Origin: Microbulbifer aggregans
GTDB taxonomy: Bacteria; Pseudomonadota; Gammaproteobacteria; Pseudomonadales; Cellvibrionaceae
Length of the DNA: 64,000 bases
Reading direction: 5' to 3'
Assembly (NCBI RefSeq): GCF_001750105.1
Contig: NZ_CP014143.1
Location: 3,255,501 to 3,319,500, forward strand
The notes under the pieces are model-generated. The model ran no database searches and was not told the DNA's origin. It was given only the letters and a program-made list of their open reading frames with translations. Made by a program: the position numbers and the translations under genes. Positions 1 to 64,000 of this stretch are shown here, in pieces; within the stretch, counting starts at the first letter, position 1; every line of letters begins with the position of its first letter.

Positions 1-2512
1 CAAACCCATCCGTGCCCAGCGTGACATAAGGGCCCGGTACCCAGCGGGCAATGCTGGCGGGCAATGCTCGCATGTAATCGGTACATGCCACCACAGGCCC
101 CTCGAGGCCTGACAGCATGTGCTGCAGGTAGGAACGCTGCCCATCCCCGGGCGCCTCGCGATTCCGGCGCTCCACCTGCTCCGCGTCCCGCGCGAGCTCG
201 GTGTAGCTGGTGACACTCCAGACATCAGCCTGGATTCCACGTTCCGCCAAGAACTCCTGGGCCTTGAGCACTTCCTGCATGATGCTGCCGCTGCCGAATA
301 GCTGAACCGGTGGCAGCTTTGTGTCAGAACACCGGCCGGCCCGGTACCGATACAGGCCCCGGCGCACGCCCTCTGCGATTGCCTGGCGGTCACCTGTCGG
401 CATCGCGGGCATGGGGTAATTCTCGTTATAGACGGTGAGATAGTAGAAAACTTCCTCACCGCGTCCGTACATAGCCTCAACCCCTTCGCGCAGTAATATC
501 GCCAGCTCGAACGCAAATGCCGGATCGTAACTGCGCATGTTCGGCACGGTCGACGCCAAGATATGGGAGTGCCCATCCTGGTGTTGCAAGCCCTCACCAT
601 TAAGCGTGGTCCGACCTGCCGTGCCCCCGATCAGAAAGCCGCGGCACATGCTGTCAGCCGCTGCCCAGATCATGTCCCCCACGCGTTGGAAGCCGAACAT
701 ACTGTAGAAAATATACAGGGGAATCGTGGGCACACCGTGATTGGCATAGGCTGTGCCGGCGGCCAGGAATGAGGCCATTGCCCCGGCTTCACAAATCCCT
801 TCCTGAAGGATCTGCCCGTCCGCAGCTTCGCGATACGGCAGCAGGCTGTCGCCATCCACCGGCTGGTACTTCTGCCCTCCCGGCGCATAAATACCAGCCT
901 CCCGGAACAGGGCCTCCATACCAAAGGTGCGCGCCTCATCCGGAACAATCGGTACGATATATTTACCTAACTGCCCGTCCTTCAGCAGCTTCGCCATCAT
1001 CTTGACGATAGCCATCGTCGTCGAAATCGGACGCTCTCCGCTGCCACGGAAAAATTCTTCAAACAGCGCTTCATCGGGCGCACTCAACTGCTCGCAGTCC
1101 ACACGGCGGGCAGGCATCCCGCCACCGAGTGCGCAACGCCGATCCAGCAGGTATTGCAGCTCCTCCGAGTCTGCCGGCGGCCGGTAAAGGCTGGCACGGG
1201 CCAGCTCTTCATCCGTTAAAGGGATACCCAGTTTTCTGCCAATATTGATGCGTTCCTGGTCGGAGAACTGCTTTTTCTGATGGGCTGTATTCTTGCCCTG
1301 CGTCGAGTCACCGAGACCATCGCCTTTGACGGTCTTCACCAGTATCACCGTGGGCTTGCCACAGGCCTCTGCAGCCCTGGCGAAGGCGGCATGAATTTTC
1401 TTCGGATCCTGGCCGCCACGTTTGATTTCCCGAACTTCGTCATCGGTCAGGCTACTCATCAGCGCCCGCAGTTCCGGAGAGTGCTCTACCCAGTGCTCAC
1501 GCTGCGCGCCACCGGGTCGGGTCGAATACAGCTGGTAATCGCCGTCGAGGGTTTCATCCATCCGTCGCTGCAGCACGCCGTTGCGATCATTCTGCAACAG
1601 GGTGTCCCAGCCGCTGCCCCAGACCACCTTGATCACCTGCCAGTCGGCGCCGCGGAAGCTGCGCTCCAGCTCCTGGATCACCTTGCCATTGCCACGTACC
1701 GGCCCATCCAGCCGTTGCAGGTTGCAGTTGATGACCAGTACCAGGTTGTCGAGGTTTTCACGGGAGGCAATATTGATGGTGCCGAGTACTTCGGGTTCGT
1801 CAGCCTCACCGTCACCGATAAAATTCCAGACCTTGCCGCCATTGAGAGGTTTCAGTCCCCGGGCCTCCAGATATTTGGCAAAGCGGGCCTGGTAAATTGC
1901 GGAGGGGGTGGAGAGTCCCATGGACGCGGTAGGCGCCTGCCAGAAATCCGGCATCTGGCGCGGATGCGGGTAAGAGGAGAGCCCGCCGCCCGGCTGCAGC
2001 TGGCGACGGAAATTCTTGAGCTGTTGCTCCGTCAGGCGTCCTTCCAGATAGGCTCTGGCATAAATTCCCGGCGCCGCGTGGGCCTGCACATTCAGCAGGT
2101 CGCCACCGTACTCACTATCCCGGCAGCGAAAGAAATGATTGAAGCCCACTTCGAGCATGGTCGCCGCCGAGGCATAGGTGGCAATATGCCCGCCGACTCC
2201 GGTGCCACTGTCCGCAGCCTGCAAGACCATGGCCATCGCATTCCAGCGGTTGAGGTTCTCGATGCGCTGTTCGATGCTCAGATCACCCGGATACGCGGGC
2301 TGTTCGGAGAGCGGAATCGTGTTGCGATACGGTGTATTCAGCGGTGCCTCGTCCAGCTGCACACCATGCCTGACGAGACGCTCCTGCAATGCCTGTAGCA
2401 TGCCTTTGGCTCGCTCGGCGCCATGGTGGCGCAGGATATCTTCCAGCGACTCCAGCCACTCCTGGAGCTCCAGATCCTGGCTGTCGATTAACTCCTGAAC
2501 ATCCAACTGCAT
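1..2512 (-). CDS. aceE: Pyruvate dehydrogenase E1 component, homodimeric type (3' end beyond window)
   Basis: This is the TPP-dependent E1 subunit of the pyruvate dehydrogenase complex, which decarboxylates pyruvate and acetylates the E2 lipoyl domains in the cytoplasm. About 837 codons are visible and the C-terminus lies off the window's left edge; the family is near 890 aa. The minus-strand translation shows the E1 TPP-binding segment FIGDGEADEPE, the stretch HYIGGHIATYASAATM-like (seen as GVGGHIATYASAATM), and the later pyrimidine-domain motif GTAGRTTLNGEGLQHQDGHS. I chose ATG at 2512; an in-frame GTG at 2518 is an alternative and neither has a strong ribosome-binding site. It is not obviously co-transcribed with the genes to its right, which end 140 bp away on the same strand. 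Confidence 0.95.
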   Translation of the reverse strand, partial: MQLDVQELIDSQDLELQEWLESLEDILRHHGAERAKGMLQALQERLVRHGVQLDEAPLNTPYRNTIPLSEQPAYPGDLSIEQRIENLNRWNAMAMVLQAADSGTGVGGHIATYASAATMLEVGFNHFFRCRDSEYGGDLLNVQAHAAPGIYARAYLEGRLTEQQLKNFRRQLQPGGGLSSYPHPRQMPDFWQAPTASMGLSTPSAIYQARFAKYLEARGLKPLNGGKVWNFIGDGEADEPEVLGTINIASRENLDNLVLVINCNLQRLDGPVRGNGKVIQELERSFRGADWQVIKVVWGSGWDTLLQNDRNGVLQRRMDETLDGDYQLYSTRPGGAQREHWVEHSPELRALMSSLTDDEVREIKRGGQDPKKIHAAFARAAEACGKPTVILVKTVKGDGLGDSTQGKNTAHQKKQFSDQERINIGRKLGIPLTDEELARASLYRPPADSEELQYLLDRRCALGGGMPARRVDCEQLSAPDEALFEEFFRGSGERPISTTMAIVKMMAKLLKDGQLGKYIVPIVPDEARTFGMEALFREAGIYAPGGQKYQPVDGDSLLPYREAADGQILQEGICEAGAMASFLAAGTAYANHGVPTIPLYIFYSMFGFQRVGDMIWAAADSMCRGFLIGGTAGRTTLNGEGLQHQDGHSHILASTVPNMRSYDPAFAFELAILLREGVEAMYGRGEEVFYYLTVYNENYPMPAMPTGDRQAIAEGVRRGLYRYRAGRCSDTKLPPVQLFGSGSIMQEVLKAQEFLAERGIQADVWSVTSYTELARDAEQVERRNREAPGDGQRSYLQHMLSGLEGPVVACTDYMRALPASIARWVPGPYVTLGTDGF

Positions 2513-2657
2513 ATTCACGGTAACAAGATCCCGGCTAGGTGTAAGACGAAGGCAAACCGCTCACGGGAGCTCTCCCTGTACCTCCACCATAACAGCAGAA
2601 GTATCCGGTTTTCCCCCGATCGAACTGGCGTTTAGTCCTGAATTCGCACCGTGGCGA

Positions 2658-3842
2658 TCAGCGAATACTGTCCAGAGCCTGCCCCAGGTCCGCCATGATG
2701 TCTTCGGCATTTTCCAGGCCCACCGCGAGGCGGATCAGCGTTCTGGAGATGCCCGCTTCGGCCAGCTCTTCCGGTCCGTAAGTGGAGTGCGTCATGGATG
2801 CAGGGTGCTGGATCAGGGTTTCGGCATCCCCCAGACTGACCGCACGCTTGCACATCTGCAGCTGGTTGATGAAGCCCACCGCCTGCTCGAAACTGCACTT
2901 GAGCTCGAATGCCATCACGCCACCGGCACCCAGCATCTGCTTGCCGAGCAGCCTGTAGCCGGGGTGATCCGGGAGACCCGGATAATAGACTTTCTCGATG
3001 GCGCTATGGTCCTGCAGAAACTCAGCCACCGCCTGAGCGTTTTCACTGTGGCGCTGTACCCGCAGGTGCAGGGTTTTCAGCCCCCGCATCACCAGCCAGG
3101 CATCGTGGGGGCTCATAATGGCTCCGATGTCCTTGCGGGTCGTCATCTTGATGTGATTGATCAGCTCAGCCGAGCCACAGAGAATGCCTGCCACCACGTC
3201 ACCGTGGCCATTCAAGTACTTGGTAGCGGAATGCAGCACCAGGTCAATGCCGTGCTTCGCCGGGCGTTGCAGAATGGGGGACATGAAAGTGTTGTCGATC
3301 ACGGTGGTGATTTCGTGCTCGCGGCCGATACCACCGATCATATCCAGGTCCATAACGGTCATGCATGGATTGATCGGCGTCTCACCGTAAATCACCCGGG
3401 TGTTGGGTTTGATGGCCGCGCGCAACGCCTGCTCGTCTGCCAGGTCCACAAAGCTGACCTCGATACCCAGTGCCGGCAATTGGTGATTGAACAGGGCAAA
3501 AGTGCAGCCATAGAGACGGTGGGAAGTAATCAGGTGATCGCCGGCTTTCAGCAGCGCAAAGATGGCCGCGGATACCGCGCCCATACCAGAGCCAAAAGCG
3601 GCTGCCGCCTCGGTTTCCTCCAGCACTGCCATGCGGGCTTCCAGCTCATCGACGGTGGGATTCCCCAACCGGGAGTAAATGTGCCCCTGGTCTTCACCGG
3701 CAAAGCGGTCGGCCCCCTGCTGCACATTGTCGAAGACAAAGGTCGATGTCTGGTAAATCGGTGTAGACAGCGGACCGAACTCACCCTGCGACTTTTTGCC
3801 GCCGTGAATGACATTGGTCTCGATGTTTTTTGATTCCCACAT
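2658..3842 (-). CDS. mdeA: Methionine gamma-lyase (PLP-dependent Cys/Met metabolism enzyme)
   Basis: This 394-aa fold-type I PLP enzyme probably splits L-methionine into methanethiol, 2-oxobutyrate and ammonia. The PLP lysine is K208 in the motif [11 protein letters not shown]. The phosphate-binding YSRLGNPT segment lies near residue 56. The sequence LYGCT carries Cys113, the position equivalent to the active-site cysteine that separates methionine gamma-lyases from cystathionine synthases and lyases, and a PASMTHSTY segment also fits the group. The ATG follows GAGAGG by five bases. An Lrp-family regulator lies directly upstream on the same strand, as in known mdeR-mdeA pairs. O-acylhomoserine sulfhydrylase is the main alternative. 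Confidence 0.85.
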
Positions 3843-3893
3843 GTTTGCCTCTCTTATCGTTATTGATCCGGCGGGCCAAACATGTGGCGCCGC

Positions 3894-4376
3894 CTAGGGC
3901 TCAGGTAAGTCCAGCTCCGTTGTCTGCTTCAGGGCCTTCAACACAATGCTGGTATGAATCCGCGCTATCCCCGGTAGCGGAATCAGCCGCGTGGCAATGA
4001 AGTGGTCGAGCGCCCGGTTGTTTACGGTGGAGACTTTGATCATGTAGTCGTATTCACCGGTCACGTGATAGCACTCGAGCACCTCCGGCATCGCCACCAG
4101 CTGGCCCAGCACCTCGGCAATGCGTTCGTGCTGGTGCAGCTCCAGGGCAATCTCAATCAGGGCCAGGTTGTCGTGGCCCAGCTTTTCCCGGTTGAGCATC
4201 GCGGCATAACCACTGATATAGCCTTCCTGCTCCAGACGCCTGACACGGGCCAGGGTCGCCGGTGGTGACAGGTGTACCCGGTCGGACAGCTCCACATTAC
4301 TGATCCGCCCTTCCGCCTGCAGCACCCTCAGGATGGCGATATCCGTGCGATCCAGGGACGAAATGGAGTTTAACAT
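3894..4376 (-). CDS. Lrp/AsnC-family transcriptional regulator (MdeR-like)
   Basis: This is a 160-aa feast/famine regulator. Residues 5-60 form the helix-turn-helix domain (DRTDIAILRVLQAEGRISN followed by LSPPATLARVRRLEQEGYI). The C-terminal half is a ligand-binding RAM domain with the typical G-E-Y-D-Y core. I start it at the ATG at 4376; a TTG four codons upstream is also open. It sits 51 bp upstream of the methionine gamma-lyase gene on the same strand and very likely controls it in response to methionine or another amino acid. The AT-rich region from 4380 to 4440 upstream should carry its promoter. Confidence 0.85.
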   Translation of the reverse strand: MLNSISSLDRTDIAILRVLQAEGRISNVELSDRVHLSPPATLARVRRLEQEGYISGYAAMLNREKLGHDNLALIEIALELHQHERIAEVLGQLVAMPEVLECYHVTGEYDYMIKVSTVNNRALDHFIATRLIPLPGIARIHTSIVLKALKQTTELDLPEP

Positions 4377-4379
4377 TAT

Positions 4380-4685
4380 GGCCACCAAGCAGATTTAAAT
4401 TAGGTTAATAGAACGATATTCAATTTATTATTAGGCAACAACCCCCAAATTGGCCCCTAAGTTAAGAATGTTCTGTTGGCGACAGCCGGGGCTTTCCAGT
4501 TGTTAAGTGCCGTCGCCAGCAGTCGACAGACGGCAACCCCGGTGTTCTTCTGGCTGGCATGCGCCCATGCGCCGTATTCCAGCTCCGGCCCATCTCACGA
4601 TGCGGCAGACACCGCTATGCCCTATCATCCCGGGCCTCAGAACATAACAAGTCCACTTCATCATCGACGGTTGGAATTCACTCCC
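4380..4685. promoter_or_regulatory. Divergent intergenic region between the Lrp regulator and the M14 peptidase
   Basis: The first 70 bases are AT-rich (AATTTATTATTAGG-type sequence) and should hold the divergent promoters. An in-frame extension of the peptidase reading frame covers the rest from 4476, but it encodes a peptide unlike a signal sequence, so I treat it as leader DNA. I see no operator palindrome. Confidence 0.4.
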
Positions 4686-6515
4686 ATGCATAAAGCAATC
4701 TCTCGCGGGCGCGCCAGACTGTTGGCAGGCTGCCTGCTCGCCACTGCCCCCCTCTGGGCTCTCACTGCACAAGCTAACGAGCTCGAAGCCCCTCTGCCCA
4801 AGCTGCTTCCCTGGGAGGGGGCTTCCGAAAAGCTGATCATGCAGGAGGGCGAGTGGGTGACCCCGGCAGAGGCAAGTGGTTTTGCCACCACCCCGAACTA
4901 CCGGCAGACCCGCGCTTTCGTCCAGCAGCTTGCCAAGGCGAGTCCGGATATCACGGCCAGGGATATCGGCACCTCGTCCAGCGGCCGCAGGATTCAGCTG
5001 GTGACACTTACCGAGGGCGGTAGTGACCCCAGAAGCAACGGCAAGCCCACTCTGCTGGTCCAGGCCGGTATTCACTCCGGCGAGATCGACGGCAAGGACG
5101 CCAGCTTTATGCTGCTGCGGGACTATATCGGCGGCGACCAGGCGCTGCGGCAACTGATCCAGCAGGCGAACCTGCTGATCATTCCTATCCTGAATGTAGA
5201 CGGGCATGAGCGCTCTGGTCCCTTCACCCGCATGAACCAGCGCGGCCCGGAAAACTCAGGCTGGCGGACCAACAGCAATAACCTGAACCTGAACCGCGAC
5301 TACGCCAAGCTCGATACACCCGAGCTGCGGGCAGTGATGGAGATCGTCAACGAGTACCAGCCGACGCTGTACCTGGACGTGCATGTCACCGACGGTGAGG
5401 ACTACCAGTACGACATCACCTACGGCTACAACGGCTCCTTTGCAAGCGATTCCCCGGCCATTGCCAGGTGGCTGGAAACCCGCCTGCAGAACACGCTGGA
5501 CACAAAACTGACCGAAGCCGGACATATTCCCGGCCCGCTGATTTTCGGCGTGAATTCAAAGAACTTTGCCGATGGCATCAATCACTGGACAGCCAGCCCG
5601 CGCTTTTCCAATGGCCTGGGCGACCTCCGCCACCTGCCTACCGTGCTGGTAGAGAACCACTCGCTGAAGCCCTATCGCCAGCGGGTGCTCGGCACCTATG
5701 TATTGATCGAGGCAGCACTGCAGGCGCTGGCCGAGGACGGCAAGCAGCTGCAGAAAGCGATTGCCACCGACCAGCAGCGCCGCCCCGAAAACCAGGTGCT
5801 GGCATGGAGTACTAACAAGACCCCTGACACCACCGTCTTTGGCAAGACTCCGTTCAAAGGCATTGCTTATAAGAAAGAAAAGAACCCCATCACCGGCGAC
5901 GAGCAGGTGGTATGGCTCGGTAAAGCCAAGGATTACCCCGCCCTGCCAGTTTTTATCGACAACGTAAAAAGTGTGGAAGTCAGGGTGCCCAAGGCCTTTT
6001 TCATTCCCAAATCAGAAACGCTGGCGCTGGAGCGCCTGAAAGCGCATGGCATTGAAAGCACGGAGCCCGAGCAGAAAACTGTGACGCTCACGCAACTGAA
6101 TGTGGATGACCATAACTTCGCGACCGAGCCCTTCGAGGGCCACTTCCGCGTCTCGGCCACATTTTCGGAAGATCAGGTCGAGCGCAATCTGGCGGACTAT
6201 GTCAAAGTCAGCACCAACCAGCCGCTGGGCAAGCTCGCGGTTGCGCTGCTGGACCCGCGCGGTCCCGACTCCTTCTTCCAGTGGGGATTCTTCAACGGCA
6301 TATTCCAGCGCACGGAATACTATGAGCCCTACGCGCTTGTACCGCTGGCAGAAAAAATGCTCGAAGCAGACGCTGCATTGAAGGAAGAATTTGAGAAAAA
6401 GCTCCAGGACAAGGAGTTTGCCAATGACCCCAGGGCTCGCTTGGAGTTTTTCTACCAGCGCGGTCCGTATTACGACGGGGCCTACTTGAAGTATCCGGTG
6501 CTGATCAAGTACTGA
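4686..6515 (+). CDS. Exported M14-family zinc carboxypeptidase
   Basis: This 609-aa secreted metallopeptidase probably trims C-terminal amino acids in the periplasm or outside the cell. I start it at ATG 4686 because this gives a classical signal peptide: a basic start (HKAISRGRAR), a hydrophobic core, and likely cleavage after ALTAQA. The M14 zinc site is visible as H-S-G-E in AGIHSGEIDGKD, with the third ligand His in YLDVHVTDGEDY. The substrate-binding Asn-Arg pair is in NLNLNRDY, and the catalytic Glu is in VLVENHSLKPY. The long C-terminal part of about 250 residues has no motif I recognise. It stands alone, followed by the NhaC gene 230 bp downstream. Confidence 0.88.
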   Translation: MHKAISRGRARLLAGCLLATAPLWALTAQANELEAPLPKLLPWEGASEKLIMQEGEWVTPAEASGFATTPNYRQTRAFVQQLAKASPDITARDIGTSSSGRRIQLVTLTEGGSDPRSNGKPTLLVQAGIHSGEIDGKDASFMLLRDYIGGDQALRQLIQQANLLIIPILNVDGHERSGPFTRMNQRGPENSGWRTNSNNLNLNRDYAKLDTPELRAVMEIVNEYQPTLYLDVHVTDGEDYQYDITYGYNGSFASDSPAIARWLETRLQNTLDTKLTEAGHIPGPLIFGVNSKNFADGINHWTASPRFSNGLGDLRHLPTVLVENHSLKPYRQRVLGTYVLIEAALQALAEDGKQLQKAIATDQQRRPENQVLAWSTNKTPDTTVFGKTPFKGIAYKKEKNPITGDEQVVWLGKAKDYPALPVFIDNVKSVEVRVPKAFFIPKSETLALERLKAHGIESTEPEQKTVTLTQLNVDDHNFATEPFEGHFRVSATFSEDQVERNLADYVKVSTNQPLGKLAVALLDPRGPDSFFQWGFFNGIFQRTEYYEPYALVPLAEKMLEADAALKEEFEKKLQDKEFANDPRARLEFFYQRGPYYDGAYLKYPVLIKY

Positions 6516-6748
6516 GTCCACGGATATAACCGTCCCGGCCAAAAATCATATTAAACATCGGTCGGGACGCTTCCGCGCATGTGAACGCGCCGACTTTTCT
6601 GCCTTCTTCTTTGGATGGAAGCCCCATCTCTTCCGCGACTGCAGGGTATGACCTCTCACTCTGACGTGTTAGGGTGTTGTATTCCGATTTCCCGGACGGC
6701 GAACGCGCTATCTGAGATAAAAATGCACAATAATCCCCGGCATCGAGA

Positions 6749-8275
6749 ATGGAGCAACCGAAAGAGCGCCCTCTCAGCGCTCTCGATGCAGCTTTACTAG
6801 GATCAATTTTACTTCTGGTTTTGGGCGGGGCTATCGGCCTGTTTGGAAGTAATTCGTTAAGCGGTGCCACTCAGGTGGCGATGATGATGACCGGCTTCCT
6901 CGCCGCACTGGTCGGCCTGAAGAATGGTATTGGCTGGGACGAGATCGAATCAGCCATCGTCAAATCTACCGCCCGCACAGCTGGCCCCAACCTTATCTTC
7001 CTTTCCATTGGCGCCCTGATCGGAGCCATGATGCTCTCTGGCGCAGTGCCAACGCTGCTTTTTGTTGGCATGAAACTGCTGTCTCCGCAGTGGTTTTATC
7101 CCACCTGCTGTCTCATCTGCGCCATCGTTTCAATCTGCATCGGCAGCTCATGGACCACTGCCGCCACTATCGGTGTTGCTCTGGTCGGCGTCGCCTATGG
7201 TTTCTCGCTCTCGCCAGCCATTACCGCAGGAGCGGTGGTGAGTGGAGCCTATTTCGGTGACAAGATGTCCCCGCTGTCGGAAACCACCAATCTCGCCCCA
7301 GCCATTGCCGGAAGCAACCTATTTTCCCACATCCGCAATATGAGCTGGGTTTCAGTGCCAAGCTTTGCCCTTGCACTGGTAATTTTCTTCCTGGTCAGCG
7401 TAATCAGCCCCACTGACGACAGCCAGGGCAATCAAGTTGAAGCCTTCCTCACTGCTCTGGAAGGCTCCTATGAAATCGCCTGGTATAACCTGATTCCCGT
7501 CCTCCTGCTGCTCACACTCGCCATTAAGAAAGCTCCTGCTTACCTGGCCATTACAGGCGCAACCATTGTCGCAATGGCACTGGCACTGCTCACACAAATG
7601 CCGGTCGTCACACATTTTATGGCGTTGCGCGAACTTGAAGGGGCTACGGCCCTGGGCCAGGCAATCTGGATCACGCTCTACGACGGCTTCACGATCCAGA
7701 CTGGTAATCAGCAAGTCGACAACTTGTTGTCTCGTGGCGGAATGGTGTCGATGGTCAATATGGTGTGGCTGGTGCTGGCGTCGATGATGATGACGGGTGT
7801 GCTGGAGCGCATCGGCTTTATTAACCTGCTGATGCGCGCGCTGTCGCGACTGATTTCCTCCACTGGCTCACTGATCGCAACCACCATGGGGACAAGCCTC
7901 GGGGTCAATGTGCTGACAGGCGACCAGTACCTTTCAATTGTGCTGCCCGGTCAGATGTGGAAGGCCGAGTACAAGAAGCGCGGACTGGCCAGCGAGAACT
8001 TGTCGCGGAGCCTCGAGGATGGCGGCACCATCACGTCGCCCCTGATTCCCTGGAACGCCTGTGGTGTTTATATGGCGAACACTCTGCAAGTGACCACACT
8101 GGCCTACCTGCCTTTCTGCTTCTTTAACCTGATCAATCCGATCGTGGCGCTCGCCTATGGCTTTCTGAATATTCGTATCGTCCGCATGAGCAGCGAGGAA
8201 ATGAAACAGCTCAAGGGCCAGAGCGGAGAGGATGGCAGAGAGTTAAGCGGGGGCAAGCCAGTCATTGCCAGCTGA
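6749..8275 (+). CDS. nhaC: NhaC-family Na+/H+ antiporter
   Basis: This is a 508-aa inner-membrane antiporter that exchanges sodium for protons. It has about 12 hydrophobic segments and the NhaC signature GDKMSPLSETTNLAPA near residue 172, preceded by IGSSWTTAATIG. The C-terminal half carries a second repeat-like segment with TGDQYLSIVLPGQMW and the DGGTITSPLIPWNACG motif typical of the family. The Shine-Dalgarno sequence before ATG 6749 is weak. It is a single gene between the M14 peptidase and a convergent aminotransferase; a malate-lactate type NhaC function cannot be excluded. Confidence 0.92.
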   Translation: MEQPKERPLSALDAALLGSILLLVLGGAIGLFGSNSLSGATQVAMMMTGFLAALVGLKNGIGWDEIESAIVKSTARTAGPNLIFLSIGALIGAMMLSGAVPTLLFVGMKLLSPQWFYPTCCLICAIVSICIGSSWTTAATIGVALVGVAYGFSLSPAITAGAVVSGAYFGDKMSPLSETTNLAPAIAGSNLFSHIRNMSWVSVPSFALALVIFFLVSVISPTDDSQGNQVEAFLTALEGSYEIAWYNLIPVLLLLTLAIKKAPAYLAITGATIVAMALALLTQMPVVTHFMALRELEGATALGQAIWITLYDGFTIQTGNQQVDNLLSRGGMVSMVNMVWLVLASMMMTGVLERIGFINLLMRALSRLISSTGSLIATTMGTSLGVNVLTGDQYLSIVLPGQMWKAEYKKRGLASENLSRSLEDGGTITSPLIPWNACGVYMANTLQVTTLAYLPFCFFNLINPIVALAYGFLNIRIVRMSSEEMKQLKGQSGEDGRELSGGKPVIAS

Positions 8276-8319
8276 GCGCCGACGACACTGGTCGCCCCGG
8301 GAGTTGAACAGGCAGCCCC

Positions 8320-9507
8320 CTACCCGTCTGCCTCCGACAAGAATGCCTCCGCGCACGCCGCGATCCTAGCGCAGGCTTTGTCCAGATCGGCCTCACTCAC
8401 ACAAAAGCTCGCCCGTACATGCCCGCGCGCACTGGGGCCAAAAGCTTCGCCCACTAATACCGAAACACCAAACTCATCCAGTAGCCGCTCTGCGAAGGTA
8501 TCCGCACTCACGCCCAGCTCGCGCACGTCCAGCATCATAAACATTCCGCCCGCCGGCGTATGGCAGTTAACGCCCGGGATGGATTTGATCCTCGCGACCA
8601 TCAGATCCCGGCGACCGCGGTAAGCCTGGCGCATTTCCTCAAGCTCGGGCAGTTCAGCGGTCAGGGCTGTCACAGCGGCCCTCTGCACAAAAGCGGGGCT
8701 GCCGTACAGCATACACAGGGTCAGGTTACCCGCATGCACGGCAAATTCCCTCGGCCCGATAACCCACCCGAGCCGCCAGCCGGTCATGGCATGGGATTTC
8801 GACAGGCTGGACACGGTCACCGTGCGCTCACTCATCCCGGGTAATTGCCCTGGATGGAAATGCTCGCCCTCGAACATCAGATCGGCGTAGACCTCATCGG
8901 TAATCAACCACAGGTCATGCTCAACGCAGAGCTCGGCCAGTGCTTGCCAGGTAGCCTCATTCACAGCCGCCCCGGTTGGGTTGTGGGGGCTATTGATGAA
9001 AATCGCTCGTGTGCGCTCTGTCACTTTCGCCGCGATCGCTTCAGGGTCGATGTTAAAGTGCAGCTCGGGCAGCAGAGGCACGTTGACTACTCGGGCTCCG
9101 GTGGCCTGCAGGAAGGCCTCGTAGGTGACATACATGGGTTCAGGGACAATGACTTCATCGCCCGGGTCGAGCAGGCACTGGGCAGCCACATAGAGGCCAC
9201 ACTGCGCCCCCGCCACCACAACCACCTGTTCAGGATCCGTCGAAACACCAGTCTGGGCAGTATGGCGTGCAGCCAGGACCTGCTGCAGCTCCTGTTCACC
9301 GCGATGATCCGCGTAATGGGTGGCACCGGCTTTGAGCTCGGCACAGGCGGTGTCGACGATGGCAGCCGGCGTATCGAAGTCCGGGTCCCCCACCGAGAGA
9401 ATGACCACGTCTTCGCCGCGGGCCAATCGCTCCTGCGCCCGAAAATGAATGTCCCAGGCACTGGAACCCTCCCCGGTGATACGTCGGGTCAAATCTGAGT
9501 ACTTCAT
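8320..9507 (-). CDS. aruH: Arginine:pyruvate transaminase (AruH-like)
   Basis: This 395-aa class I aminotransferase probably converts L-arginine and pyruvate to 2-ketoarginine and alanine, the first step of the arginine transaminase pathway. The PLP lysine is K237 in SSLSKSHAMTGWR, and SPHNPTGA and TDEVYADL are the other cofactor motifs. From memory the sequence follows Pseudomonas AruH closely along its length, including the start MKYSDLTRRI and the VVVAGAQCGLY segment. The ATG follows GAGAGCGG. It lies just downstream of the AruI-like decarboxylase on the same strand, which is the next enzyme of the same pathway, so the two form an operon. Confidence 0.85.
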   Translation of the reverse strand: MKYSDLTRRITGEGSSAWDIHFRAQERLARGEDVVILSVGDPDFDTPAAIVDTACAELKAGATHYADHRGEQELQQVLAARHTAQTGVSTDPEQVVVVAGAQCGLYVAAQCLLDPGDEVIVPEPMYVTYEAFLQATGARVVNVPLLPELHFNIDPEAIAAKVTERTRAIFINSPHNPTGAAVNEATWQALAELCVEHDLWLITDEVYADLMFEGEHFHPGQLPGMSERTVTVSSLSKSHAMTGWRLGWVIGPREFAVHAGNLTLCMLYGSPAFVQRAAVTALTAELPELEEMRQAYRGRRDLMVARIKSIPGVNCHTPAGGMFMMLDVRELGVSADTFAERLLDEFGVSVLVGEAFGPSARGHVRASFCVSEADLDKACARIAACAEAFLSEADG

Positions 9508-9577
9508 AACCGCTCTCTGATTTTTATCATTAGTCTTTACGCAACCTTTCTACCAGCCCAGCCTCAGTCGCCAGCTT

Positions 9578-11182
9578 TTATATGGCGATATTTTCGGCAT
9601 CGACCTCAATAAAACTGACTCCGGCAAATCCGAAAGCCTGCTGCAAATCCACGCTCAGCTCGCCCAACGTGGTCGGCTGGAAAACCTGGCAACCGAAGGC
9701 TCGTGCCAGGCCGGTAAAATCCGGGTTTCTGGGTAGCACTCCAACAGGCTCTATTTTTCGCTCCAGCATGTCATCACGAATTTGGCCAAGGCTGGCGTTG
9801 TTGTACACCAACACCACCAGAGCGGTATCGATCTCTTCTGTTGCCGTAGCCAGCTCCTGCAGCGTGTAGAGAAACCCACCGTCGCCGGCAATGACCAACA
9901 CCGGCTGTCCGGGAAGAGCGATCTTTGCACCAATACCTGCGGGCAATCCATACCCCAGAGTCCCGTAGCCAGTGGGGTGGAGCCACTTCCGTGTTTCAGT
10001 GCTCTCGAAAACATAGTTGCCCGTATAGGCAATCTGCGTCATATCGGTAGCTACCAGGGCATCTTCCGGCAACACCTCCGCAATGCAGTCAAGCACCTGC
10101 TGATGCTGTAGTTGCAAAGGCGCGTGACCCTGCTTGAGCAGAGCTGGCAACTGTCGTAGCCGCTCCAGCCAGGTGCGGTTCGTCCGTGACTCGTGCCCCC
10201 CCATAGCCATCAGCAACGCACTGGTTGCCTGCTGACTATCCGCAAGGATCGGTAATGTTGGGGGATACAGGTCATTCATTTTGTCACTATCGATATCGAT
10301 GCGGATTAGCTTTCCATTAATCGGCAACGTATCCCGCCACATATCGGTATCAGCCAGCTCAGTACCGATTGCCAGAACAAGGTCGGCATCAGCCACAAAC
10401 TCCCATACAGGTGGTGTGCACAGGGTCGCACCGCCGGCCAGGGGATGGCCGGGCGGTAAGATGCCCTTCCCCGCAACCGTAGTGAATAGCGGCGCCTGCA
10501 CAGTTTCTGCCAGTGATTGGAGTTCGGCGGCTGCTTCTATCGCGCCGCCCCCGGCGATAATCAGCGGTCTTTGGGAAGATTGCAGTAACGCTACCGCCGC
10601 CTCAACATCCTGTGCACAGGGCGCCGGACGCTTTGCACAGACGGCGACCTTCGACGACCAGTCGTAGGCCACAGGAGCAGCGAGCACATCCATCGGCACC
10701 TCGATATGTACCGGTCGCGGTCGCTGGCTGTTAAACACAGAGAAGGCCCGGGCCACGAGGTCAGGAATATCTTCCGGGCTGAGCGCAGTGGCACTGAAGG
10801 CTGTCAGGGGCTCAGTGATGGCGCGCTGGTCCTGGGTCTCATGTAAACGACCCCGGCCTTTTCCCAAAGTGCTGCTTTCGTTAACGCTGGTGATCACCAG
10901 CATGGGAATTGAATCGGCATAGGCCTGGCCAATGGCGGTAGCAGCGTTGGTCAGACCAGGCCCAGTGATCAAAAAACAGACCCCCGGTTTGGCGCTGACC
11001 CGCGCATAGCCATCGGCCATAAACCCGGCACCCTGCTCGTGGCGGGTCAGGACATGGCGGATATCGGTCTCCGGCAGGCCACGGTAGAGTTCCAGGGTAT
11101 GAACTCCGGGTATTCCGAATACCGTATCAACCCCGTAGTTTTGTAAAAGCCGGACTAAGGCAACACCGCCGGTAAGCGCCAT
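9578..11182 (-). CDS. aruI: 2-ketoarginine decarboxylase (AruI-like, TPP-dependent)
   Basis: This 534-aa thiamine diphosphate enzyme of the acetolactate synthase family probably decarboxylates 2-ketoarginine to 4-guanidinobutyraldehyde. The catalytic Glu is in HEQGAGFMADGYARVS, and the TPP-binding motif is GDGGFLYTLQELATATEE with the Asn pair in YNNASLGQIRDD. Agreement with Pseudomonas AruI is extensive (DTVFGIPGVHTLELYRGLP near the start). I use ATG 11182, which gives MALTGG and matches the family start; two upstream in-frame starts exist at 11203 and 11218. It leads the aruI-aruH pair. No AruR/AruS two-component regulator is present in the window. Confidence 0.85.
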   Translation of the reverse strand: MALTGGVALVRLLQNYGVDTVFGIPGVHTLELYRGLPETDIRHVLTRHEQGAGFMADGYARVSAKPGVCFLITGPGLTNAATAIGQAYADSIPMLVITSVNESSTLGKGRGRLHETQDQRAITEPLTAFSATALSPEDIPDLVARAFSVFNSQRPRPVHIEVPMDVLAAPVAYDWSSKVAVCAKRPAPCAQDVEAAVALLQSSQRPLIIAGGGAIEAAAELQSLAETVQAPLFTTVAGKGILPPGHPLAGGATLCTPPVWEFVADADLVLAIGTELADTDMWRDTLPINGKLIRIDIDSDKMNDLYPPTLPILADSQQATSALLMAMGGHESRTNRTWLERLRQLPALLKQGHAPLQLQHQQVLDCIAEVLPEDALVATDMTQIAYTGNYVFESTETRKWLHPTGYGTLGYGLPAGIGAKIALPGQPVLVIAGDGGFLYTLQELATATEEIDTALVVLVYNNASLGQIRDDMLERKIEPVGVLPRNPDFTGLARAFGCQVFQPTTLGELSVDLQQAFGFAGVSFIEVDAENIAI

Positions 11183-11376
11183 CCCATCACCACTCAATCG
11201 CATTAGGTCGGCCAGCAATGCTAATGGGCTGGTGATGAAACCTCAATCCGGGATTATCTCTCTCTGGACCATATCATTGCGGTATGGCCTCCTGCTCACC
11301 GCGATCAGTCCAACGGCCCATTTTCGTGGCCACCTGTGGCCGCGAAGCCTGCCATAGAAAGCCCGGCCATCACTCT

Positions 11377-11991
11377 TTATGCAATGAATTTTCTTCCGCG
11401 CATATTTTTGTATCTATACATCCTCTGATAGGCTCTTCTTTGCTTCGTAATCTCATAAAGCACAATCCCGGAAGTAGTTCCGAGGTTTAGGCTTTCGATC
11501 ATGCCCAGCATTGGAATATTCACGCACAGCTCACTGCGCCTTACTGCCAGATCAGTGATGCCACGGGATTCACTCCCAAACCAGACAGCCAGCTTGGGAA
11601 ATATTGTGTAGTCCCCTTCATGAAGCACAACGTTACGTCTCCCCTTCATGTGAGGCGACGTTACGATGGAGCTGAAGTTTTTGCTCTCGAGGTGATCAAG
11701 ACACTGTTCCGTGCTGTCAAACCGCTTCACGAATGTCCATTTAATGGCTGAAACTGAGGTCCCTGAGAGGGACTTGCGCTCCCGCATATCTTGCCAGTCT
11801 TCTGGAAGGCTCCCTTTAGGGTCCACGATATACGCCTTCTCCACCCCAAGAGCGTTAACATTACGAATCACCGTGCCGATATTCTTGATATCGTGCGGAT
11901 CTTCGATGACCGCGATAAGCTGCTTACATTGGTACGGCTTGATCCTGTCCGCCCGCACCCGCATAGAACTTTTCTTGTTTCCCACATCCAT
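11377..11991 (-). CDS. TrmH/SpoU-family RNA 2'-O-ribose methyltransferase
   Basis: This is a 204-aa SPOUT methyltransferase that uses SAM to methylate ribose 2'-OH groups in tRNA or rRNA. All three SpoU motifs are visible: motif 1 DPHDIKNIGTVIRNVNALG near residue 31, motif 2 WFGSESRGIT near 137, and motif 3 IPMLGMIESLNLGTTSGIVLYE near 159. A strong GGAGGG precedes the ATG. It is the last gene of the minus-strand run that begins in the tRNA cluster, so a tRNA substrate is likely. The exact modified position cannot be told from the sequence. Confidence 0.88.
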   Translation of the reverse strand: MDVGNKKSSMRVRADRIKPYQCKQLIAVIEDPHDIKNIGTVIRNVNALGVEKAYIVDPKGSLPEDWQDMRERKSLSGTSVSAIKWTFVKRFDSTEQCLDHLESKNFSSIVTSPHMKGRRNVVLHEGDYTIFPKLAVWFGSESRGITDLAVRRSELCVNIPMLGMIESLNLGTTSGIVLYEITKQRRAYQRMYRYKNMRGRKFIA

Positions 11992-12133
11992 ATGAAACCC
12001 TCCAATAAATCCCTAATTAAAAATCTAAAAACACCCAGATTCAAAACGTTCAAGCTGAAAGTTGCTGAGTGGAACTCTACCAGAGATATTGCCCCTCAGG
12101 ATGAATCGGGAATCCCAGCCAAGAGAACGACTT

Positions 12134-13129
12134 TTATGCGGTAAGTAGCTGGCAGTCACGGCTGACACCGGCCGCACCGCTCACGCTAGAGAAATCCAGT
12201 AGATACCAGGACTGACGGTCGATCTTCTTCATTTTCCTCCTGGAGGACTTGTCCTCAATCAGGAATCCTGGACCTTCAGATACAGACTGGAAACAGAACT
12301 TCCTGGGTAAATTCCTGTACACCGACCGTGGCGGCGCACGGTGCTTTACTCTCCGACCAGTTTCCCAGCTGTGAAAATAGATCTTCCGGATCCCGATCTC
12401 ATGCAGGAGGAACTCCAGAGTGGCCGAGAGAACAGCCTCATCCCAAATTGCCAGATGCTCCCTGACCGCGATCTCAAAATATTCTATAGCCTGCTCAGGT
12501 GTAAAATCGTAAAACCAATAGCGCTCTTGCTTTTCCCTGTCTACTTTCGACTTTGCCTTACGGATGTTCTGTGCATCATCATAAGCTTCCCTGGCAAACC
12601 GCAACCAGTCTGTCTGTACCTCTTCAATCAGTGCGGTATCAGATTCGAGGTCGAGGTCAATCCGCGACCATGCCATGGTATTCCGTGTATCACTTGTTGG
12701 GTGATCGTAGGAATCAAAGCAACCCTCGTCATCAGCGATGTTATAGCGCTTGTAGCAGACATCATGCTCATTGGAAAAGTTCATCTGCAAGACAAGGTTG
12801 TAGCCTGTTCGCGACGTCTGGTAATAGCGGCTCTTTATTTCACTTCCCCACAGTCCCAGACTCAATCGGTAACAATGAAATTGGGCGGGCCAGTAATTAA
12901 CCAGCTGCTCAGGGGTCAGCAACCCGTTCCCAGAGCGACGGATGACCTCCCCCACAGCAGATTTTTCAAGCAACCTGGCGTACCGCCCCTGCCGCAGCGC
13001 CCTTATATGCTGCTGTTCCTTGCAGACCTGACGCAGCAGCAACAGGGCGTACCTGTCCTTGAAGTAATAGAACCGGGTACGCCCCTCGGGGAGGCATGCC
13101 ATGATCTCTTTTGCTAACTCGATATCCAT
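12134..13129 (-). CDS. Unknown protein linked to RtcB (331 aa)
   Basis: I do not recognise this 331-aa protein. It has no signal peptide or membrane segment and is rich in Arg, Tyr and acidic residues. A central segment, ALIEEVQTDWLRFAREAYDDA near residue 165, resembles the IEE(V/I)Q(S/T)DW motif found in some phage-derived polyvalent proteins. The C-terminal part has basic patches (GRRVKHRAPPRS and SSRRKMKKIDRQ) that could bind RNA. It lies 27 bp downstream of rtcB on the same strand and upstream of the TrmH-like methyltransferase, so it is probably translated from the same RNA-repair operon. The Shine-Dalgarno sequence is weak. Confidence 0.7.
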   Translation of the reverse strand: MDIELAKEIMACLPEGRTRFYYFKDRYALLLLRQVCKEQQHIRALRQGRYARLLEKSAVGEVIRRSGNGLLTPEQLVNYWPAQFHCYRLSLGLWGSEIKSRYYQTSRTGYNLVLQMNFSNEHDVCYKRYNIADDEGCFDSYDHPTSDTRNTMAWSRIDLDLESDTALIEEVQTDWLRFAREAYDDAQNIRKAKSKVDREKQERYWFYDFTPEQAIEYFEIAVREHLAIWDEAVLSATLEFLLHEIGIRKIYFHSWETGRRVKHRAPPRSVYRNLPRKFCFQSVSEGPGFLIEDKSSRRKMKKIDRQSWYLLDFSSVSGAAGVSRDCQLLTA

Positions 13130-13156
13130 ATCAGCTTAATGTGCCTTATCTGGCAA

Positions 13157-14365
13157 TCATCCCTTCACACAGATCACCTGTCGCAGCGTGTGAACCACGT
13201 CCACCAGGTCTGACTGGTTTCCCATGACACGGTCGATATCTTTATAGGCAGCCGGGATCTCATCGAGTACCCCACTGTCCTTTCGGCAATCGACCCCCTT
13301 TGTCTGTTCCTCAAGATCACGCCGGGTAAAACGCTTGCGCGCTGCATTGCGGCTCATTTTCCGTCCGGCGCCATGGGCACAGGAACAGAAGGACTCCGGG
13401 TTCCCCTTCCCCCGTACGATATAGGACCTAGAGCCCATCGAGCCGGGGATGATGCCCAGCTGGTCTCGCTGTGCACTGATGGCGCCCTTGCGGGTTACAA
13501 ACACATCGCGACCAAAGTGTGCTTCCCTCACCACATAGTTGTGGTGACAGTTGATGGCCTCGGACGTCAGCGTAAACGGCGGCAAGTATTCGCGCAGACA
13601 ACCGATGACAAGCTTCATCATCTCCTGTCTGTTTACGCGGGCGTATTCCTGCCCCCAGTTAACTGCCTCCACGTAGTCATCGAAGTGCTGACTGCCCTCG
13701 CTGAAGTAAGCCAGGTCACGATCCGGCAAGTTGTGGATATGTACTGCCATATCCTTTCTGGCCAGCTTGATGAAATGCTGCCCGATCGCATTGCCGATAC
13801 CTCGGCTTCCAGAGTGCAGCATGACCCATACCTGATCGCTCTCATCAAGACAGATCTCGATGAAATGGTTTCCTCCACCAAGGGTGCCCACCTGGGTAAC
13901 CCAGGTGCGCTGTGGGTCCCGCAACATCTTCAGCAGCGCTGGGTGCTTTTCGAATAGCCGATCCGCACCGGGAGCGAGGTCCTTGCAGGCTGACTCCCTC
14001 GCATTGATCATCTTGTGCCGGGCAAAACCTACTGGCACCCTGGCCTCGATGGCCGCCCGTACTGACTTGAGGCTATCGGGCAACTGATTGGCTTGCAGTG
14101 ATGTTCGCACCGCATTCATTCCGCACCCGATATCGACCCCAACGGCAGCTGGAATAATTGCACCAACGGTTGGAATTACAGAACCAACAGTGGCGCCTTT
14201 ACCCAGATGCACATCCGGCATTGCCGCCACATGGGAATAGACAATGGGAAGCTGGGCAATATTCTTCAGCTGCTCTAGCGCAGCGTGTTCAATTTCTTTC
14301 GTGTAAATTTTCACCGGAACAGTGCCCGGGGATGCTTTTGCATTCAGTACCATTTTGACTGGCAT
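13157..14365 (-). CDS. rtcB: RtcB 3'-phosphate RNA-splicing ligase
   Basis: This 402-aa ligase joins RNA 2',3'-cyclic-phosphate or 3'-phosphate ends to 5'-OH ends using GTP and Mn2+. Metal-binding residues are visible in PAAVGVDIGCGMNA (Asp78, Cys81), in GGGNHFIEICLDESDQVW and in HSGSRGIGNA. The guanylated histidine lies in CSCAHGAGRKMSR, and the GSMGSRSYIVRG loop is intact, so the enzyme should be active. I start it at ATG 14365 because AGGAAAAG precedes it; a TTG 18 bases upstream is also open. The neighbourhood (tRNA array, RNA methyltransferase) points to repair of cleaved tRNAs rather than of 16S rRNA. No archease or RtcR gene is seen nearby. Confidence 0.95.
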   Translation of the reverse strand: MPVKMVLNAKASPGTVPVKIYTKEIEHAALEQLKNIAQLPIVYSHVAAMPDVHLGKGATVGSVIPTVGAIIPAAVGVDIGCGMNAVRTSLQANQLPDSLKSVRAAIEARVPVGFARHKMINARESACKDLAPGADRLFEKHPALLKMLRDPQRTWVTQVGTLGGGNHFIEICLDESDQVWVMLHSGSRGIGNAIGQHFIKLARKDMAVHIHNLPDRDLAYFSEGSQHFDDYVEAVNWGQEYARVNRQEMMKLVIGCLREYLPPFTLTSEAINCHHNYVVREAHFGRDVFVTRKGAISAQRDQLGIIPGSMGSRSYIVRGKGNPESFCSCAHGAGRKMSRNAARKRFTRRDLEEQTKGVDCRKDSGVLDEIPAAYKDIDRVMGNQSDLVDVVHTLRQVICVKG

Positions 14366-14414
14366 GATCTTTTCCTGGACCAATTCATTGATAAGTTGTT
14401 GATTTCTACCGGCT

Positions 14415-14948
14415 TCAACGACCCTTTGTCTCGGCGATATATCGAGCTATTTCTGCGATATTTCCGCTTTCGATGTGGGAAATATCCACGTTGAACGTTT
14501 TCGAAACTCGTTTTCTTAGAGTTTCAATGGAGTCTCCTGCATAGGAGAAGTCCCAGAGCGAAGAACCATCTGTGATAAAAATATCCTCAGGGTCATATTC
14601 CAGCACATCGGTTATGATCCGGCTGACAATGCCCCGGTAGCGCTCGATTTCATCACTGGGCGCGAATTCTATCGGCAACCCCGTTCCGGGCCTTGGGAGC
14701 CATCCCCGTCTCTCCTTTACGGTTGCGAGTGATCTGCCGAGGTCCACCAGGGCCTCCTCTCTGGTTTCTCCAACACCCGAGATTTGCTACCAGTTCTCGA
14801 TCTGGGCGATAAACCGCGGCATATACAACCCTTCTTTAGTATGCTCGGCCCTGATCTGCTCTCGAAACCTTACCGGATAATCCCTAATGCCCCAGTCCTC
14901 TTTCAGAAACGACAGGGTCCATTTAACAATCACATTAATGCTCAACAT
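14415..14948 (-). CDS. HicB-like/carrier-protein-like gene interrupted by an in-frame amber codon
   Basis: One reading frame runs from ATG 14948 (preceded by AAGGTGA) to a stop at 14415, but codon 54 is TAG (14789-14787). Before it the translation reads MPRFIAQIENW, and directly after it QISGVGETREEALVDLGRSL, so the two halves clearly belong together; the TAG probably replaced a TGG Trp codon. The N-terminal half looks like a HicB-type beta-domain. The C-terminal 80 residues look like a small acyl-carrier-like helical domain with the motif AGDSIETLRKRV. Translation could restart at GTG 14747 to give a 110-aa protein. It is either a pseudogene, a two-part gene, or read through by a suppressor tRNA. 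Confidence 0.6.
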
Positions 14949-15025
14949 CTCTTTCACCTTCTGATCACATGCCTGCTCGGCCTATAACCTTCCATCACTC
15001 AGGTTTTACTATTCCTCGCAACCAC

Positions 15026-15583
15026 TTATGCCGATTTCCAGTTGCGCCTGTCACTGAACCCGGCACTCAGATACTCCATCTGATCCGCCAGTATCTGGTG
15101 CGCCTGCAGCATGATCGCTTCATAGGGATTGGGTGTGAACGGCACCGCCAACAACGGCATACTCGCCTCGTCCGGTGTCATCGCACCCTTTCGGTTGTTG
15201 CAGCCTTTACAAGCAGCCACCACATTCTCCCAACTATCCGCGCCGCCGCGGGAAACCGGCATTACGTGATCCCTTGTCAGCAGAGAGGTGGAAAAACTCA
15301 CACCGCAGTAGAGGCACATGTACTGGTCACGGGCGAACAGGCTCTGGTTCGTAAGAGCAGGACGGAGCCTTGAACCCACGCGGTCGATACTGCGCCCAGC
15401 GATCACCGGCGCAATCGAAAGCATCGAGCGACCACCGCAGCTTCTGTACCCGCCGCGCAGCGTTGTCTTGAATCTGCCGAGATCCCACAAAACCTGGTCT
15501 TTTGCGTACAGATAGGCAGCGCGCTGGAGATTTATCCAACGAATAGGTCTACCACCGGCATCCAGATACAGTACTCGAGCCAT
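15026..15583 (-). CDS. HNH endonuclease
   Basis: This is a 185-aa HNH nuclease. The zinc-binding and catalytic core is visible as CLYCG near residue 98, TRDHVMPVSRGG near 111 (the catalytic His after Asp), and WENVVAACKGCNNRKG, ending in the usual tail that follows this domain (MPLLAVPFTPNPYEAIML). A good AAGGA precedes ATG 15583. The family is widespread in proteobacteria as a stand-alone gene of unclear function. Its position between the tRNA genes and the rtcB group, on the same strand, suggests it belongs to the island, perhaps as a mobility enzyme. Confidence 0.85.
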   Translation of the reverse strand: MARVLYLDAGGRPIRWINLQRAAYLYAKDQVLWDLGRFKTTLRGGYRSCGGRSMLSIAPVIAGRSIDRVGSRLRPALTNQSLFARDQYMCLYCGVSFSTSLLTRDHVMPVSRGGADSWENVVAACKGCNNRKGAMTPDEASMPLLAVPFTPNPYEAIMLQAHQILADQMEYLSAGFSDRRNWKSA

Positions 15584-15620
15584 TGTCCTTTCCTTCGAGT
15601 AAAAAACTGGTCGCTTTTTC

Positions 15621-15696
15621 TGGCACGCCCGGAGGGATTCGAACCCCCAACCGAGACCTTAGAAGGATCCTGCTCTGCCAATTGAGCTACGGGCGC
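15621..15696 (-). tRNA. tRNA-Arg (TCT)
   Basis: Complete cloverleaf of 76 nt: acceptor GCGCCCG pairs with CGGGCGT (one G-T pair), anticodon loop CTTCTAA, T-loop TTCGAAT, CCA encoded. It is the last tRNA of the array and abuts the stop codon of the embedded 96-aa ORF. Confidence 0.93.
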
Positions 15697-15697
15697 C

Positions 15698-15988
15698 TTA
15701 GAGTTTCATGAATGTCACGCGATCTGCAGTACGATATCCCCGGGCAACGAGGTACTGCATGGCCAGACGGCGGTCCTCAGGGGACACCTGATTCAGCACT
15801 ACCCGCAGCGGTAGACAGTGCCGACCATTGCACCAGGACAGAAAACCGATCAGGTTTTCCCGGCTTGGTAGCGGTTGCACGACCTGCAGGATGGAAACTG
15901 GGAATTCGCGCATGATGCGCTTGGCGCTGACATAGTTTGTGGTGGCCAGACCCGCACCATGATCGCGAGCCCCAATGATGAGTCGCAT
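15698..15988 (-). CDS. Unknown 96-aa protein encoded between tRNA genes
   Basis: I do not recognise this small protein. It has a clear coding signature: a strong Shine-Dalgarno GAGGAGA six bases before ATG 15988 and a stop that ends one base from the tRNA-Arg (TCT) gene. It begins MRLIIGARDHGAG, contains LPSRENLIGFLSWCNGRHCLP with a Cys-x-x-x-x-Cys spacing, and ends with a basic stretch. There is no membrane segment. Because it lies between two tRNA genes on the same strand, its mRNA is presumably released from the tRNA precursor by RNase P and 3' processing. A role linked to tRNA processing or to the island is inference only. Confidence 0.65.
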   Translation of the reverse strand: MRLIIGARDHGAGLATTNYVSAKRIMREFPVSILQVVQPLPSRENLIGFLSWCNGRHCLPLRVVLNQVSPEDRRLAMQYLVARGYRTADRVTFMKL

Positions 15989-16007
15989 ATTGTCTCCTCG
16001 CGATGGT

Positions 16008-16085
16008 TGGCGATCCCGGCCGGACTCGAACCGGCAACCACAGGCTTCGGAGGCCTGAGCTCTGTTCCAGTTGAGCTACGGGATC
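16008..16085 (-). tRNA. tRNA-Arg (CCG)
   Basis: Complete 78-nt cloverleaf: acceptor GATCCCG/CGGGATC, a long D-loop, anticodon loop CTCCGAA, T-loop TTCGAGT, CCA encoded. Confidence 0.92.
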
Positions 16086-16098
16086 ATGTTTGTGGAAT

Positions 16099-16176
16099 TG
16101 GTGCCCACGGAACGGATTTGAACCTTCGACTTCCTGCTTACAAGGCAGGCGCTCTCACCAACTGAGCTACGCGGGC
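16099..16176 (-). tRNA. tRNA-Thr (TGT), T-stem bulged
   Basis: Acceptor GCCCGCG/CGTGGGC, anticodon loop CTTGTAA and encoded CCA are clear. The 3' side of the T-stem reads CCGTTC instead of the expected CCTTC, a one-base G insertion that bulges the stem, so function is less certain. Confidence 0.85.
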
Positions 16177-16253
16177 GAAATCAGTGCCCTGTGTCATTGC
16201 CAACACTGGGGTATCTGGGACCACCGCGATGAATCGATAGTCCGTCTAAAGGT

Positions 16254-16327
16254 TGGAGCGGCCAGCGGGATTCGAACCGGCATCCTCGGCTTGAAAGGCC
16301 GGTATCGCTCCGCTCGATCATGGCCGC
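16254..16327 (-). tRNA. tRNA-Glu (TTC), first copy
   Basis: Acceptor GCGGCCA/TGGCCGC, anticodon loop CTTTCAA, T-loop TTCGAAT, CCA encoded. It has an unusual acceptor for Glu and one mismatch in the T-stem, and differs strongly from the second Glu (TTC) gene at 19330. Confidence 0.85.
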
Positions 16328-16419
16328 ATATTGGGAGAGGACAACAAGATCACCCTCTGATTAGCGGATCTGCAGGCAGGCAAATAGCCTCTAAGCCAGC
16401 CCCGCAAGATCATTCAATC

Positions 16420-16497
16420 TGGTCGGCGCAGCAGGATTCAAACCTGCGACATCTACCTCCCAAAGGCAGCGCTCTACTCAGGCTGAGCTATACGCCG
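16420..16497 (-). tRNA. tRNA-Pro (TGG)
   Basis: Acceptor CGGCGTA/TGCGCCG, anticodon loop TTTGGGA, T-loop TTTGAAT, CCA encoded; 78 nt. Confidence 0.92.
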
Positions 16498-16503
16498 GTG
16501 AAG

Positions 16504-16580
16504 TGGCGCCCTGTACCGGATTCGAACCGGTGATCTATCGCTCGACAGGCGAGTGCATTGGGCCGCTATGCTAACAGGGC
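16504..16580 (-). tRNA. tRNA-Asp (GTC)
   Basis: Acceptor GCCCTGT/ACAGGGC, three-pair D-stem, anticodon loop CTGTCGA, T-stem ACCGG/CCGGT, CCA encoded. It is only six bases from the tRNA-Pro gene. Confidence 0.92.
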
Positions 16581-16670
16581 AAGATATTGGCAATTGATGG
16601 AGCGAACTGTGCGCAAATAGCGACTGTCTGGGATGCAGTTACGATGCTGGCGCTTTGATCTTTTTAAAGC

Positions 16671-16745
16671 TGGAGTCCCGTGGCGGATTTGAACCGCCGT
16701 GAACGGTGTTGCAGACCGCCGCCTATCGCACTCGGCCAACGGGAC
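16671..16745 (-). tRNA. tRNA-Cys (GCA)
   Basis: Acceptor GTCCCGT/ACGGGAC with the Cys-typical discriminator T, anticodon loop CTGCAAC, T-stem GGCGG/CCGCC, CCA encoded. Confidence 0.92.
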
Positions 16746-17090
16746 AAATATGGTGGCCTGAGACTACAGCCACTGACACAACCCTTTGAGGACCTTACCG
16801 GCATGCTTGCGGGCTGCCGTTAATCCCGTATCCACTGCATCCGCCAATGGGCGCAATACAGTAGGTTGCATGGCTGCCTTTTTTGACGGGTGGCGAATCC
16901 CGTATCAATCCTGTCTACTCGAATCTTCCACTACCGCCTGCCTTGCGGGCAATCAAGGTGTGCTAACACCACCGTGCGTTTCTGATTCAACAAGGGTCGA
17001 GCTTGCGGCTCTCCCCCTGGCCGCGTTATCCCTGAGGACCACGGCATTAAGCCATTTTCGACAAGACCTGGACACGTCTTTGCATTTTTA
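16746..17090. other. Spacer in tRNA array, no gene recognised
   Basis: These 345 bases separate tRNA-Cys from the degenerate tRNA at 17091. I find no T-loop signature, no ORF with a ribosome-binding site and no terminator. A decayed tRNA gene is possible. Confidence 0.4.
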
Positions 17091-17161
17091 GAAACATTGC
17101 CGGAATCGAACCAGCGCCATTGACTATAGGATCAACGCTCTACCATCTGAGCTAAATGCTT
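17091..17161 (-). tRNA. Degenerate tRNA with CTA/TAT-containing anticodon loop
   Basis: D-arm GCTC/GAGC, T-stem GCTGG/CCGGC and T-loop TTCGATT are standard, and the acceptor pairs as AAGCATT/AATGTTT, but no CCA is encoded. The anticodon arm TTGAT/GTCAA encloses only CCTATA; with a four-pair stem the loop becomes TCCTATAG. The usual T33 is absent either way. The anticodon could be TAT (Ile) or CTA (amber). It may be a decayed gene or an unusual decoder. Confidence 0.6.
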
Positions 17162-17609
17162 ACCCTGCCACGAAGCGCGTGCCCGGTAGTTTCACGGCCT
17201 TTTGAACCGCGAAATGCTACGCTCCGCCTGTGTTTCGCCTGCCGGCTACCACACTGAAATGCCCGATCCCGTCAACTCGGAACCGTTATCTCTGGAATGC
17301 GCCCTCGGCTGCCACCTCGAACTGACATCCCTACCCTTTGTCGCCACCGCTCAATGTTCTGGTTGCATGCAGGTCGGCACCACCCGTTACCTTCGGAGCC
17401 AGCATCGCCTGCCCCTCAAACACACACATCGTCACGGCTGTCACCCCCCGGGAGAATGACTTAGCGTCTCGGCTTTTCCGCACTGACCGGTAGTCCGGCG
17501 CGGCCCCGCAAGGTAGGCACCGCTTTCCCCAGCTCACACCAGGTTATCGGGGGCGGACCCCCGGCACCGGTTTCCCGGTACCAAACCGCTGCCGGCAAAC
17601 CGGCAAAGA
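17162..17609. other. Spacer in tRNA array with a possible small minus-strand ORF
   Basis: This 448-base gap has no tRNA I can fold. A short minus-strand frame at about 17331-17444, with GGGGGG before a GTG, would encode a 37-aa peptide; coding potential is doubtful. Confidence 0.3.
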
Positions 17610-17685
17610 TGGCAGGCCGTCCCGGGGTCGAACCGGGAACTCAAGACTCAGAATCTTGCGAGTTGCCAATTACTCACAACGGCCA
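17610..17685 (-). tRNA. tRNA-Gln (CTG)
   Basis: Acceptor TGGCCGT/ACGGCCT with an unpaired 1-72 position, which fits the weak first pair of Gln tRNAs. Anticodon loop TTCTGAG, T-stem CCCGG/CCGGG, CCA encoded. Confidence 0.88.
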
Positions 17686-17917
17686 ATTGTTGACGTACAG
17701 CAATTGCACCATGTTTGATAAGGGTGCCGGTCAATAACGCACTTTATGTTTCTGATTGCGACCTGCCTTGACATCAGCTTTGCGGTTGCGGTGGACAGAC
17801 GCGCGGTTGAACTGCCGTGCGTATTTGGCCACAAAGTTACGATTCTTCTGCGCTTTTATCACAGACACCCCCTATTGGTTGTTAAAAGGATTTTACTTAC
17901 GGACAGGATCAAACAGC
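17686..17917. other. Spacer in tRNA array, no gene recognised
   Basis: A 232-base gap between tRNA-Gln and tRNA-Leu with no T-loop signature and no supported ORF. Confidence 0.35.
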
Positions 17918-17995
17918 TGGTGCCCGGCCCCGGACCTGAACCGGGAATGGATCTGCGTTTGCAGCAGGCGCGTCTACCAATTTCGCCAGCCGGGC
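17918..17995 (-). tRNA. tRNA-Leu (CAA), atypical
   Basis: Acceptor GCCCGGC/GCCGGGC with discriminator A and a Leu-like D-arm (GCGAAATTGGTAGACGC). The anticodon loop TGCAAAC puts G at position 33 instead of T, and the variable region is short, unlike normal class II Leu tRNAs. CCA encoded. Confidence 0.75.
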
Positions 17996-18004
17996 TCTGC
18001 TGTC

Positions 18005-18081
18005 TGGTACCCCGTGAGGGAGTCGAACCCCCAATGACCTGGGCCTAAACCAGGCGTGTCTGCCTATTCCACCAACGGGGC
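18005..18081 (-). tRNA. tRNA-Leu (TAG), short variable arm
   Basis: Acceptor GCCCCGT/ACGGGGT, anticodon loop TTTAGGC, T-stem GGGGG/CCCTC, CCA encoded. The variable region is only about five bases. Confidence 0.88.
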
Positions 18082-18087
18082 AATAAC

Positions 18088-18165
18088 TGGTGCGCCGGGC
18101 GGGCTTCGAACCCGCAAAAAAGCAGGGTTTAAACCTGCCGCGTCTACCCATTCCACCACCGGCGC
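18088..18165 (-). tRNA. tRNA-Leu (TAA), short variable arm
   Basis: Acceptor GCGCCGG/CCGGCGC, anticodon loop TTTAAAC, variable region TTTTTT, T-stem GCGGG/CCCGC, CCA encoded. The long Leu variable arm is missing here too. Confidence 0.88.
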
Positions 18166-18179
18166 ATGATGAACGTGTC

Positions 18180-18265
18180 TGGCGGAAGGTACAGGAATCG
18201 AACCTGCGTCCCGTAACGGGCCACCGGCTTTCGAGACCGGAGCATTGCCACTCTGCCAACCTTCC
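18180..18265 (-). tRNA. tRNA-Ser (CGA)
   Basis: Acceptor GGAAGGT/ACCTTCC, anticodon loop CTCGAAA, a normal long variable arm with stem CCCGT/ACGGG, CCA encoded; 86 nt. Confidence 0.93.
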
Positions 18266-18335
18266 TGAAAAAATCTCTCCTTCCCAATCAGCAGACAGGA
18301 GAGTCACTGAGCCCGACCACACCGGAACCCACCTT

Positions 18336-18422
18336 TGGCGGAGACAGGAGGATTCGAACCTCCGCGGCCCAGGGGCCCTCGGATTAGCAATCCGGCGCAA
18401 TCAACCACTCTGCCATGTCTCC
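18336..18422 (-). tRNA. tRNA-Ser (GCT)
   Basis: Acceptor GGAGACA/TGTCTCC, anticodon loop TTGCTAA, long variable arm, T-stem GGAGG/CCTCC, CCA encoded; 87 nt. Confidence 0.93.
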
Positions 18423-18609
18423 ATCGATTGCTCCCGGACAGAAGATTCGGGCTCGAGAAACCTTCGTGTCAGCATTGCGGACCAGGGCCTCTACGCACTC
18501 GGGTCGACTCGCTGAAACCTTTCACCGCCCCACCAACGCCGTGAACATGACTGCCCTCTGGCAGCCCCCCATGCAACGATTCGGGAGAAGGATTTGACCG
18601 CTGCTTGCC

Positions 18610-18688
18610 TGGCGCACCCGGCAGGATTCGAACCTGCAATCCCCGGCTTCGTAGGCCGATGCCGTCAATCCAGCTTGGCCACGGGTGC
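18610..18688 (-). tRNA. tRNA-Arg (ACG)
   Basis: Acceptor GCACCCG/CGGGTGC, anticodon loop CTACGAA, T-stem GCAGG/CCTGC, CCA encoded; 79 nt. A34 would need TadA editing to inosine to read all CGN codons. A 187-base spacer without a recognised gene precedes it. Confidence 0.92.
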
Positions 18689-18697
18689 ATTGAACTT

Positions 18698-18773
18698 TGG
18701 GGCGACCGACCGGATTCGAACCGGTGTATACGAGGGCCACATCCTCGCGCATAGCCGCTCTGCCACGGCCGCC
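18698..18773 (-). tRNA. tRNA-His (GTG)
   Basis: Acceptor GCGGCCG/CGGTCGC with the His-specific discriminator C and an encoded extra G at position -1. Anticodon loop ATGTGGC, T-stem ACCGG/CCGGT, CCA encoded. Confidence 0.93.
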
Positions 18774-18908
18774 ATCAGGGCGATTACAGCGTGAAACCGT
18801 CAGGGCACTGATTCCGCACCCAGATCGGGACCCGCCTGGCACGCTGCCACCAAGAAGACAGGTAATCCTCATCGCCAGATCCGCGTTGGAGAGACGCGGC
18901 CCTCTGTG

Positions 18909-18984
18909 TGGATGGCGAGGCGGGGGTCGAACCCGCGAGTCTCCCGGTTAACAGCCGGGTGCATTACCACTTTGCTACTCGCCA
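18909..18984 (-). tRNA. tRNA-Asn (GTT)
   Basis: Acceptor TGGCGAG/CTCGCCA, anticodon loop CTGTTAA, T-stem GCGGG/CCCGC, CCA encoded. Confidence 0.92.
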
Positions 18985-18992
18985 TTAGCCGG

Positions 18993-19064
18993 TGCATCGT
19001 GCAAGAGTCGAACTTGCGCGCCCTGGGCTTCAACCAGGTGCTCTACCCACTGAGCTAACGATGC
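18993..19064 (-). tRNA. tRNA-Phe (GAA), no encoded CCA
   Basis: Acceptor GCATCGT/ACGATGC, anticodon loop TTGAAGC, T-stem GCAAG/CTTGC. The sequence after the discriminator A is CCGG, so the CCA end must be added by a nucleotidyltransferase. Confidence 0.88.
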
Positions 19065-19071
19065 AGAATGA

Positions 19072-19143
19072 TTGCGGAGCCCAGGCTCGAACTGGGGACC
19101 TACGCCTCATGAGGGCGCCGAGCTACCACTGCTCTACTCCGCA
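19072..19143 (-). tRNA. tRNA-Met (CAT), initiator-like D-arm, no encoded CCA
   Basis: Acceptor TGCGGAG/CTCCGCA, anticodon loop CTCATGA. The D-arm (GAGCAGTGGTAGCTC) resembles initiator tRNA, but the anticodon stem lacks the three G-C pairs and position 1-72 is paired. No CCA follows. Confidence 0.85.
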
Positions 19144-19149
19144 AAGGAT

Positions 19150-19225
19150 TGGCGGGCCAGGCAGGGATCGAACCTGCAACTACCGGTTTTGGAGACCGGC
19201 ACTCTGCCAGTTGAGTTACTGACCC
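19150..19225 (-). tRNA. tRNA-Trp (CCA)
   Basis: Acceptor GGGTCAG/CTGGCCC, anticodon loop CTCCAAA, T-stem GCAGG/CCTGC, CCA encoded. Confidence 0.93.
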
Positions 19226-19237
19226 AATCAAAACCCA

Positions 19238-19312
19238 TGGTTGGCGCAGCGGGATTCGAACCCGCGTATGCCGGCTTAAAAGGCCGGTGTATCACCGCTC
19301 TACCATACGCCA
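19238..19312 (-). tRNA. tRNA-Lys (TTT)
   Basis: Acceptor TGGCGTA/TGCGCCA, anticodon loop CTTTTAA, T-stem GCGGG/CCCGC, CCA encoded. Confidence 0.92.
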
Positions 19313-19329
19313 ACGATGGAATCTGAAAT

Positions 19330-19406
19330 TGGTATCCCCAACGGGACTCGAACCCGTATCTGCTGCTTGAAAGGCAACTGTCCTCGACCAGTTAGACGAT
19401 GGGGAC
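19330..19406 (-). tRNA. tRNA-Glu (TTC), second copy
   Basis: Acceptor GTCCCCA/TGGGGAT, D-arm and anticodon loop CTTTCAA close to ordinary bacterial Glu tRNA, CCA encoded. Same anticodon as the gene at 16254 but a different backbone. Confidence 0.92.
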
Positions 19407-19415
19407 AATGTTTTC

Positions 19416-19490
19416 TGGTTGCGGCGGACAGATTCGAACTGCCGACCTGTCCCTTATCGGGGGCTTGCTCTACCGCTGAGCTACACCGCA
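19416..19490 (-). tRNA. tRNA-Ile (GAT), weakened anticodon stem
   Basis: Acceptor TGCGGTG/CGCCGCA, D-arm GCTC/GAGC, T-loop TTCGAAT and CCA are normal. The anticodon loop CCGATAA has C instead of T at position 33, and only three pairs form in the anticodon stem. Confidence 0.8.
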
Positions 19491-19565
19491 TCAGAAAAAG
19501 CGACCAGATTGTTAAACAAACGTGCTGGGTGTCAGTGCCAGCGCACTTCTACCCGCCATAAAAAA

Positions 19566-19598
19566 ACCCGGATGGCGGGATTCGCCAACCGGGTTTTT
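19566..19598. terminator. Bidirectional intrinsic terminator inside the tRNA region
   Basis: The hairpin has two stacked stems, ACCCGG/CCGGGT and TGGCG/CGCCA, around a GGATT loop. It is flanked by a T-run on the plus strand and by an A-run (T-run on the minus strand). It would end minus-strand transcription from the 20.2-kb side before the main array of 23 tRNAs. Confidence 0.75.
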
Positions 19599-19617
19599 CA
19601 AACGTCGTGTTCAAAAG

Positions 19618-19642
19618 TCCGGTTGGTGCGCAGCCGACCGGA
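19618..19642. repeat. Nine-pair inverted repeat next to the terminator
   Basis: TCCGGTTGG and CCGACCGGA pair around the loop TGCGCAG. It lies between the stop of a possible 56-aa ORF and the terminator at 19566. Confidence 0.4.
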
Positions 19643-19651
19643 CAGGTCGAA

Positions 19652-19822
19652 CTACGCTTTCATGCGGTCACCAAAATCAATCTCTGTACCTTTCGACGGA
19701 TTTATTGATGGCCAACGCACAAAACTCCTGGGCAATGCATAGGCATACTGGTCCCGTCCCAGATCCTGGGCCGTCCCGAGCATGGTCTTATGGCATTGCA
19801 GTCTTAATAACACTTGAGTCAC
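19652..19822 (-). CDS. Possible 56-aa protein before the terminator
   Basis: A minus-strand frame from GTG 19822 (or ATG 19783, which gives 43 aa) encodes a peptide containing LGRDQYAYALPRSFVRWPS and ending EIDFGDRMKA. Its composition looks coding and a strong terminator follows about 55 bases after the stop, but the ribosome-binding site is poor and I know no homologue. It could be the tail of a lost gene. Confidence 0.3.
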   Translation of the reverse strand: MTQVLLRLQCHKTMLGTAQDLGRDQYAYALPRSFVRWPSINPSKGTEIDFGDRMKA

Positions 19823-20246
19823 CAGTCATGAACGCCGCTTCGCGGCAGATAACTTTGGAGGCAGAGCAACATCGGATGCCTCACGTTCTTTTTAAAACTA
19901 TCACGAAAAAGTTGTTTTGCAACCCATAAATTCACATTTTTTTCCATATTTTTCAATAGGTTACGCATGCAATAAACGAGCGAATTCCTGCCGCAACTTC
20001 AGCATTAAATTTTGGGCATGAGTGCCGGTCGAAGCGTGACTTCATACGCTTAGTGCTGTCCCGTTCTCAGAATTCTTCTCAACATTTTCCCTCTCTAAAG
20101 AACTTGCTGTTCAGCAACTTCCTGTTCTCTACATCGCTGACACGGTACTCGATTTCTACAGTGGCAATCCGCACTGCAAGCAAGTTGCCGTGTCTCTTTT
20201 GGCCCCATCTTGCGTGTCAATATGGAGCATGCTCTTTCCATCCAAC
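19823..20246. other. AT-rich gap between the outer tRNA-Met and the small ORF
   Basis: No gene is supported here. A minus-strand promoter-like stretch (TTGCAA, 16 bases, TAGTTT) ends near 19890 and could drive the small ORF. A small GCCGC/GCGGC hairpin lies near 19842. Confidence 0.3.
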
Positions 20247-20322
20247 TGGTGGGCCCCGGGGGACTCGAACCCCCTCCCCTCGCTTATGAGGCGAGAGCTC
20301 TTACCGGATGAGCTATGAGCCC
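20247..20322 (-). tRNA. tRNA-Met or Ile2 (CAT), outer copy
   Basis: Acceptor GGGCTCA/GGGGCCC with an A-G mismatch at its base, anticodon loop CTCATAA, T-stem GGGGG/CCCCC, CCA encoded. It stands 756 bases outside the main array and could be the native tRNA at the island's edge. Confidence 0.88.
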
Positions 20323-20329
20323 TGAAAAC

Positions 20330-20358
20330 AAAAAACCCCCGAAGGCGAACCGACGGGG
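20330..20358 (-). terminator. Terminator or attenuator after the leader-like ORF
   Basis: Read on the minus strand, CCCCCG and CGGGGG pair around a TCGGTTCGCCTT-type loop and are followed by six T. It lies between the leader-like ORF and tRNA-Met. Confidence 0.65.
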
Positions 20359-20411
20359 GCTATAGGGGGCCGACTCCAGAAGGCTCGCGCCTCCCGGAAA
20401 TCAGGAGGCCG

Positions 20412-20507
20412 TTAACAGAGTTTTTTCTCGACGCAAATAGTCCACGCCCGCGTCCCTTGTGGGGCGGCATGGCCTATTCGGTTGAGGTAGCTTGATAAGC
20501 TGGTCAC
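20412..20507 (-). CDS. Leader-peptide-like ORF (31 aa)
   Basis: GTG 20507 follows a strong AAGGAG by six bases and starts a 31-codon frame encoding a peptide that begins TSLSSYLNRIGHAAP and ends CVEKKLC. After the stop, a hairpin (GGCCTCC/GGGAGGC) and then a T-tailed terminator follow, an arrangement typical of attenuators. A sigma-70-like promoter lies 26 bases upstream of the start codon. No biosynthetic gene follows, only tRNA-Met and the array. The peptide has single Trp and two Cys codons but no run of one amino acid, so the sensed signal is unclear. Confidence 0.45.
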   Translation of the reverse strand: MTSLSSYLNRIGHAAPQGTRAWTICVEKKLC

Positions 20508-20532
20508 GGTGTTCTCCTTGGACAATGCAGGA

Positions 20533-20560
20533 ATTCTAGCGCCTGCTTCTGAATAAGCAA
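20533..20560 (-). promoter_or_regulatory. Sigma-70-like promoter for the leader/tRNA region
   Basis: On the minus strand TTGCTT and TAGAAT are 16 bases apart. They lie just upstream of the AAGGAG and GTG of the leader-like ORF. Confidence 0.45.
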
Positions 20561-20563
20561 CGA

Positions 20564-21159
20564 ACAAATAGTGCACACCCGCAATATGGCGCCCTTTTTT
20601 GCTGCCTCATCACCCTGGCAAGCTGAAACCATCAGTAGCCGACGCTAAACCCCACAGGCAAACGGCGGGGGCGCGGGTCGTGCTCGTATAAACAAGTGGG
20701 TGAAGCTCAGCACATCTGCAGCCAAAACTGGTCTCCCACCGAGCTGATCATTGATCGCGTTGAGGACAGGTACATTCGCGGCCTATGGGACCGTAAAGGT
20801 CGATCACGGCAAATTTCAATGAAATCACTCCGTTGAGTTGGCAGCGTTCTCTGCTAAGGAGGCATTCCAGGGTTAACGGTCTTCTTTATGGGGACAGGGA
20901 ACCCACCGCATCAGAGAGGCATAGCGCAAAATCAGCTTGGGTATTCAGGGCAGACAGCGGCCTGAACGATCTTCACCCGGCAACCTCTCACTATACACAT
21001 CATAAAAGGGAGTCAGACACCAACTTAAGCGACTCGACCAAAACATCTCAGTCACCAAATGCCAACTGTGTGCCCCAAAAGAACCAAGCTCCCGATATGC
21101 AAGTCACTCCAGAATGACACAACATCCACTCCCTTGATCTTTGTCAAAAACAAGCATCT
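20564..21159. other. Intergenic DNA at the island edge, no gene supported
   Basis: A 94-codon plus-strand frame (20833-21117) is open but has an atypical, hydrophilic composition and no ribosome-binding site, so I do not call it. Short phrases such as GGGGACAGGGA and GGGAGTCAGACACC resemble sequences common near repeat-associated transposons, without a transposase. Confidence 0.35.
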
Positions 21160-21179
21160 ATATCAAAGAGTTTTGATAT
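21160..21179. promoter_or_regulatory. Operator palindrome ATATCAAA-N4-TTTGATAT before the methyltransferase
   Basis: Perfect 8-4-8 palindrome 63 bases upstream of ATG 21242. The same arms and spacing occur at 34455-34474 upstream of metK. The half-site resembles operators described for methionine-cycle regulators of the SahR type, but no such regulator gene is in the window. Confidence 0.6.
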
Positions 21180-21241
21180 TCATGGGATTTCATCTGCGTT
21201 AAGGTTCTGTAAAACACGATAAACATGGAGCGGGAACCGCA

Positions 21242-22042
21242 ATGAGCAAAGCATACAATGAGATGTCTTATGTTGAAGTCGCTGCAATCTATAACGACAT
21301 CAACAATATCCCCCTGGATGCTGCGGAAGCACTGGGCAAGTCCACTGCCGAACTTGTCGGTGAGGGCGCCAAGATTATGGATTTTGGTGGCGGAGCCGGC
21401 CGCATTTCAGTCCCCATTGCCGCCCATACAGACATGATCGCCATGGACATTGAGCATCATATGCTCAAAGCCTCCAAGAAACTTGCTGCCGACCGCAACA
21501 TAGCCGCACGCCAGGCCGTGGGTACTGTGCTGCAAACCCCGTTCGCCACCAACACATTTGATGCAGTGATCACAACCAACGTACTGCACCAGATCGAGTT
21601 CTGGCGGGATGCGCTGAAGGAAGCTGCCCGAGTCCTCAAGCCGGAAGGCCTGTTCCTCATTGGCCGTGACGTGCTCGACGAAAGTTCCAATGCCGCCGTA
21701 CTCCGCAGCCAATCTCGTATGTTTACCGTCGACATCGCTCCTGAAATGCAGCCCACCGATGCCGCAGGGCCGGCACTGTTCCAGGAAATCCAGAAACTCG
21801 GCGGACAAATGACCCGTCCCGTTGTTGCCTGTAGCTGGATTGAGCGAGTTTCCGTCGCCGAGATTCTGGACCGTATGGAAAACGGTATTCACAACGAAAC
21901 CTGGAGCCTGAAAAGAGAGCTGATCGACGCACTGATGGCCAAGGTGCGGCCATGGGCCGAAGAGAATTTCGACGATATCCATGCAGTTGAAGATGTGAAG
22001 TGGGAGTTCCACCTCTACCCGATCTCTGGCATCGGCAAGTAG
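21242..22042 (+). CDS. Class I SAM-dependent methyltransferase
   Basis: This 266-aa enzyme has the Rossmann motif I MDFGGGAGRISVPIAA near residue 42, an acidic loop (AMDIEHHML) and the post-motif FDAVITTNVLHQIEFWRDALKEAARVLKPEGL typical of small-molecule methyltransferases; I quote it in pieces as FDAVITTNVLHQ and ARVLKPEGL. ATG follows GGAGCGGGA. It leads a plus-strand operon with two MFS carriers, a Trm112-like protein, a core-MetE enzyme and adenosine kinase, so it is probably the methyl-transfer step around which this SAM-recycling operon is built. The methyl acceptor is unknown. A palindrome upstream suggests control by SAM-cycle metabolites. Confidence 0.85.
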   Translation: MSKAYNEMSYVEVAAIYNDINNIPLDAAEALGKSTAELVGEGAKIMDFGGGAGRISVPIAAHTDMIAMDIEHHMLKASKKLAADRNIAARQAVGTVLQTPFATNTFDAVITTNVLHQIEFWRDALKEAARVLKPEGLFLIGRDVLDESSNAAVLRSQSRMFTVDIAPEMQPTDAAGPALFQEIQKLGGQMTRPVVACSWIERVSVAEILDRMENGIHNETWSLKRELIDALMAKVRPWAEENFDDIHAVEDVKWEFHLYPISGIGK

Positions 22043-22119
22043 TCCATCCGGGGGTTGAGGTTTAGCCCCTGTCGCCTACCGACAAACTCTAATAACAATG
22101 GTTAACCCAAGGGCATTTT

Positions 22120-23493
22120 ATGGACAGGTTCCTACTGGTCTTACGGGCCTTTCAACTGACTTTACCGCGTGCAGCTGCTGGTTGGCTTTTTGCAATTCTG
22201 ACCAGTAACTTCAACCGTATTTCCATCTACGAACTTGGCATCACAGCAGTCGTCATCACCAGTCTGTTGGGGCTTTATCACTTCCTTTCACCATTTGGGG
22301 TCGTCCTTGGCCGGCTGGCAGATCGTGTTCCACTGTTCGGCATGCACCGGACACCTTATGTTCTGATCGGAATGCTGCTCTCCGCTGCAGCAGTGGCGGT
22401 ACTACCCTACATCGTGGTGCCAATGTCGCAGAACCCCAATGAACTGTTCGGGCTAAGCATTCCTTACATTACTTACATTGTTGCCTTCCTGGTGCTCGTG
22501 CTGTTCGGTATCGGATTCGCGATGGCCGGTGCCAACCACCTTGCCCTGGTTGCAGAGGTGATTCCCGAGCGCAGCAGGGGCCTGGTAACAGCCCTGATCT
22601 GGACAATGCTGATCATTGGCATGATCGCATCACTCCAGTTTATCCGCGGCTATATGCCGACGTATGACGAGCAGACGATGCGCTCACTGTACCTGCTGTC
22701 CATCCCTGTAGTTGGAGTCACTACGTTACTGGGTCTGATCGGGGTCGAGAAACGCCGGAAGCCAGGCGAAGTCATCCCGGGAAGTGGAAAACTGGATGCG
22801 CAGGAGCATTCCAGCCTCAAAGACTTCACTCTGGACGTGGTACGCAATCGCACCGTAAGAAACTTCTTCTGCTTCATCTTCCTCTTCATGTTCGGATACA
22901 GCCTGCAGGACAACATCCTCGAGGTCTTCGGTGCGGATGTCCTTGGGATGACCGTCGGTGAAACCGGTCGCTTTCAGCAAATATGGGGAACCGGAGCCAT
23001 CGTTGGCATGTTTCTGATGGGCGCACTGGTATTCCGCGGAGGAATTTCCAAGATCAGTGCGATCACCTTTGGCATTAGCGGCATCGGAGTATCAATGTTC
23101 GCTCTTGCCTATGGCGCCTATATGGCTCAAGCGTCAATCGTCAATTACTCACTGGTTGGGATGGGCTTTTTCAACGGATTCGCACTGGTCGGCACGCTGA
23201 CTAGCATGATGGAGTTCACCACTGATCACGAACGCGGAGCCTATATCGGTCTCTGGGGGTTCGCGATTGCCTTTGCCAGCGGTCTTGCATCCATGGCTGG
23301 CGGGCAAATGGTGACATCGCTCATCGAAAGTGGTCTGTTCGCCGCGTCCGATGGCTTCGCCATCATCTTTACTGTCGAAGGCTTCGTCAGCCTGTATAGC
23401 CTCTACTTCCTGTGGCAGATCAATGCAGAGAATTTCCACAAGCGCATCAGCAAAGATGGTCTCAGTAATGCCATGGCGGCAGACCTCGGCTAG
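22120..23493 (+). CDS. MFS transporter, PucC/BCD-type (first)
   Basis: This 457-aa integral membrane protein has about 12 transmembrane segments. The motifs LPRAAAGWLFAILTSNFNRI at the start and HRTPYVLIGMLLSAAAVAV resemble the PucC (bacteriochlorophyll delivery) branch of the major facilitator superfamily, whose studied members sit in photosynthesis operons. This organism shows no photosynthesis genes here. AAGGG precedes ATG 22120. The gene is followed within 40 bp by a related transporter, so the pair may work as a heteromer or on related substrates. A role in moving a tetrapyrrole or a methylated metabolite is inference. Confidence 0.8.
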   Translation: MDRFLLVLRAFQLTLPRAAAGWLFAILTSNFNRISIYELGITAVVITSLLGLYHFLSPFGVVLGRLADRVPLFGMHRTPYVLIGMLLSAAAVAVLPYIVVPMSQNPNELFGLSIPYITYIVAFLVLVLFGIGFAMAGANHLALVAEVIPERSRGLVTALIWTMLIIGMIASLQFIRGYMPTYDEQTMRSLYLLSIPVVGVTTLLGLIGVEKRRKPGEVIPGSGKLDAQEHSSLKDFTLDVVRNRTVRNFFCFIFLFMFGYSLQDNILEVFGADVLGMTVGETGRFQQIWGTGAIVGMFLMGALVFRGGISKISAITFGISGIGVSMFALAYGAYMAQASIVNYSLVGMGFFNGFALVGTLTSMMEFTTDHERGAYIGLWGFAIAFASGLASMAGGQMVTSLIESGLFAASDGFAIIFTVEGFVSLYSLYFLWQINAENFHKRISKDGLSNAMAADLG

Positions 23494-23526
23494 GGATTGA
23501 TCAATGGATTCAAGAGGGGAATTGAA

Positions 23527-24936
23527 ATGAAAGTGAGTGAAGGTCAGGCAAAGTTACAGTTTACCCTGCAGAAAATCGCCATTGCCTGGAGTTTCTGCAT
23601 GGTGGTAACGAGTTTCAACCGGATTGCCATCATCGAAATGGGATTGCCAGCAGCGATAATCTCACTGTTGATTGGTGTTTATACCCTGTTCGGCCCTATT
23701 CAACCGATCATCGGTCGCATGTGTGAGCGCTGGCCCATTTTCGGCTATCGCCGCACCCCTTACATGCTGCTGGGCACCCTGCTGGGCAGCCTCGCCTTCC
23801 CACTGATGCCGGGTGTTCTGGTGGACATGCAGGCCGGCAGCGGCCTCGCCTATTTTTATTGCCTGCTACTGTTCTGCGCCTTTGGTATCTGCATCGCCAT
23901 GCAGGCAAATGTGTTCCTCGATCTTCTGAACGATGTCACCACCAAGGAGAGTCGCTCGCGCGTGGTCACCCTTACCTGGACAGTGCAGGCACTGGCCATG
24001 GCCGGGTGGGCGTGGGTATTTGGTATCCTGATGCCGGTATACAGCCTGGAAGCCATGCAGGAACTGTATAACCTGACCCCCTTCGTGATGATCGGCATCA
24101 CTATCCTCGGACTGGTAAAGCTGGAAACACCACTCAGCAAGGATCAGCTGCAGGAGATTAAAACCAATCCGCCGAAGCCAGTGAAGCTGCTGGAGCCGAT
24201 GAAAGAGTCCATGGCGGTACTGACCTACAACCGTCAGGCCCTATTGTTCTTTGTTTTCATCATCTTTTCACTGCTTTCGGTGTTCTTGCAAGACATGCTG
24301 CAGGAACTGTGGGCCGATGATCTGTTCGGGCTAGCCGCCGGCGAATCCACTATCTATCAGCGTTTCTATAACGGCATCCAGACCCTCGGCATGGCAGCTT
24401 GTGGCATTTTTGTCGGCGTAACCGCCAAGAAACGCCTGCAGGCGAAAAAGGCGGCGGGCCTGTCTGTCGAGAACGAAAAAACCCTGCCAATGGATTTCGG
24501 TAAACGACTGATGGCCATCGGCGCTACGCTGTCCATTATCGGCTTTGGCCTGCTCGCCTGGGCCGCCTGGCTGCAGAACCTGACCCTGTTCAATATTTTC
24601 TACTGCTACAGCGCATTCGCCCTCGGCTTGCTGGTATTCCCTTCCATCAGCTTTATGGCCGACATGACCGTTGAAGGTCAGGAAAGTCGCTATCTGGGCC
24701 TCTGGAGCCTTGGACAGGTCATCGGTTTGTTCCTCTCCTTTACCGTCAGCGGGTGCCTCTATTCCCTGCTGGTAGAGAGCCAGATACTGACTGCCAATAT
24801 CGCCTTCGCACTCATATTCTTACTGCAGGCGCTAATGGTTGTATTCAGCTTCCTGGTGGTGCGTAACGTCACTATCGAAGGTCTGCAGAATGGCGCAGAA
24901 GCCGAACCTGACACAGGCATACCTGCGCAGGCATAA
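23527..24936 (+). CDS. MFS transporter, PucC/BCD-type (second)
   Basis: This 469-aa protein is a paralogue of the preceding transporter, with about 12 membrane segments and the family motifs VVTSFNRIAIIEMGLPAAI and YRRTPYMLLGTLLGS. I start it at ATG 23527, seven bases after AGAGGGG; a TTG ten codons upstream is open but lacks a site. It shares the operon with the methyltransferase and core-MetE genes. The two transporters differ enough that a recent duplication is unlikely. The substrate cannot be read from the sequence. Confidence 0.8.
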   Translation: MKVSEGQAKLQFTLQKIAIAWSFCMVVTSFNRIAIIEMGLPAAIISLLIGVYTLFGPIQPIIGRMCERWPIFGYRRTPYMLLGTLLGSLAFPLMPGVLVDMQAGSGLAYFYCLLLFCAFGICIAMQANVFLDLLNDVTTKESRSRVVTLTWTVQALAMAGWAWVFGILMPVYSLEAMQELYNLTPFVMIGITILGLVKLETPLSKDQLQEIKTNPPKPVKLLEPMKESMAVLTYNRQALLFFVFIIFSLLSVFLQDMLQELWADDLFGLAAGESTIYQRFYNGIQTLGMAACGIFVGVTAKKRLQAKKAAGLSVENEKTLPMDFGKRLMAIGATLSIIGFGLLAWAAWLQNLTLFNIFYCYSAFALGLLVFPSISFMADMTVEGQESRYLGLWSLGQVIGLFLSFTVSGCLYSLLVESQILTANIAFALIFLLQALMVVFSFLVVRNVTIEGLQNGAEAEPDTGIPAQA

Positions 24937-24973
24937 CCCACTTCAATGCAATACCCATAACGGGAGAGATACC

Positions 24974-25213
24974 ATGAATACTCAAGAATACATCGAAATC
25001 CTCCGCTGCCCCCACTGCACTCGCGAGAACAAGGGCGTACTGAAAGAGATCAAGCCTGACTGGCTGGGCTGCAGCGATTGTAGCCGTCAGTACCCGATTG
25101 TTGAGGGGATCCCGGTGATGTTGCCGGAAGAAGGTGACAAGTGGCTCGGCGTAGCTAGCGAGGATCTGCCAACGATTGAAGAGCACGACCGCTTCGTCAG
25201 CGCCACCAGTTAA
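24974..25213 (+). CDS. Trm112-like zinc-ribbon protein
   Basis: This 79-aa protein has two zinc-binding CxxC pairs, LRCPHC near residue 10 and LGCSDC near 31, followed by the Trm112/YcaR-type strand YPIVEGIPVML. A good GGGAGAGA precedes ATG 24974. In eukaryotes and archaea Trm112 is an activating partner of SAM methyltransferases. Its place between a methyltransferase, transporters and a methionine synthase suggests it activates the methyltransferase encoded at 21242. That partnership is inference from context. Confidence 0.85.
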   Translation: MNTQEYIEILRCPHCTRENKGVLKEIKPDWLGCSDCSRQYPIVEGIPVMLPEEGDKWLGVASEDLPTIEEHDRFVSATS

Positions 25214-25360
25214 TTTAATCCGCAGTGCCACGGACGGCTCTAGGCAATCCCCTCTCCCCGCCCACGGAAAACGGGAAGAACGGGCAGGCAAGCCGATTCA
25301 ATGCGCACAAAAACAGAATTACGGTCGCATAACGGCCAGGCTAAAGCGAGATACACCCAT

Positions 25361-26479
25361 ATGTGGAAGACAGACCTGTTCCCGACCCAGCTGGTAGGCA
25401 GCTACGTAAAACCCCAGTGGCTGGCAAACCACGACAAGGTCTACCAGAAAGAAGGCACCTGGTGGAATGTTGATAAGGAACTCCTGCCTGCAGCAATTGA
25501 CGACGCCGTGCGCCTCGCAATCTACGACCAGAACATGGCCGGAATGACTTTTGCGACCGACGGCGAGGTTCGCCGCCAGACCTTCAGCGGTCATTTCTAT
25601 AATCTGCAGGGTATCGACCAGGACAATCCTGCTGAATTCACCAACTTCCATAACGACATTACGGAATATCTGAAGATGAAGCAGAAGGCCACCAATGTGG
25701 GTGCCGATCTGCAAAAGGAAAAAGAAAGCGAACCCAAGCAGGCCCATAAGGTCCTGTTCCCCGCGGTGCGGGACAAGATCCGCTGGCCCGGTCCGATGGT
25801 GGTCAGCGACATCCCATTCCTGAAACGCTATGCCGCAAACCGCAGCAAGATCACTGTGATCGGCCCGGTAACCCTGTCCTATCGCCTGGTGGATACCGGT
25901 ATTTACCCCGATCAGGCGTCCCTCTGTTTCGCCATCGCTGACGCGCTCAACCAGGAATTAAAAGCCCTGGCGGCCGCGGGTGTTGACCTGATTCAGATCG
26001 ACGAGCCAGAAGTGCATTTCCGCTACAGCCAGTGCCAGGACTTTGCTGTTGAAGCGATCAACCGCATGGTACGCGACGTCGACTGTCTGACCTCGGTACA
26101 CGTCTGCTACGGCTACTCCAAGAATATCGCCCTGAAAGAGCCGAGCCCGATCTACCCGAAAGCCGTATCGCTGATCGCCGAGTCCGACATTGATGCCATC
26201 CACACAGAGTACGCACAGCCCGGCCATACCCCGGACTTCCTGCAGTCCGTCGGCAACAAACTGGTTGCCATTGGCGTGCTCAACCTGGACCCACAAGGAG
26301 AAGTCGAGGAAATCGAGGCGATTCGCAAGCTGGTGATCGATGCCATGGAGGTCATACCCAAGGAGCGTATCAGCCTGGCACCGGATTGCGGCATGTGGTT
26401 CTTGGAGCGGGATTTTGCCTTCCGCAAAATCAACTCCATGTGTCTTGCGGCGCAGTCCCTGAGAAACCAGTTCGGCTAA
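25361..26479 (+). CDS. Core-MetE homocysteine methyltransferase (C-terminal MetE domain only)
   Basis: This 372-aa protein matches only the catalytic C-terminal half of cobalamin-independent methionine synthase. The zinc site is complete: His247 and Cys249 in VHVCYG, Glu283 in HTEYAQPGH, and Cys343 in LAPDCGM. The substrate-binding motif IQIDEPEVHF is near 211. It lacks the N-terminal half that binds methyl-tetrahydrofolate polyglutamate, so it probably takes a methyl group from another donor, such as a corrinoid protein or a special methylated substrate, and passes it to homocysteine. ATG 25361 has a weak Shine-Dalgarno sequence. It completes a SAM cycle with the nearby ahcY and metK. Confidence 0.85.
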   Translation: MWKTDLFPTQLVGSYVKPQWLANHDKVYQKEGTWWNVDKELLPAAIDDAVRLAIYDQNMAGMTFATDGEVRRQTFSGHFYNLQGIDQDNPAEFTNFHNDITEYLKMKQKATNVGADLQKEKESEPKQAHKVLFPAVRDKIRWPGPMVVSDIPFLKRYAANRSKITVIGPVTLSYRLVDTGIYPDQASLCFAIADALNQELKALAAAGVDLIQIDEPEVHFRYSQCQDFAVEAINRMVRDVDCLTSVHVCYGYSKNIALKEPSPIYPKAVSLIAESDIDAIHTEYAQPGHTPDFLQSVGNKLVAIGVLNLDPQGEVEEIEAIRKLVIDAMEVIPKERISLAPDCGMWFLERDFAFRKINSMCLAAQSLRNQFG

Positions 26480-26496
26480 ACCAAAGAGGCATACTC

Positions 26497-27111
26497 GTGC
26501 AGATTGAGAATGCATTCCTGAACCAGGTCCGGTGGTTGCAACTGCGTCTTAACTCCGCCGTACCACTCAGTCCGAGCCAGATCCGGGTGCACCTGTACCG
26601 CGACAAGACGGATGCTGAGGTGCTGGACACTCTGAACCAGTGTTTTCAGCAGCAGCGGCCAATGCCGCTGCACGCACCGGACAGCTACATGGCATTTATT
26701 CTGTGCAAACCCACACTCACCGACGACACGCTGGATATACACGCGCTGGAGTGCCTCGGGGAGGATGGTAAGCCAAATGGCGAACTGTGGCTGAAACTGA
26801 AGTCCAGCGCAGGCCTCGCAATGGCATATGGTGCGCCGGGCGCCGATCCATCAATACCGCTACAGGCGCTGCAGCAGTATCTTATCGGCGCGACGGATCT
26901 GCCGGCACTCACCCCCCTGCCCCAGAAGGATGGGCCCTCCTGGCTTTGCGCCCCGCTGCAGGCTACGGGCGGGGTCTGGGCGCTACCAGTGCTGGAAACA
27001 CCACTGGATGTACCCCCGCGCTTCGCCGGCCACTGCTACCTGAAGCTGGTCACTGAACACCACCCAGTGTGCCGGAATCTCTCACTTGCTATCGAAGAAA
27101 ACACTAAATGA
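26497..27111 (+). CDS. Unknown 204-aa protein of the core-MetE operon
   Basis: I do not recognise this protein. GTG 26497 follows AAGAGGC, and the stop overlaps the next start codon (ATGA), so it is translationally coupled to adenosine kinase. The protein is soluble, has no signal peptide and no strong motif; a proline-rich segment (LPALTPLPQKDGPSWLCAP) occurs near residue 145. It lies between a core-MetE enzyme and adenosine kinase, so it may be an accessory or methyl-carrier-interacting protein of the pathway, but nothing in the sequence proves this. Confidence 0.7.
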   Translation: MQIENAFLNQVRWLQLRLNSAVPLSPSQIRVHLYRDKTDAEVLDTLNQCFQQQRPMPLHAPDSYMAFILCKPTLTDDTLDIHALECLGEDGKPNGELWLKLKSSAGLAMAYGAPGADPSIPLQALQQYLIGATDLPALTPLPQKDGPSWLCAPLQATGGVWALPVLETPLDVPPRFAGHCYLKLVTEHHPVCRNLSLAIEENTK

Positions 27112-28109
27112 ATACGTATCACGTCTACGGCCTTGGCGCCGCTCTGGTGGACACCGAAATCGAGGTATCCGATCAGGACTTGCTTGACCTGAAGGTGGAT
27201 AAAGGCCTGATGACCCTGGCGGACAGCGAGCGTCAGCAGCAGTTACTGTCACAACTGAAGGGCCACCTGGTGGCTGCGAAACGTGCCAGTGGTGGCTCTG
27301 CTGCAAACACCATCATTGCCGCAAGCTATTTCGGTGCGAATACGTTTTACAGCTGCAAAGTGGCCGCCGATGAGAACGGCGACTTCTACCTCAAAGATCT
27401 TGAAAATGCCGGGGTTCAATATCATCGCACCTTGTCCCGCGAAGAGGGCGACACCGGCAAGTGTCTGGTAATGGTTACTCCAGATGCCGAACGCACCATG
27501 GTCACTTACCTCGGCATCAGCGAGACGCTGTCCTCGGTGGAACTGCACCCGGAAGCCATTGCCAGCGCCGCCTATCTCTATCTTGAAGGTTACCTGGTGG
27601 CATCGGAAAGCGGTCGCGCTGCCGCGATTGAAGCCGCACGTATTGCGCGAGCCAGTAATACCCGCGTCGCCATCAGCTTGTCCGACCCCGGTATGGTGCA
27701 ATTCTTCCGTGACGGGCTGCTGGAGATGATTGGCGAGCGCGTTGATTTGTTGTTCTGTAACCGCGATGAAGCCCTGGGCTTTACCGGTGCGGACACCATC
27801 GAAGAAGCGGCAGAGCGCCTGAAGCAATATACCGACTGTTTTGCCATCACCCTCGGCGCCGATGGCGCACTGGTTTTCGATGGTGCCAACTCGATAACCG
27901 TACCCTCCAGCGCAGTTACCGCGATTGATACCAACGGCGCTGGAGACATGTTCGCCGGGGCTTTTATTTACGCCATCACTCAGGGACAAAGCTTTGAGAA
28001 GGCCGCCACGCTCGCCAACCGCGCCGCGGGCAAGGTCGTGACCCAATTCGGGCCCCGCCTGGAAGCAGAGCAGCACCAGGAAATTCTGGCGGTACCGACT
28101 CCCGCGTGA
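27108..28109 (+). CDS. Adenosine kinase (PfkB family)
   Basis: This 333-aa ribokinase-family enzyme probably phosphorylates adenosine to AMP. The PfkB motifs are clear: RASGGSAANTIIAASYFG near residue 59 and the catalytic DTNGAGDMFAGAF near 269, with the catalytic Asp in GAGD. The family resemblance to adenosine kinases (start VYGLGAALVDTE) is stronger than to ribokinase or fructokinase. It would remove adenosine released by S-adenosylhomocysteine hydrolase, pulling the methylation cycle forward. It is the last gene of the plus-strand operon; its ATG overlaps the preceding stop. A long hairpin follows. Confidence 0.85.
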   Translation: MNTYHVYGLGAALVDTEIEVSDQDLLDLKVDKGLMTLADSERQQQLLSQLKGHLVAAKRASGGSAANTIIAASYFGANTFYSCKVAADENGDFYLKDLENAGVQYHRTLSREEGDTGKCLVMVTPDAERTMVTYLGISETLSSVELHPEAIASAAYLYLEGYLVASESGRAAAIEAARIARASNTRVAISLSDPGMVQFFRDGLLEMIGERVDLLFCNRDEALGFTGADTIEEAAERLKQYTDCFAITLGADGALVFDGANSITVPSSAVTAIDTNGAGDMFAGAFIYAITQGQSFEKAATLANRAAGKVVTQFGPRLEAEQHQEILAVPTPA

Positions 28110-28118
28110 TCGCTGTTT

Positions 28119-28150
28119 ACGGGGTATTGCGGATATCCGCAGTATCCCGT
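28119..28150. repeat. Long near-perfect hairpin after the adenosine kinase gene
   Basis: About 15 base pairs (with two G-T pairs) form around GGATATCC. No T-run follows, so it may stabilise the mRNA 3' end or act as a weak terminator. Confidence 0.5.
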
Positions 28151-28514
28151 GAATATCGGCCTATATAGGCAACCACCGTTCCCCTTTCTCCTCTTCTCTC
28201 TCTTGGTTACTCGCCACTTCCTGCTCACCATTCGCCTGTCGGGATCGTACTGCTTCCGGCATGCTATTGGCCTCTATTCAGTTCCAGCTCATAGCCGCAT
28301 ACATTATCACTGCCAAGCCTCCCTTTAATATGCGAAACATCCCCTCATGCTCTTTATTGCATGCGCATATCGTATTTCGGTGCATCTCCCTGAAGCACAG
28401 ATATCTGAGTCGGAGAAAAATCATACCAGGAAAGCTACGGCTTTCAGCACCGCAGCCCAGGGCACAGCAGGCAATCAACAACGGCTCGAGATGCCACAGA
28501 AAAATAGAGGACAT
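28151..28514. other. Convergent intergenic region, no gene seen
   Basis: This stretch between the adenosine kinase hairpin and the receptor's terminator has only short, unsupported frames and no recognisable site. Confidence 0.35.
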
Positions 28515-28536
28515 AAAAATGCCCGCCGAAGCGGGC
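28515..28536 (-). terminator. Intrinsic terminator of the TonB receptor gene
   Basis: On the minus strand GCCCGC-TTCG-GCGGGC is followed by ATTTTT, 27 bases after the receptor's stop codon. Confidence 0.85.
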
Positions 28537-28562
28537 AGGTTCACATCCTGTCGACAAGAAAA

Positions 28563-31205
28563 TTAGAACCGGTAGCCCACACTGAGACTGGTCATACGGC
28601 CCATACGGTTGATGATGGACGGTGACTGTTCCTGGGTCCAGATGAAGGGACGGTAGGCACTTGAAGGGGTATCGTCGTCCAGCAGGTTCTTGACGCTGAG
28701 TTTGCTATACCAGTTGTCCCCTTCGATACCGGTCACCAGGTTTACATCCCAGTGATCCTGGATCCACAGGGTATTGACGGTATTGATATAGCGCTTGTCT
28801 TTCCACACCGTACTGAGGTCGGTATAGAACTCGGCACCATTCCACACGTCGCGACGGTAGCGGAAACCGGCATTGAAGGTATTGCGGTAGTTGTTGACCA
28901 TTTCCTTGCCCGCAAGGTCACCGTCAGATACCTGCGGCCCGTTACTCGGGACCAGACAGCTTCTCTCACTCGTAAAGGGATTCGTTAACACATCGACGCA
29001 GTACTCATAGCTGGTCGAGTTCAGCCCCATCGCCTCGTAATCAACAAAGCCATAACTAAAGGTCTGTACGCCTTTAACCACTTCGGCGTCGTTGAAGGTA
29101 TAGGCAGAATGGAAACTCCAGTTGTCACTGATCTGGAAAGCGGTCTCAATTTCTATACCACGGATTTCCACCTCACCGAGGTTGCTTACGATGGCCGCCG
29201 GAATGGTGGCGCCGTTGCTGAACTGTGAGAATGAGCGGATCTGCTGGTCATCCCAGTTCACCTGATAGGCGGCGATGTTCATGTAACCGCGACCATCAAG
29301 TACAGTGCGCTTGGCACCAATCTCGTAGGTCACGTTTTTTTCCGGATCGTAGGTAATCTCCGACTCCAGCGGAGTACCGCCGTTGATACCACCAGACTTG
29401 GAGCCCTCGGCGATGTTCAGGTAGAAGGTGGTGTACTCATCGTAAAGGTAGGTGGCAATCAGGCGAGGAGATATCCAGTCCCAACTACCTTCCTCCTGAC
29501 CCTGAGCGCCGGTAAAGTGCAGCACGTTGTCTGCAACCTTCTGTTCCTTGGTGTAACGCGCCTCAACCCCCACATTCAGCTTGTCGGTAAAGTCGTAAGC
29601 CAGTGCGACAAACGCCGATTCCGTCTCGGTGGTGTGGTTGGTCTGGGTGATCTTGCGCGCATCGCCGTTTTCATCCACTGACAGGATGGAAGACGCAATG
29701 GATGCACTGTTGATCGCGTCACCAAATGGACTACCGCTGGCGGCCAGCGCGCTTGAGGCCAGCCACTGATCCAGGTCGGTTTCCGAATACAGCAAACCCG
29801 CACTCCACTGCAGGGGGCCTGAGTCATTGGACTGAATACGGAATTCCTGGCTTACCATCTGACGGTCATCGTTGGGCTGGCCACCGTAGTTATAGGCATT
29901 CACCCCGAGGAGATAGGCATTCTGCCCACCCATGGTAAACGACCCGATCAGGTTGGGCATATCTGCGGTCGCAGTGACCGGGCCCATGCCGGTATCTACC
30001 GGAATAACCGGTGCGAACACTAGGGTTGCACCAAAATAGGCATTGTTATAACCCTGCAGCGAGCGTGTTTCTGTGTCGGATACAGCGGTTATGGACGTCA
30101 GCGTCACATTGCCCACATCCCAGTTCGCGCGCAGGCTGTACAGGTCGGATTTATTGGTTACACCGAAAGCATTGCCGGCAAAGCCATCGGGATCTGCCGC
30201 TTTGGCCTCGCCGTAGTAGGCGGTAGGGGTACCGGTCAATGCCGCGATACCCGCTGGAGTGAGCTCATTAGTGAAAGTGTTGTACTCGCCAGGAGGACCG
30301 AACGGGCCAAACGGACCCGATACACCATCCTGGCCGACCGGCCACAAAAATGGCGGATGCGAGGGGTCGCTGATGCTACCAAAGGGTATCTCGGCGTTTT
30401 TCTCAACTTCGTAGCCCGCATTGTGATGCTCTTGCACATCAATATGCGCAGCGGTGAAGTCGAACTCGAGGTTATCGGTGGGAGTGAACAGCAGGCGCAC
30501 ACGCTGGGATTCATTGTCGATCGCACCCAGGTAGGTATCGTTATACTCGAACGTGGAACCCGATTCGGAATTCACCATATCGACGCTGACGGCCAGTTTG
30601 TCGCCTATCGGAGCGGCCATCCGGGCCTTGACTCCAGCCTGCCCCTCAGCACCACCGGTGACCTCGATCTGGCCCTCAAACTCCCCTACAGGCTTCTTGG
30701 TGATGTAATTCATGGCTCCGGAAAAGGCGTTGCGACCGTAGATCGCTGATTGCGGCCCCCGCACCACCTCGACACGCTCCAGGCTCATCATCGGCATAAA
30801 GGTCGAGGCGCGACCGGAAACGTACACTCCGTCGACGAACATGGCCACGTTGGTGTCATCGCCAATCAGGCCCGGCTGGCTCATACCGCGAATGCTGATC
30901 GCGCCGGTGGCAATGGTACCTGAAGAGTCGTAGACCAGACCCGGTGAGCTGCGCACCACATCACGCAGATCCTGCATGTCGGAACGCTCGATCTCCTTGG
31001 CTGAGAAAGCGTTAATGGCAACGGGGATCTCCTGGAGACTCTCGGTCCGGTTCCGTGCTGTGACCGTCACTTCTTCAAGTACCGGCTGCCCCCGATTGAC
31101 CACACTGGCTTCGCCAACACGTTCGTTTGTGTCCGCCACCGCAGTTGAAGCGAGACTTCCCGCCACCACCGCAACATAGAGCGGTTGCCGCTTGAATTTG
31201 GACAT
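28563..31205 (-). CDS. TonB-dependent outer-membrane receptor (first)
   Basis: This 880-aa receptor imports a large or scarce substrate across the outer membrane. It has a signal peptide (basic start, cleavage near ASTAVA), a TonB box-like segment VLEEVTVTARNR near residue 43, a plug domain with ISIRGMSQPG and VEVVRGPQSAIYGRNAFSGAMNYITK, and a beta-barrel ending in the aromatic C-terminal residues VGYRF. GGAGGG precedes the ATG. It lies between the SAM-cycle operon and ahcY. About 170 bp upstream of its start is TCAATATAACA, identical to part of the operator-like palindrome in the chlorophyll-type cluster, so it may belong to that regulon. Confidence 0.92.
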   Translation of the reverse strand: MSKFKRQPLYVAVVAGSLASTAVADTNERVGEASVVNRGQPVLEEVTVTARNRTESLQEIPVAINAFSAKEIERSDMQDLRDVVRSSPGLVYDSSGTIATGAISIRGMSQPGLIGDDTNVAMFVDGVYVSGRASTFMPMMSLERVEVVRGPQSAIYGRNAFSGAMNYITKKPVGEFEGQIEVTGGAEGQAGVKARMAAPIGDKLAVSVDMVNSESGSTFEYNDTYLGAIDNESQRVRLLFTPTDNLEFDFTAAHIDVQEHHNAGYEVEKNAEIPFGSISDPSHPPFLWPVGQDGVSGPFGPFGPPGEYNTFTNELTPAGIAALTGTPTAYYGEAKAADPDGFAGNAFGVTNKSDLYSLRANWDVGNVTLTSITAVSDTETRSLQGYNNAYFGATLVFAPVIPVDTGMGPVTATADMPNLIGSFTMGGQNAYLLGVNAYNYGGQPNDDRQMVSQEFRIQSNDSGPLQWSAGLLYSETDLDQWLASSALAASGSPFGDAINSASIASSILSVDENGDARKITQTNHTTETESAFVALAYDFTDKLNVGVEARYTKEQKVADNVLHFTGAQGQEEGSWDWISPRLIATYLYDEYTTFYLNIAEGSKSGGINGGTPLESEITYDPEKNVTYEIGAKRTVLDGRGYMNIAAYQVNWDDQQIRSFSQFSNGATIPAAIVSNLGEVEIRGIEIETAFQISDNWSFHSAYTFNDAEVVKGVQTFSYGFVDYEAMGLNSTSYEYCVDVLTNPFTSERSCLVPSNGPQVSDGDLAGKEMVNNYRNTFNAGFRYRRDVWNGAEFYTDLSTVWKDKRYINTVNTLWIQDHWDVNLVTGIEGDNWYSKLSVKNLLDDDTPSSAYRPFIWTQEQSPSIINRMGRMTSLSVGYRF

Positions 31206-31635
31206 TTATCCCTCCAGGGCTCAATTATGATTATTCGTTCACGCCTGAGTGGTCTGCAACAACTTCAAGGGCAAATGCATGGACTGGATTGATCCAAAGT
31301 CCCTTTGCTGACGTAACCCTAAATTGGCTTTTTAACTACCAATGAGACAGTAGCAAGGTGGAAAAGTACTATCAATATAACATTTGCCAGTAATAGACGG
31401 GGAAATTGAGAAATATCAATTTTGACCCAGCGTTGCACCGGGACTTTTACTGAACCAGATTTGACCAAAAATTGATCGCACCACAAAGGCGTGATCAAGA
31501 GGCCACGAATGACTGTTCCGCACCACGATGGATCATGTAATCGGGCTGCGGATTTGCCTACCGGGAAGCATAACCAATACCGCCCCGGCCGCTACGTCGC
31601 GGCACGAGGCGGTCCTGCACACTGGTGACTATCTG
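31206..31635. promoter_or_regulatory. Upstream region of the TonB receptor with an operator half-site
   Basis: The bases 31372-31382 read TCAATATAACA, the same 11 bases as in the palindrome at 44770-44787, although the partner half is weak here. The region is AT-rich from 31310 to 31400, as expected of a promoter. A GCCGC/GCGGC hairpin near 31588-31604 lies beyond the ahcY stop. Confidence 0.45.
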
Positions 31636-33018
31636 TTAATACTTGTAGCTTTCCGGCTTGTAGGGCCCTTCGACACCCACATGGATATAGGCCGCCTGGG
31701 CTGGGGTGAGTTGGGTAACTACCCCTCCAAAACCTTCGACCATGTCCCTCGCTACTTCTTCGTCCAGCTTCTTGGGCAATACTTTTACATACAGCCCTGC
31801 GACCTTTTCTGTTTGCGGCAGATCGGCAAACTTGCCCTCCCAAAGGTAGATCTGAGCCAGCACCTGGTTGGCAAATGAGCCATCCATAATCCGTGAGGGA
31901 TGCCCGGTAGCGTTGCCCAGATTTACCAGGCGGCCTTCCGACAGCAGGATCAAGTGGTCATTTTCTGTACGCTTTCGGTAGACCTTGTGCACCTGGGGCT
32001 TTACTTCCTCCCACTCATAGTGCTCACGCATGAAAGCCGTATCGATTTCATTATCAAAGTGACCAATGTTGCATACCACCGCACCGCTCTTCAGGCTTTG
32101 CAGCATAGCCGCATCACAGACGTTGATATTACCGGTTGTGGTGACCAGCAAATCAGTGCTTCCCAGCAGCGCTGACTCGATATCTGCGATTTCTCCGGTA
32201 TTGATACCATTCTTGTATGGGGAGACGACTTCGAACCCATCCATGCAAGCCTGCATCGCACAGATTGGGTCAATCTCGCTCACCTTCACGATCATGCCTT
32301 CCTGGCGCAGCGAGGCAGCCGATCCCTTGCCTACGTCTCCATAGCCGATCACCAGTGCCTTCTTGCCGGATAACAAGTGGTCAGTGCCACGCTTGATCGC
32401 ATCGTTTAGTGAATGGCGACAACCGTACTTGTTGTCATTCTTGGACTTTGTGACCGCGTCATTCACGTTGATGGCCGGCACCTTGAGTTCGCCCTTCTCC
32501 AGCATTTCCTGCAGACGATGCACGCCGGTCGTGGTTTCCTCACTGATACCGTGGATGTTATTCAGCAAGTCCGGATACTTTTCGTGACAGAGCTGGGTCA
32601 GATCCCCACCATCATCAAGAATCATATTGGCATCCCAGACTTCCGTTCCGTCCTTCTCCGACAGAATAGTCTGTTCGATACACCACCAGAATTCCTGTTC
32701 AGTCTCGCCTTTCCAGGCAAACACCGGAATACCCGCCGCCGCGATGGCCGCCGCAGCGTGATCCTGAGTAGAAAAAATATTACAGGATGACCAACGCACT
32801 TCAGCGCCCAGCTCTACCAGCGTCTCAATCAAAACCGCGGTCTGGATTGTCATATGAATACAACCCATGATCTTGGCACCCGCCAGCGGCTGCGAGTCAC
32901 TATATTTGCGGCGCAACGCCATCAGCGCAGGCATTTCACCTTCTGCGATAGCGATTTCCTTCCGCCCCCATTCCGCCAGGGAAATATCTGCAACTTTGTA
33001 GTCATTGAATTCAGTCAT
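31636..33018 (-). CDS. ahcY: S-adenosylhomocysteine hydrolase
   Basis: This 460-aa NAD-dependent enzyme splits S-adenosylhomocysteine into adenosine and homocysteine. Clear family motifs are [25 protein letters not shown] (seen from residue 52), the NAD-binding [13 protein letters not shown], and the C-terminal [22 protein letters not shown], ending KPESYKY with the conserved Lys-Tyr used for NAD binding. I start it at ATG 33018; an in-frame GTG upstream is unlikely. It is downstream of metK on the same strand, giving a metK-ahcY operon, and complements the adenosine kinase and core-MetE genes nearby. Confidence 0.96.
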
Positions 33019-33148
33019 ATCTTGTTCCGATTGTGCAGGCACGGAAACCAGCTAATAACTGGCATCCGGTACTGCAGGCAAAAATTCAGTGTTGGAGAGC
33101 AACTAGGTCAGGATGCAGGCCCGATCCAAAACCCACCGGGCCTCCCGA

Positions 33149-34366
33149 TCAGTCATCAAGGGCCTTCTTCAGTGCATCGACCTTGTCCGCCTTCTCCCAT
33201 GAGAAGGCAGTAAATGTAGAGCTCTTATCTTCCCCGTTCTCCCTCCAGTGATAGGTGTACTCAAATGGTTCACGACCAAAATGCCCGTAAGAAGCAGTCA
33301 GCTGGTACATTGGGTGCTGGAGGTCCAGTACTTTGGTGATGGCATAGGGTCGCAGGTCAAAGACGTCGCGAATGGCCTTGATCAGACGCTTGTCGCTGAC
33401 CTTACCGGTCCCAAACGTGTTCACCGAAACCGAGGTGGGCTCCGCTACACCAATGGCATAGGAAACCTGTACTTCACAGCGATCGGCGAGCCCCGCAGCC
33501 ACCACATTCTTGGCCACATAACGCCCCGCATAGGCCGCCGAGCGGTCGACCTTGGAGGGATCTTTGCCTGAGAATGCGCCACCGCCGTGGCGAGCCATGC
33601 CGCCGTAGGTGTCGACAATGATTTTACGCCCGGTGACGCCGGCATCCCCCACTGGACCACCGATCACAAAGTTCCCGGTCGGGTTGATGTGGTAGCGGGT
33701 ATCCTCGTGAAGCAACTCTGACGGCAAGACCTCCAGAATGATGTTCTCCATGAGTGCCGCTTTCAGATCCTCCTGGGTAATCTCAGGCGAGTGCTGCGTA
33801 GAAAGTACGACGGCATCGATAGCTTCTGGTTTTCCATCCTCGCCATATCGGAAGGTCACCTGACTCTTGGCATCCGGACGAAGCCAGGGCAGGATATTTT
33901 TCTTTCGCAGGTAGGCCTGCCGCTCGACCAGCCTGTGCGCGTAATAAACCGGAGCAGGCATCAGAGTTGGCGTTTCGTTGGTGGCATAACCGAACATGAG
34001 GCCCTGGTCACCGGCCCCCTGATCCTCCGGCTTTGCGCGGTCAACACCCTGGTTGATATCCACCGACTGCTTGCCAATCGCATTGAGGATGCCGCAGGTC
34101 GAGCCGTCGTAACCCACTTCAGAACTGTTATATCCAATGTCGGTAACGACATGGCGTACCACGTCCTCGAGATCGACGTAGCAGCTGGTAGTAACCTCGC
34201 CGGCCAACATCACCAGCCCGGTTTTTACCACGGTTTCAACTGCAACACGGGCGTGGGGATCTCGGGCGATGATTGCATCCAGTACAGCATCAGAAATCTG
34301 GTCGGCCATTTTATCGGGGTGACCTTCGGAAACCGACTCCGAAGTAAAAACGGAATATTCAGACAT
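33149..34366 (-). CDS. metK: S-adenosylmethionine synthetase
   Basis: This 405-aa cytoplasmic enzyme makes SAM from methionine and ATP. It starts [18 protein letters not shown] and contains the signature motifs [12 protein letters not shown] and [19 protein letters not shown] near residues 120 and 270. ATG 34366 gives the conserved N-terminus; the frame is open 22 codons further upstream. It heads the metK-ahcY operon. A perfect 28-base palindrome lies 85 bp upstream, sharing its core with the palindrome before the methyltransferase at 21242. Confidence 0.97.
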
Positions 34367-34450
34367 AGGTGGTTCTACCTTTTTATTAGATCGTACCAAG
34401 GCGCCGACAGACTCTCCGCAAGACGCCGACAACCCAGTCTACCCACCTCA

Positions 34451-34478
34451 ACCTATATCAAAATATTTTGATATAGGT
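34451..34478. promoter_or_regulatory. Perfect 28-base palindrome upstream of metK
   Basis: The two 14-base arms start ACCTATATCAAAAT and are exact inverted copies. Positions 34455-34474 fit ATATCAAA-N4-TTTGATAT, the same element as at 21160-21179. It is probably bound by a regulator of the SAM cycle. Confidence 0.7.
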
Positions 34479-34598
34479 ATTTTTGATAAATCGCAAATTT
34501 GACCTCCTCTCCTGCACCGTTAAGCAGCCTTTTGTGTCGAGCAGATGAATACTGCGGATGAACCCACGAGTATCCCTCCTTGCGCTTTGCAAGTAACT

Positions 34599-34617
34599 AC
34601 AATAAAAATACTATTGT
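34599..34617. promoter_or_regulatory. Inverted repeat ACAATA-N7-TATTGT before the SSS symporter
   Basis: Perfect six-base arms in an AT-rich segment about 225 bp upstream of the symporter start. It overlaps the sequence TACTATTGTTAT, also found at 52507-52517 before the nitrilase/reductase pair. Confidence 0.4.
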
Positions 34618-34842
34618 TATGCTGTTAGCTCTTTTGTCGCTGAGGGTTATTGCCAGCGCGTAAGTTTCAGAGGGCACGCAGCACCAGGAACTACCGAAAT
34701 GTTGCCAGGGCTATCAGTATCGGCCCGCCACCCGATTGTCGGAGTGACGTTGGCACTCGACCACCAAGTACTGCCGGTTGGCATGCGTTCGGGAACCTCC
34801 GCCACATCAATCAGGCTCTTTCTTTAGGCAAATGGAAAACCC

Positions 34843-36297
34843 ATGGACGTATCCGTCGCTGTCTACACGCTGATTTTCTACAAAATCCTGCTGCTTCTGA
34901 TTGGTTTCTGGTCCCAGCAAAGAACCAAAAGCACCACAGACTATTTTCTCGGTGGTCGCAATCTCGGACCGGTAGTGGCGGCAATCAGTTATGGGGCTAG
35001 CAGTGCCTCCGCCTGGACACTTCTTGGAATGAGTGGTGCTGCCTATGTGTTGGGTCCTTCAGCCATCTGGATAGTGGCGGGCGCCATTGCCGGCTGCGCC
35101 ACCGCCTGGATATGGATTGCGCCCCGATTGATGCATTACACCCGCACCAGAAACCAGATCACATTGACTGCGTTTCTCGCTGAAGACGAGCGCCCAGGTG
35201 CCAAGGGGCCCAGCCATAGGATTCAGCTGCTCGCCTCAGTGGTGATACTGCTGTCTTTCATGTTCTACATCGCGGCTCAGTTTCAGGGGGCCGCCACAAC
35301 CTTTTCCACGGTGTTTGCACGACCTCTGGCGGAAAGCCTGATTCTGGGTGCGGCGATTATCACCATCTATACGTTTCTGGGTGGGTTCTGGGCTGCGAGT
35401 ATCACCGATACCATTCAGGGGGCGCTCATGCTGGTCGCTGCGATACTGCTCCCTGTCGTAACCTGCCTGAGTATCGGCAGCTGGGATGAAGTCTGGGAAT
35501 CAGGAATACTCTCTCTGGAGAGCCTGTCAGTCAGTGGGCCCAATACAGGGCTTGCCGCCCTTGGCTTTGTACTCGGGAATCTGGCCATTGGCCTTGGCAC
35601 CCTCGGACAACCACACCTTCTCAACCGCTTTATGGCACTGAGGGATGATCGCGCACTCAAACAGGCCCAGCTCTTGTCAATCAGCTGGTTTTCCATCGTC
35701 TTTGTCAGCATGTTTGCCCTGGGCCTTCTGGGCAGGGTTGTGCTGCCCGAGCTGGAAGACCCGGAGGGGCTGTTCTTCGAGCTGTCCACCCAGCTACTCC
35801 CGCCCTTTGCAGCGGCGGTTCTGCTGGCTGCGGTGCTCTCCGCAATCATGTCCACCGCAGACAGTATGTTACTCGTGGTCGCCTCCACCATATCGCACGA
35901 TTTGAGATTACAGCGGCTGCTACCCGGACGGGAGCTCCTTCTGTCACGGCTTTCGATGCTGACAGTGGCAACCATTGCAGTACTGATTGCCCTTTACCTG
36001 CCCGCGAGCATTTTCGAGCGGGTATTATTCGCATGGGTAGCCATCGGTTCGGCGTTTGGACCGACGATACTCGCCCGACTTGCAGGCGCTTCACTTTCGC
36101 CTGATGCTGTTGCTCGCTCTATCGGTACTGGCTTCGCACTGGCCGTGTTGCTTTCACTACTTCCCAGTACCAGCGGAGACTGGGCAGAGAGATTTATCCC
36201 GTTCTGCACGGCAACGCTAGTGCTCTTACTACCCTCGATAGCCATCAAAATCTCGCCCAGCTCGACTCGGAAAAGCGCGATTCGACCCTCCAGGTAG
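34843..36297 (+). CDS. Sodium:solute symporter (SSS family)
   Basis: This 484-aa inner-membrane protein of the PutP/SSS family uses the sodium gradient to import a solute. It has about 13 membrane segments, the family start segment TTDYFLGGRNLGPVVAAIS near residue 30, the conserved GFWAASITDTIQGALM near 180 and the C-terminal SAIMSTADSMLLVVASTIS motif that lines the sodium site. The substrate could be an amino acid, a carboxylate or a similar small organic solute. It is a single gene between divergent metK and the convergent Rieske operon. Confidence 0.88.
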   Translation: MDVSVAVYTLIFYKILLLLIGFWSQQRTKSTTDYFLGGRNLGPVVAAISYGASSASAWTLLGMSGAAYVLGPSAIWIVAGAIAGCATAWIWIAPRLMHYTRTRNQITLTAFLAEDERPGAKGPSHRIQLLASVVILLSFMFYIAAQFQGAATTFSTVFARPLAESLILGAAIITIYTFLGGFWAASITDTIQGALMLVAAILLPVVTCLSIGSWDEVWESGILSLESLSVSGPNTGLAALGFVLGNLAIGLGTLGQPHLLNRFMALRDDRALKQAQLLSISWFSIVFVSMFALGLLGRVVLPELEDPEGLFFELSTQLLPPFAAAVLLAAVLSAIMSTADSMLLVVASTISHDLRLQRLLPGRELLLSRLSMLTVATIAVLIALYLPASIFERVLFAWVAIGSAFGPTILARLAGASLSPDAVARSIGTGFALAVLLSLLPSTSGDWAERFIPFCTATLVLLLPSIAIKISPSSTRKSAIRPSR

Positions 36298-36333
36298 CTA
36301 ACAACCCCCGTCACCAAATGCAAAGAACCCAAC

Positions 36334-36360
36334 AAAAAAGCCGCGCTGTGAGGCGCGGCT
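36334..36360 (-). terminator. Intrinsic terminator of the Rieske/CoA operon
   Basis: On the minus strand AGCCGCGC and GCGCGGCT pair around six bases and are followed by TTTTTTG. It lies 53 bases after the Rieske gene stop. Confidence 0.85.
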
Positions 36361-36412
36361 GACGGCTTTAACTATGTGGTTTTCAACCATTAGGCATGGT
36401 TGACCACCTCAA

Positions 36413-37588
36413 TCAGACCGACTCCGGCTCCGTAGAGTCCTTGGCCTGCGCAGGTACACTGCGGCGCTTGGGTGGCACCAGAGGCACCGTGTCCAGAGCC
36501 CACTTGAAGTGCGGATTGGCGCGACGACCTGGAGAAGGTATGGTAAATACCTTCTCCCCTTCAAAGGGCTTCATGGCTTTCGTATCAATTTTCCAGCCTT
36601 TTTCCTCGATATGCTTTCGGCGGATCATACGCCAGGCACCCATAAACTTGTCCTGCTCGACGGAAACTTCATGTTCCAGAGATTCCGGCAGGTAGTTGGG
36701 CGAGAGCTCGGCGACAATATCGCCATCTTCGCCGAAAACCTTCTTGGTGCGTTTCTTCGCACCATTATCGAAAATCGGCCACTTGAAGAAATTCCGTACC
36801 TGCACCGCAAATGAGCGCGTTGTATTCTCATCAATCGGCGTATTGGCATCGAAGATGATCATCTCCATCCAGGAGTTAACCTTGATATGCAGGCGAACAC
36901 AGTGACCAGGGAGATAGAAAGCCGGTGTCACATAGGTCGCCGCCTTGTCGGCACGGAAGAGCTTCATCAAGCCGAAGTTGCCTTCCAGTTGTGGCGGGTA
37001 CAGTACATTGTCTGAGGACCCCCAGTACTCGCCTCGATCCACTTTCAGGATCTCATTCTTGTCAGCCATTTCCTGGTAACCGAAGCCCGGGTGTACGAAG
37101 GCAGTATGGGCAATATCGATACCATTCTCGACGACACGGTCGACGGATCCAGTCCAGTTATAATCCACTTCAACCGCACGCCAATTGGCCTTGTCATCGT
37201 ACTCGGGGAATTCGGGAATCGGATAGCGCTCTTCTTCGGGGAGGTCCCCGAGGAATACCCAGATCATCCCGTAGCGCTCCTCTGTCGGGTAAGCATCGAT
37301 ACGGGCACGCTCAGGGATCGGAGCGCCTTCACCTCGGGACGGAATAAACTGCACTTTCCCCTCGGCATCGAATTCCCAGCCGTGGTAGGGACAGGCCACA
37401 CAATTGCGATCGGTCGTCCAACCTTTAGACAGTGAGCCGCCGCGATGGATACAGACATCGCTCAAGCAATTGACCTTGCCAGCCTTGTCGCGAAACAGAA
37501 CAAAGTTCTGCCCCAGTAATTTTACCCGTACCGGCTTGTCTTTTACCGCCTTGGACCATTCGGCCACATACCAAAGGTTCGTCAACAT
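36413..37588 (-). CDS. Rieske oxygenase resembling pheophorbide a oxygenase (PAO)
   Basis: This 391-aa Rieske non-haem iron oxygenase has the [2Fe-2S] ligands Cys46-x-His48 and Cys66-x2-His69 (CIHRGGSLSKGW and CPYHGW) and the mononuclear iron facial triad in VENGIDIAHTAFVH (Asn155, Asp158, His161, His166). The spacing and the HRGGSLSKG and CPYHGWEFDAEG segments fit the PAO/Tic55 branch, in which plant PAO opens the chlorin ring of pheophorbide a. Plant PAO has C-terminal membrane helices that are absent here, so this protein is soluble. ATG 37588 follows AAGGTGG. It is the last gene of a nine-gene operon whose wider cluster also has RCCR- and chlorophyll b reductase-like genes. A different aromatic substrate remains possible. 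Confidence 0.8.
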   Translation of the reverse strand: MLTNLWYVAEWSKAVKDKPVRVKLLGQNFVLFRDKAGKVNCLSDVCIHRGGSLSKGWTTDRNCVACPYHGWEFDAEGKVQFIPSRGEGAPIPERARIDAYPTEERYGMIWVFLGDLPEEERYPIPEFPEYDDKANWRAVEVDYNWTGSVDRVVENGIDIAHTAFVHPGFGYQEMADKNEILKVDRGEYWGSSDNVLYPPQLEGNFGLMKLFRADKAATYVTPAFYLPGHCVRLHIKVNSWMEMIIFDANTPIDENTTRSFAVQVRNFFKWPIFDNGAKKRTKKVFGEDGDIVAELSPNYLPESLEHEVSVEQDKFMGAWRMIRRKHIEEKGWKIDTKAMKPFEGEKVFTIPSPGRRANPHFKWALDTVPLVPPKRRSVPAQAKDSTEPESV

Positions 37589-37682
37589 GATTGCCACCTT
37601 AGTGTTTTTATATATCTATATTTCTTACGCAATCGCAGTAACCCAAGATTACTCGTTTTTGTCTTTCTTTTAATATTTGTCG

Positions 37683-38798
37683 TCAGACTTCCTGACTGGC
37701 ATTCACCAGGCTCGGATTGTGTTCACCCAGCTTCGGCAAACGCGTGTTTACCTGTGCTGGCTCATCCATGAACTTGATCGGCACACCCAGGTGACGGTTA
37801 CCCTGCACGTCTTCAAAAACCATCTGCCGGGCCTGGAGATGCTCCTCTGCCAGCGCCTCATGCAAGAGCCGCACAGGGGACCAGCAGACATCCAGCCCCT
37901 CAAACCACCTGCTCCAGTCAGCCAGTGTTCGACGAGAAAATTCCTGTTCCAGATAAGCGATCGCCTCACCCTGCTCTCCCGGTGAACGCCTGCAGATTTC
38001 TGCAAGTTCGGGGCGGCCTAGTTTGGCAAAAAGATTTTCCGCAAACTTAACTTCACTGCCACCCAGGGTCAGGTAGCGCCCGTCCGCTGTCCGGTAGACC
38101 CGATACATGGCATTGCCGCCCCAGGAACGCTCATTTTTGACCTCCGGCGAACGGTCCTCAGCAAAGACCGGACCGAGTGCGTTCGGAAGCCAGGCTACCA
38201 GGCTGTCCTGCATGGAGATATCCAGGTAATCGCCCTTGCCGGTCTCGGCCCGCCGCAGGAGTGCCATTAGTATGCCTGAAAGTGCCATTAACGATGCAGC
38301 CATATCTGCAACTGGCATTGCCGGGGAACAGGGTTCGCCGTTACTGCCTTCGTTGAGAAATACTGTTCCGGAATCTGCCTGAATACTGAGATCATGGGCT
38401 GGCTTCAGCCGCTTCGGGCCAGTCTGCCCGAAGGCGGAAATGGAACAGTAAACAAGGCCAGGGTTGCGAGCACTCAGGGTGGCGTAATCCAGACCCAGCC
38501 GGGCCATGGCGCCCGGGCGAAAGCCCTCAACGAAGACATCCGCGGTATCGATCAGCGAAAGCAGCTGCTCTCGCTGACCTTCATCTTTGAGGTTCAGGCA
38601 CAGGCTTTTCTTGCCACGATGAGTATTGCGGAACCAGACTGCTTCCCCATTTTTGCGCAGCCCGATATTACGAGACGGCTCACCGGCAGGAGGTTCCACT
38701 TTTATTACCTCGGCGCCGTGGTCTGCCATCATCATGGTCAGATGCGGCCCGGGTAGGAAGAGGGACAGGTCGACGACACGTATGCCTTGAAGCTTCAT
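37683..38798 (-). CDS. CaiB/BaiF family CoA-transferase
   Basis: This class III CoA-transferase (371 aa) moves CoA between carboxylic acids. It starts with the family pattern KLQGIRVVDLSLFLPGPH and contains MMADHGAEVIKVEPPAG, and the catalytic Asp lies in the YCSISAFGQTGPKRLKPAHDL segment. ATG 38798 is preferred to a TTG three codons upstream. It is 31 bp from the second CaiB gene in the operon that also has acyl-CoA dehydrogenase, MaoC and CitE. It probably activates or recycles a dicarboxylic acid produced from the ring fragments. Confidence 0.88.
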   Translation of the reverse strand: MKLQGIRVVDLSLFLPGPHLTMMMADHGAEVIKVEPPAGEPSRNIGLRKNGEAVWFRNTHRGKKSLCLNLKDEGQREQLLSLIDTADVFVEGFRPGAMARLGLDYATLSARNPGLVYCSISAFGQTGPKRLKPAHDLSIQADSGTVFLNEGSNGEPCSPAMPVADMAASLMALSGILMALLRRAETGKGDYLDISMQDSLVAWLPNALGPVFAEDRSPEVKNERSWGGNAMYRVYRTADGRYLTLGGSEVKFAENLFAKLGRPELAEICRRSPGEQGEAIAYLEQEFSRRTLADWSRWFEGLDVCWSPVRLLHEALAEEHLQARQMVFEDVQGNRHLGVPIKFMDEPAQVNTRLPKLGEHNPSLVNASQEV

Positions 38799-38838
38799 GG
38801 GCGGCAATGTCTCCAGTCAGATCGCAGTTGGGCCCGGT

Positions 38839-40035
38839 TCAGATGGCCCGCTCCGCTCGCAGAGAGTCAATCTCAGCGCTGGAATAACCGAGCCCCTTGA
38901 GCAGGTTCTCCGTGTCCGCGCCAAGCGATGAGCAACCGGTGCCCGAGGGCCTGTTTCCATCAAATTTTAACGGGCTAGCCAGGAGCTGGAATTGACTATT
39001 GTCAACGTGAGGTATTGGCTGAATCATACCGATGCCCGCCAACCATGGATTGTCCATCGCCTGGGGGAAGCTGTTCACCGGCGCCAGAGGGAGGCGGCCG
39101 CCGAAGCGATCCAGCCAATAACGGCTGGTATGCTGAGAGAGCTCAGCATCGAGGATTTCTGTCAGCGACTCGCGGTGGGCCCGGCGATCCGCAACCGTAG
39201 CAAACCGGGAATCCGTCAGCAGGTCTTCGCGACCCAACCCCTCCGCCAGCACCCGCCAGAACTTTTCCGTCATAGCCATGACAAACACCCAGCCATCCGC
39301 ACTGCGATAGATCTGACAGGGAACTGTGGAAGGGTGCCCGGAGCGCGATACCCGTTCTGTCTGATGACCGCGGTTAAGGTACCAGGTTGCGGGATAGGTA
39401 AGCTGGGTTACGGCCACGTCAAAGAGACTGACATCCACATCGCGGCCGACGCCGCCGCGCAATACGCCAACCAGGGCGCCCAGTACTGCCATCGCCAGCG
39501 TAACGCCACTGGTAAAGTCCACCATCGACAAGCCAAACCGGGCCGGTGGCGTACCCGGCTCACCAGTGAGATCCATAAAGCCAGCTTCCGCCTGCATCAG
39601 GTAGTCATACCCCGGCCAGCTGGCACGGTCATTGTCACGTCCGTAAGCGGAGAGGTGGCCGCAGATGATTTCCCGTTTCACGGAACCGAGGCTGTCGTAG
39701 TCCAGGCCAAGCTTTGCCGGCTGGTCTCCACGCAGGTTGTTCATCACAACATCGGCGCTTTGCACCATGCGCTCAAACACCTCGCGACCGCCCCGGCTCT
39801 TCAGATCGAGCGTCAGGCTCTTCTTGCTACGGTTGAATGTCTGGAAAAAATCACTGTCGTCGTCACCGAGAAAATAGGGCCCCGACTGCCGGGCGATATC
39901 ACCGCCCGTAGCGGGGTTTTCGATCTTGATGACTTCGGCACCCATGTCAGCGAGCTGCATGGAACCGAAGGGACCCGCACCGTACTGCTCAATGGCAATC
40001 ACGCGAATCCCAGACAGGGGTTTTGACGCCTCCAT
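38839..40035 (-). CDS. CaiB/BaiF family CoA-transferase (second)
   Basis: This 398-aa class III CoA-transferase starts SGIRVIAIEQYGAGPFGSMQL and contains ADMGAEVIKIENPATGGD and the Asp-bearing GHLSAYGRDNDRASWPGYD segment. Its start codon overlaps the stop of the acyl-CoA dehydrogenase (TGATG), which shows translational coupling. It is clearly different from the CaiB gene next to it, so the two probably use different acids. The acids themselves cannot be read from the sequence. Confidence 0.88.
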   Translation of the reverse strand: MEASKPLSGIRVIAIEQYGAGPFGSMQLADMGAEVIKIENPATGGDIARQSGPYFLGDDDSDFFQTFNRSKKSLTLDLKSRGGREVFERMVQSADVVMNNLRGDQPAKLGLDYDSLGSVKREIICGHLSAYGRDNDRASWPGYDYLMQAEAGFMDLTGEPGTPPARFGLSMVDFTSGVTLAMAVLGALVGVLRGGVGRDVDVSLFDVAVTQLTYPATWYLNRGHQTERVSRSGHPSTVPCQIYRSADGWVFVMAMTEKFWRVLAEGLGREDLLTDSRFATVADRRAHRESLTEILDAELSQHTSRYWLDRFGGRLPLAPVNSFPQAMDNPWLAGIGMIQPIPHVDNSQFQLLASPLKFDGNRPSGTGCSSLGADTENLLKGLGYSSAEIDSLRAERAI

Positions 40036-41204
40036 CAGATGGCCTCGCGTGCTGCAAGCTGTTTGGCGATGATGATGCGCTGCATCTCGTTCGTCCCCTC
40101 ACCAACGCACATCAGCATGGCATCCCGGTAGAAGCGCTCAATCTCGTATTCGGTGGAAAAACCGTAGCCACCGAAAATCCGCATGGCTTCCTGGGCACAG
40201 AACACACCCGCCTCACTGGCAAAGTACTTTGCCATGCCTGCTTCCATGTCACAGCGCTGGCCGGTGTCATACATACGGGCTGCCTGCTCAACCAGGAGTT
40301 TTGCCGCTTCCACTTTCGCGGCCATCTCTCCCAGCTTGAGCTGGATTGCCTGGTGCTGGATGATCGGTTTGCCGAAGGTTTCGCGCTCCTGGGCGTAGCG
40401 CACTGCAAGCTTCAGAGCGCCCTGTGCGATCCCTGCGCCACGCGCAGCGACGTTAATGCGGCCCAGCTCCAGACCACCAACGGCGATATGGAACCCACGC
40501 CCTTCCTCACCACCAACCAGGTTGTCGATTGGAACACGGAAGTCCTCGAATACCACTTCGGCGGTATCGATGGCCCGGTAGCAGGTTTTCTTGATCTTGT
40601 TGATGCTGATTCCCGGCAACAGGTTGCCGGCATCATCTTTGGTGCGGATCGCAAACATGGACATACCGCGATGCCGCGGCTCCGCATCGGGATCGGTCTT
40701 TACCAGCAGCGCAAGGCAGTTGCCGTTGAGGGCGTTAGTGATCCACATTTTGCTGCCATTGACCACATACTCGTCGCCATCACGCCGTGCCACACAGCGA
40801 ATTGCCTGCAGGTCCGAGCCGGCATTGGGCTCGGTCAATGCAATTCCCCCTCGCAACGTGCCCTCTGCCATGAGCGGCAGAAATTCCTGCTTCTGCTCCT
40901 CGGTACCGAAGCGCTCAATGGCTGCGGCCATGATCAGGTGGGAGTTGAAAATGCCACCCGGTGCCATCCACACGGCAGAAATCTTCTGCACGATACGCGC
41001 ATAGGTAGCAGCAGAAAGAGAGAGGCCGCCATAGGTTTCACCAATAGTGGCGCCGAACAGGCCCAGCTCCTTCATGGTTTCCACCAGCTCGTGGGGATAC
41101 TCGTCTGCGAGGTCCTTTTCCCGGGCGATGGGTGCGACTTCATTGGTCACGAAGCGATCGATGGTATCGAGGATCGCGCCCTCTTCTTCTGCACTCCAGC
41201 TCAT
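40035..41204 (-). CDS. Acyl-CoA dehydrogenase
   Basis: This 389-aa FAD enzyme oxidises an acyl-CoA to its 2,3-enoyl form. The family signatures are GGIALTEPNAGSDLQAIRC near residue 118 and QEAMRIFGGYGFSTEYEIERFYRDA near 340, quoted here in parts as FGGYGFSTEYEIE; the catalytic Glu precedes the RDAML segment region as in short-chain or glutaryl-type enzymes. AGGAGAAGG precedes ATG 41204. It lies between MaoC and CaiB genes in a coupled operon, so it acts on a CoA ester made by the transferases. Chain length specificity is unknown. Confidence 0.9.
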   Translation of the reverse strand: MSWSAEEEGAILDTIDRFVTNEVAPIAREKDLADEYPHELVETMKELGLFGATIGETYGGLSLSAATYARIVQKISAVWMAPGGIFNSHLIMAAAIERFGTEEQKQEFLPLMAEGTLRGGIALTEPNAGSDLQAIRCVARRDGDEYVVNGSKMWITNALNGNCLALLVKTDPDAEPRHRGMSMFAIRTKDDAGNLLPGISINKIKKTCYRAIDTAEVVFEDFRVPIDNLVGGEEGRGFHIAVGGLELGRINVAARGAGIAQGALKLAVRYAQERETFGKPIIQHQAIQLKLGEMAAKVEAAKLLVEQAARMYDTGQRCDMEAGMAKYFASEAGVFCAQEAMRIFGGYGFSTEYEIERFYRDAMLMCVGEGTNEMQRIIIAKQLAAREAI

Positions 41205-41231
41205 AACCTTCTCCTCTGGTCTCGCACCAGC

Positions 41232-41750
41232 TCAATAATTCACTTTGTCTTCCATTTCTGCACCACGCTTCCACACCAGCACTTTGCGCAGAAAGGTGCA
41301 AACCTCAGTACCATCCTGTTTGATGCCGCGGGTTCGTACGGTGACGATGCCCTGATTAGGACGTGATTTGGACTCACGCTTGTCGAGCACCTCGGACTCT
41401 GCGTAGAGGGTATCGCCGACAAAAAGCGGCGCACTCATGCGGATATCGTCCCAGCCCAGGTTGGCAATGGCCTTCTGGCTGATGTCGGTTACGCTCATAC
41501 CCACCATCAATGCCACAGTAAACGGGCTGCACACCAGTGGCTTACCGAACTCGGTACCTGCCGCATATTCCTTGTCGAAGTGCGCAGGATGCGTATTCAT
41601 GGTCAACAGGGTGAACCAGGTATTGTCCGTTTCGGTAATCGTGCGCCCGGGACGATGCTCGTAGGTATCACCTACCTTGAAGTCATCAAAAAAACGTCCA
41701 AACGTCTCTCGGTAGCGATTTTCACCGACCTGTTTTACTTCTCCAGCCAT
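41232..41750 (-). CDS. MaoC-family enoyl-CoA hydratase
   Basis: This 172-aa hot-dog fold protein probably hydrates an enoyl-CoA or mesaconyl-CoA-like ester. The MaoC hydratase features are FDDFKVGDTYEHRPGRTITETDN at the start, and HPAHFDKEYAAGTEFGKPLVC, which supplies the Asp-His type catalytic residues in the usual order; only segments are quoted. It sits between the CitE-like lyase and the acyl-CoA dehydrogenase. In the mesaconate and citramalate routes a MaoC hydratase acts just before a CitE lyase, and this adjacency suggests the same sequence of reactions here. Confidence 0.85.
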   Translation of the reverse strand: MAGEVKQVGENRYRETFGRFFDDFKVGDTYEHRPGRTITETDNTWFTLLTMNTHPAHFDKEYAAGTEFGKPLVCSPFTVALMVGMSVTDISQKAIANLGWDDIRMSAPLFVGDTLYAESEVLDKRESKSRPNQGIVTVRTRGIKQDGTEVCTFLRKVLVWKRGAEMEDKVNY

Positions 41751-41770
41751 AGGTAATTTCCCACTGCGAT

Positions 41771-42604
41771 TTAAACCAATTCTTCCCCGGCCCCAGCCCG
41801 TACAATCAACCTGAGGGCACTGTCGACGACCGGCTGATCTACCATGCGTCCATCCACCATTACAGCACCGCCCTGCGCCTGTTCGAAGGCCGTCACAATC
41901 CTGCGTGCTTGCTGTAACGCCTCGGCCTTTGGGGCGAAGCCACGATGGATTCCCTCGATCTGCACGGGATGAATAGCGGCTTTAGCAGAAAAACCGAGCG
42001 CGGCGATACGCCGCGTTTCGTTCTCCAGCCCTGCAGAATCGTGAACGTCTAGGTAGGGCACATCAATCACTGGCAGGGAATGGGCGGCAGCGGTAGTGAC
42101 CATCTGAGAGCGCGCCCATAACAGAGGCTCCCAGGCAAACTCGGCACCGATCTGCGCGGCAAAATCGCCACCACCGAACATCACGGCGTCCAGCACGGGC
42201 TCGCTACAGATCGAATTCAAGGCCAGCAGGCCACCGGCGCTCTCGATCAGCGCGATCCAGGCTGCAGAACGTCCGAGAAGCCTTCCCGCCAACATGAGAT
42301 CGTCAGCCTGCTCGGTTTTGGCCAACATCAGACGGGCCGGCAGGCGGGTTTGCGCCAGCGCCGCCAGGTCAGCCCTACCCTGCTCACTGTTGACTGAACT
42401 GACACGAACCACAAAACGCTCCAGCTCCGCTGTCTCGCAACCTGCGAGAAATTCGCACACACTATCCCGGGCAAGCGCCTTCTCCGCGGCTGGTACCGCG
42501 TCCTCGAGATCGATACAGACCAGATCGGCACCGCTCGCCAGCGCCTTGGGGAATCTCTCAGGGCGATGGCCCGGCACGAACAGCAGACTCCGCGCGTCAA
42601 ACAT
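41771..42604 (-). CDS. CitE-like (malyl/citramalyl-CoA) lyase
   Basis: This 277-aa HpcH/HpaI aldolase-family enzyme begins FDARSLLFVPGHRPERF, the usual start of CitE-type lyases, and has the Mg-binding region DLVCIDLEDAVPAAEK near residue 31 and the VMFGGGDFAAQIGAEF segment near 145. It probably cleaves a malyl- or citramalyl-CoA homologue to acetyl- or propionyl-CoA and a 2-oxoacid. The ATG overlaps the stop of the preceding deacetylase-like gene (TGATG) and follows GGGAGA. No citrate lyase alpha or gamma subunit is nearby, which supports a stand-alone role. Confidence 0.85.
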   Translation of the reverse strand: MFDARSLLFVPGHRPERFPKALASGADLVCIDLEDAVPAAEKALARDSVCEFLAGCETAELERFVVRVSSVNSEQGRADLAALAQTRLPARLMLAKTEQADDLMLAGRLLGRSAAWIALIESAGGLLALNSICSEPVLDAVMFGGGDFAAQIGAEFAWEPLLWARSQMVTTAAAHSLPVIDVPYLDVHDSAGLENETRRIAALGFSAKAAIHPVQIEGIHRGFAPKAEALQQARRIVTAFEQAQGGAVMVDGRMVDQPVVDSALRLIVRAGAGEELV

Positions 42605-43503
42605 CAGAATTTCTCCCAACCGCGCAGCGGTTCGCGGATCTGGTTTTGCGAAACCTGTGCGCTGAAGGCGTCAGCGATCGCAGCCCGGGTTGCGAACCAG
42701 AGCCCGTCTTTGGAACTGGCATAGCGCAGAAACTCCTCCAGGGCACCGATGCGACCGGGCCGACCGATGATCCGCAGATGCAGGCCAAGCGACATCATGC
42801 GGGTCTGCATTGCCCCTTCGGCCAACAACGTATCCAGCGTCCGGCACGCATAGTCCAGCCATGCCTGTGGTGTCAGGGAAGGCGCAGTCCAGAATTTCAT
42901 ATCGTTGGAATCGATGGCGTAAGGCAGGACCAGCATCGGTCGATCTGAGCCCTGCACTGGTGCCCAGAACGGCTCGTCAGCACTGTAGTCGTCCATGTGG
43001 TAGTCGAAGCCCTCTTCCTGCAACAGTTTGCGAGTGTTGTCTGTATGCAGGTAGCGACTCAACCAGCCCCGGGGTCGCTGGCCGGTGGTATCGGTGATAG
43101 AAACGATGGCCTTACGGATGAACGCCCGCTCCTCGTCCTCGCTCATGGCAAACTGGTGCTGCCAGCGGTAACCGTGGCTACAGACTTCGTGTTCGCCCTC
43201 GGCAATAAAGCGCGCAATCTGTGGTGCCCGCTCCAGAGCAACCGCTGCCGCACAGAAAGTTGCCGGCACCTGATAGCGCTCGAGCAGTGCCTGGATACGC
43301 GGCCAACCCTCGCGAATGCCGTACTCGTAGTTGCTCTCGTTGGCGTGTGCCCGGATCGGTTTGCGCGGGGCCACGCCGAGTTCGTCCACTGGCTCGGGAC
43401 CCCTATCACCGTCGAGCAACGTGCTCTCGGAGCCCTCCTCGACATTCACCACAATGGAAACAGCGAGCCGTGCATCATCCGGCCAGATCACCTTTTTACT
43501 CAT
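42604..43503 (-). CDS. PuuE-type polysaccharide-deacetylase-fold hydrolase (first)
   Basis: This 299-aa NodB-fold protein resembles PuuE allantoinase and cyclic imide hydrolases, not sugar deacetylases: it has no signal peptide and shows the segments VNVEEGSES, YEYGIREGWPRIQALLERY and EHEVCSHGYRWQHQ typical of that branch. Such enzymes open cyclic amides or imides. It lies between an SDR and the CitE gene in the operon headed by the REDY-like protein. Two divergent paralogues are encoded at 47.3-49.2 kb. A substituted maleimide derived from pyrrole rings would be a fitting substrate, but this is inference. Confidence 0.8.
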   Translation of the reverse strand: MSKKVIWPDDARLAVSIVVNVEEGSESTLLDGDRGPEPVDELGVAPRKPIRAHANESNYEYGIREGWPRIQALLERYQVPATFCAAAVALERAPQIARFIAEGEHEVCSHGYRWQHQFAMSEDEERAFIRKAIVSITDTTGQRPRGWLSRYLHTDNTRKLLQEEGFDYHMDDYSADEPFWAPVQGSDRPMLVLPYAIDSNDMKFWTAPSLTPQAWLDYACRTLDTLLAEGAMQTRMMSLGLHLRIIGRPGRIGALEEFLRYASSKDGLWFATRAAIADAFSAQVSQNQIREPLRGWEKF

Positions 43504-43524
43504 CCCGGACAGCTCCCGAACCGC

Positions 43525-44376
43525 TTAATGATATTCCTCACCGCCCGAGACATTCATCGCCTCGCCGGTGATATAGGAAGCCTCTTCAGAACAGAGGAAA
43601 GCGCAGGCCTTGGCAACATCCTCCTGCAAGCCGGGGCGGCCGAGAGGAATTCGTGCACGCATATCTTCCATATAGCGGTCGTATCCCTTACCGGTGACCT
43701 CGGAAAAATGTGCGTTCTGCCAGGCACCCAGTCCGGTAGTGACGTGATTGGGGCAAATGGTGTTTACGGTAATTCCCGCTGACCCCAGTTCCTGCGCCGC
43801 AGCGCGAGTCAGCCCCACCAGTCCATGTTTGGAGGCGGTATAGGCCGCCGCATGGGCAAAGCCGGACTTGGAAGCCTGGCTGCCAATATTGATGATGCGA
43901 CCTCCGTGCCCCTGACGAAGCATGACTTCGGCCGCATACTTGATGCCGAGGAAGGCTCCACGCAGGTTCACCCCCAGCACTGCATCCCACTTGTCGACGG
44001 GCATCTCCACCACTGGCTGCATCAGGTAACCGATACCGGCGTTGTTGACCCAGATATCCAGGGAGCCGAAATGCCCCAGGGCAAACTCTGCTGCCGCCTG
44101 CACTTCCTGCGGCTCCAGAACATTGCAGGTATAGGTCGCGACATCGCCGCCGGCCGCACGGATTTCTGCCGCTATCTCCTCCATCTCAGCGGTGGTCCCC
44201 ACCGCTTGTGCAGGAAGATTCTCACCCGCCGCATGACCAATATCAGTCAGCACCACCCTGACGCCTTCCGCTGCCAGCCGTCTGGCCATGGCTTCGCCGA
44301 GCCCATCACGGCGCCCTGCTCCGGTAATTACCGCGACCTTGTCGCGCAATTCGGGATACTTGCCCTGTGTTTCCAT
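43525..44376 (-). CDS. Short-chain dehydrogenase/reductase
   Basis: This 283-aa SDR has the cofactor motif AVITGAGRRDGLGEAMA near residue 14, WVNNAGIGYLMQP near 107, the Ser in INIGSQASKSG and the catalytic YTASK. It is of the classical type. I start it at ATG 44376 after GAGGGGGC. The cofactor-binding region has Asp after the second strand (VVLTDIGH), which favours NAD. It is 11 bp downstream of the REDY-like gene. Its substrate is unknown; an alcohol or ketone side chain of a tetrapyrrole or its fragments would suit the context. Confidence 0.88.
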   Translation of the reverse strand: METQGKYPELRDKVAVITGAGRRDGLGEAMARRLAAEGVRVVLTDIGHAAGENLPAQAVGTTAEMEEIAAEIRAAGGDVATYTCNVLEPQEVQAAAEFALGHFGSLDIWVNNAGIGYLMQPVVEMPVDKWDAVLGVNLRGAFLGIKYAAEVMLRQGHGGRIINIGSQASKSGFAHAAAYTASKHGLVGLTRAAAQELGSAGITVNTICPNHVTTGLGAWQNAHFSEVTGKGYDRYMEDMRARIPLGRPGLQEDVAKACAFLCSEEASYITGEAMNVSGGEEYH

Positions 44377-44405
44377 CTTGTTGCGCCCCCTCACAAAGAC
44401 TGTAT

Positions 44406-44717
44406 TCAGACGATTTCGGTCAACATGAACTGCGGATTGTCCGCGAACTGCTGGAACTCGCTGGCGACCCGCTGCATCGTCTCGCTGGAGACATCCCCCC
44501 CCAGCTTCTCCATGTCATTCACTACCAGCAGCTCGACATACTGGTAGGGCGCTGGCGTCTCGGTGCCCAGCAGGCCGGTGGTACGCAGAACAGAGAAGTC
44601 GTCCACAGAACCGAGTTTGCGCACGGTGGGCAGGTCAGTGCTCCTGGCCCACTGCTCATAATCAGATGGACTGACGCCCGGTTTGAGGTTGAACAGCACG
44701 ACAATTGTGGTGGTCAC
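44406..44717 (-). CDS. REDY/EthD-like dimeric alpha-beta barrel protein
   Basis: This 103-aa protein resembles the small dimeric ferredoxin-like barrel proteins of the EthD/REDY (HapK) type. The start TTTIVVLFNLKPGVSPSDYE and the segments DLPTVRKLGSVDDFSVL and PYQYVELLVVNDMEKL fit that group, named from a prodigiosin-linked protein, which also deals with linked pyrroles. It is the first gene of the nine-gene minus-strand operon and lies 53 bases from an operator-like palindrome. It could bind a linear tetrapyrrole or help an oxygenase; this is not shown by the sequence alone. Confidence 0.7.
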   Translation of the reverse strand: MTTTIVVLFNLKPGVSPSDYEQWARSTDLPTVRKLGSVDDFSVLRTTGLLGTETPAPYQYVELLVVNDMEKLGGDVSSETMQRVASEFQQFADNPQFMLTEIV

Positions 44718-44769
44718 GGCTTTGCCTCCGGCTGATGATCAATGTCATTCCATCCTATTCTTGAGCTAA

Positions 44770-44787
44770 TGTTATGTCAATATAACA
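44770..44787. promoter_or_regulatory. Operator candidate TGTTAT-N6-ATAACA (perfect arms)
   Basis: Perfect inverted repeat 53-70 bases upstream of the first gene of the Rieske/CoA operon. Matching elements occur at 46452 and 52512, all in divergent or leading promoter regions of this cluster. The GntR/HutC regulator at 49229 is the likely ligand. Confidence 0.65.
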
Positions 44788-44957
44788 ATTGTGAGGGCGA
44801 CGGATTTGAGGCCGAGGGCATATGAGGGCCCCCTAAAAGGAAGCGAGAGCCAACCTCTAACGAAAAAGGGAATAAGAAGAGCGGAGGGAAAAGGAGAAAT
44901 GTGGCGTGCAGCCGGAGCTACACGCGCAACCATGGAAGGCAAATATTTCGCTGCTAG

Positions 44958-45626
44958 TCAGGCCTTGGCCACAAGGCTGTCGACGAACGCATGGTAGGCG
45001 GTGCGCACCTCCTGCAGGGTCTCGCTGACCGCCGCAGAGCGGTTGATCCAGGACCACCAGGCGCCAAGCGCGGGAAAATCTTCCAGTGGCTTTTTGACTC
45101 CGGCCACAGGGGCCAGCTCCTGCAGATACAGCATCGTCGGAGCCAACGCAATATCACCCAGCGTCAGCTGACGATCGCTACCGAAATCGCTGATCAATCG
45201 CTCCCCTTTCATCAGTTCAGCGCGCAAACTTTCCGCGATACCCTCTGCAATACCGTCCGCATCCTCCTGTCCTATGCCCATGGCGGCGCGGAACAACGGA
45301 AACAGCGCATTGGCAGCCAGGTGGAAATCCGCATACCGGCCCAGCATGCGCATCTGCGCCCGCTCCAGTGCAGTGGCAGGTAACAGTGCACTGCGTCCCG
45401 CTGGTGCGGTCTCGGCAAGGTATTCCATGATTGCCCAGCTTTCCGCGATGGTGTCACCGCTCTCGAGCTCGAGTACCGGCACCTTGCCCAGCGGAAAGCG
45501 CTCCAGGAAAGCCTCGGTTCTCAGGGGGACCGGCGGCGGCAGCACCTCCAGCGGCAGTGCATCCATGCGGGCCTGGATACGGACCCGCGCCGCATAGGGT
45601 GAATGAGGCAAGCTGTACAGTTTCAT
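44958..45626 (-). CDS. Glutathione S-transferase family protein
   Basis: This 222-aa cytosolic GST has an N-terminal thioredoxin-like domain with KLYSLPHSPYAARVR, the cis-Pro and glutathione-binding segment GKVPVLELESGDTIAESWAI, and an all-helical C-terminal domain. ATG 45626 follows GGGAGAC and gives a normal GST start; the frame is open 16 codons further. It is 16 bp downstream of a membrane protein gene. Zeta-class GSTs isomerise maleyl to fumaryl groups, so a cis-trans isomerase acting on a substituted maleate would suit this pathway, though detoxification is equally possible. Confidence 0.85.
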   Translation of the reverse strand: MKLYSLPHSPYAARVRIQARMDALPLEVLPPPVPLRTEAFLERFPLGKVPVLELESGDTIAESWAIMEYLAETAPAGRSALLPATALERAQMRMLGRYADFHLAANALFPLFRAAMGIGQEDADGIAEGIAESLRAELMKGERLISDFGSDRQLTLGDIALAPTMLYLQELAPVAGVKKPLEDFPALGAWWSWINRSAAVSETLQEVRTAYHAFVDSLVAKA

Positions 45627-45642
45627 CACAAGTCTCCCGCGA

Positions 45643-46308
45643 TCAGTTAATAAGATGCAGACCATAAGCGGCATTGGCCAGCAGCCCCACCCAGATCAGA
45701 AAAACAAAGGGCCGGCAGGAGGCAATCGAACTGCGGATAGTCTGATTGACCGAGGCACTGTCATTACCCGACATCAATTCACCCCAGGCAGAACCGAACA
45801 ATTTCAGGCGCATGCGAATGATTAACCCGCACAGCACAAGCAAGGCGAAAATGCCCAGCTTGATCGCGAGCCAGTCCGCGGCAAGGATGAAATTGGTCGC
45901 CAGTGCGTAACCTGCCAGCGCGAGCAACCCGATGATCAGGACTACCCGCAGGTAGAAATCGAAGCGGGTCAGCGCCGGGACAAAAGACTTGCCTTGGGCA
46001 AAGTGAAGCGTCGCCACCAGCGCCAGCCAGCCGAGGCAAAATACCCACGCAACCCCCAACCACACTGGCGCTACAGAAAACTGCCCGGTCATGTGAGCCA
46101 GCTGCAATCCCAGAGGCAGTATCAGCGGCATACAGAACCGCGGCCCCTGGTCACAGCCCATCATGATGGTCAGAGCGGTGCTCCGTGCCTGCGGCGACAG
46201 ATCCGACCTGGTTACGTAGCGACTGGCATAAAAAGTGCCCAGATCGCCCCCGAGCCAATAGACAAAGCAAAGGTTGTGCAACAACTTAACGAAGAGGTAT
46301 GCGCTCAT
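45643..46308 (-). CDS. Unknown integral membrane protein (CopD/DUF-like, 221 aa)
   Basis: This 221-aa protein has about six membrane segments. The N-terminal FVKLLHNLCFVYWLGGDLG and several His and Cys residues resemble CopD-type or related small membrane proteins that may carry haem or metal. I cannot name it more precisely. It is divergent from the isochorismatase gene, with an operator-like element between them, and is followed by the GST gene. A role in electron supply to the Rieske oxygenase or in transport is only a guess. Confidence 0.65.
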   Translation of the reverse strand: MSAYLFVKLLHNLCFVYWLGGDLGTFYASRYVTRSDLSPQARSTALTIMMGCDQGPRFCMPLILPLGLQLAHMTGQFSVAPVWLGVAWVFCLGWLALVATLHFAQGKSFVPALTRFDFYLRVVLIIGLLALAGYALATNFILAADWLAIKLGIFALLVLCGLIIRMRLKLFGSAWGELMSGNDSASVNQTIRSSIASCRPFVFLIWVGLLANAAYGLHLIN

Positions 46309-46451
46309 ACTGGTACATTCTTATTAATTGAGGTAACAATAACGACAAAAGGCTGACGCTGCACCCGGCATGCGGGACACCCGCCCCGGAGCCGAACTGC
46401 CAGAGCCCTTCCAGGGCTCAAACGAGCTCCGCGTTGCCGCATTAGGCATAT

Positions 46452-46469
46452 TGATATACCATTATAACA
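46452..46469. promoter_or_regulatory. Operator candidate TGATAT-N6-ATAACA
   Basis: Same architecture as the palindrome at 44770 with one mismatch in the left arm. It lies 36 bases before the isochorismatase start and in the divergent promoter of the membrane protein gene. Confidence 0.55.
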
Positions 46470-46504
46470 ACAATTACAATCCTGCCACTGATTCGGGGGC
46501 GACC

Positions 46505-47173
46505 ATGGAAACAACAACAAAAACAGCCAAAGAGATTTACCGGGAAGTCAAAGCCAACCCCGCGCGCAAACGGTTTGGGTTTGGCGGCAAGGCAGCACTG
46601 GTGAATGTGGACCCGCAGAAAGCCTACACACGCACAGATCTGTTCAAGACGGCCTACGAAACAGACCCCAACCAGTTGCACTACATCAACGAGCTGGCAA
46701 AGAGCTTCCGCGCAAAAGACTGGCCGGTTATCTGGACCCACGTGGCCTACATGGATTCCGGTGAGGATGCCGGCATCTGGGGTACCCGCACCGACACCCC
46801 CGATTCATTGCAGAATATAAAATTCGACTCCACCCGCAGTGAATTCGATGATCGGCTCGAAATCGACCGCAACCGCGATGTCATCTACTGCAAAAAAATG
46901 CCCAGTGCATTCTTTGAGACCCAACTGCAATCTCTGCTGGTCTGGCATCAGGTCGACACGGTGATCATTACCGGCGGCTCAACTTCGGGCTGTATCCGCG
47001 CGACTGCCGTCGACAGTCTCTCCCGGGGCTACCGGACCATCGTTCCTGAAGAGTGCGTGGCCGATAAACACGAAAGCTACCACTACGCAAACCTTACCGA
47101 TCTCTCGCTCAAGTACGCCGATGTAGTGGATGTCGCTGAAGTCTTTCACTGGCTGGAAACTAAAAATACCTGA
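46505..47173 (+). CDS. Isochorismatase-family amidase (maleamate/N-carbamoylsarcosine amidase-like)
   Basis: This 222-aa cysteine hydrolase has the Asp-Lys-Cys triad: Asp36 in ALVNVDPQKAY, Lys131 in YCKKMPSAFF, and Cys163 in GGSTSGCIRATAVDS. The STSGCIRA signature is that of N-carbamoylsarcosine amidase and maleamate amidohydrolase (NicF) rather than of true isochorismatases. The start ATG 46505 follows GGGGGCGACC. It is upstream of two PuuE-type hydrolases on the same strand. An imide ring opened by those enzymes would yield a maleamate, which this amidase could turn into a maleate plus ammonia. Confidence 0.85.
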   Translation: METTTKTAKEIYREVKANPARKRFGFGGKAALVNVDPQKAYTRTDLFKTAYETDPNQLHYINELAKSFRAKDWPVIWTHVAYMDSGEDAGIWGTRTDTPDSLQNIKFDSTRSEFDDRLEIDRNRDVIYCKKMPSAFFETQLQSLLVWHQVDTVIITGGSTSGCIRATAVDSLSRGYRTIVPEECVADKHESYHYANLTDLSLKYADVVDVAEVFHWLETKNT

Positions 47174-47255
47174 GCAGTGGCGGCGCGGCACAAGGACCGC
47201 GCCTGCCCTCAGTAACACTCCTGCGCGACCCGCGTGAAAACAGTCGAGGCTGCCC

Positions 47256-48218
47256 ATGCAATCCGACCCCGGTTTTTATGAATACTGGCCCTACCACCAG
47301 CGCCCCCGCCTGACCTGGCCAAACGGTGCTCGAGTCGCTTTCTGGGTCGCACCCAACATTGAATTCTATGAGCTCAACCCGCCCGCCAATCCGCACCGCA
47401 AGGCGTGGCCACAACCGAGCCCGGCGGTCCCCGGTTACAGCATTCGCGACTACGGTAATCGCGTCGGACATATGCGCCAGATGGCGCTGCTGAATAAATA
47501 TGGGGTCCGTGGTTCCATCTCCCTCTCCACCGCTCTCTGCGAACACCACCCTGAAATCATCGAGCTCTGCCAGGAGCGCAACTGGGAGTTTTTCAGCCAC
47601 GGTATCTACAACACCCGCTACACCTATGGCATGTCCGCAGAGCAGGAACGCAGCATGATTCGGGATTCCATGGAGACCATTTACCGGCACACCGGACAGA
47701 AGTGCGCCGGATACCTTGCTCCGGCTCTGTCCCATTCGGAAGATACTCTCGATCTATTTGCCGAGGTGGGAACTGAACTCTTCGGCGATGACGGGGGCTT
47801 TTACACCTGCGACCTGTTTCACGACGACCAGCCCACCCCAATCAATCTGCGCAGCGGCAAGCGTTTTGTTTCGGTGCCCTACTCCCTGGAGATGAACGAC
47901 ACCATCGCCTACGTGGTGAATAAGGTAGAGCCCCGCCGCTATGGTCAGATGCTGAAAGAAAATTTCGATCGCCTGTATCAGGAGGGCGCGGAGAGCGGCA
48001 CCGTGATGTGCATTCCAACGCACAATTACCAGGTGAGCTGCCCACACCGCATGCGCGCGTTCGAGGAGGCCCTGGAGTACATCACAGGCCATTCTGACGT
48101 CTGGGTAACGACCGGGCGGGAAATTGCCGAATATTATCTCCAGCACTTTTACGATACCGCACGCGCCGATATCGAGCACAAGAACGCATCGGCAAAATGG
48201 GAGGCGACCTGTCAATGA
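47256..48218 (+). CDS. PuuE-type polysaccharide-deacetylase-fold hydrolase (second)
   Basis: This 320-aa protein is of the same broad type as the gene at 42604, with an N-terminal extension. Segments such as GARVAFWVAPNIEFYE, SIRDYGNRVGHMRQMALL and NWEFFSHGIYNTRYTYGMS place the catalytic His/Asp region of the NodB fold as in cyclic amide hydrolases. It has no signal peptide. Its stop overlaps the start of the third paralogue (ATGA), so the two are coupled. It and the third copy share the DYGNRVG motif and differ from the first copy, perhaps reflecting different ring fragments. Confidence 0.8.
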   Translation: MQSDPGFYEYWPYHQRPRLTWPNGARVAFWVAPNIEFYELNPPANPHRKAWPQPSPAVPGYSIRDYGNRVGHMRQMALLNKYGVRGSISLSTALCEHHPEIIELCQERNWEFFSHGIYNTRYTYGMSAEQERSMIRDSMETIYRHTGQKCAGYLAPALSHSEDTLDLFAEVGTELFGDDGGFYTCDLFHDDQPTPINLRSGKRFVSVPYSLEMNDTIAYVVNKVEPRRYGQMLKENFDRLYQEGAESGTVMCIPTHNYQVSCPHRMRAFEEALEYITGHSDVWVTTGREIAEYYLQHFYDTARADIEHKNASAKWEATCQ

Positions 48219-49159
48219 GCGATCGTAAACCGCTCGGCTCCGAGCACCTCCAATACCCCCAACGCCATTACGGCATGGACCATAGCCACTATGAGTGGCA
48301 GATGCTGACGGAACGAGAGCCCGTACACTGGCAGCAGGGTGAACTGGCGCTCTGGGTTAACGTCAGCCTGCAGTTCTTCCCTCTCAACCAGCGAGGCACG
48401 CCTTTTCCACCCCCGGGGGGCATGACCATGCCCTATCCCGATCTGCGCCACTTTTCTCTGCGGGATTACGGCAACCGGGTCGGGATCTACCGCATTCTGC
48501 GAGCACTGGACCAATACGGGGTAAAACCAACCTTCGCCGTCAACGGCGAACTGGCACTGCGGACTCCGTACCTCATGCACATGTTGCGTGAACGCGGGGA
48601 TGAACTGATCGCCCACGGTTGGAATATGGATTCACCGCACTATGGCGGCCAGGCACAGGAAGAAGAGGCAGAGCTGATCAGCCGTACGCTGGACACTCTA
48701 CAGGAGGCAAGCGGGCAATCCGTCCAGGGCTGGCTCAGCCCGGGCAAGGTGCACAGCGAAAACACTCCGACACTGCTGGCGAAACACGGCATTGAATATT
48801 TTTGCGACTGGGTCAACGACGATATGCCCTACCACTTCCGGACCGGGAGCGGTGCACTATGGGCCATGCCGCTCTCCACTGAGCTCGAAGACCAGTTCAT
48901 TCTGCGAAATAACCTGCATTCCGAAACCTCCTACGCAGAACAGATCGAAGATGCATGCCGCTTCCTGCTGGCAGAGGCGCGGCAGCAGGGAGGGCGTATC
49001 CTCGCACTCAACATCCACCCCTGGATGCTCGGGCAGCCGCACCGAATCGGCTATCTGGAGCGCGTCCTGGAGTTCGTCACTGCGCAGCCGGGCGTTTTTT
49101 CCGCGCCCGCTGGTACCCTGCTCGAGCAATGCGCCCGGCCTGTGACTGAACCTGCCTGA
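48215..49159 (+). CDS. PuuE-type polysaccharide-deacetylase-fold hydrolase (third)
   Basis: This 314-aa paralogue starts at ATG 48215, which overlaps the preceding stop and follows GGGAGGC. It keeps SLRDYGNRVGIYRILRALDQYG and RGDELIAHGWNMDS from the family. No signal peptide is present, so it acts in the cytoplasm. Both halves of the pair are needed to explain their tight coupling, and they may form a heteromer. The GntR regulator gene follows 70 bp downstream on the same strand. Confidence 0.8.
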   Translation: MSDRKPLGSEHLQYPQRHYGMDHSHYEWQMLTEREPVHWQQGELALWVNVSLQFFPLNQRGTPFPPPGGMTMPYPDLRHFSLRDYGNRVGIYRILRALDQYGVKPTFAVNGELALRTPYLMHMLRERGDELIAHGWNMDSPHYGGQAQEEEAELISRTLDTLQEASGQSVQGWLSPGKVHSENTPTLLAKHGIEYFCDWVNDDMPYHFRTGSGALWAMPLSTELEDQFILRNNLHSETSYAEQIEDACRFLLAEARQQGGRILALNIHPWMLGQPHRIGYLERVLEFVTAQPGVFSAPAGTLLEQCARPVTEPA

Positions 49160-49183
49160 GCCCGGCTGTTATTTGACATAGAA

Positions 49184-49201
49184 TGTTATATCATTATGCG
49201 C
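49184..49201. promoter_or_regulatory. Half operator TGTTAT before the GntR gene
   Basis: The left arm of the cluster motif is present 28-45 bases upstream of the regulator's start codon; the right arm (ATGCGC) is poor. It could allow autoregulation. Confidence 0.35.
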
Positions 49202-49228
49202 TTTAACAAGGGCACAGGAGGCAATGCT

Positions 49229-50011
49229 ATGGATGCCGTGAATACCCTGTTCAGTAAGCAGCAACTGGAATCACTCACAGAAGAGTCGCATGCCCCACTC
49301 TATTACCAGCTTTATGCACTGCTGAAAAATGCCATCCTGAACGGCACACTGGAGCATGGTGACCAGATGCCGACAGAGTTGCAATTGGCCGATGCATTCA
49401 GCGTATCCCGTATTACCGCCAAGCGCGCAATGGATGAGCTGGCAGCCGAAAGCCTGGTAGAGCGTCGCCGTGGCAAGGGCACCCACGTAATTTACGAGTA
49501 CAAACAACAGCCGGTGAAGGCGCCACTCGTGGGCATGCTGCAAGAGATTGAAAGCATGGCTCGTCACTCGGACGTGGAAGTGCGCAGCTGCGAAAAACTG
49601 CAACCGCCCGCTGAGATCCGTGAGGAACTGGGCCTGGCAACCGGTGACACTGCCCTGTTACTCGAGCGTACCCGCTCACGAGACGGCGCCCCATTCGGCT
49701 ACTACGTCAGCTGGACAGCGGGGTTAAAAGGAAAGGTGACAGCGAAGCAGTTTGCAACCACGCCGAGGCTGGAGATCTTCCGCAAACAGGGGCTGGAAAT
49801 TGCCCACGTCACCCAGACTCTGAGTGCCGAGGCCGCTACGGCAGAGAGCGCCCGGGAACTGGAAACTACAGTGGGCGCGCCACTACTCAGCCTGACCCGC
49901 CGCTCGTATAGCAAGGTCAACGGCAAAGAACAGCTGGTGGATATTCTGCATGTGCTCTACCACCCTGACCGCTTCAAGTATCAGATGGATCTAAAAGCCG
50001 ACGAGATCTGA
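49229..50011 (+). CDS. GntR/HutC-family transcriptional regulator
   Basis: This 260-aa regulator has an N-terminal winged helix (APLYYQLYALLKNAILNG, DQMPTELQLADAFSVSRITAKRAMDELA, quoted in parts) at residues 20-85 and a C-terminal UTRA effector domain, typical of the HutC subfamily. ATG 49229 follows GGAGG by seven bases; an earlier in-frame ATG at 49196 lacks a site. It lies centrally in the cluster. HutC-type proteins bind inverted repeats, and the shared TGTTAT-N6-ATAACA element of this cluster is the best candidate. The inducer is probably a pathway intermediate. Confidence 0.88.
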   Translation: MDAVNTLFSKQQLESLTEESHAPLYYQLYALLKNAILNGTLEHGDQMPTELQLADAFSVSRITAKRAMDELAAESLVERRRGKGTHVIYEYKQQPVKAPLVGMLQEIESMARHSDVEVRSCEKLQPPAEIREELGLATGDTALLLERTRSRDGAPFGYYVSWTAGLKGKVTAKQFATTPRLEIFRKQGLEIAHVTQTLSAEAATAESARELETTVGAPLLSLTRRSYSKVNGKEQLVDILHVLYHPDRFKYQMDLKADEI

Positions 50012-50030
50012 GTTCTTCTCGAGTCTCGCT

Positions 50031-50765
50031 CTATTGGTTTGCATTCACTGCCGGCCGGGTACTGGGCCAAAGTTCAGCACCCGGCCACCGACCATCCAGA
50101 TTTTTCAGCCGCACCACCCAGTTTGCGCCCCTTTGTTGCCAGCGGTATTCGTGTAACAACCCATTTGCCAGCCAATAATCGGCTCCACTCTCGTACTGAC
50201 CACCGGAATAACGAAAGTGATCCAACTCCACACCCTCCTCGGCTTGAGGGTTGCCACTGCCGCTACTACCCAGATACTGCACGCTGCGGACTGAAAATTC
50301 GGGCTCAAACAACCTGGTTTCCTGGGTTGGATCATGAATCCAGGGTACCAACACTCTACCACTGCCACCCTCGGCGACGAGCGCTTGAATAATTCCACCG
50401 ACAAAGACCCGCAGCAGGGGAAAGCAATGCGCATCACCCACGGCGACACTGCGGGCGGGGGCTCCCCGGGGGCGATAACGATAAACACCTTGCTCCGGTG
50501 AAGCAGCGAATGTGGCTGTCGCGACAGACTCCTCCGAGATCGTGGATCGCCACTGCAACAGACAACGCTCCATCCCTGCCCCGCTGAAGTGAACCCGAAC
50601 GACAATGACAACGGACAACAGGGGAATCGCTCGTTGACTGAGCATTGCAAAGCCACGCTCTGTGCGCGACAACTGCCAACTCTCACTCACGGGGACCAAG
50701 TGCCCATCACAAAGGTACTCGTATTCTCCCCCGGCCAATAGCCGGGATTCCTGCGGAGCAATCAA
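50031..50765 (-). CDS. Unknown protein coupled to the tandem nitrilase (about 244 aa)
   Basis: I do not recognise this protein. The frame is open to 50957, but the likely start is TTG 50765, whose bases overlap the nitrilase stop (TTGA), giving 244 aa. It has a beta-rich look, with a repeated pattern like GGEYEYLCDGHLVPVSESWQL near the start and a C-terminal segment rich in Trp and Tyr. There is no signal peptide or membrane helix. Close coupling to the nitrilase suggests a shared function in the same pathway. The start remains uncertain. Confidence 0.6.
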   Translation of the reverse strand: MIAPQESRLLAGGEYEYLCDGHLVPVSESWQLSRTERGFAMLSQRAIPLLSVVIVVRVHFSGAGMERCLLQWRSTISEESVATATFAASPEQGVYRYRPRGAPARSVAVGDAHCFPLLRVFVGGIIQALVAEGGSGRVLVPWIHDPTQETRLFEPEFSVRSVQYLGSSGSGNPQAEEGVELDHFRYSGGQYESGADYWLANGLLHEYRWQQRGANWVVRLKNLDGRWPGAELWPSTRPAVNANQ

Positions 50766-52459
50766 AGCGCTGGCTCCCCGGCAACCGTCAACAAGCTGCG
50801 AGTAGACTGATGCGGACGACTGTGGAGCAAATGAGTGTTGGCAGAAATCATCTTGTTCTCCGCGGCAACGGGGTGCAGGAAGGCAATGGTCACCTCGCCT
50901 TTCTGCATGGTATTCAGGGGCATGTTGATGTTGCCGTCGAAGTGTCGCTCCTGCCACGGCTGCATCAAGGTGAATTCACGCTCCAACGTAGCCAGCAGAC
51001 CACCTCCACTGCGACTACAGGCTGCCAGGCAAACTCGGTTTTCCGCTGCCCGCGCCGACAGTAGCAAGGACATATCTTTGCTCTTGTGCACTTTTGCCAC
51101 CCGCTCTCCATTGCGGGGCACCAACAGACAGTGGGCGCCTTTGATAGCCGCAATGCGTGCGAGCTCCGGGTACAGACAGTCATCCCCCGCCAGAATGGCA
51201 ACACGCCCCCAAGGTAGATCGAGTACATGCAGGTCATGCCCGGATGGCGCCAGGCCGAGCGCACTGCGATGAAGTTCCGCCTGTTCGAGTCGGCGACGGC
51301 CCTGATCCAGTAACAACCCCAGGTGACGCCACTCTCCCGGCTCGCCCTCAATCACACTCATACAGATCTGCAGGCCCCTGCGCGCGCTGATCTGGGACAG
51401 GCGCTCCTCAGCGAAACGACACAGCTCCACGGTGCGCTCCCAGTTTGTCGCAGCGTCCCGCACCGGGAAACACGCCGGAAGTACGGCCAGGCGGACGGTA
51501 TCCGGCAGCGCCGATAGCAATGCCTCGGCACGATGAACTGCCGTGGCACCCTCACCCTGTGGATTGAGCAGAGCGACTTCGATACAGCTGGCTGCGCCAC
51601 TGGGCACGTCCTCAGCTTCCAGCTCGAGGGGACCATAGAGCGATGGTCTGCGCCGCGCCAGATTTCCCATGTACAACTCCAGACGCTGCGCGCGATCGGG
51701 AATATCCGCCACCACCACTTGCTCCCTGCCCCGATCTGCTACCACCAGAGGCCGCCCATCAGGTCCGACTACCTGGCTTTCCCCTGCCCCGTAAAGCAGT
51801 GCCTCAGGAATCGAAGTCAGACTACTGACCTGTGTCAGCTCACCAACTGGCACCAGGGGGCCCACTTTATTGGCCGCAACCATAAAAAGGCTGTTTTCCG
51901 CAGCCCTTGCCCTCACATGCAGGCTTGCTTCGTCAAAAGCAAAGGAGTTGAGGGAGTTGCACAAAATATCTGCACCGGCGAGTGCCAAACGGCGGGACGG
52001 CTCAAAGCTGATACCGTCCCGACAGGCAATGAAACCTATTCTGCCCAGCTCCGTTTCGACCAGCCCTGCCGCACGAGTCGCCGGCGTGAAGAAATCGTTT
52101 TCGTGCCCCATAAGACTCTGCTTGTCCGCCTCACCAAGCAGGTCGCCAGTCGGACCATATAACAGGGAAGTCACCGTGATCTGTGGTCGCTGACGGCGCA
52201 GAGAGACGTTAATCAGGACGTAGCACTGATGGTGGCGGGCCCGCTCGGCTATCGCCGCCAGAAATGGGCCAGGCAAAGCGACCGCACAGGCCCAGGCCTC
52301 TTCCCGATCGCGATACCAGGATATGTGATTACAGAATTCGGGCAGAACTGCCAGCCGCGCCCCCTCTGCGGCGGCGGCATCGATCATACGGATACAGGTA
52401 GCCAGGTTTTCGGCAATATCTGTTCCAGTGGCAAATTGCAGCGCAGCAACCTTTGACAT
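50762..52459 (-). CDS. Tandem carbon-nitrogen hydrolase with a degenerate second domain
   Basis: This 565-aa protein has two nitrilase-superfamily domains. The first (residues 1-280) keeps the Glu-Lys-Cys triad: Glu41 in AVLPEF, Lys113 in EADKQSL, and Cys146 in GFIACRDG. In the second (about 290-540) the corresponding positions have changed: Ala329 in AVLPACF, no Lys at the usual site, and Gly425 in AILAGDD, so it is probably a structural pseudo-domain. The enzyme likely hydrolyses an amide, carbamoyl or nitrile bond. It is divergent from the chlorophyll b reductase-like gene, with an operator candidate between them, and may release nitrogen from ring fragments. Confidence 0.85.
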   Translation of the reverse strand: MSKVAALQFATGTDIAENLATCIRMIDAAAAEGARLAVLPEFCNHISWYRDREEAWACAVALPGPFLAAIAERARHHQCYVLINVSLRRQRPQITVTSLLYGPTGDLLGEADKQSLMGHENDFFTPATRAAGLVETELGRIGFIACRDGISFEPSRRLALAGADILCNSLNSFAFDEASLHVRARAAENSLFMVAANKVGPLVPVGELTQVSSLTSIPEALLYGAGESQVVGPDGRPLVVADRGREQVVVADIPDRAQRLELYMGNLARRRPSLYGPLELEAEDVPSGAASCIEVALLNPQGEGATAVHRAEALLSALPDTVRLAVLPACFPVRDAATNWERTVELCRFAEERLSQISARRGLQICMSVIEGEPGEWRHLGLLLDQGRRRLEQAELHRSALGLAPSGHDLHVLDLPWGRVAILAGDDCLYPELARIAAIKGAHCLLVPRNGERVAKVHKSKDMSLLLSARAAENRVCLAACSRSGGGLLATLEREFTLMQPWQERHFDGNINMPLNTMQKGEVTIAFLHPVAAENKMISANTHLLHSRPHQSTRSLLTVAGEPAL

Positions 52460-52511
52460 CTTTCCCTCATCCCTTTTCTTGAAAAAATCCCAACCCAGGC
52501 AATTGTACTAT

Positions 52512-52529
52512 TGTTATATCTTTATTACA
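52512..52529. promoter_or_regulatory. Operator candidate TGTTAT-N6-ATTACA
   Basis: Same element as at 44770 with one mismatch in the right arm, placed between the divergent nitrilase and NYC1-like genes. It is 49 bases before the latter's start codon. Confidence 0.6.
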
Positions 52530-52577
52530 CTGCCCGTGTATACCTCATTCATTCCGCGACTTTCAGGGACTTCCCGC

Positions 52578-53375
52578 ATGGCCAACATCGTCATCACCGG
52601 TAGTACCAAGGGCATCGGCTTCGGCCTCGCCAGAGCGTTCCTCGATAATGGGCACAACGTCATCATCAGCGGTCGCAGCGAAGAAACAGTTAGCAGTGCT
52701 CTGGACCGTTTGCATGCCCCCACTGCTCAATGCAGGGGCCTCGCATGTGATACCGCAGAGCTTTCACAGGTAGAAGCGCTATGGGAATTCGCCGAAGCGA
52801 CATTCGGGACCGTCGATATCTGGATCAATAACGCCGGTCTCGCCCGTACCGGCTGGTCCATCCAGGACATCCCCCAGCAGGAAATCGCAGCGATGGTGGG
52901 CACCAATCTCCTGGGCACCATCAATGGTTGCAGGGTGGCAGCGGCGGGTATGCGGAAGCAGGATGAGGGCAAGATATTCAACATGCTGGGCGGCGGCAGC
53001 GATGGCGAGTACTTCCCGGGCATGGGTGTCTATGGCACGACCAAGCGCGGACTCGATTATTTCACCGATGCCCTCTCCAGAGAGCTGAAGGACACCGGTA
53101 TACTGGTTGGAAAAATTCGGCCCGGAATGGTGATCACAGAGGCTGTCATCCGCGAGGCCAGGCAGAATCCGGACAGATTCGCCAGTTCGCGCAGGTTCAT
53201 GAACAACCTGGTGGACCAGGTTGAAACTGTTTCCGCCTACCTGGCCGAGAAGATACTGGACTGCAACAAGAGCGGCGAAAAAATCCGCTGGCTCAGCGGC
53301 GGCAAGATTGCCGCTCGCATGCTGGTTGGCCTGGTGCGCAAGCGGGAAGACCAGTTTGCACGTCACGGGCTCTGA
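52578..53375 (+). CDS. SDR resembling chlorophyll(ide) b reductase (NYC1/NOL)
   Basis: This 265-aa SDR has TGSTKGIG at residues 7-14, the pattern DIWINNAG near 80, FNMLGGGSDGE near 135 and the catalytic Tyr152-x3-Lys156 in YGTTKRGL. The DIWINNAG and FNM(x)G(x)GS segments, the spacing to PGMVITE and the C-terminal GEKIRWLSGGKIAARML block follow plant NYC1/NOL chlorophyll b reductases more closely than ordinary SDRs. That enzyme reduces the C7 formyl group of chlorophyll b. It starts a plus-strand operon with MFS, RCCR-like, lyase and aldehyde dehydrogenase genes. No phytyl-chain or membrane segment is present. The assignment rests on motif reading. Confidence 0.75.
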   Translation: MANIVITGSTKGIGFGLARAFLDNGHNVIISGRSEETVSSALDRLHAPTAQCRGLACDTAELSQVEALWEFAEATFGTVDIWINNAGLARTGWSIQDIPQQEIAAMVGTNLLGTINGCRVAAAGMRKQDEGKIFNMLGGGSDGEYFPGMGVYGTTKRGLDYFTDALSRELKDTGILVGKIRPGMVITEAVIREARQNPDRFASSRRFMNNLVDQVETVSAYLAEKILDCNKSGEKIRWLSGGKIAARMLVGLVRKREDQFARHGL

Positions 53376-53444
53376 ACAAGAATAAAAGTTGAATAAGACA
53401 TAAGAAGAATCGGGAGCAATCCCTCAACGGCGAGGCAACGCACC

Positions 53445-54776
53445 ATGGCCCCAAAGACCTGGCTGGGCGTCCATCTGGCACCGAGCATTTCACGCAGCAA
53501 TTTCGCCACCTACCTGTTTGCCGTTTTCATCTCATCCGGGTATGCAGGCGCACTTTCTGTCCTACAGCCAGGCCTACTCCATGTGATGGGCATAGCTGAA
53601 GATACCCAGGCCATGTTGACCGGTTACCTCGGTGCCTTGCAGGAGCTGGTTTTCATCCTGCTCCTTGGCGCCGCCGGTGCCCTTTCCGACCGGATCGGCC
53701 GTCGACCGGTCTACGTCTTTGGCCTGGCCCTCACCGGCCTCGGGTTTATCCTTTACCCCCACGCCAGCTCGATACCGCAACTGGTCGCATTCCGACTTCT
53801 GGTTGCCGTTGGCAGTGCTGCCATGATTGGCATGATGGTGACCGTCGTCGCGGATTACGCCGCTGAAGACTCCCGCGGTCGCGCCAATGGCCTGCAGGCG
53901 ATGGCGGCTACCCTCGGTGCCTTTGTACCGCCCATACTGGCCAGCCTGCCGAGAGTATTTAGCGGCCGAGGATTCGACGAACTGGCGGCACAGCAGTGGA
54001 CCTTTGCCGTCGGCGGCGCCCTGGGCCTGATTGCCGCCGTAGTCGCGCTCGCCGGCCTCGCTCCCAAGGTCCTCCAGACTGCCGCCACGGTGAGAGAATC
54101 CCTGACCAGCACCCTGATCGGTGGCCTGAAAGCTGCGCGCGACCCACAGACTGCCCTTTCCTATGGAGCAGCATTTATTTCCCGCGGCGACCTGGCAGTA
54201 ACCGGCGCATTCATTTCACTTTGGTTGGTGCAATACGGTACCCGCGAGCTGGGACTTTCCGCCAGTGAAGCGATGTTTCAACTAGCCGTGCCGCGAGTGC
54301 TCGCAACCGTGGCCGGTGCGCTTCTCGGCGCAGTCATCATGGGGAAAATTGCCGACCGCATTTCGAGAGTGAGCGCCGTAGCGCTGGCTTCGGGGCTGGC
54401 GGCAGTTATCTACAGCGCTGTTTTCCTGATCTCAGACCCTACAGCCGACTGGGTCATCGGCCTTCTGTTTGTCATGGGCATCGCCGAGATCAGTGCCTTT
54501 GTCAGCAGCCAGGCGCTGGTAGGCCAGCAAGCACCTGAGGCTTACCGGGGGGCGACCATTGGTTTCTTCGGCGTCGCTGGAGCCTTCGGCATTCTACTCG
54601 GCACGTCGGGCGGTGGTGTTTTGTTCGCAAAGATATCGCCCAGCGCTCCTTTTGTACTGTTCGGTGCGCTCAACTTTGCAGTCTTCATCTGGAGCCTGTG
54701 GCTTCGTAATTACCTTTCCAATCAAACCGCGGCTAAAGGGCAGGTCCCGGAGTCCGCTATCGCAACCAGCCAATAA
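53445..54776 (+). CDS. MFS transporter (drug/organic-acid type)
   Basis: This 443-aa inner-membrane carrier has about 12 segments and the MFS A-motif GALSDRIGRRPVYVFGLAL between helices 2 and 3. It lies between the chlorophyll b reductase-like and RCCR-like genes, all within 100 bp, so it is probably a pathway transporter. It may carry a chlorophyll catabolite or one of its fragments. It is not closely like the PucC-type carriers at 22-25 kb. Confidence 0.82.
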   Translation: MAPKTWLGVHLAPSISRSNFATYLFAVFISSGYAGALSVLQPGLLHVMGIAEDTQAMLTGYLGALQELVFILLLGAAGALSDRIGRRPVYVFGLALTGLGFILYPHASSIPQLVAFRLLVAVGSAAMIGMMVTVVADYAAEDSRGRANGLQAMAATLGAFVPPILASLPRVFSGRGFDELAAQQWTFAVGGALGLIAAVVALAGLAPKVLQTAATVRESLTSTLIGGLKAARDPQTALSYGAAFISRGDLAVTGAFISLWLVQYGTRELGLSASEAMFQLAVPRVLATVAGALLGAVIMGKIADRISRVSAVALASGLAAVIYSAVFLISDPTADWVIGLLFVMGIAEISAFVSSQALVGQQAPEAYRGATIGFFGVAGAFGILLGTSGGGVLFAKISPSAPFVLFGALNFAVFIWSLWLRNYLSNQTAAKGQVPESAIATSQ

Positions 54777-54788
54777 CGAGTTATTGAT

Positions 54789-55604
54789 ATGGACACTACA
54801 CAAAAACTGAGTAAAGAGTTTGTCGCGCATCTCGCCGATGAAATACATATCGATACCAGCGAGACTTTCGATGCGGTCATGACCACCCGAGACAAGGTGT
54901 GGGAAATGATCAAAAACAGCCTTTCCCTGAAGGAAGACAAGCGTTGTGCCGACCTGCACAGTTTCGATGACCTGAAGGGCGAACATGTGGGGCGGATGCG
55001 CACCTTCACTGGCGACACATCACCGGTAGACTGGATTATCCATTCCAATATCGGTATTCCCCAGAATACCTTCACCAACATCCACCTCACCATCTACCTG
55101 GATGACAGCGTGGAGGTTCCCCACCTGGGTATGGCATTCGGCACACTACCCAATGCGTTCTTCTACGTGGATCCCATGCCGCGCTACGAACCACTCAGCT
55201 ACCCGGAGCACGTAGAGGAATACCTCTCGCCGCTGAACGACATCTACATGAGTCTGCAGGACGAACTGTTCGAGGCCGGCATCAAGCCGTTCAATGCCGC
55301 CATGCCCTTCATCCGCGCGTCGCTTTCACCAGTGGCTCTTGCCGGAGTGGTACCGCTGGACTTTTATCGGGAGAAGGTAGAGCCAAAGATTTTTGCCTAT
55401 GTGGAATACTGGCTGAAGCTGGTGCACGCCGCCAAGAAAGTGGAAAACCCGGTTATCCGCACACAGCTCAAGCAACGTGACGCTCTGATTCGACGCAATA
55501 TCGTGCACCTGGATCCGGCCAACCCCATTGCTGAACGCTTGGTAGGCAAGCCATTGGCGGACCGCCTGGTACGCATTCTCTGCGCTGAGGAACGCACCCA
55601 GTAA
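54789..55604 (+). CDS. Red chlorophyll catabolite reductase (RCCR)-like protein
   Basis: This 271-aa protein resembles plant RCCR (ACD2), a ferredoxin-dependent bilin reductase family member that reduces the linear product of pheophorbide a oxygenase. Recalled plant sequence aligns over most of its length: TSPVDWIIHSNIG (residues 78-90) matches SSPIDFILGS, FFYVDPMPRY matches LILDLPHRK, the SLSPVALAG segment matches the plant Phe-Ser-Pro region, and QRDALIRRN (Arg230, Asp231) matches the Arg-Asp-x4-Arg-Arg block. No transit peptide is present, as expected. It lies 12 bp after the MFS gene and is followed by the lyase gene. I judge homology strong but substrate unproven; a bilin from haem is an alternative. 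Confidence 0.78.
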   Translation: MDTTQKLSKEFVAHLADEIHIDTSETFDAVMTTRDKVWEMIKNSLSLKEDKRCADLHSFDDLKGEHVGRMRTFTGDTSPVDWIIHSNIGIPQNTFTNIHLTIYLDDSVEVPHLGMAFGTLPNAFFYVDPMPRYEPLSYPEHVEEYLSPLNDIYMSLQDELFEAGIKPFNAAMPFIRASLSPVALAGVVPLDFYREKVEPKIFAYVEYWLKLVHAAKKVENPVIRTQLKQRDALIRRNIVHLDPANPIAERLVGKPLADRLVRILCAEERTQ

Positions 55605-55643
55605 CCGGGATTCCCATACTGCCCATACTGAGAGGAGCCAGGC

Positions 55644-56510
55644 ATGGCTGAGACATTACGGAAAATGCTGGCAACAAAAGCGGTACTCTCAGTACCGGGC
55701 ATCTATGACGGCCTGAGTGCCAGGCTGGTTGATTTGGCGGGGTTCGAGGCGGCTTTCCTCTCCGGCGCCTGCCTTTCTTTTGCACGCTTTGGCCGCCCGG
55801 ATCTGGGGCTTGTCAGTGCCGCGGAGGTCGCCGAGACAGTCGCGGTCATCCGCGAACGGACCCCCCTGCCCCTTATCGTGGACATAGACACTGGCTTCGG
55901 CAATGCCCTCAATGTGCAACGCACCGTGAACACCTTCGAGCGTGCGGGCGCAAGTGCTTTGCAGATGGAAGATCAACTGATGCCAAAGCGCTGTGGGCAT
56001 ATGCGCGGCAAGCAGGTCATCAGTAGTGGAGAGATGGTCGGTAAGATTCACGCGGCGCTGGACGCGCGGCATAGTGAAGACACACTGATTTTTGCCCGCA
56101 CGGATGCCCTTGGGGTGAACGGTTTCGAAGACGCCCTGGAGCGGGCCGAGCGCTATCTCGAGGCCGGTGCAGACGCGATATTTGTAGAAGCCCCAACAAG
56201 CCTGGAACAGATGCAGTGTATCGGCGAGCGCTTTGGTAGCCGCATTCCCCTGATTCACAACCTGGTTGAAGGCGGACGCTCTCCGGTTCAATCCGCCCGG
56301 GAACTGGAAGCGCTGAACTACCGCATCGCCCTGTTTCCCGCCTCGCTTCTCCACCTGCTGATCCCGACTGCGCAGAATATGCTGACGCAGTTACGCCGCG
56401 ATGGCCACCTGGAAGATCTGCGCAACCAGATGATCGATCTTTCTGTAGTCAACGAGCTGCTCGGAGCCGAAGAGCTGCTGGCCAAGAGCAAACAATACGA
56501 GTATGAGTAA
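55644..56510 (+). CDS. Isocitrate lyase/PEP mutase superfamily lyase (2-methylisocitrate or dimethylmalate lyase-like)
   Basis: This 288-aa enzyme has the superfamily motifs LPLIVDIDTGFGNA near residue 76 and MEDQLMPKRCGHMRGK near 110; the KRCGH signature marks active lyases of the PrpB and dimethylmalate type rather than PEP mutases. It would split a 2-methylisocitrate- or 2,3-dialkylmalate-like acid into pyruvate and a short-chain acid. The gene is between the RCCR-like and aldehyde dehydrogenase genes. Methyl- and ethyl-substituted malates are just the acids expected from pyrrole-derived maleates, which makes dimethylmalate-lyase activity attractive. Confidence 0.85.
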   Translation: MAETLRKMLATKAVLSVPGIYDGLSARLVDLAGFEAAFLSGACLSFARFGRPDLGLVSAAEVAETVAVIRERTPLPLIVDIDTGFGNALNVQRTVNTFERAGASALQMEDQLMPKRCGHMRGKQVISSGEMVGKIHAALDARHSEDTLIFARTDALGVNGFEDALERAERYLEAGADAIFVEAPTSLEQMQCIGERFGSRIPLIHNLVEGGRSPVQSARELEALNYRIALFPASLLHLLIPTAQNMLTQLRRDGHLEDLRNQMIDLSVVNELLGAEELLAKSKQYEYE

Positions 56511-56524
56511 GACGGTAAGCCTTT

Positions 56525-57997
56525 ATGAGCGGTAATTATCAGCTACCCGAACTGAAAAACTATATCGACGGGACGTTTTCGACACCCGCTGTTGACCGCG
56601 GTCACAGCCTACACGACGCCAATACGGGAGCGCTGCTGCAGCAGCGCCGAAGCTGCAACCACGAACAGGTACAGGCAGCCCTGCAGGCAGCAGATCGCGT
56701 CCACCGCGCCGGAACCTGGGAGAACACACCAGCCTCGGAGCGCGCCGAACTGCTGGACAAGCTCGCAGAAGAATTGGCCGGGGAGGAGACCGCGCGAACA
56801 ATCAGCACCGCCGACAGTATCACCTCCGGTGCCGTCATCCGTACCACCCGGAAAATGGCCAACATTCTGCCGCTGGTTTTTCGGGGTGCCGCGGCCTATC
56901 TCCGGGAAGGACACCTGGACAAAAAGGTACCTGGCCCCTGTGGCGAAGTTGACTACCTGCGCAGACCCTGGGGGCCAGCACTACTGATTGCCCCGTGGAA
57001 CGGCCCTACTGCCATCGGCTCTCATAAAGTAGCCAGCGCGTTGGCGGCGGGGGCGCCGTGTATTCTCAAGCCATCAGAATTTACCCCGCACTCCGCTATC
57101 ATGATGGCGCGTGCAGCCCAACGGGCCGGCATACCCGAAGGTGTATTCCAGCTGACTCTGGGTGACCGTACCATCGGTGCACAGATGGTGGAGGACCCAC
57201 GGATCAAGGCCGTATCCTTCACCGGAGGCCTTGCGGGTGGACGTGCGATTGCACGCGCCTGTGCGGATGACTTCATCCCCACCCAACTCGAGCTCGGCGG
57301 CAATAATCAGCTTGTGGTCTTTGCTGACGCCGATCTGGACCGGGCTGCCACGGGAGTTGTGTACGGCCTCACCAATCTCAATGGGCAGTGGTGCCGGGCT
57401 CTGGGACGCTTGCTGGTGCAGGAATCGGTCAAAGACGTGCTGCTGGATAAGGTGCTGAGCCTGCTGTCCACTATCCACCTAGGCCACTCGCTGGACGAGG
57501 AAAGCGATATGGGGCCACTGGTGCACCGCGGTCACTACGATCAGGTACTGTCGGATCTCGAGCGCCTGCAAAACCGTGGCGGGCATCTGCTCTCGTCCAC
57601 CCCACTGCCGGACCTGGCCGGTAACTTTGTCGCACCGACCCTGGTCGATGGTTGCGACCCGGCAGACACGCGGGAGGAGATATTTGGTCCGGTAGCCGCT
57701 GTGCACAGTTTCCGCAACGATGACGAAGCACTGGCACTCGCCAATGGCACAGACCTCGGTCTGGCGGGCTATGTCTACAGCAGTGACGAGACAAAGGCGT
57801 TTGCCTTTGCCAGGAAAATGCGTACCGGTGGAGTCAAAATCAACGGCTATAGCCTGCTCAGCATTGGCGAGGGCACACCGCGGGGCGCCTGGGGGCTGTC
57901 AGGACTGGGGGAAGAAGGCCACGCTCAGTCGATAGAGTTCTTCACCGGCGCCCGAGTGATCGGCATATCACCCCAGGATGCCCTGGGAGGGCGCTAA
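56525..57997 (+). CDS. Aldehyde dehydrogenase
   Basis: This 490-aa NAD(P)-dependent enzyme oxidises an aldehyde to the acid. The catalytic Cys is in NLNGQWCRALGRLL near residue 297, the general-base Glu in LELGGNNQLVVFADADLD near 263, and the cofactor segment FTGGLAGGRAIARA and EIFGPVAAVHSF are in place. It ends the plus-strand operon of the cluster, 15 bp after the lyase gene. Its natural aldehyde is unknown; it could come from a side chain or meso-carbon released during ring breakdown. Confidence 0.9.
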   Translation: MSGNYQLPELKNYIDGTFSTPAVDRGHSLHDANTGALLQQRRSCNHEQVQAALQAADRVHRAGTWENTPASERAELLDKLAEELAGEETARTISTADSITSGAVIRTTRKMANILPLVFRGAAAYLREGHLDKKVPGPCGEVDYLRRPWGPALLIAPWNGPTAIGSHKVASALAAGAPCILKPSEFTPHSAIMMARAAQRAGIPEGVFQLTLGDRTIGAQMVEDPRIKAVSFTGGLAGGRAIARACADDFIPTQLELGGNNQLVVFADADLDRAATGVVYGLTNLNGQWCRALGRLLVQESVKDVLLDKVLSLLSTIHLGHSLDEESDMGPLVHRGHYDQVLSDLERLQNRGGHLLSSTPLPDLAGNFVAPTLVDGCDPADTREEIFGPVAAVHSFRNDDEALALANGTDLGLAGYVYSSDETKAFAFARKMRTGGVKINGYSLLSIGEGTPRGAWGLSGLGEEGHAQSIEFFTGARVIGISPQDALGGR

Positions 57998-58004
57998 GGC
58001 GCCC
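57972..58004. terminator. Paired hairpins between convergent genes
   Basis: CCCAGG/CCTGGG and GGGCGC/GCGCCC form two adjacent stem-loops across the stop region of the aldehyde dehydrogenase and the end of the DUF2141 gene. No T-run follows, so termination is unproven. Confidence 0.4.
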
Positions 58005-58007
58005 AGC

Positions 58008-58454
58008 TCAATCCACCAGGGCAATCTGCTCTTCTTGAAGCGGCTGTGAAATCTCGATGACGGCCTTGGAGAATTTAGGCGGCCCGAATCGCGGAACATG
58101 ACCATTGGAGAGCCCCACGGGCTCCTTGGGAATGCCGATAAAATTACTGTCCATCTTGCCGTTGGCATTGTTGTCATGGTGAACACTGATCGCGTAGGAC
58201 CCGTAGGGCAGCTTCAGCTCGATCGCCAAGGTGCCCTCTTCCATCCCTTCAAGCCCGACTACCTGTTCAATCACCTTGGTGTCGCCAAGGAAAGTGTCTT
58301 TGGAGTCGTAGACTGAGACGTACAGCTTGCCGACCTGTGACTGGATATTGGAAACCCTGAGCTTTACTGTCGCGGAGTTCTCATCCGCAAGAGCAGTGCA
58401 ACTGAAGAGTGTAAATAGCAGGATTTGGAACAGCCGAACGTATGGATTAGTCAT
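58008..58454 (-). CDS. Exported DUF2141-family protein
   Basis: This 148-aa protein has a signal peptide (hydrophobic core LFQILLFTLFSCTALA) and one DUF2141 domain with the typical SVHHDNNANGKMDSNFIGIPKEP motif near residue 90. The function of the family is unknown; members are periplasmic or outer-membrane-associated small beta proteins. Starts at 58475, 58463 and 58454 are possible. It follows the HMG-CoA lyase-like gene and may share its transcript, but it has no clear catabolic role. Confidence 0.85.
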   Translation of the reverse strand: MTNPYVRLFQILLFTLFSCTALADENSATVKLRVSNIQSQVGKLYVSVYDSKDTFLGDTKVIEQVVGLEGMEEGTLAIELKLPYGSYAISVHHDNNANGKMDSNFIGIPKEPVGLSNGHVPRFGPPKFSKAVIEISQPLQEEQIALVD

Positions 58455-58519
58455 CGGTGAGATCCCCATTGGCACCGGCAGCCTGCCGGTGATCTTTTAG
58501 TTACGTCGCCAGGCAGACT

Positions 58520-59437
58520 TCAGATGAGCGGCGCACTTTTTTCGAGCTGCAACCGGCGCCAGGTATCCGCACGTCCCCCTGTGACAGTATGCAGCATCCC
58601 ACCGACCAACGTCCCTGCATCCATCAGGGCCTCCAGGTCGATACCGGTATCAAAGCCCATTTGCTCCAGCAACATCACCACATCTTCACTGGCAGCATTA
58701 CCCGTCGCGCCCGGCGCGAAAGGACATCCGCCAATCCCACCCACGGCGCTATCAAATTTTCGTACGCCCGATTCCAGTGCGGCATAGAGATTAGCCAGCG
58801 CCAGTGCCCGGGTATCATGGAAATGGCACGCAAGCCGTGCTGCACCGTACTCCCGCGCGAGTGCCCCCATCAGGCGGTTAACTGACTGCGGGTTGGCAGC
58901 GCCAATAGTATCGGCGATATTCACGTCAGCTGCCCCGAGGTCGAAGAGCTGGCCAGCGAGATCAAGCACCTTGCCCGGGTCAGTCTTTCCCTCAAACGGG
59001 CACTGCCACGCGACCGCAATACAACCCACCACCCGGATGCCATCCTTTTGAGCCACCCGGCAGATTTCCCCTGCCTGCTGCAGGGATGTCTCAATGGACA
59101 TCCGCACATTACGCTGATTCATGGTTTCACTGGCACAGACAACCAGCACTACTGTATCGGCACCTGCGTTACATGCCAGCTGGTAGCCCTTAAGATTGGG
59201 AATCAATACCTGGCAATCAACCCCGGAATCCCTGGGCAACCCGGCGAGAACCTGATCGGTATTGGCCATCGCCGGCACGGCCTTGGGGGATACAAAAGCC
59301 CCCGCCTCCACCGACCGGACACCCGCTGCGATCAACGCCCGGATCAACTGAACCCGCTGCTCTACGGTCAATACCCGCGGCTGATTCTGCAATCCGTCTC
59401 GCGGACCCACATCATTGAGTAAAATCTTTTCACGCAT
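58520..59437 (-). CDS. HMG-CoA lyase-family enzyme
   Basis: This 305-aa TIM-barrel lyase has the metal-binding start NDVGPRDGLQNQPRVLT, the ADTIGAANPQSVNRLMG segment, HFHDTRALALANLYAALESG and the flexible-loop Cys motif VGGIGGCPFAPGATGN, all as in HMG-CoA lyases. It would split a 3-hydroxy-3-methylglutaryl-CoA-like ester into acetoacetate (or a homologue) and acetyl-CoA. GGAGC precedes the ATG. It follows a CaiB-type CoA-transferase gene, so the substrate ester may be formed by that enzyme. Side-chain acids of the pyrrole rings are candidates. Confidence 0.88.
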   Translation of the reverse strand: MREKILLNDVGPRDGLQNQPRVLTVEQRVQLIRALIAAGVRSVEAGAFVSPKAVPAMANTDQVLAGLPRDSGVDCQVLIPNLKGYQLACNAGADTVVLVVCASETMNQRNVRMSIETSLQQAGEICRVAQKDGIRVVGCIAVAWQCPFEGKTDPGKVLDLAGQLFDLGAADVNIADTIGAANPQSVNRLMGALAREYGAARLACHFHDTRALALANLYAALESGVRKFDSAVGGIGGCPFAPGATGNAASEDVVMLLEQMGFDTGIDLEALMDAGTLVGGMLHTVTGGRADTWRRLQLEKSAPLI

Positions 59438-59457
59438 CCTGTGCTCCGCCCCAAAAA

Positions 59458-60657
59458 TCAGCCTGCATCACCGTCCTCTTTCAGAGCATCGATATCGGCC
59501 TGCGTATAACCACACAACTCAGCGAGGATTTGGTCCGTGTGTTCCCCGATATGGGGAGCCGGAGAGAAGGAGTCTTCGTGGGTTCGTGAGAGCTTGATCG
59601 GATTGCCGGGCGCTTTGGTCTTCTTGCCATTGGGGTGAGAGAGTTCAACCACCATATTGCGGTGCAGCACTTGCGGATCGCTGAGTGCGCGTTCAAGGTT
59701 ATTGATCGGCGCACAGGGGATACGCTGCTTCTCCAGCTTTGCCAGCCACGCATCGGTGGTGTCAGTGGCGAATACTTCAGCGAGTCGCCCATCGATAAAG
59801 GCCTTATCCGCAAACCGTCCGGGCTGCCCGTCGTACTTCGGGTCGTCGAATTCCGGCACCATCACTACTTCCTTCAGATTCTGCCAGAAGTTGTCCGTGA
59901 TCACGGCGATAATAATGAAACCATCGGCCGTGGAATAGCTGTTGTAAGGTACATGCACGAAATGTGCATTACCGATCGGGTATGGGTTCTTCCCACTGAG
60001 GAAGTGCATGGTGGCCATGTAGTTCAGCATGGAAATCTGGCAGTCCACCATGGAAATATCGACATGCTGGCCACGGTCACTGGTCGCGCGCTCTGCGATG
60101 GCAGCGAGAATCCCCATCACCGCAAACATGCCGCCTCCAAGATCGCCAATGGGAATGCCCGCACGCACAGGGTTTGCCGGGTCGTCTCCGGTAATGGACA
60201 TTCCACCACCGTAGGCCTGGGCCACCTGGTCAAACGCCGGGCGTTTTGCTCCGGGACCATCTGAGCCAAATCCAGAGACACAACAGGTAATGATGCGCGG
60301 GTTGATTTCGCTCAGGCGCTCATAGTCGATACCCAGCCGCTCCGGCACGCCGGGACCAAAATTGCTGATGACCACGTCCGCCTCTTTGACCAGGTCATAA
60401 AAAACCTGACGGCCACGCTCACTCTTCAGGTTCAGCGCCACACTGCGCTTGTTGCGATTCAGGGTCAGGTAGTATGCGCCGAAACCATCGATAGAGTTTT
60501 CCGGGTCATTGGCGAGAAGTTTGCGGGTACCCTCCCCTGCCAGAGGTTCTACCTTGATCATGTCTGCACCGAGATCGGCAAGGATCATCGCGCCGTATGG
60601 TCCGGAGAGCATATGGGTCAAATCGAGAACACGAATACCCTTCAGTGCCTTATTCAT
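59458..60657 (-). CDS. CaiB/BaiF family CoA-transferase (third)
   Basis: This 399-aa class III CoA-transferase starts NKALKGIRVLDLTHMLSGPYG and contains ILADLGADMIKVEPLAGEGTR and the Asp region CVSGFGSDGPGAKRPAFDQ. ATG 60657 follows AGGGGTG. It is placed between a membrane protein gene and the HMG-CoA lyase-like gene, in the transcript with the second TonB receptor upstream. Together with the two CaiB genes at 37.7-40.0 kb this gives three CoA-transferases, each probably for a different acid. Confidence 0.88.
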   Translation of the reverse strand: MNKALKGIRVLDLTHMLSGPYGAMILADLGADMIKVEPLAGEGTRKLLANDPENSIDGFGAYYLTLNRNKRSVALNLKSERGRQVFYDLVKEADVVISNFGPGVPERLGIDYERLSEINPRIITCCVSGFGSDGPGAKRPAFDQVAQAYGGGMSITGDDPANPVRAGIPIGDLGGGMFAVMGILAAIAERATSDRGQHVDISMVDCQISMLNYMATMHFLSGKNPYPIGNAHFVHVPYNSYSTADGFIIIAVITDNFWQNLKEVVMVPEFDDPKYDGQPGRFADKAFIDGRLAEVFATDTTDAWLAKLEKQRIPCAPINNLERALSDPQVLHRNMVVELSHPNGKKTKAPGNPIKLSRTHEDSFSPAPHIGEHTDQILAELCGYTQADIDALKEDGDAG

Positions 60658-60705
60658 CGGAAACACACCCCTGTACTTGCTAATTTTCTCAGGACACTAT
60701 CGCTT

Positions 60706-61674
60706 TCAAATGGACTTTCCAGTTTGCGGATTGACCGGAACTTTCCAGAACAGGTACATCAGGCCGAAGTAACCCAGCAAGATTCCTGCAGTGGTGAGCG
60801 GGAAATCGGTGTAGTAAACCCATGGCTCTCGGAACAGCTCCCACAAGACGGCCTGCTCTGGCAGATACCAGAAGACACCACCTACTGCAATCGCGTAGCG
60901 AATCGCCAGACCGGCCTCTTTTTGTTTCATCTGCTTGGTAATGATAATCGCGGACCAGACCGCCACCAGGGCAAATGCCGCATAATTGACCGGATGATGC
61001 AGGCCCAGAATCCGTTCGTCATTGACCGCGAGCATTAATGTGTACATGAACCAGTTGACGAAGAACAATTCAGTAGCAGCCACCCGTGCATACTGCGGCT
61101 TATAGCCGGAGGTGGGCTTGCCCGGACGCAGGCCAAAAAGTTTGCGTACCCATAGAATCAGCCGGCAGCGAATGTCCTTGCTGAGCCCCATGTAAATCAT
61201 CAGCATGAAGCAGAACAGAGTACTGCTCTGAAGAAAAAGGTGTGCGCCCATGAAGTACGGTCGCGGGACACTTGTATCACCTGAGAACAGTGCTGCGAGA
61301 TCATCCTTCATCAGGTACGCGGGCCCGGACTCTGTCATTGCCAGGGCAAAGTTATTCTCTGTACCGATAAAATGCAGGTACATTTCAAACCAGAATACCC
61401 AGATCAGAGATCCACCGACAAAGCCCATCCAGGTGCCGCGCACCTCGTTCTGTTCCAGTCCTTTCCAAACCAGGACAAGTCCGAACAGGCCGATAACAAA
61501 GGCAACCGAGTAGGCGATAACCGAAGGAATGCCGGCATAGATCAGTGTCACGAGGTAGATATGCGCAACCATCTTTTCCAGTACCACCCAGGCGAGAGCG
61601 AGTAGGCCCAGATAGGGCGCACTGAGATAGCGGGATTTGGTTGCGGAGTTAGATTGAAGTACGGCGGTGGTCAT
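60706..61674 (-). CDS. Unknown polytopic membrane protein (322 aa)
   Basis: I do not recognise this protein. It has about eight or nine hydrophobic helices (for example LGLLALAWVVLEKMVAHIYL near residue 23), several His and Trp residues and a short cytosolic C-terminus. No signal peptide cleavage site is apparent. It lies between the second TonB receptor and the third CaiB gene on the same strand. A TTGTTAT half-site lies 15-20 bp upstream of the start. A role in moving or anchoring the imported substrate is possible but unsupported. Confidence 0.65.
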   Translation of the reverse strand: MTTAVLQSNSATKSRYLSAPYLGLLALAWVVLEKMVAHIYLVTLIYAGIPSVIAYSVAFVIGLFGLVLVWKGLEQNEVRGTWMGFVGGSLIWVFWFEMYLHFIGTENNFALAMTESGPAYLMKDDLAALFSGDTSVPRPYFMGAHLFLQSSTLFCFMLMIYMGLSKDIRCRLILWVRKLFGLRPGKPTSGYKPQYARVAATELFFVNWFMYTLMLAVNDERILGLHHPVNYAAFALVAVWSAIIITKQMKQKEAGLAIRYAIAVGGVFWYLPEQAVLWELFREPWVYYTDFPLTTAGILLGYFGLMYLFWKVPVNPQTGKSI

Positions 61675-61776
61675 TGCAGTTACCTCTTGTTATCACTGCA
61701 TTTATTATTCTTTCTTGGCAACCTCTTTTACCGGCAACCCGCCCGCGACACAAGGTCGCGGGCGGACTTCCCGGAA

Positions 61777-64000
61777 TCAGAAGTTGTAGCTGAGACGCAG
61801 ACCCGTGGTTCGCGGTTCCGGCAATAGCAACTCTATCCCCTGGGGCGTAAAGGCTGCCCCCGGAAGATGTCCGTAATCCACATTATTGAGTCCGACTTTA
61901 ACCTTGTCGTCATCCAGAAGATTATTGACATAGAGCACGAGATCGAGACTATCGAAGCTAAGGCCACCCTGGAAATCTACCAGCCAGTATTCCGGTAACC
62001 AGGCATTGTTGCCACGGTCGAGATAGCGCTTGGACTCATAGTTACCCAACAGCTCGGTGAAATACCCGACACCATTGGCAAACTCGCCGTCATACCGCAT
62101 GGACAACATGGATGCGTGTTTGGCGGAATTCAGAAACTGCATGCCGGAGTAGTCGCCTTCGGCGGTGCCGGTCCACAGTTTGTCCAGCGTACCCGGCCTT
62201 CCCACATCGGCAATGGTGTAATCTTTCACTTCCGTGTCGCTCAGCACATAGCTGGCGAGGAAGGTCCAGTTCACCGTCGGGCGATAAATGGCACTCAGCT
62301 CGAGGCCCTGCAATTCACTTTTACCCGCATTGGTTACGACAGCATTCTGGGTGCCGGTATTTGGGTCGAATACGAAGTGAGAAATCTGCTGGTTGGTATA
62401 GTCATACAGGTAAATGGCGCCATTGACCTGCAGTCGGTTATCCAGCACATTGCTCTTGAAACCCGCCTCATAGACGGACAGCTCTTCGGGCTTGTACTCC
62501 CCGGTGGTGATAATGCCGTCACCGTCTGCCGTGGACATTCCGCCGGGCTTGAACCCTTCCGAGTAGGAGGTGTAAAGCATCAGGTTATCCAGTGCCTGCC
62601 AGTCCAAACTCACCCGTGGAACAAACGCGCGGTCAGTGCGGGAATAGGTCTGCTCACCGGGATCGGCCGGCATGAAGGTCACCGGATCCAGAACCGGAAT
62701 GCCCATCAAGCCATTGAACTGTGTGCTCAGCGGCACACTGCGGTAGTCGATATCTTCCTCGAGATAGCGGCCTTCCGCAGTCACACGCCAGTCCTCGGCG
62801 AGGTTGTAGTTCAGCGAGAAAGCCACAGACACGTGATCGGTATCGCGCTTCATGGGAATCGGAAGCGGCACCGGTGACGTGCGATGATCCACCAGTCCAA
62901 AGCCGCCCATCCACTGATCCAGGTAAGCATCCCAGAATGTCTTGTCCACGCCCTCACGCAGCCACCACTGCTGGTTCATCACCGTATCCATGGTTTCGGA
63001 CCAGTAGAGCGCGCTGGTTTGCCAGTCGAGTTTACCTGCGCTACCTGTCAGCCGGAATTCCTGACTGAACTGCGCGGATTCGAAAGTGGTGTCACTATTC
63101 GCATTTACCCCGTACTGGGTGTACTCACCGGGGAAGCCCGGCGGAATGAACATGCCGGATCCGGGACCCAGAGACTGGAGCGTAAAGTTCGTGCGGTCAA
63201 AGTCAGACTGTGTGCGGGAATCGTTGTAGTTGACCCCGGTGAGGGACAGGAACTCATAATTGTCCATCTCCAGCTTCAGCTCCAGCGAGGAGCGCGCACC
63301 GCGTACAGAGGTACCGGCAAAGTCGCGACCGGTCAGTGGATCGGGAGACAAGTCAATTTCGCTTTCTGAGGCACTGCTCAGTTCACCCACGATGACCGTG
63401 CCACATGCAGCCGGGCCCCCAACGAGATGGGCATAAGGGGAAGACATGGCACAGTCGGCGTCGGTGGTGCCGGTGCCGGCAATCGGCCGTATTTCCGCGT
63501 AAGGGCCAACGGAACCAAGGAGCGCAAAATCAAACGGAGAGGAACCGGTATGCACGACTGACTGGCGCTGCACGATGGGGCGCTGGGAATACTTGGCCTC
63601 ACTGTATTCTGCTCGCCAGTAGGTGGAGAACTTCTCATCCGGGGTCCAGTTCACCGCTGCGGCAATGCCATCAGACTCTACGGTGCCGAGGTTACCCCCC
63701 GTATTGGGGTTGTCGTAGTAGCCATCGAATTCGGTTTTTGCCACATTGAGTGACGCAGCCAGAACACCGGGCACGATGGGCAGATTACCGCTCGCCTGCA
63801 TCTTGCCATAGCCGTGCTCGGTGGCATCCACCGCAAAACGGGCTTCCGGCGCCTCGCCCGGGCGCTTGGTGATGTAATTGACTGCGCCGGAGAATGCAGA
63901 GCGGCCGTACACCGCGCTTTGCGGCCCCTTGACGACCTCCACCCGCTCCAGATCGAACAGGTCCAGGTTGGGCCCATTGCCACTGCCGCCAGTGGTCATG
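61777..64000 (-). CDS. TonB-dependent outer-membrane receptor (second; 5' end beyond window)
   Basis: At least 741 codons of a TonB receptor are visible; the signal peptide, TonB box and first part of the plug lie off the right edge. The plug end DLFDLERVEVVKGPQSAVYG and the barrel are present, with the C-terminal GLRLSYNF ending in Phe. It differs from the receptor at 28563, yet both have the same overall type. It lies upstream of the membrane protein, CaiB and HMG-CoA lyase genes on the same strand, which suggests uptake of the pathway's substrate. Confidence 0.92.
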   Translation of the reverse strand, partial: MTTGGSGNGPNLDLFDLERVEVVKGPQSAVYGRSAFSGAVNYITKRPGEAPEARFAVDATEHGYGKMQASGNLPIVPGVLAASLNVAKTEFDGYYDNPNTGGNLGTVESDGIAAAVNWTPDEKFSTYWRAEYSEAKYSQRPIVQRQSVVHTGSSPFDFALLGSVGPYAEIRPIAGTGTTDADCAMSSPYAHLVGGPAACGTVIVGELSSASESEIDLSPDPLTGRDFAGTSVRGARSSLELKLEMDNYEFLSLTGVNYNDSRTQSDFDRTNFTLQSLGPGSGMFIPPGFPGEYTQYGVNANSDTTFESAQFSQEFRLTGSAGKLDWQTSALYWSETMDTVMNQQWWLREGVDKTFWDAYLDQWMGGFGLVDHRTSPVPLPIPMKRDTDHVSVAFSLNYNLAEDWRVTAEGRYLEEDIDYRSVPLSTQFNGLMGIPVLDPVTFMPADPGEQTYSRTDRAFVPRVSLDWQALDNLMLYTSYSEGFKPGGMSTADGDGIITTGEYKPEELSVYEAGFKSNVLDNRLQVNGAIYLYDYTNQQISHFVFDPNTGTQNAVVTNAGKSELQGLELSAIYRPTVNWTFLASYVLSDTEVKDYTIADVGRPGTLDKLWTGTAEGDYSGMQFLNSAKHASMLSMRYDGEFANGVGYFTELLGNYESKRYLDRGNNAWLPEYWLVDFQGGLSFDSLDLVLYVNNLLDDDKVKVGLNNVDYGHLPGAAFTPQGIELLLPEPRTTGLRLSYNF

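What the first reader, a model, noticed from the sequence alone, without database searches (positions are those of the whole stretch)
36413..64000. A bacterial chlorophyll-type tetrapyrrole catabolic cluster
Seen: homologues of three plant chlorophyll-breakdown enzymes, a PAO-like Rieske oxygenase (36413-37588), an NYC1/NOL-like SDR (52578-53375) and an RCCR-like protein (54789-55604), are encoded within 20 kb, with amide hydrolases, CoA-thioester enzymes, carriers and a TonB receptor. Known: in plants these enzymes act on chlorophyll b, pheophorbide a and its ring-opened product. Inferred: this bacterium imports chlorophyll-like pigments, opens the ring and uses the fragments for carbon and nitrogen. 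Such a complete cluster is not something I recall as described.
Basis: partly seen in the sequence, partly recalled or inferred. Interest (0 to 1): 0.95.

Follow-up and report, generated by a model that had tools for sequence, protein, structure and literature searches.

The report
Bacterial gene island for eating chlorophyll
A marine bacterium carries a 68-kb block of catabolic genes, parts of which recur in several other bacterial groups, with three relatives of the plant enzyme that handles opened chlorophyll; it is predicted to open chlorophyll-type pigments and would likely turn the pieces into food, which may help explain where the green matter of the world goes.

Summary
The window's RCCR-like gene is a true Pfam RCC_reductase. 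The cluster runs from about 34.8 to 103 kb in window numbering, 39 kb of it past the window end, with a second RCCR homologue and a third, divergent protein whose predicted fold has Arabidopsis RCCR as Foldseek's first hit. The genus is Microbulbifer; 7 of 37 genus genomes carry RCCR, and exactly those 7 carry RCCR3 and a twin-barrel calycin. Core genes (Rieske oxygenase, NOL-like SDR, esterase, RCCRs, calycin; nitrilase-type, flavin monooxygenase, maleamate amidase-like and maleate isomerase-like) recur in three other families of the order, Anaerolineae, Actinomycetota and 'Deltaproteobacteria'. Of the three plant homologies, RCCR is confirmed, NYC1/NOL is plausible (tested only against recalled sequences) and PAO is not met: the oxygenase is VanA/NdmA-like without the PaO domain. 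Heme oxygenase (own genome) and photosynthetic reaction centre (15 carriers) were not found. Best reading: a catabolic pathway for exogenous chlorophyll-type tetrapyrroles, with plant-like ring opening by a different oxygenase and a nicotinate-like lower route. The substrate is inferred, not shown.

The parts
34843..36297 (+). SSF sodium:solute symporter, left end of the island
   Evidence: Pfam SSF 204.6 bits; found in 5 of 6 other Microbulbifer islands
36413..37597 (-). Rieske oxygenase, VanA/NdmA type; proposed macrocycle-opening enzyme (inferred)
   Evidence: Rieske + VanA_C; motifs invariant in 14 rows; no PaO domain; found in 6 of 6 other Microbulbifer islands
37683..38807 (-). CoA-transferase family III
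   Evidence: Pfam
38839..40035 (-). CoA-transferase family III
   Evidence: Pfam
40035..41204 (-). acyl-CoA dehydrogenase
   Evidence: Pfam
41232..41750 (-). MaoC / mesaconyl-CoA hydratase-like
   Evidence: Pfam MC_hydratase 91.7 bits, MaoC 75.3 bits
41771..42619 (-). HpcH/HpaI-type lyase
   Evidence: Pfam 105.5 bits
42604..43503 (-). PuuE-like cyclic amide/imide hydrolase (polysaccharide deacetylase fold)
   Evidence: TIGR03212 249 bits, below its 424.6 cut-off; PDB PuuE 4.1e-64
43525..44394 (-). SDR oxidoreductase (third SDR)
   Evidence: Pfam; weaker match to recalled NOL/NYC1
44958..45674 (-). glutathione S-transferase-like
   Evidence: Pfam
45643..46308 (-). conserved protein without Pfam family
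   Evidence: found in 6 of 6 other Microbulbifer islands
46370..47173 (+). isochorismatase-family amidohydrolase (maleamate amidase-like, inferred)
   Evidence: Pfam 104.3 bits; beside the two PuuE-like genes in G312, G323 and G594
47256..48218 (+). PuuE-like cyclic amide hydrolase
   Evidence: Pfam, NCBIfam below cut-off
48197..49159 (+). PuuE-like cyclic amide hydrolase
   Evidence: Pfam, NCBIfam below cut-off
49196..50011 (+). GntR/UTRA regulator
   Evidence: Pfam
50762..52459 (-). CN_hydrolase (nitrilase superfamily), two matched stretches
   Evidence: Pfam 153.4 bits; paralogue past the window at 73999-75711
52578..53375 (+). SDR1, NOL/NYC1-like short-chain reductase
   Evidence: Pfam adh_short; 125.8 bits over most of its length to recalled NOL
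53445..54776 (+). MFS transporter
   Evidence: Pfam
54789..55604 (+). RCCR1, red chlorophyll catabolite reductase homologue
   Evidence: PF06405 41.5 bits, over cut-off; 44 database hits, one of them (P0044) covering only 23%
55644..56510 (+). PrpB/2,3-dimethylmalate lyase-type C-C lyase
   Evidence: Pfam PEP_mutase; PDB CPEP mutase, methylisocitrate lyase, 2,3-dimethylmalate lyase 3.2e-46
56525..57997 (+). aldehyde dehydrogenase
   Evidence: Pfam
58008..58475 (-). DUF2141 protein
   Evidence: Pfam
58520..59437 (-). HMG-CoA lyase-like
   Evidence: Pfam
59458..60666 (-). CoA-transferase family III
   Evidence: Pfam; relatives beside RCCR1 relatives in Anaerolineae loci such as L063, L070, L074, L075
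60706..61674 (-). conserved protein without Pfam family
   Evidence: found in 4 of 6 other Microbulbifer islands
61777..64000 (-). TonB-dependent receptor (runs on to 64380 beyond the window); proposed pigment uptake (inferred)
   Evidence: Pfam barrel and plug; full frame

Best explanation
This is a 68-kb catabolic gene island that is predicted to import chlorophyll-type tetrapyrroles, open the ring and likely mineralise the pyrrole pieces for carbon and nitrogen. Proposed steps, all inferred from family and linkage: a TonB receptor and MFS carriers take up phaeo-pigments; a chlorophyllase/PETase-like esterase removes an ester; NOL-like reductases act on a formyl or keto group; a VanA/NdmA-type Rieske oxygenase, fed by a rubredoxin-rubredoxin reductase fusion, opens the macrocycle (doing the job of plant PAO without being PAO); three RCCR-superfamily proteins act on the linear tetrapyrrole, RCCR3 being the likeliest reductase since it alone keeps an acid at the Glu154 position; a twin-barrel calycin carries the pigment; flavin monooxygenases, nitrilase-type and PuuE-type hydrolases cut it to lactams, imides and maleamates; isochorismatase-type amidases release ammonia; maleate-isomerase-like, CoA-transferase, hydratase and lyase enzymes take the alkylated C4 acids to pyruvate and acyl-CoAs. 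Shown here: families, predicted fold of RCCR3, conservation and linkage. Not shown: any substrate, activity or order of steps.
Against: No substrate or activity is known for any member. The Rieske enzyme lacks the PaO domain and its profile is nearest to SxtDIOX/NdmA. RCCR1 (18 of 18) and RCCR2 (19 of 19) have Ala/Val where Arabidopsis RCCR has Glu154. The fold is also in FtsHi-motor-complex chains, which are not known to me as bilin enzymes. The own esterase is below the Chlorophyllase cut-off (19.7 against 26). No Mg-dechelatase was found, though that search had no positive control. The NOL likeness rests on recalled sequences. SDR2 and RCCR3 belong to large families. RCCR1 itself was found in none of the six core-bearing non-genus genomes. 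Bilins would explain the RCCR-type proteins as well.
Confidence: 0.62

Rival explanations
1. The island degrades linear bilins (phycobilins or heme-derived biliverdin/bilirubin) and not chlorophyll; RCCR-type proteins act as bilin reductases and the Rieske enzyme attacks a side chain.
Against: No heme oxygenase in own genome (other carriers not tested); the RCCR2 profile prefers RCCR over FDBR by about 15 orders of magnitude in E-value; an esterase and NOL-like SDR are linked to RCCR2 and the Rieske gene, and bilins carry no ester (recalled).
Confidence: 0.2
2. The island degrades another alkylpyrrole or N-heterocycle (for example a prodiginine-like or nicotinate-like compound), and the RCCR-type proteins have been recruited to it.
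For: FAD monooxygenase, alpha/beta hydrolase, isochorismatase and maleate isomerase-like genes parallel the nicotinate (nic) route (the nic gene set is recalled); RCCR1/2 lack Glu154.
Against: Three RCCR-superfamily proteins, a nitrobindin/CpeS-like calycin and NOL-like SDRs together point to a tetrapyrrole.
Confidence: 0.1
3. Detoxification only: the genes protect an alga-associated bacterium from phototoxic chlorophyll derivatives (compare PAO-like genes of amoebae that are induced by light with green prey, PMC6898599, passages), without using them as food.
For: An association of carriers with algae or phototrophic mats is recalled, from no call.
Against: The CoA-transferases, hydratases, lyases and amidases, and the TonB receptor, are not needed for detoxification.
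Confidence: 0.06

Closest known systems
Plant PAO/phyllobilin pathway of chlorophyll breakdown (NYC1/NOL, esterase, PAO, RCCR)
   Same: RCCR homologues, NOL-like SDRs, an esterase and a Rieske oxygenase encoded together
   Different: Rieske enzyme is VanA/NdmA-like without the PaO domain; three RCCR-type proteins, two without Glu154; no Mg-dechelatase found (no control); a lower catabolic route follows, whereas plants store phyllobilins (recalled)
Ferredoxin-dependent bilin reductases and pre-PcyA clusters of heterotrophic bacteria (PMC10151467, passages)
   Same: Same fold superfamily, in non-photosynthetic bacteria
   Different: No heme oxygenase in own genome; no V4R or globin gene among the island proteins scanned; RCCR2 profile closer to RCCR; catabolic neighbours
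Aerobic nicotinate (nic) degradation (gene set recalled)
   Same: FAD monooxygenase, alpha/beta hydrolase, maleamate amidase-like and maleate isomerase-like genes side by side
   Different: Placed beside RCCR-type, Rieske and nitrilase-type genes; extra hydratases and a dimethylmalate lyase-like enzyme that would suit alkylated acids
BFA1/DUF3598 twin calycins
   Different: 7-9% identity; catabolic context; only one of five models confident

Membership tests
RCC reductase family (PF06405) | Score over the curated cut-off | tested here: met
   RCCR1 41.5 and RCCR2 53.9 bits, cut-off 24.9; RCCR3 only 12.5
RCC reductase family (PF06405) | Acid at the position of Arabidopsis Glu154 (catalytic role recalled) | tested here: not met
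   RCCR1 Ala 18 of 18, RCCR2 Ala 10/Val 9 of 19; RCCR3 Asp 14 of 14
RCCR/FDBR fold superfamily | Fold of RCCR3 | tested here: met
Pheophorbide a oxygenase | Rieske plus PaO (PF08417) domain | tested here: not met
   0 of 14 rows with PaO; no PaO match in own genome, control rang in 2 genomes. PMC2716323 says bacterial relatives of PaO generally lack the motif, so wider kinship is not excluded
NYC1/NOL chlorophyll b reductase | Similarity beyond generic SDRs, C-terminal part included | tested here: inconclusive
   SDR2 156.9 bits, SDR1 125.8 bits to recalled NOL; third SDR 53.7-74.8 bits; best solved SDR for SDR2 105.3 bits over residues 2-207. Plant sequences typed from recall
Chlorophyllase | Pfam Chlorophyllase over cut-off | tested here: not met
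   own 19.7 bits, cut-off 26; 5 of 11 rows match at E 0.01 or better, PETase 7 of 11; Ser-Asp-His candidates invariant in 11 rows
Plant chlorophyll breakdown pathway | STAY-GREEN Mg-dechelatase (PF12638) | tested here: inconclusive
   0 of 15 carriers, but no control genome rang
Heme oxygenase bilin pathway | Heme oxygenase PF01126 in the genome | tested here: not met
   No match in own genome, control rang in 3; other carriers not tested
Turnover of own (bacterio)chlorophyll | Photosynthetic reaction centre PF00124 | tested here: not met
   0 of 15 carriers, control rang in Synechococcus; carriers G285 and G390 were not put in
Nicotinate (nic) pathway | Maleate isomerase- and maleamate amidase-type genes | tested here: met
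   Best solved relative maleate cis-trans isomerase 1.4e-13; isochorismatase 131.1 bits
Nicotinate (nic) pathway | NicX dioxygenase and NicAB hydroxylase | not tested
   no search made
Chlorophyll catabolic system | Activity on a chlorophyll derivative | not testable with these tools
   needs enzyme or growth assays

The most novel reading that the evidence does not exclude
A widespread bacterial pathway mineralises chlorophyll: a Rieske oxygenase outside the PAO family opens the ring, RCCR3 reduces the product, and RCCR1/RCCR2, which have lost the catalytic acid but keep the fold shared with coproporphyrinogen oxidase, do new chemistry on linear tetrapyrroles before a nic-like route takes each pyrrole to central metabolism.
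Probability: 0.4. Interest if true: 0.95.

Novelty: new variant of a known kind. Interest (0 to 1): 0.87.

Why it matters
Vast amounts of chlorophyll vanish each year (recalled), yet our library searches listed no described bacterial gene cluster that opens and consumes the tetrapyrrole (open-access papers only and several listings cut, so not proof). If right, the genes give markers for chlorophyll and phaeo-pigment turnover in sea and mats, new oxygenases and RCCR-type enzymes for pigment chemistry, and a case of recruitment: plant-like RCCR with a different ring-opening oxygenase. The RCCR3 family alone has 1590 database proteins at E 0.001 or better; among the 120 listed, those with an organism name are Microbulbifer, Biformimicrobium, Halioglobus, Halieaceae or Pseudomonadales.

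Tried and rejected
PAO membership of the Rieske protein by its domain: not met; no tree with plant PAO was made. Own bacteriochlorophyll turnover: no reaction centre in 15 carriers (G285 and G390 not put in). Heme route: no heme oxygenase in own genome; not tested in the other carriers. Plasmid carriage: RCCR2 has no match in the plasmid collection. Viral carriage: 20 stretches matched a RCCR3 pattern, none encodes a relative. RCCR3 profile against PDB sequences found nothing useful, so fold search was used. U79895 is not related to the calycin by hhalign (0.4%), while a protein of the Anaerolineae/Actinomycetota/'Delta' loci is (96.9%). Asp291: HMM alignments pair it with an invariant Asp of RCCR1/2, MAFFT is one column off. 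Tree: RCCR3 is a 100/100 group; Arabidopsis RCCR falls with RCCR2, but on a 3.74-long branch flagged as unsafe, so no claim is made on it. Class-wide search for RCCR3: 1 of 185 genomes, own; order: 12 of 390. Around the RCCR3-type matches of G285 (three of seven looked at) and G390 (one of five looked at) I saw no cluster, apart from a 35% Rieske match about 4 kb from one of them in G285; G456 was a carrier but was not fetched. Papers: passages read of PMC10151467, PMC4950323, PMC2716323, PMC6898599 and PMC13193486; all others seen as listings only. Listings were cut (30 of 83; 30 of 227; 15 of 22; 10 of 120).
Full report
What is there. The window is G000:C1:3255501-3319500 of a 3.86-Mb single-contig genome. 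The RCCR-like protein (54789-55604, here RCCR1) passes the Pfam RCC_reductase cut-off (41.5 against 24.9 bits). The genome holds a second one, RCCR2, at window-equivalent 100263-101084 (53.9 bits), 36 kb past the window end. Reading on shows that the cluster continues to about 103 kb: two maleate-isomerase-like proteins (Amdase family), FAD monooxygenase, isochorismatase, alpha/beta hydrolases, aldehyde dehydrogenase, ACAD-fold flavoenzyme, a second CN_hydrolase, a second NOL-like SDR, a rubredoxin-rubredoxin reductase fusion, flavin reductase, HMGL-like lyase, CoA-transferase, amidase, two MmgE/PrpD, an aconitase pair and an esterase with sub-threshold Chlorophyllase/PETase matches. In all the island spans about 34.8-103.0 kb in window numbering.

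The organism. RCCR occurs in 7 of 37 genus genomes (own included) and in 0 of 21 other order members of that sample. Gene order is largely kept in the six others, with exceptions: G015 is reduced and rearranged; G008 has no RCCR2 (one PF06405 match); in G033 RCCR2 lies about 106 kb from RCCR1 and part of the island was outside the fetched stretch. In own, G002, G008 and G033 the island lies beside the SAM synthetase/AdoHcyase genes; in G015 and G018 those genes are not in the 100 kb fetched; in G020 the stretch ended at the island's edge. This suggests movement or rearrangement.

Active-site residues. That Glu154 and Asp291 are catalytic in Arabidopsis RCCR is recalled. In the alignment the Glu154 column holds Ala in 18 of 18 RCCR1 rows, Ala (10) or Val (9) in 19 RCCR2 rows and Asp in 14 of 14 RCCR3 rows. 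Asp291 pairs with an invariant Asp of RCCR1/2 in the HMM alignments but is one column off in MAFFT. So RCCR3 is the likeliest reductase, and RCCR1/2 may do something else.

The other two plant homologies. The Rieske protein has Rieske and VanA_C domains; 14 of 14 rows match VanA_C and none PaO; PaO matches nothing in the genome while the control rang. Nearest solved structures to its profile are SxtDIOX, NdmA and SxtT. CxH/CxxH and the N-x2-D-x2-H-x4-H iron motif are invariant in 14 rows, so it should be an active oxygenase. It may do PAO's job but does not meet PAO's domain test; PMC2716323 (passages) notes that bacterial relatives of PaO generally lack the motif, so distant kinship stays open. 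SDR1 and SDR2 match recalled NOL at 125.8 and 156.9 bits over most of their length, against at most 74.8 bits (NYC1) for the third SDR, while the best solved SDR for SDR2 scores 105.3 bits over residues 2-207. This supports NOL-likeness but hangs on recalled sequences.

Conservation beyond the genus. The scan of genome contigs gave 38 loci, 6 of them titled Microbulbifer. Among the other 32, counting loci cut by contig ends as misses, tblastn finds the Rieske gene over 200 bits in 11, RCCR3 over 150 bits in 10, the esterase over 150 bits in 10, the second CN_hydrolase over 190 bits in 17 and the FAD monooxygenase over 200 bits in 17. In Anaerolineae L084 the order is RCCR2, esterase, Rieske, RCCR3, calycin, SDR, flavin reductase, HMGL, aconitase pair, CoA-transferase; similar sets stand in L080, L081, L082 (Actinomycetota) and L089 ('Deltaproteobacteria'). 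Other Anaerolineae loci (e.g. L075) have CN_hydrolase, RCCR1, FAD monooxygenase, ALDH, MFS, maleate-isomerase-like, alpha/beta hydrolase, isochorismatase and CoA-transferase. Across the order, 12 of 390 genomes have RCCR3, nine of them outside the genus. I fetched stretches of eight of these nine; in six (three families) RCCR3 lies with Rieske, SDR2, RCCR2-type, calycin, CN_hydrolase, ACAD-type, FAD monooxygenase, isochorismatase and maleate-isomerase-like genes, the esterase in five of the six, RCCR1 in none. Around the matches looked at in G285 and G390 there is no such cluster. In the 58-genome sample RCCR, RCCR3 and calycin mark exactly the same seven genomes; relatedness means these are not seven independent events.

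The lower route. The PrpB-type lyase is related to CPEP mutase, methylisocitrate and 2,3-dimethylmalate lyases, one Amdase-family protein to maleate cis-trans isomerase, the deacetylase-fold protein to PuuE allantoinase. Together with isochorismatase-type amidases, CoA-transferases, MaoC/mesaconyl-CoA hydratase-like and HpcH/HpaI-type genes this is what would be needed to turn alkylated maleimides, usual oxidative fragments of tetrapyrroles (recalled; PMC12860425 and PMC11833878 seen in the listing only), into ammonia, pyruvate and acyl-CoAs. This is inference.

Rivals and limits. No heme oxygenase in the own genome and no reaction centre in 15 carriers count against heme and self-made pigment. 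Phycobilins remain possible. No Mg-dechelatase was found, but that search lacked a positive control. The own esterase is under the Chlorophyllase cut-off. Nothing here shows a substrate.

What is known. PMC10151467 (passages) puts RCCRs and related sequences, those of Ca. Schekmanbacteria included, in the outgroup of bilin reductases; the passages I saw describe no catabolic cluster for them. PMC2716323 reports RCCR in Nostoc and Anabaena; PMC6898599 finds PAO-like genes in amoebae and a few gammaproteobacteria. My library searches listed no bacterial cluster of this kind; several listings were cut, and subscription papers are not covered.

Noticed in passing
15624-20322: A GOLLD RNA (16755-17227, 184 bits) amid 23 tRNA matches on the minus strand, one of them (17091-17161) inside the GOLLD stretch.
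   Followed up: no
G285 and G390 (L117-L122): Two genomes of another family of the order hold 7 and 5 RCCR3-profile matches at separate places; no cluster was seen around those looked at: a paralogue expansion of unknown use.
   Followed up: partly
L080:6832-9944, L088:3352-14174, L082:14348-16973: Anaerolineae, 'Delta' and Actinomycetota loci add a second calycin-like protein (hhalign 96.9% to the first), a DUF3891 protein (Pfam in L080, by eye in L088 and L082) and a MetE-like methyltransferase (Pfam in L088, by eye in L079).
   Followed up: partly
50031-50957 (-): ORF overlapping the CN_hydrolase gene; weak tblastn matches lie next to CN_hydrolase genes in other loci, so part of it may be a real small gene.
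   Followed up: no
P0198/P0133, P0213/P0159, P0208/P0060, P0257/P0095: RCCR3-family and SDR2-family proteins share source and longest-contig length (16173, 15592, 819387, 10443), suggesting linkage.
   Followed up: no
28563-31205 (-): A second TonB-dependent receptor just outside the island, next to AdoHcyase and SAM synthetase genes.
   Followed up: no
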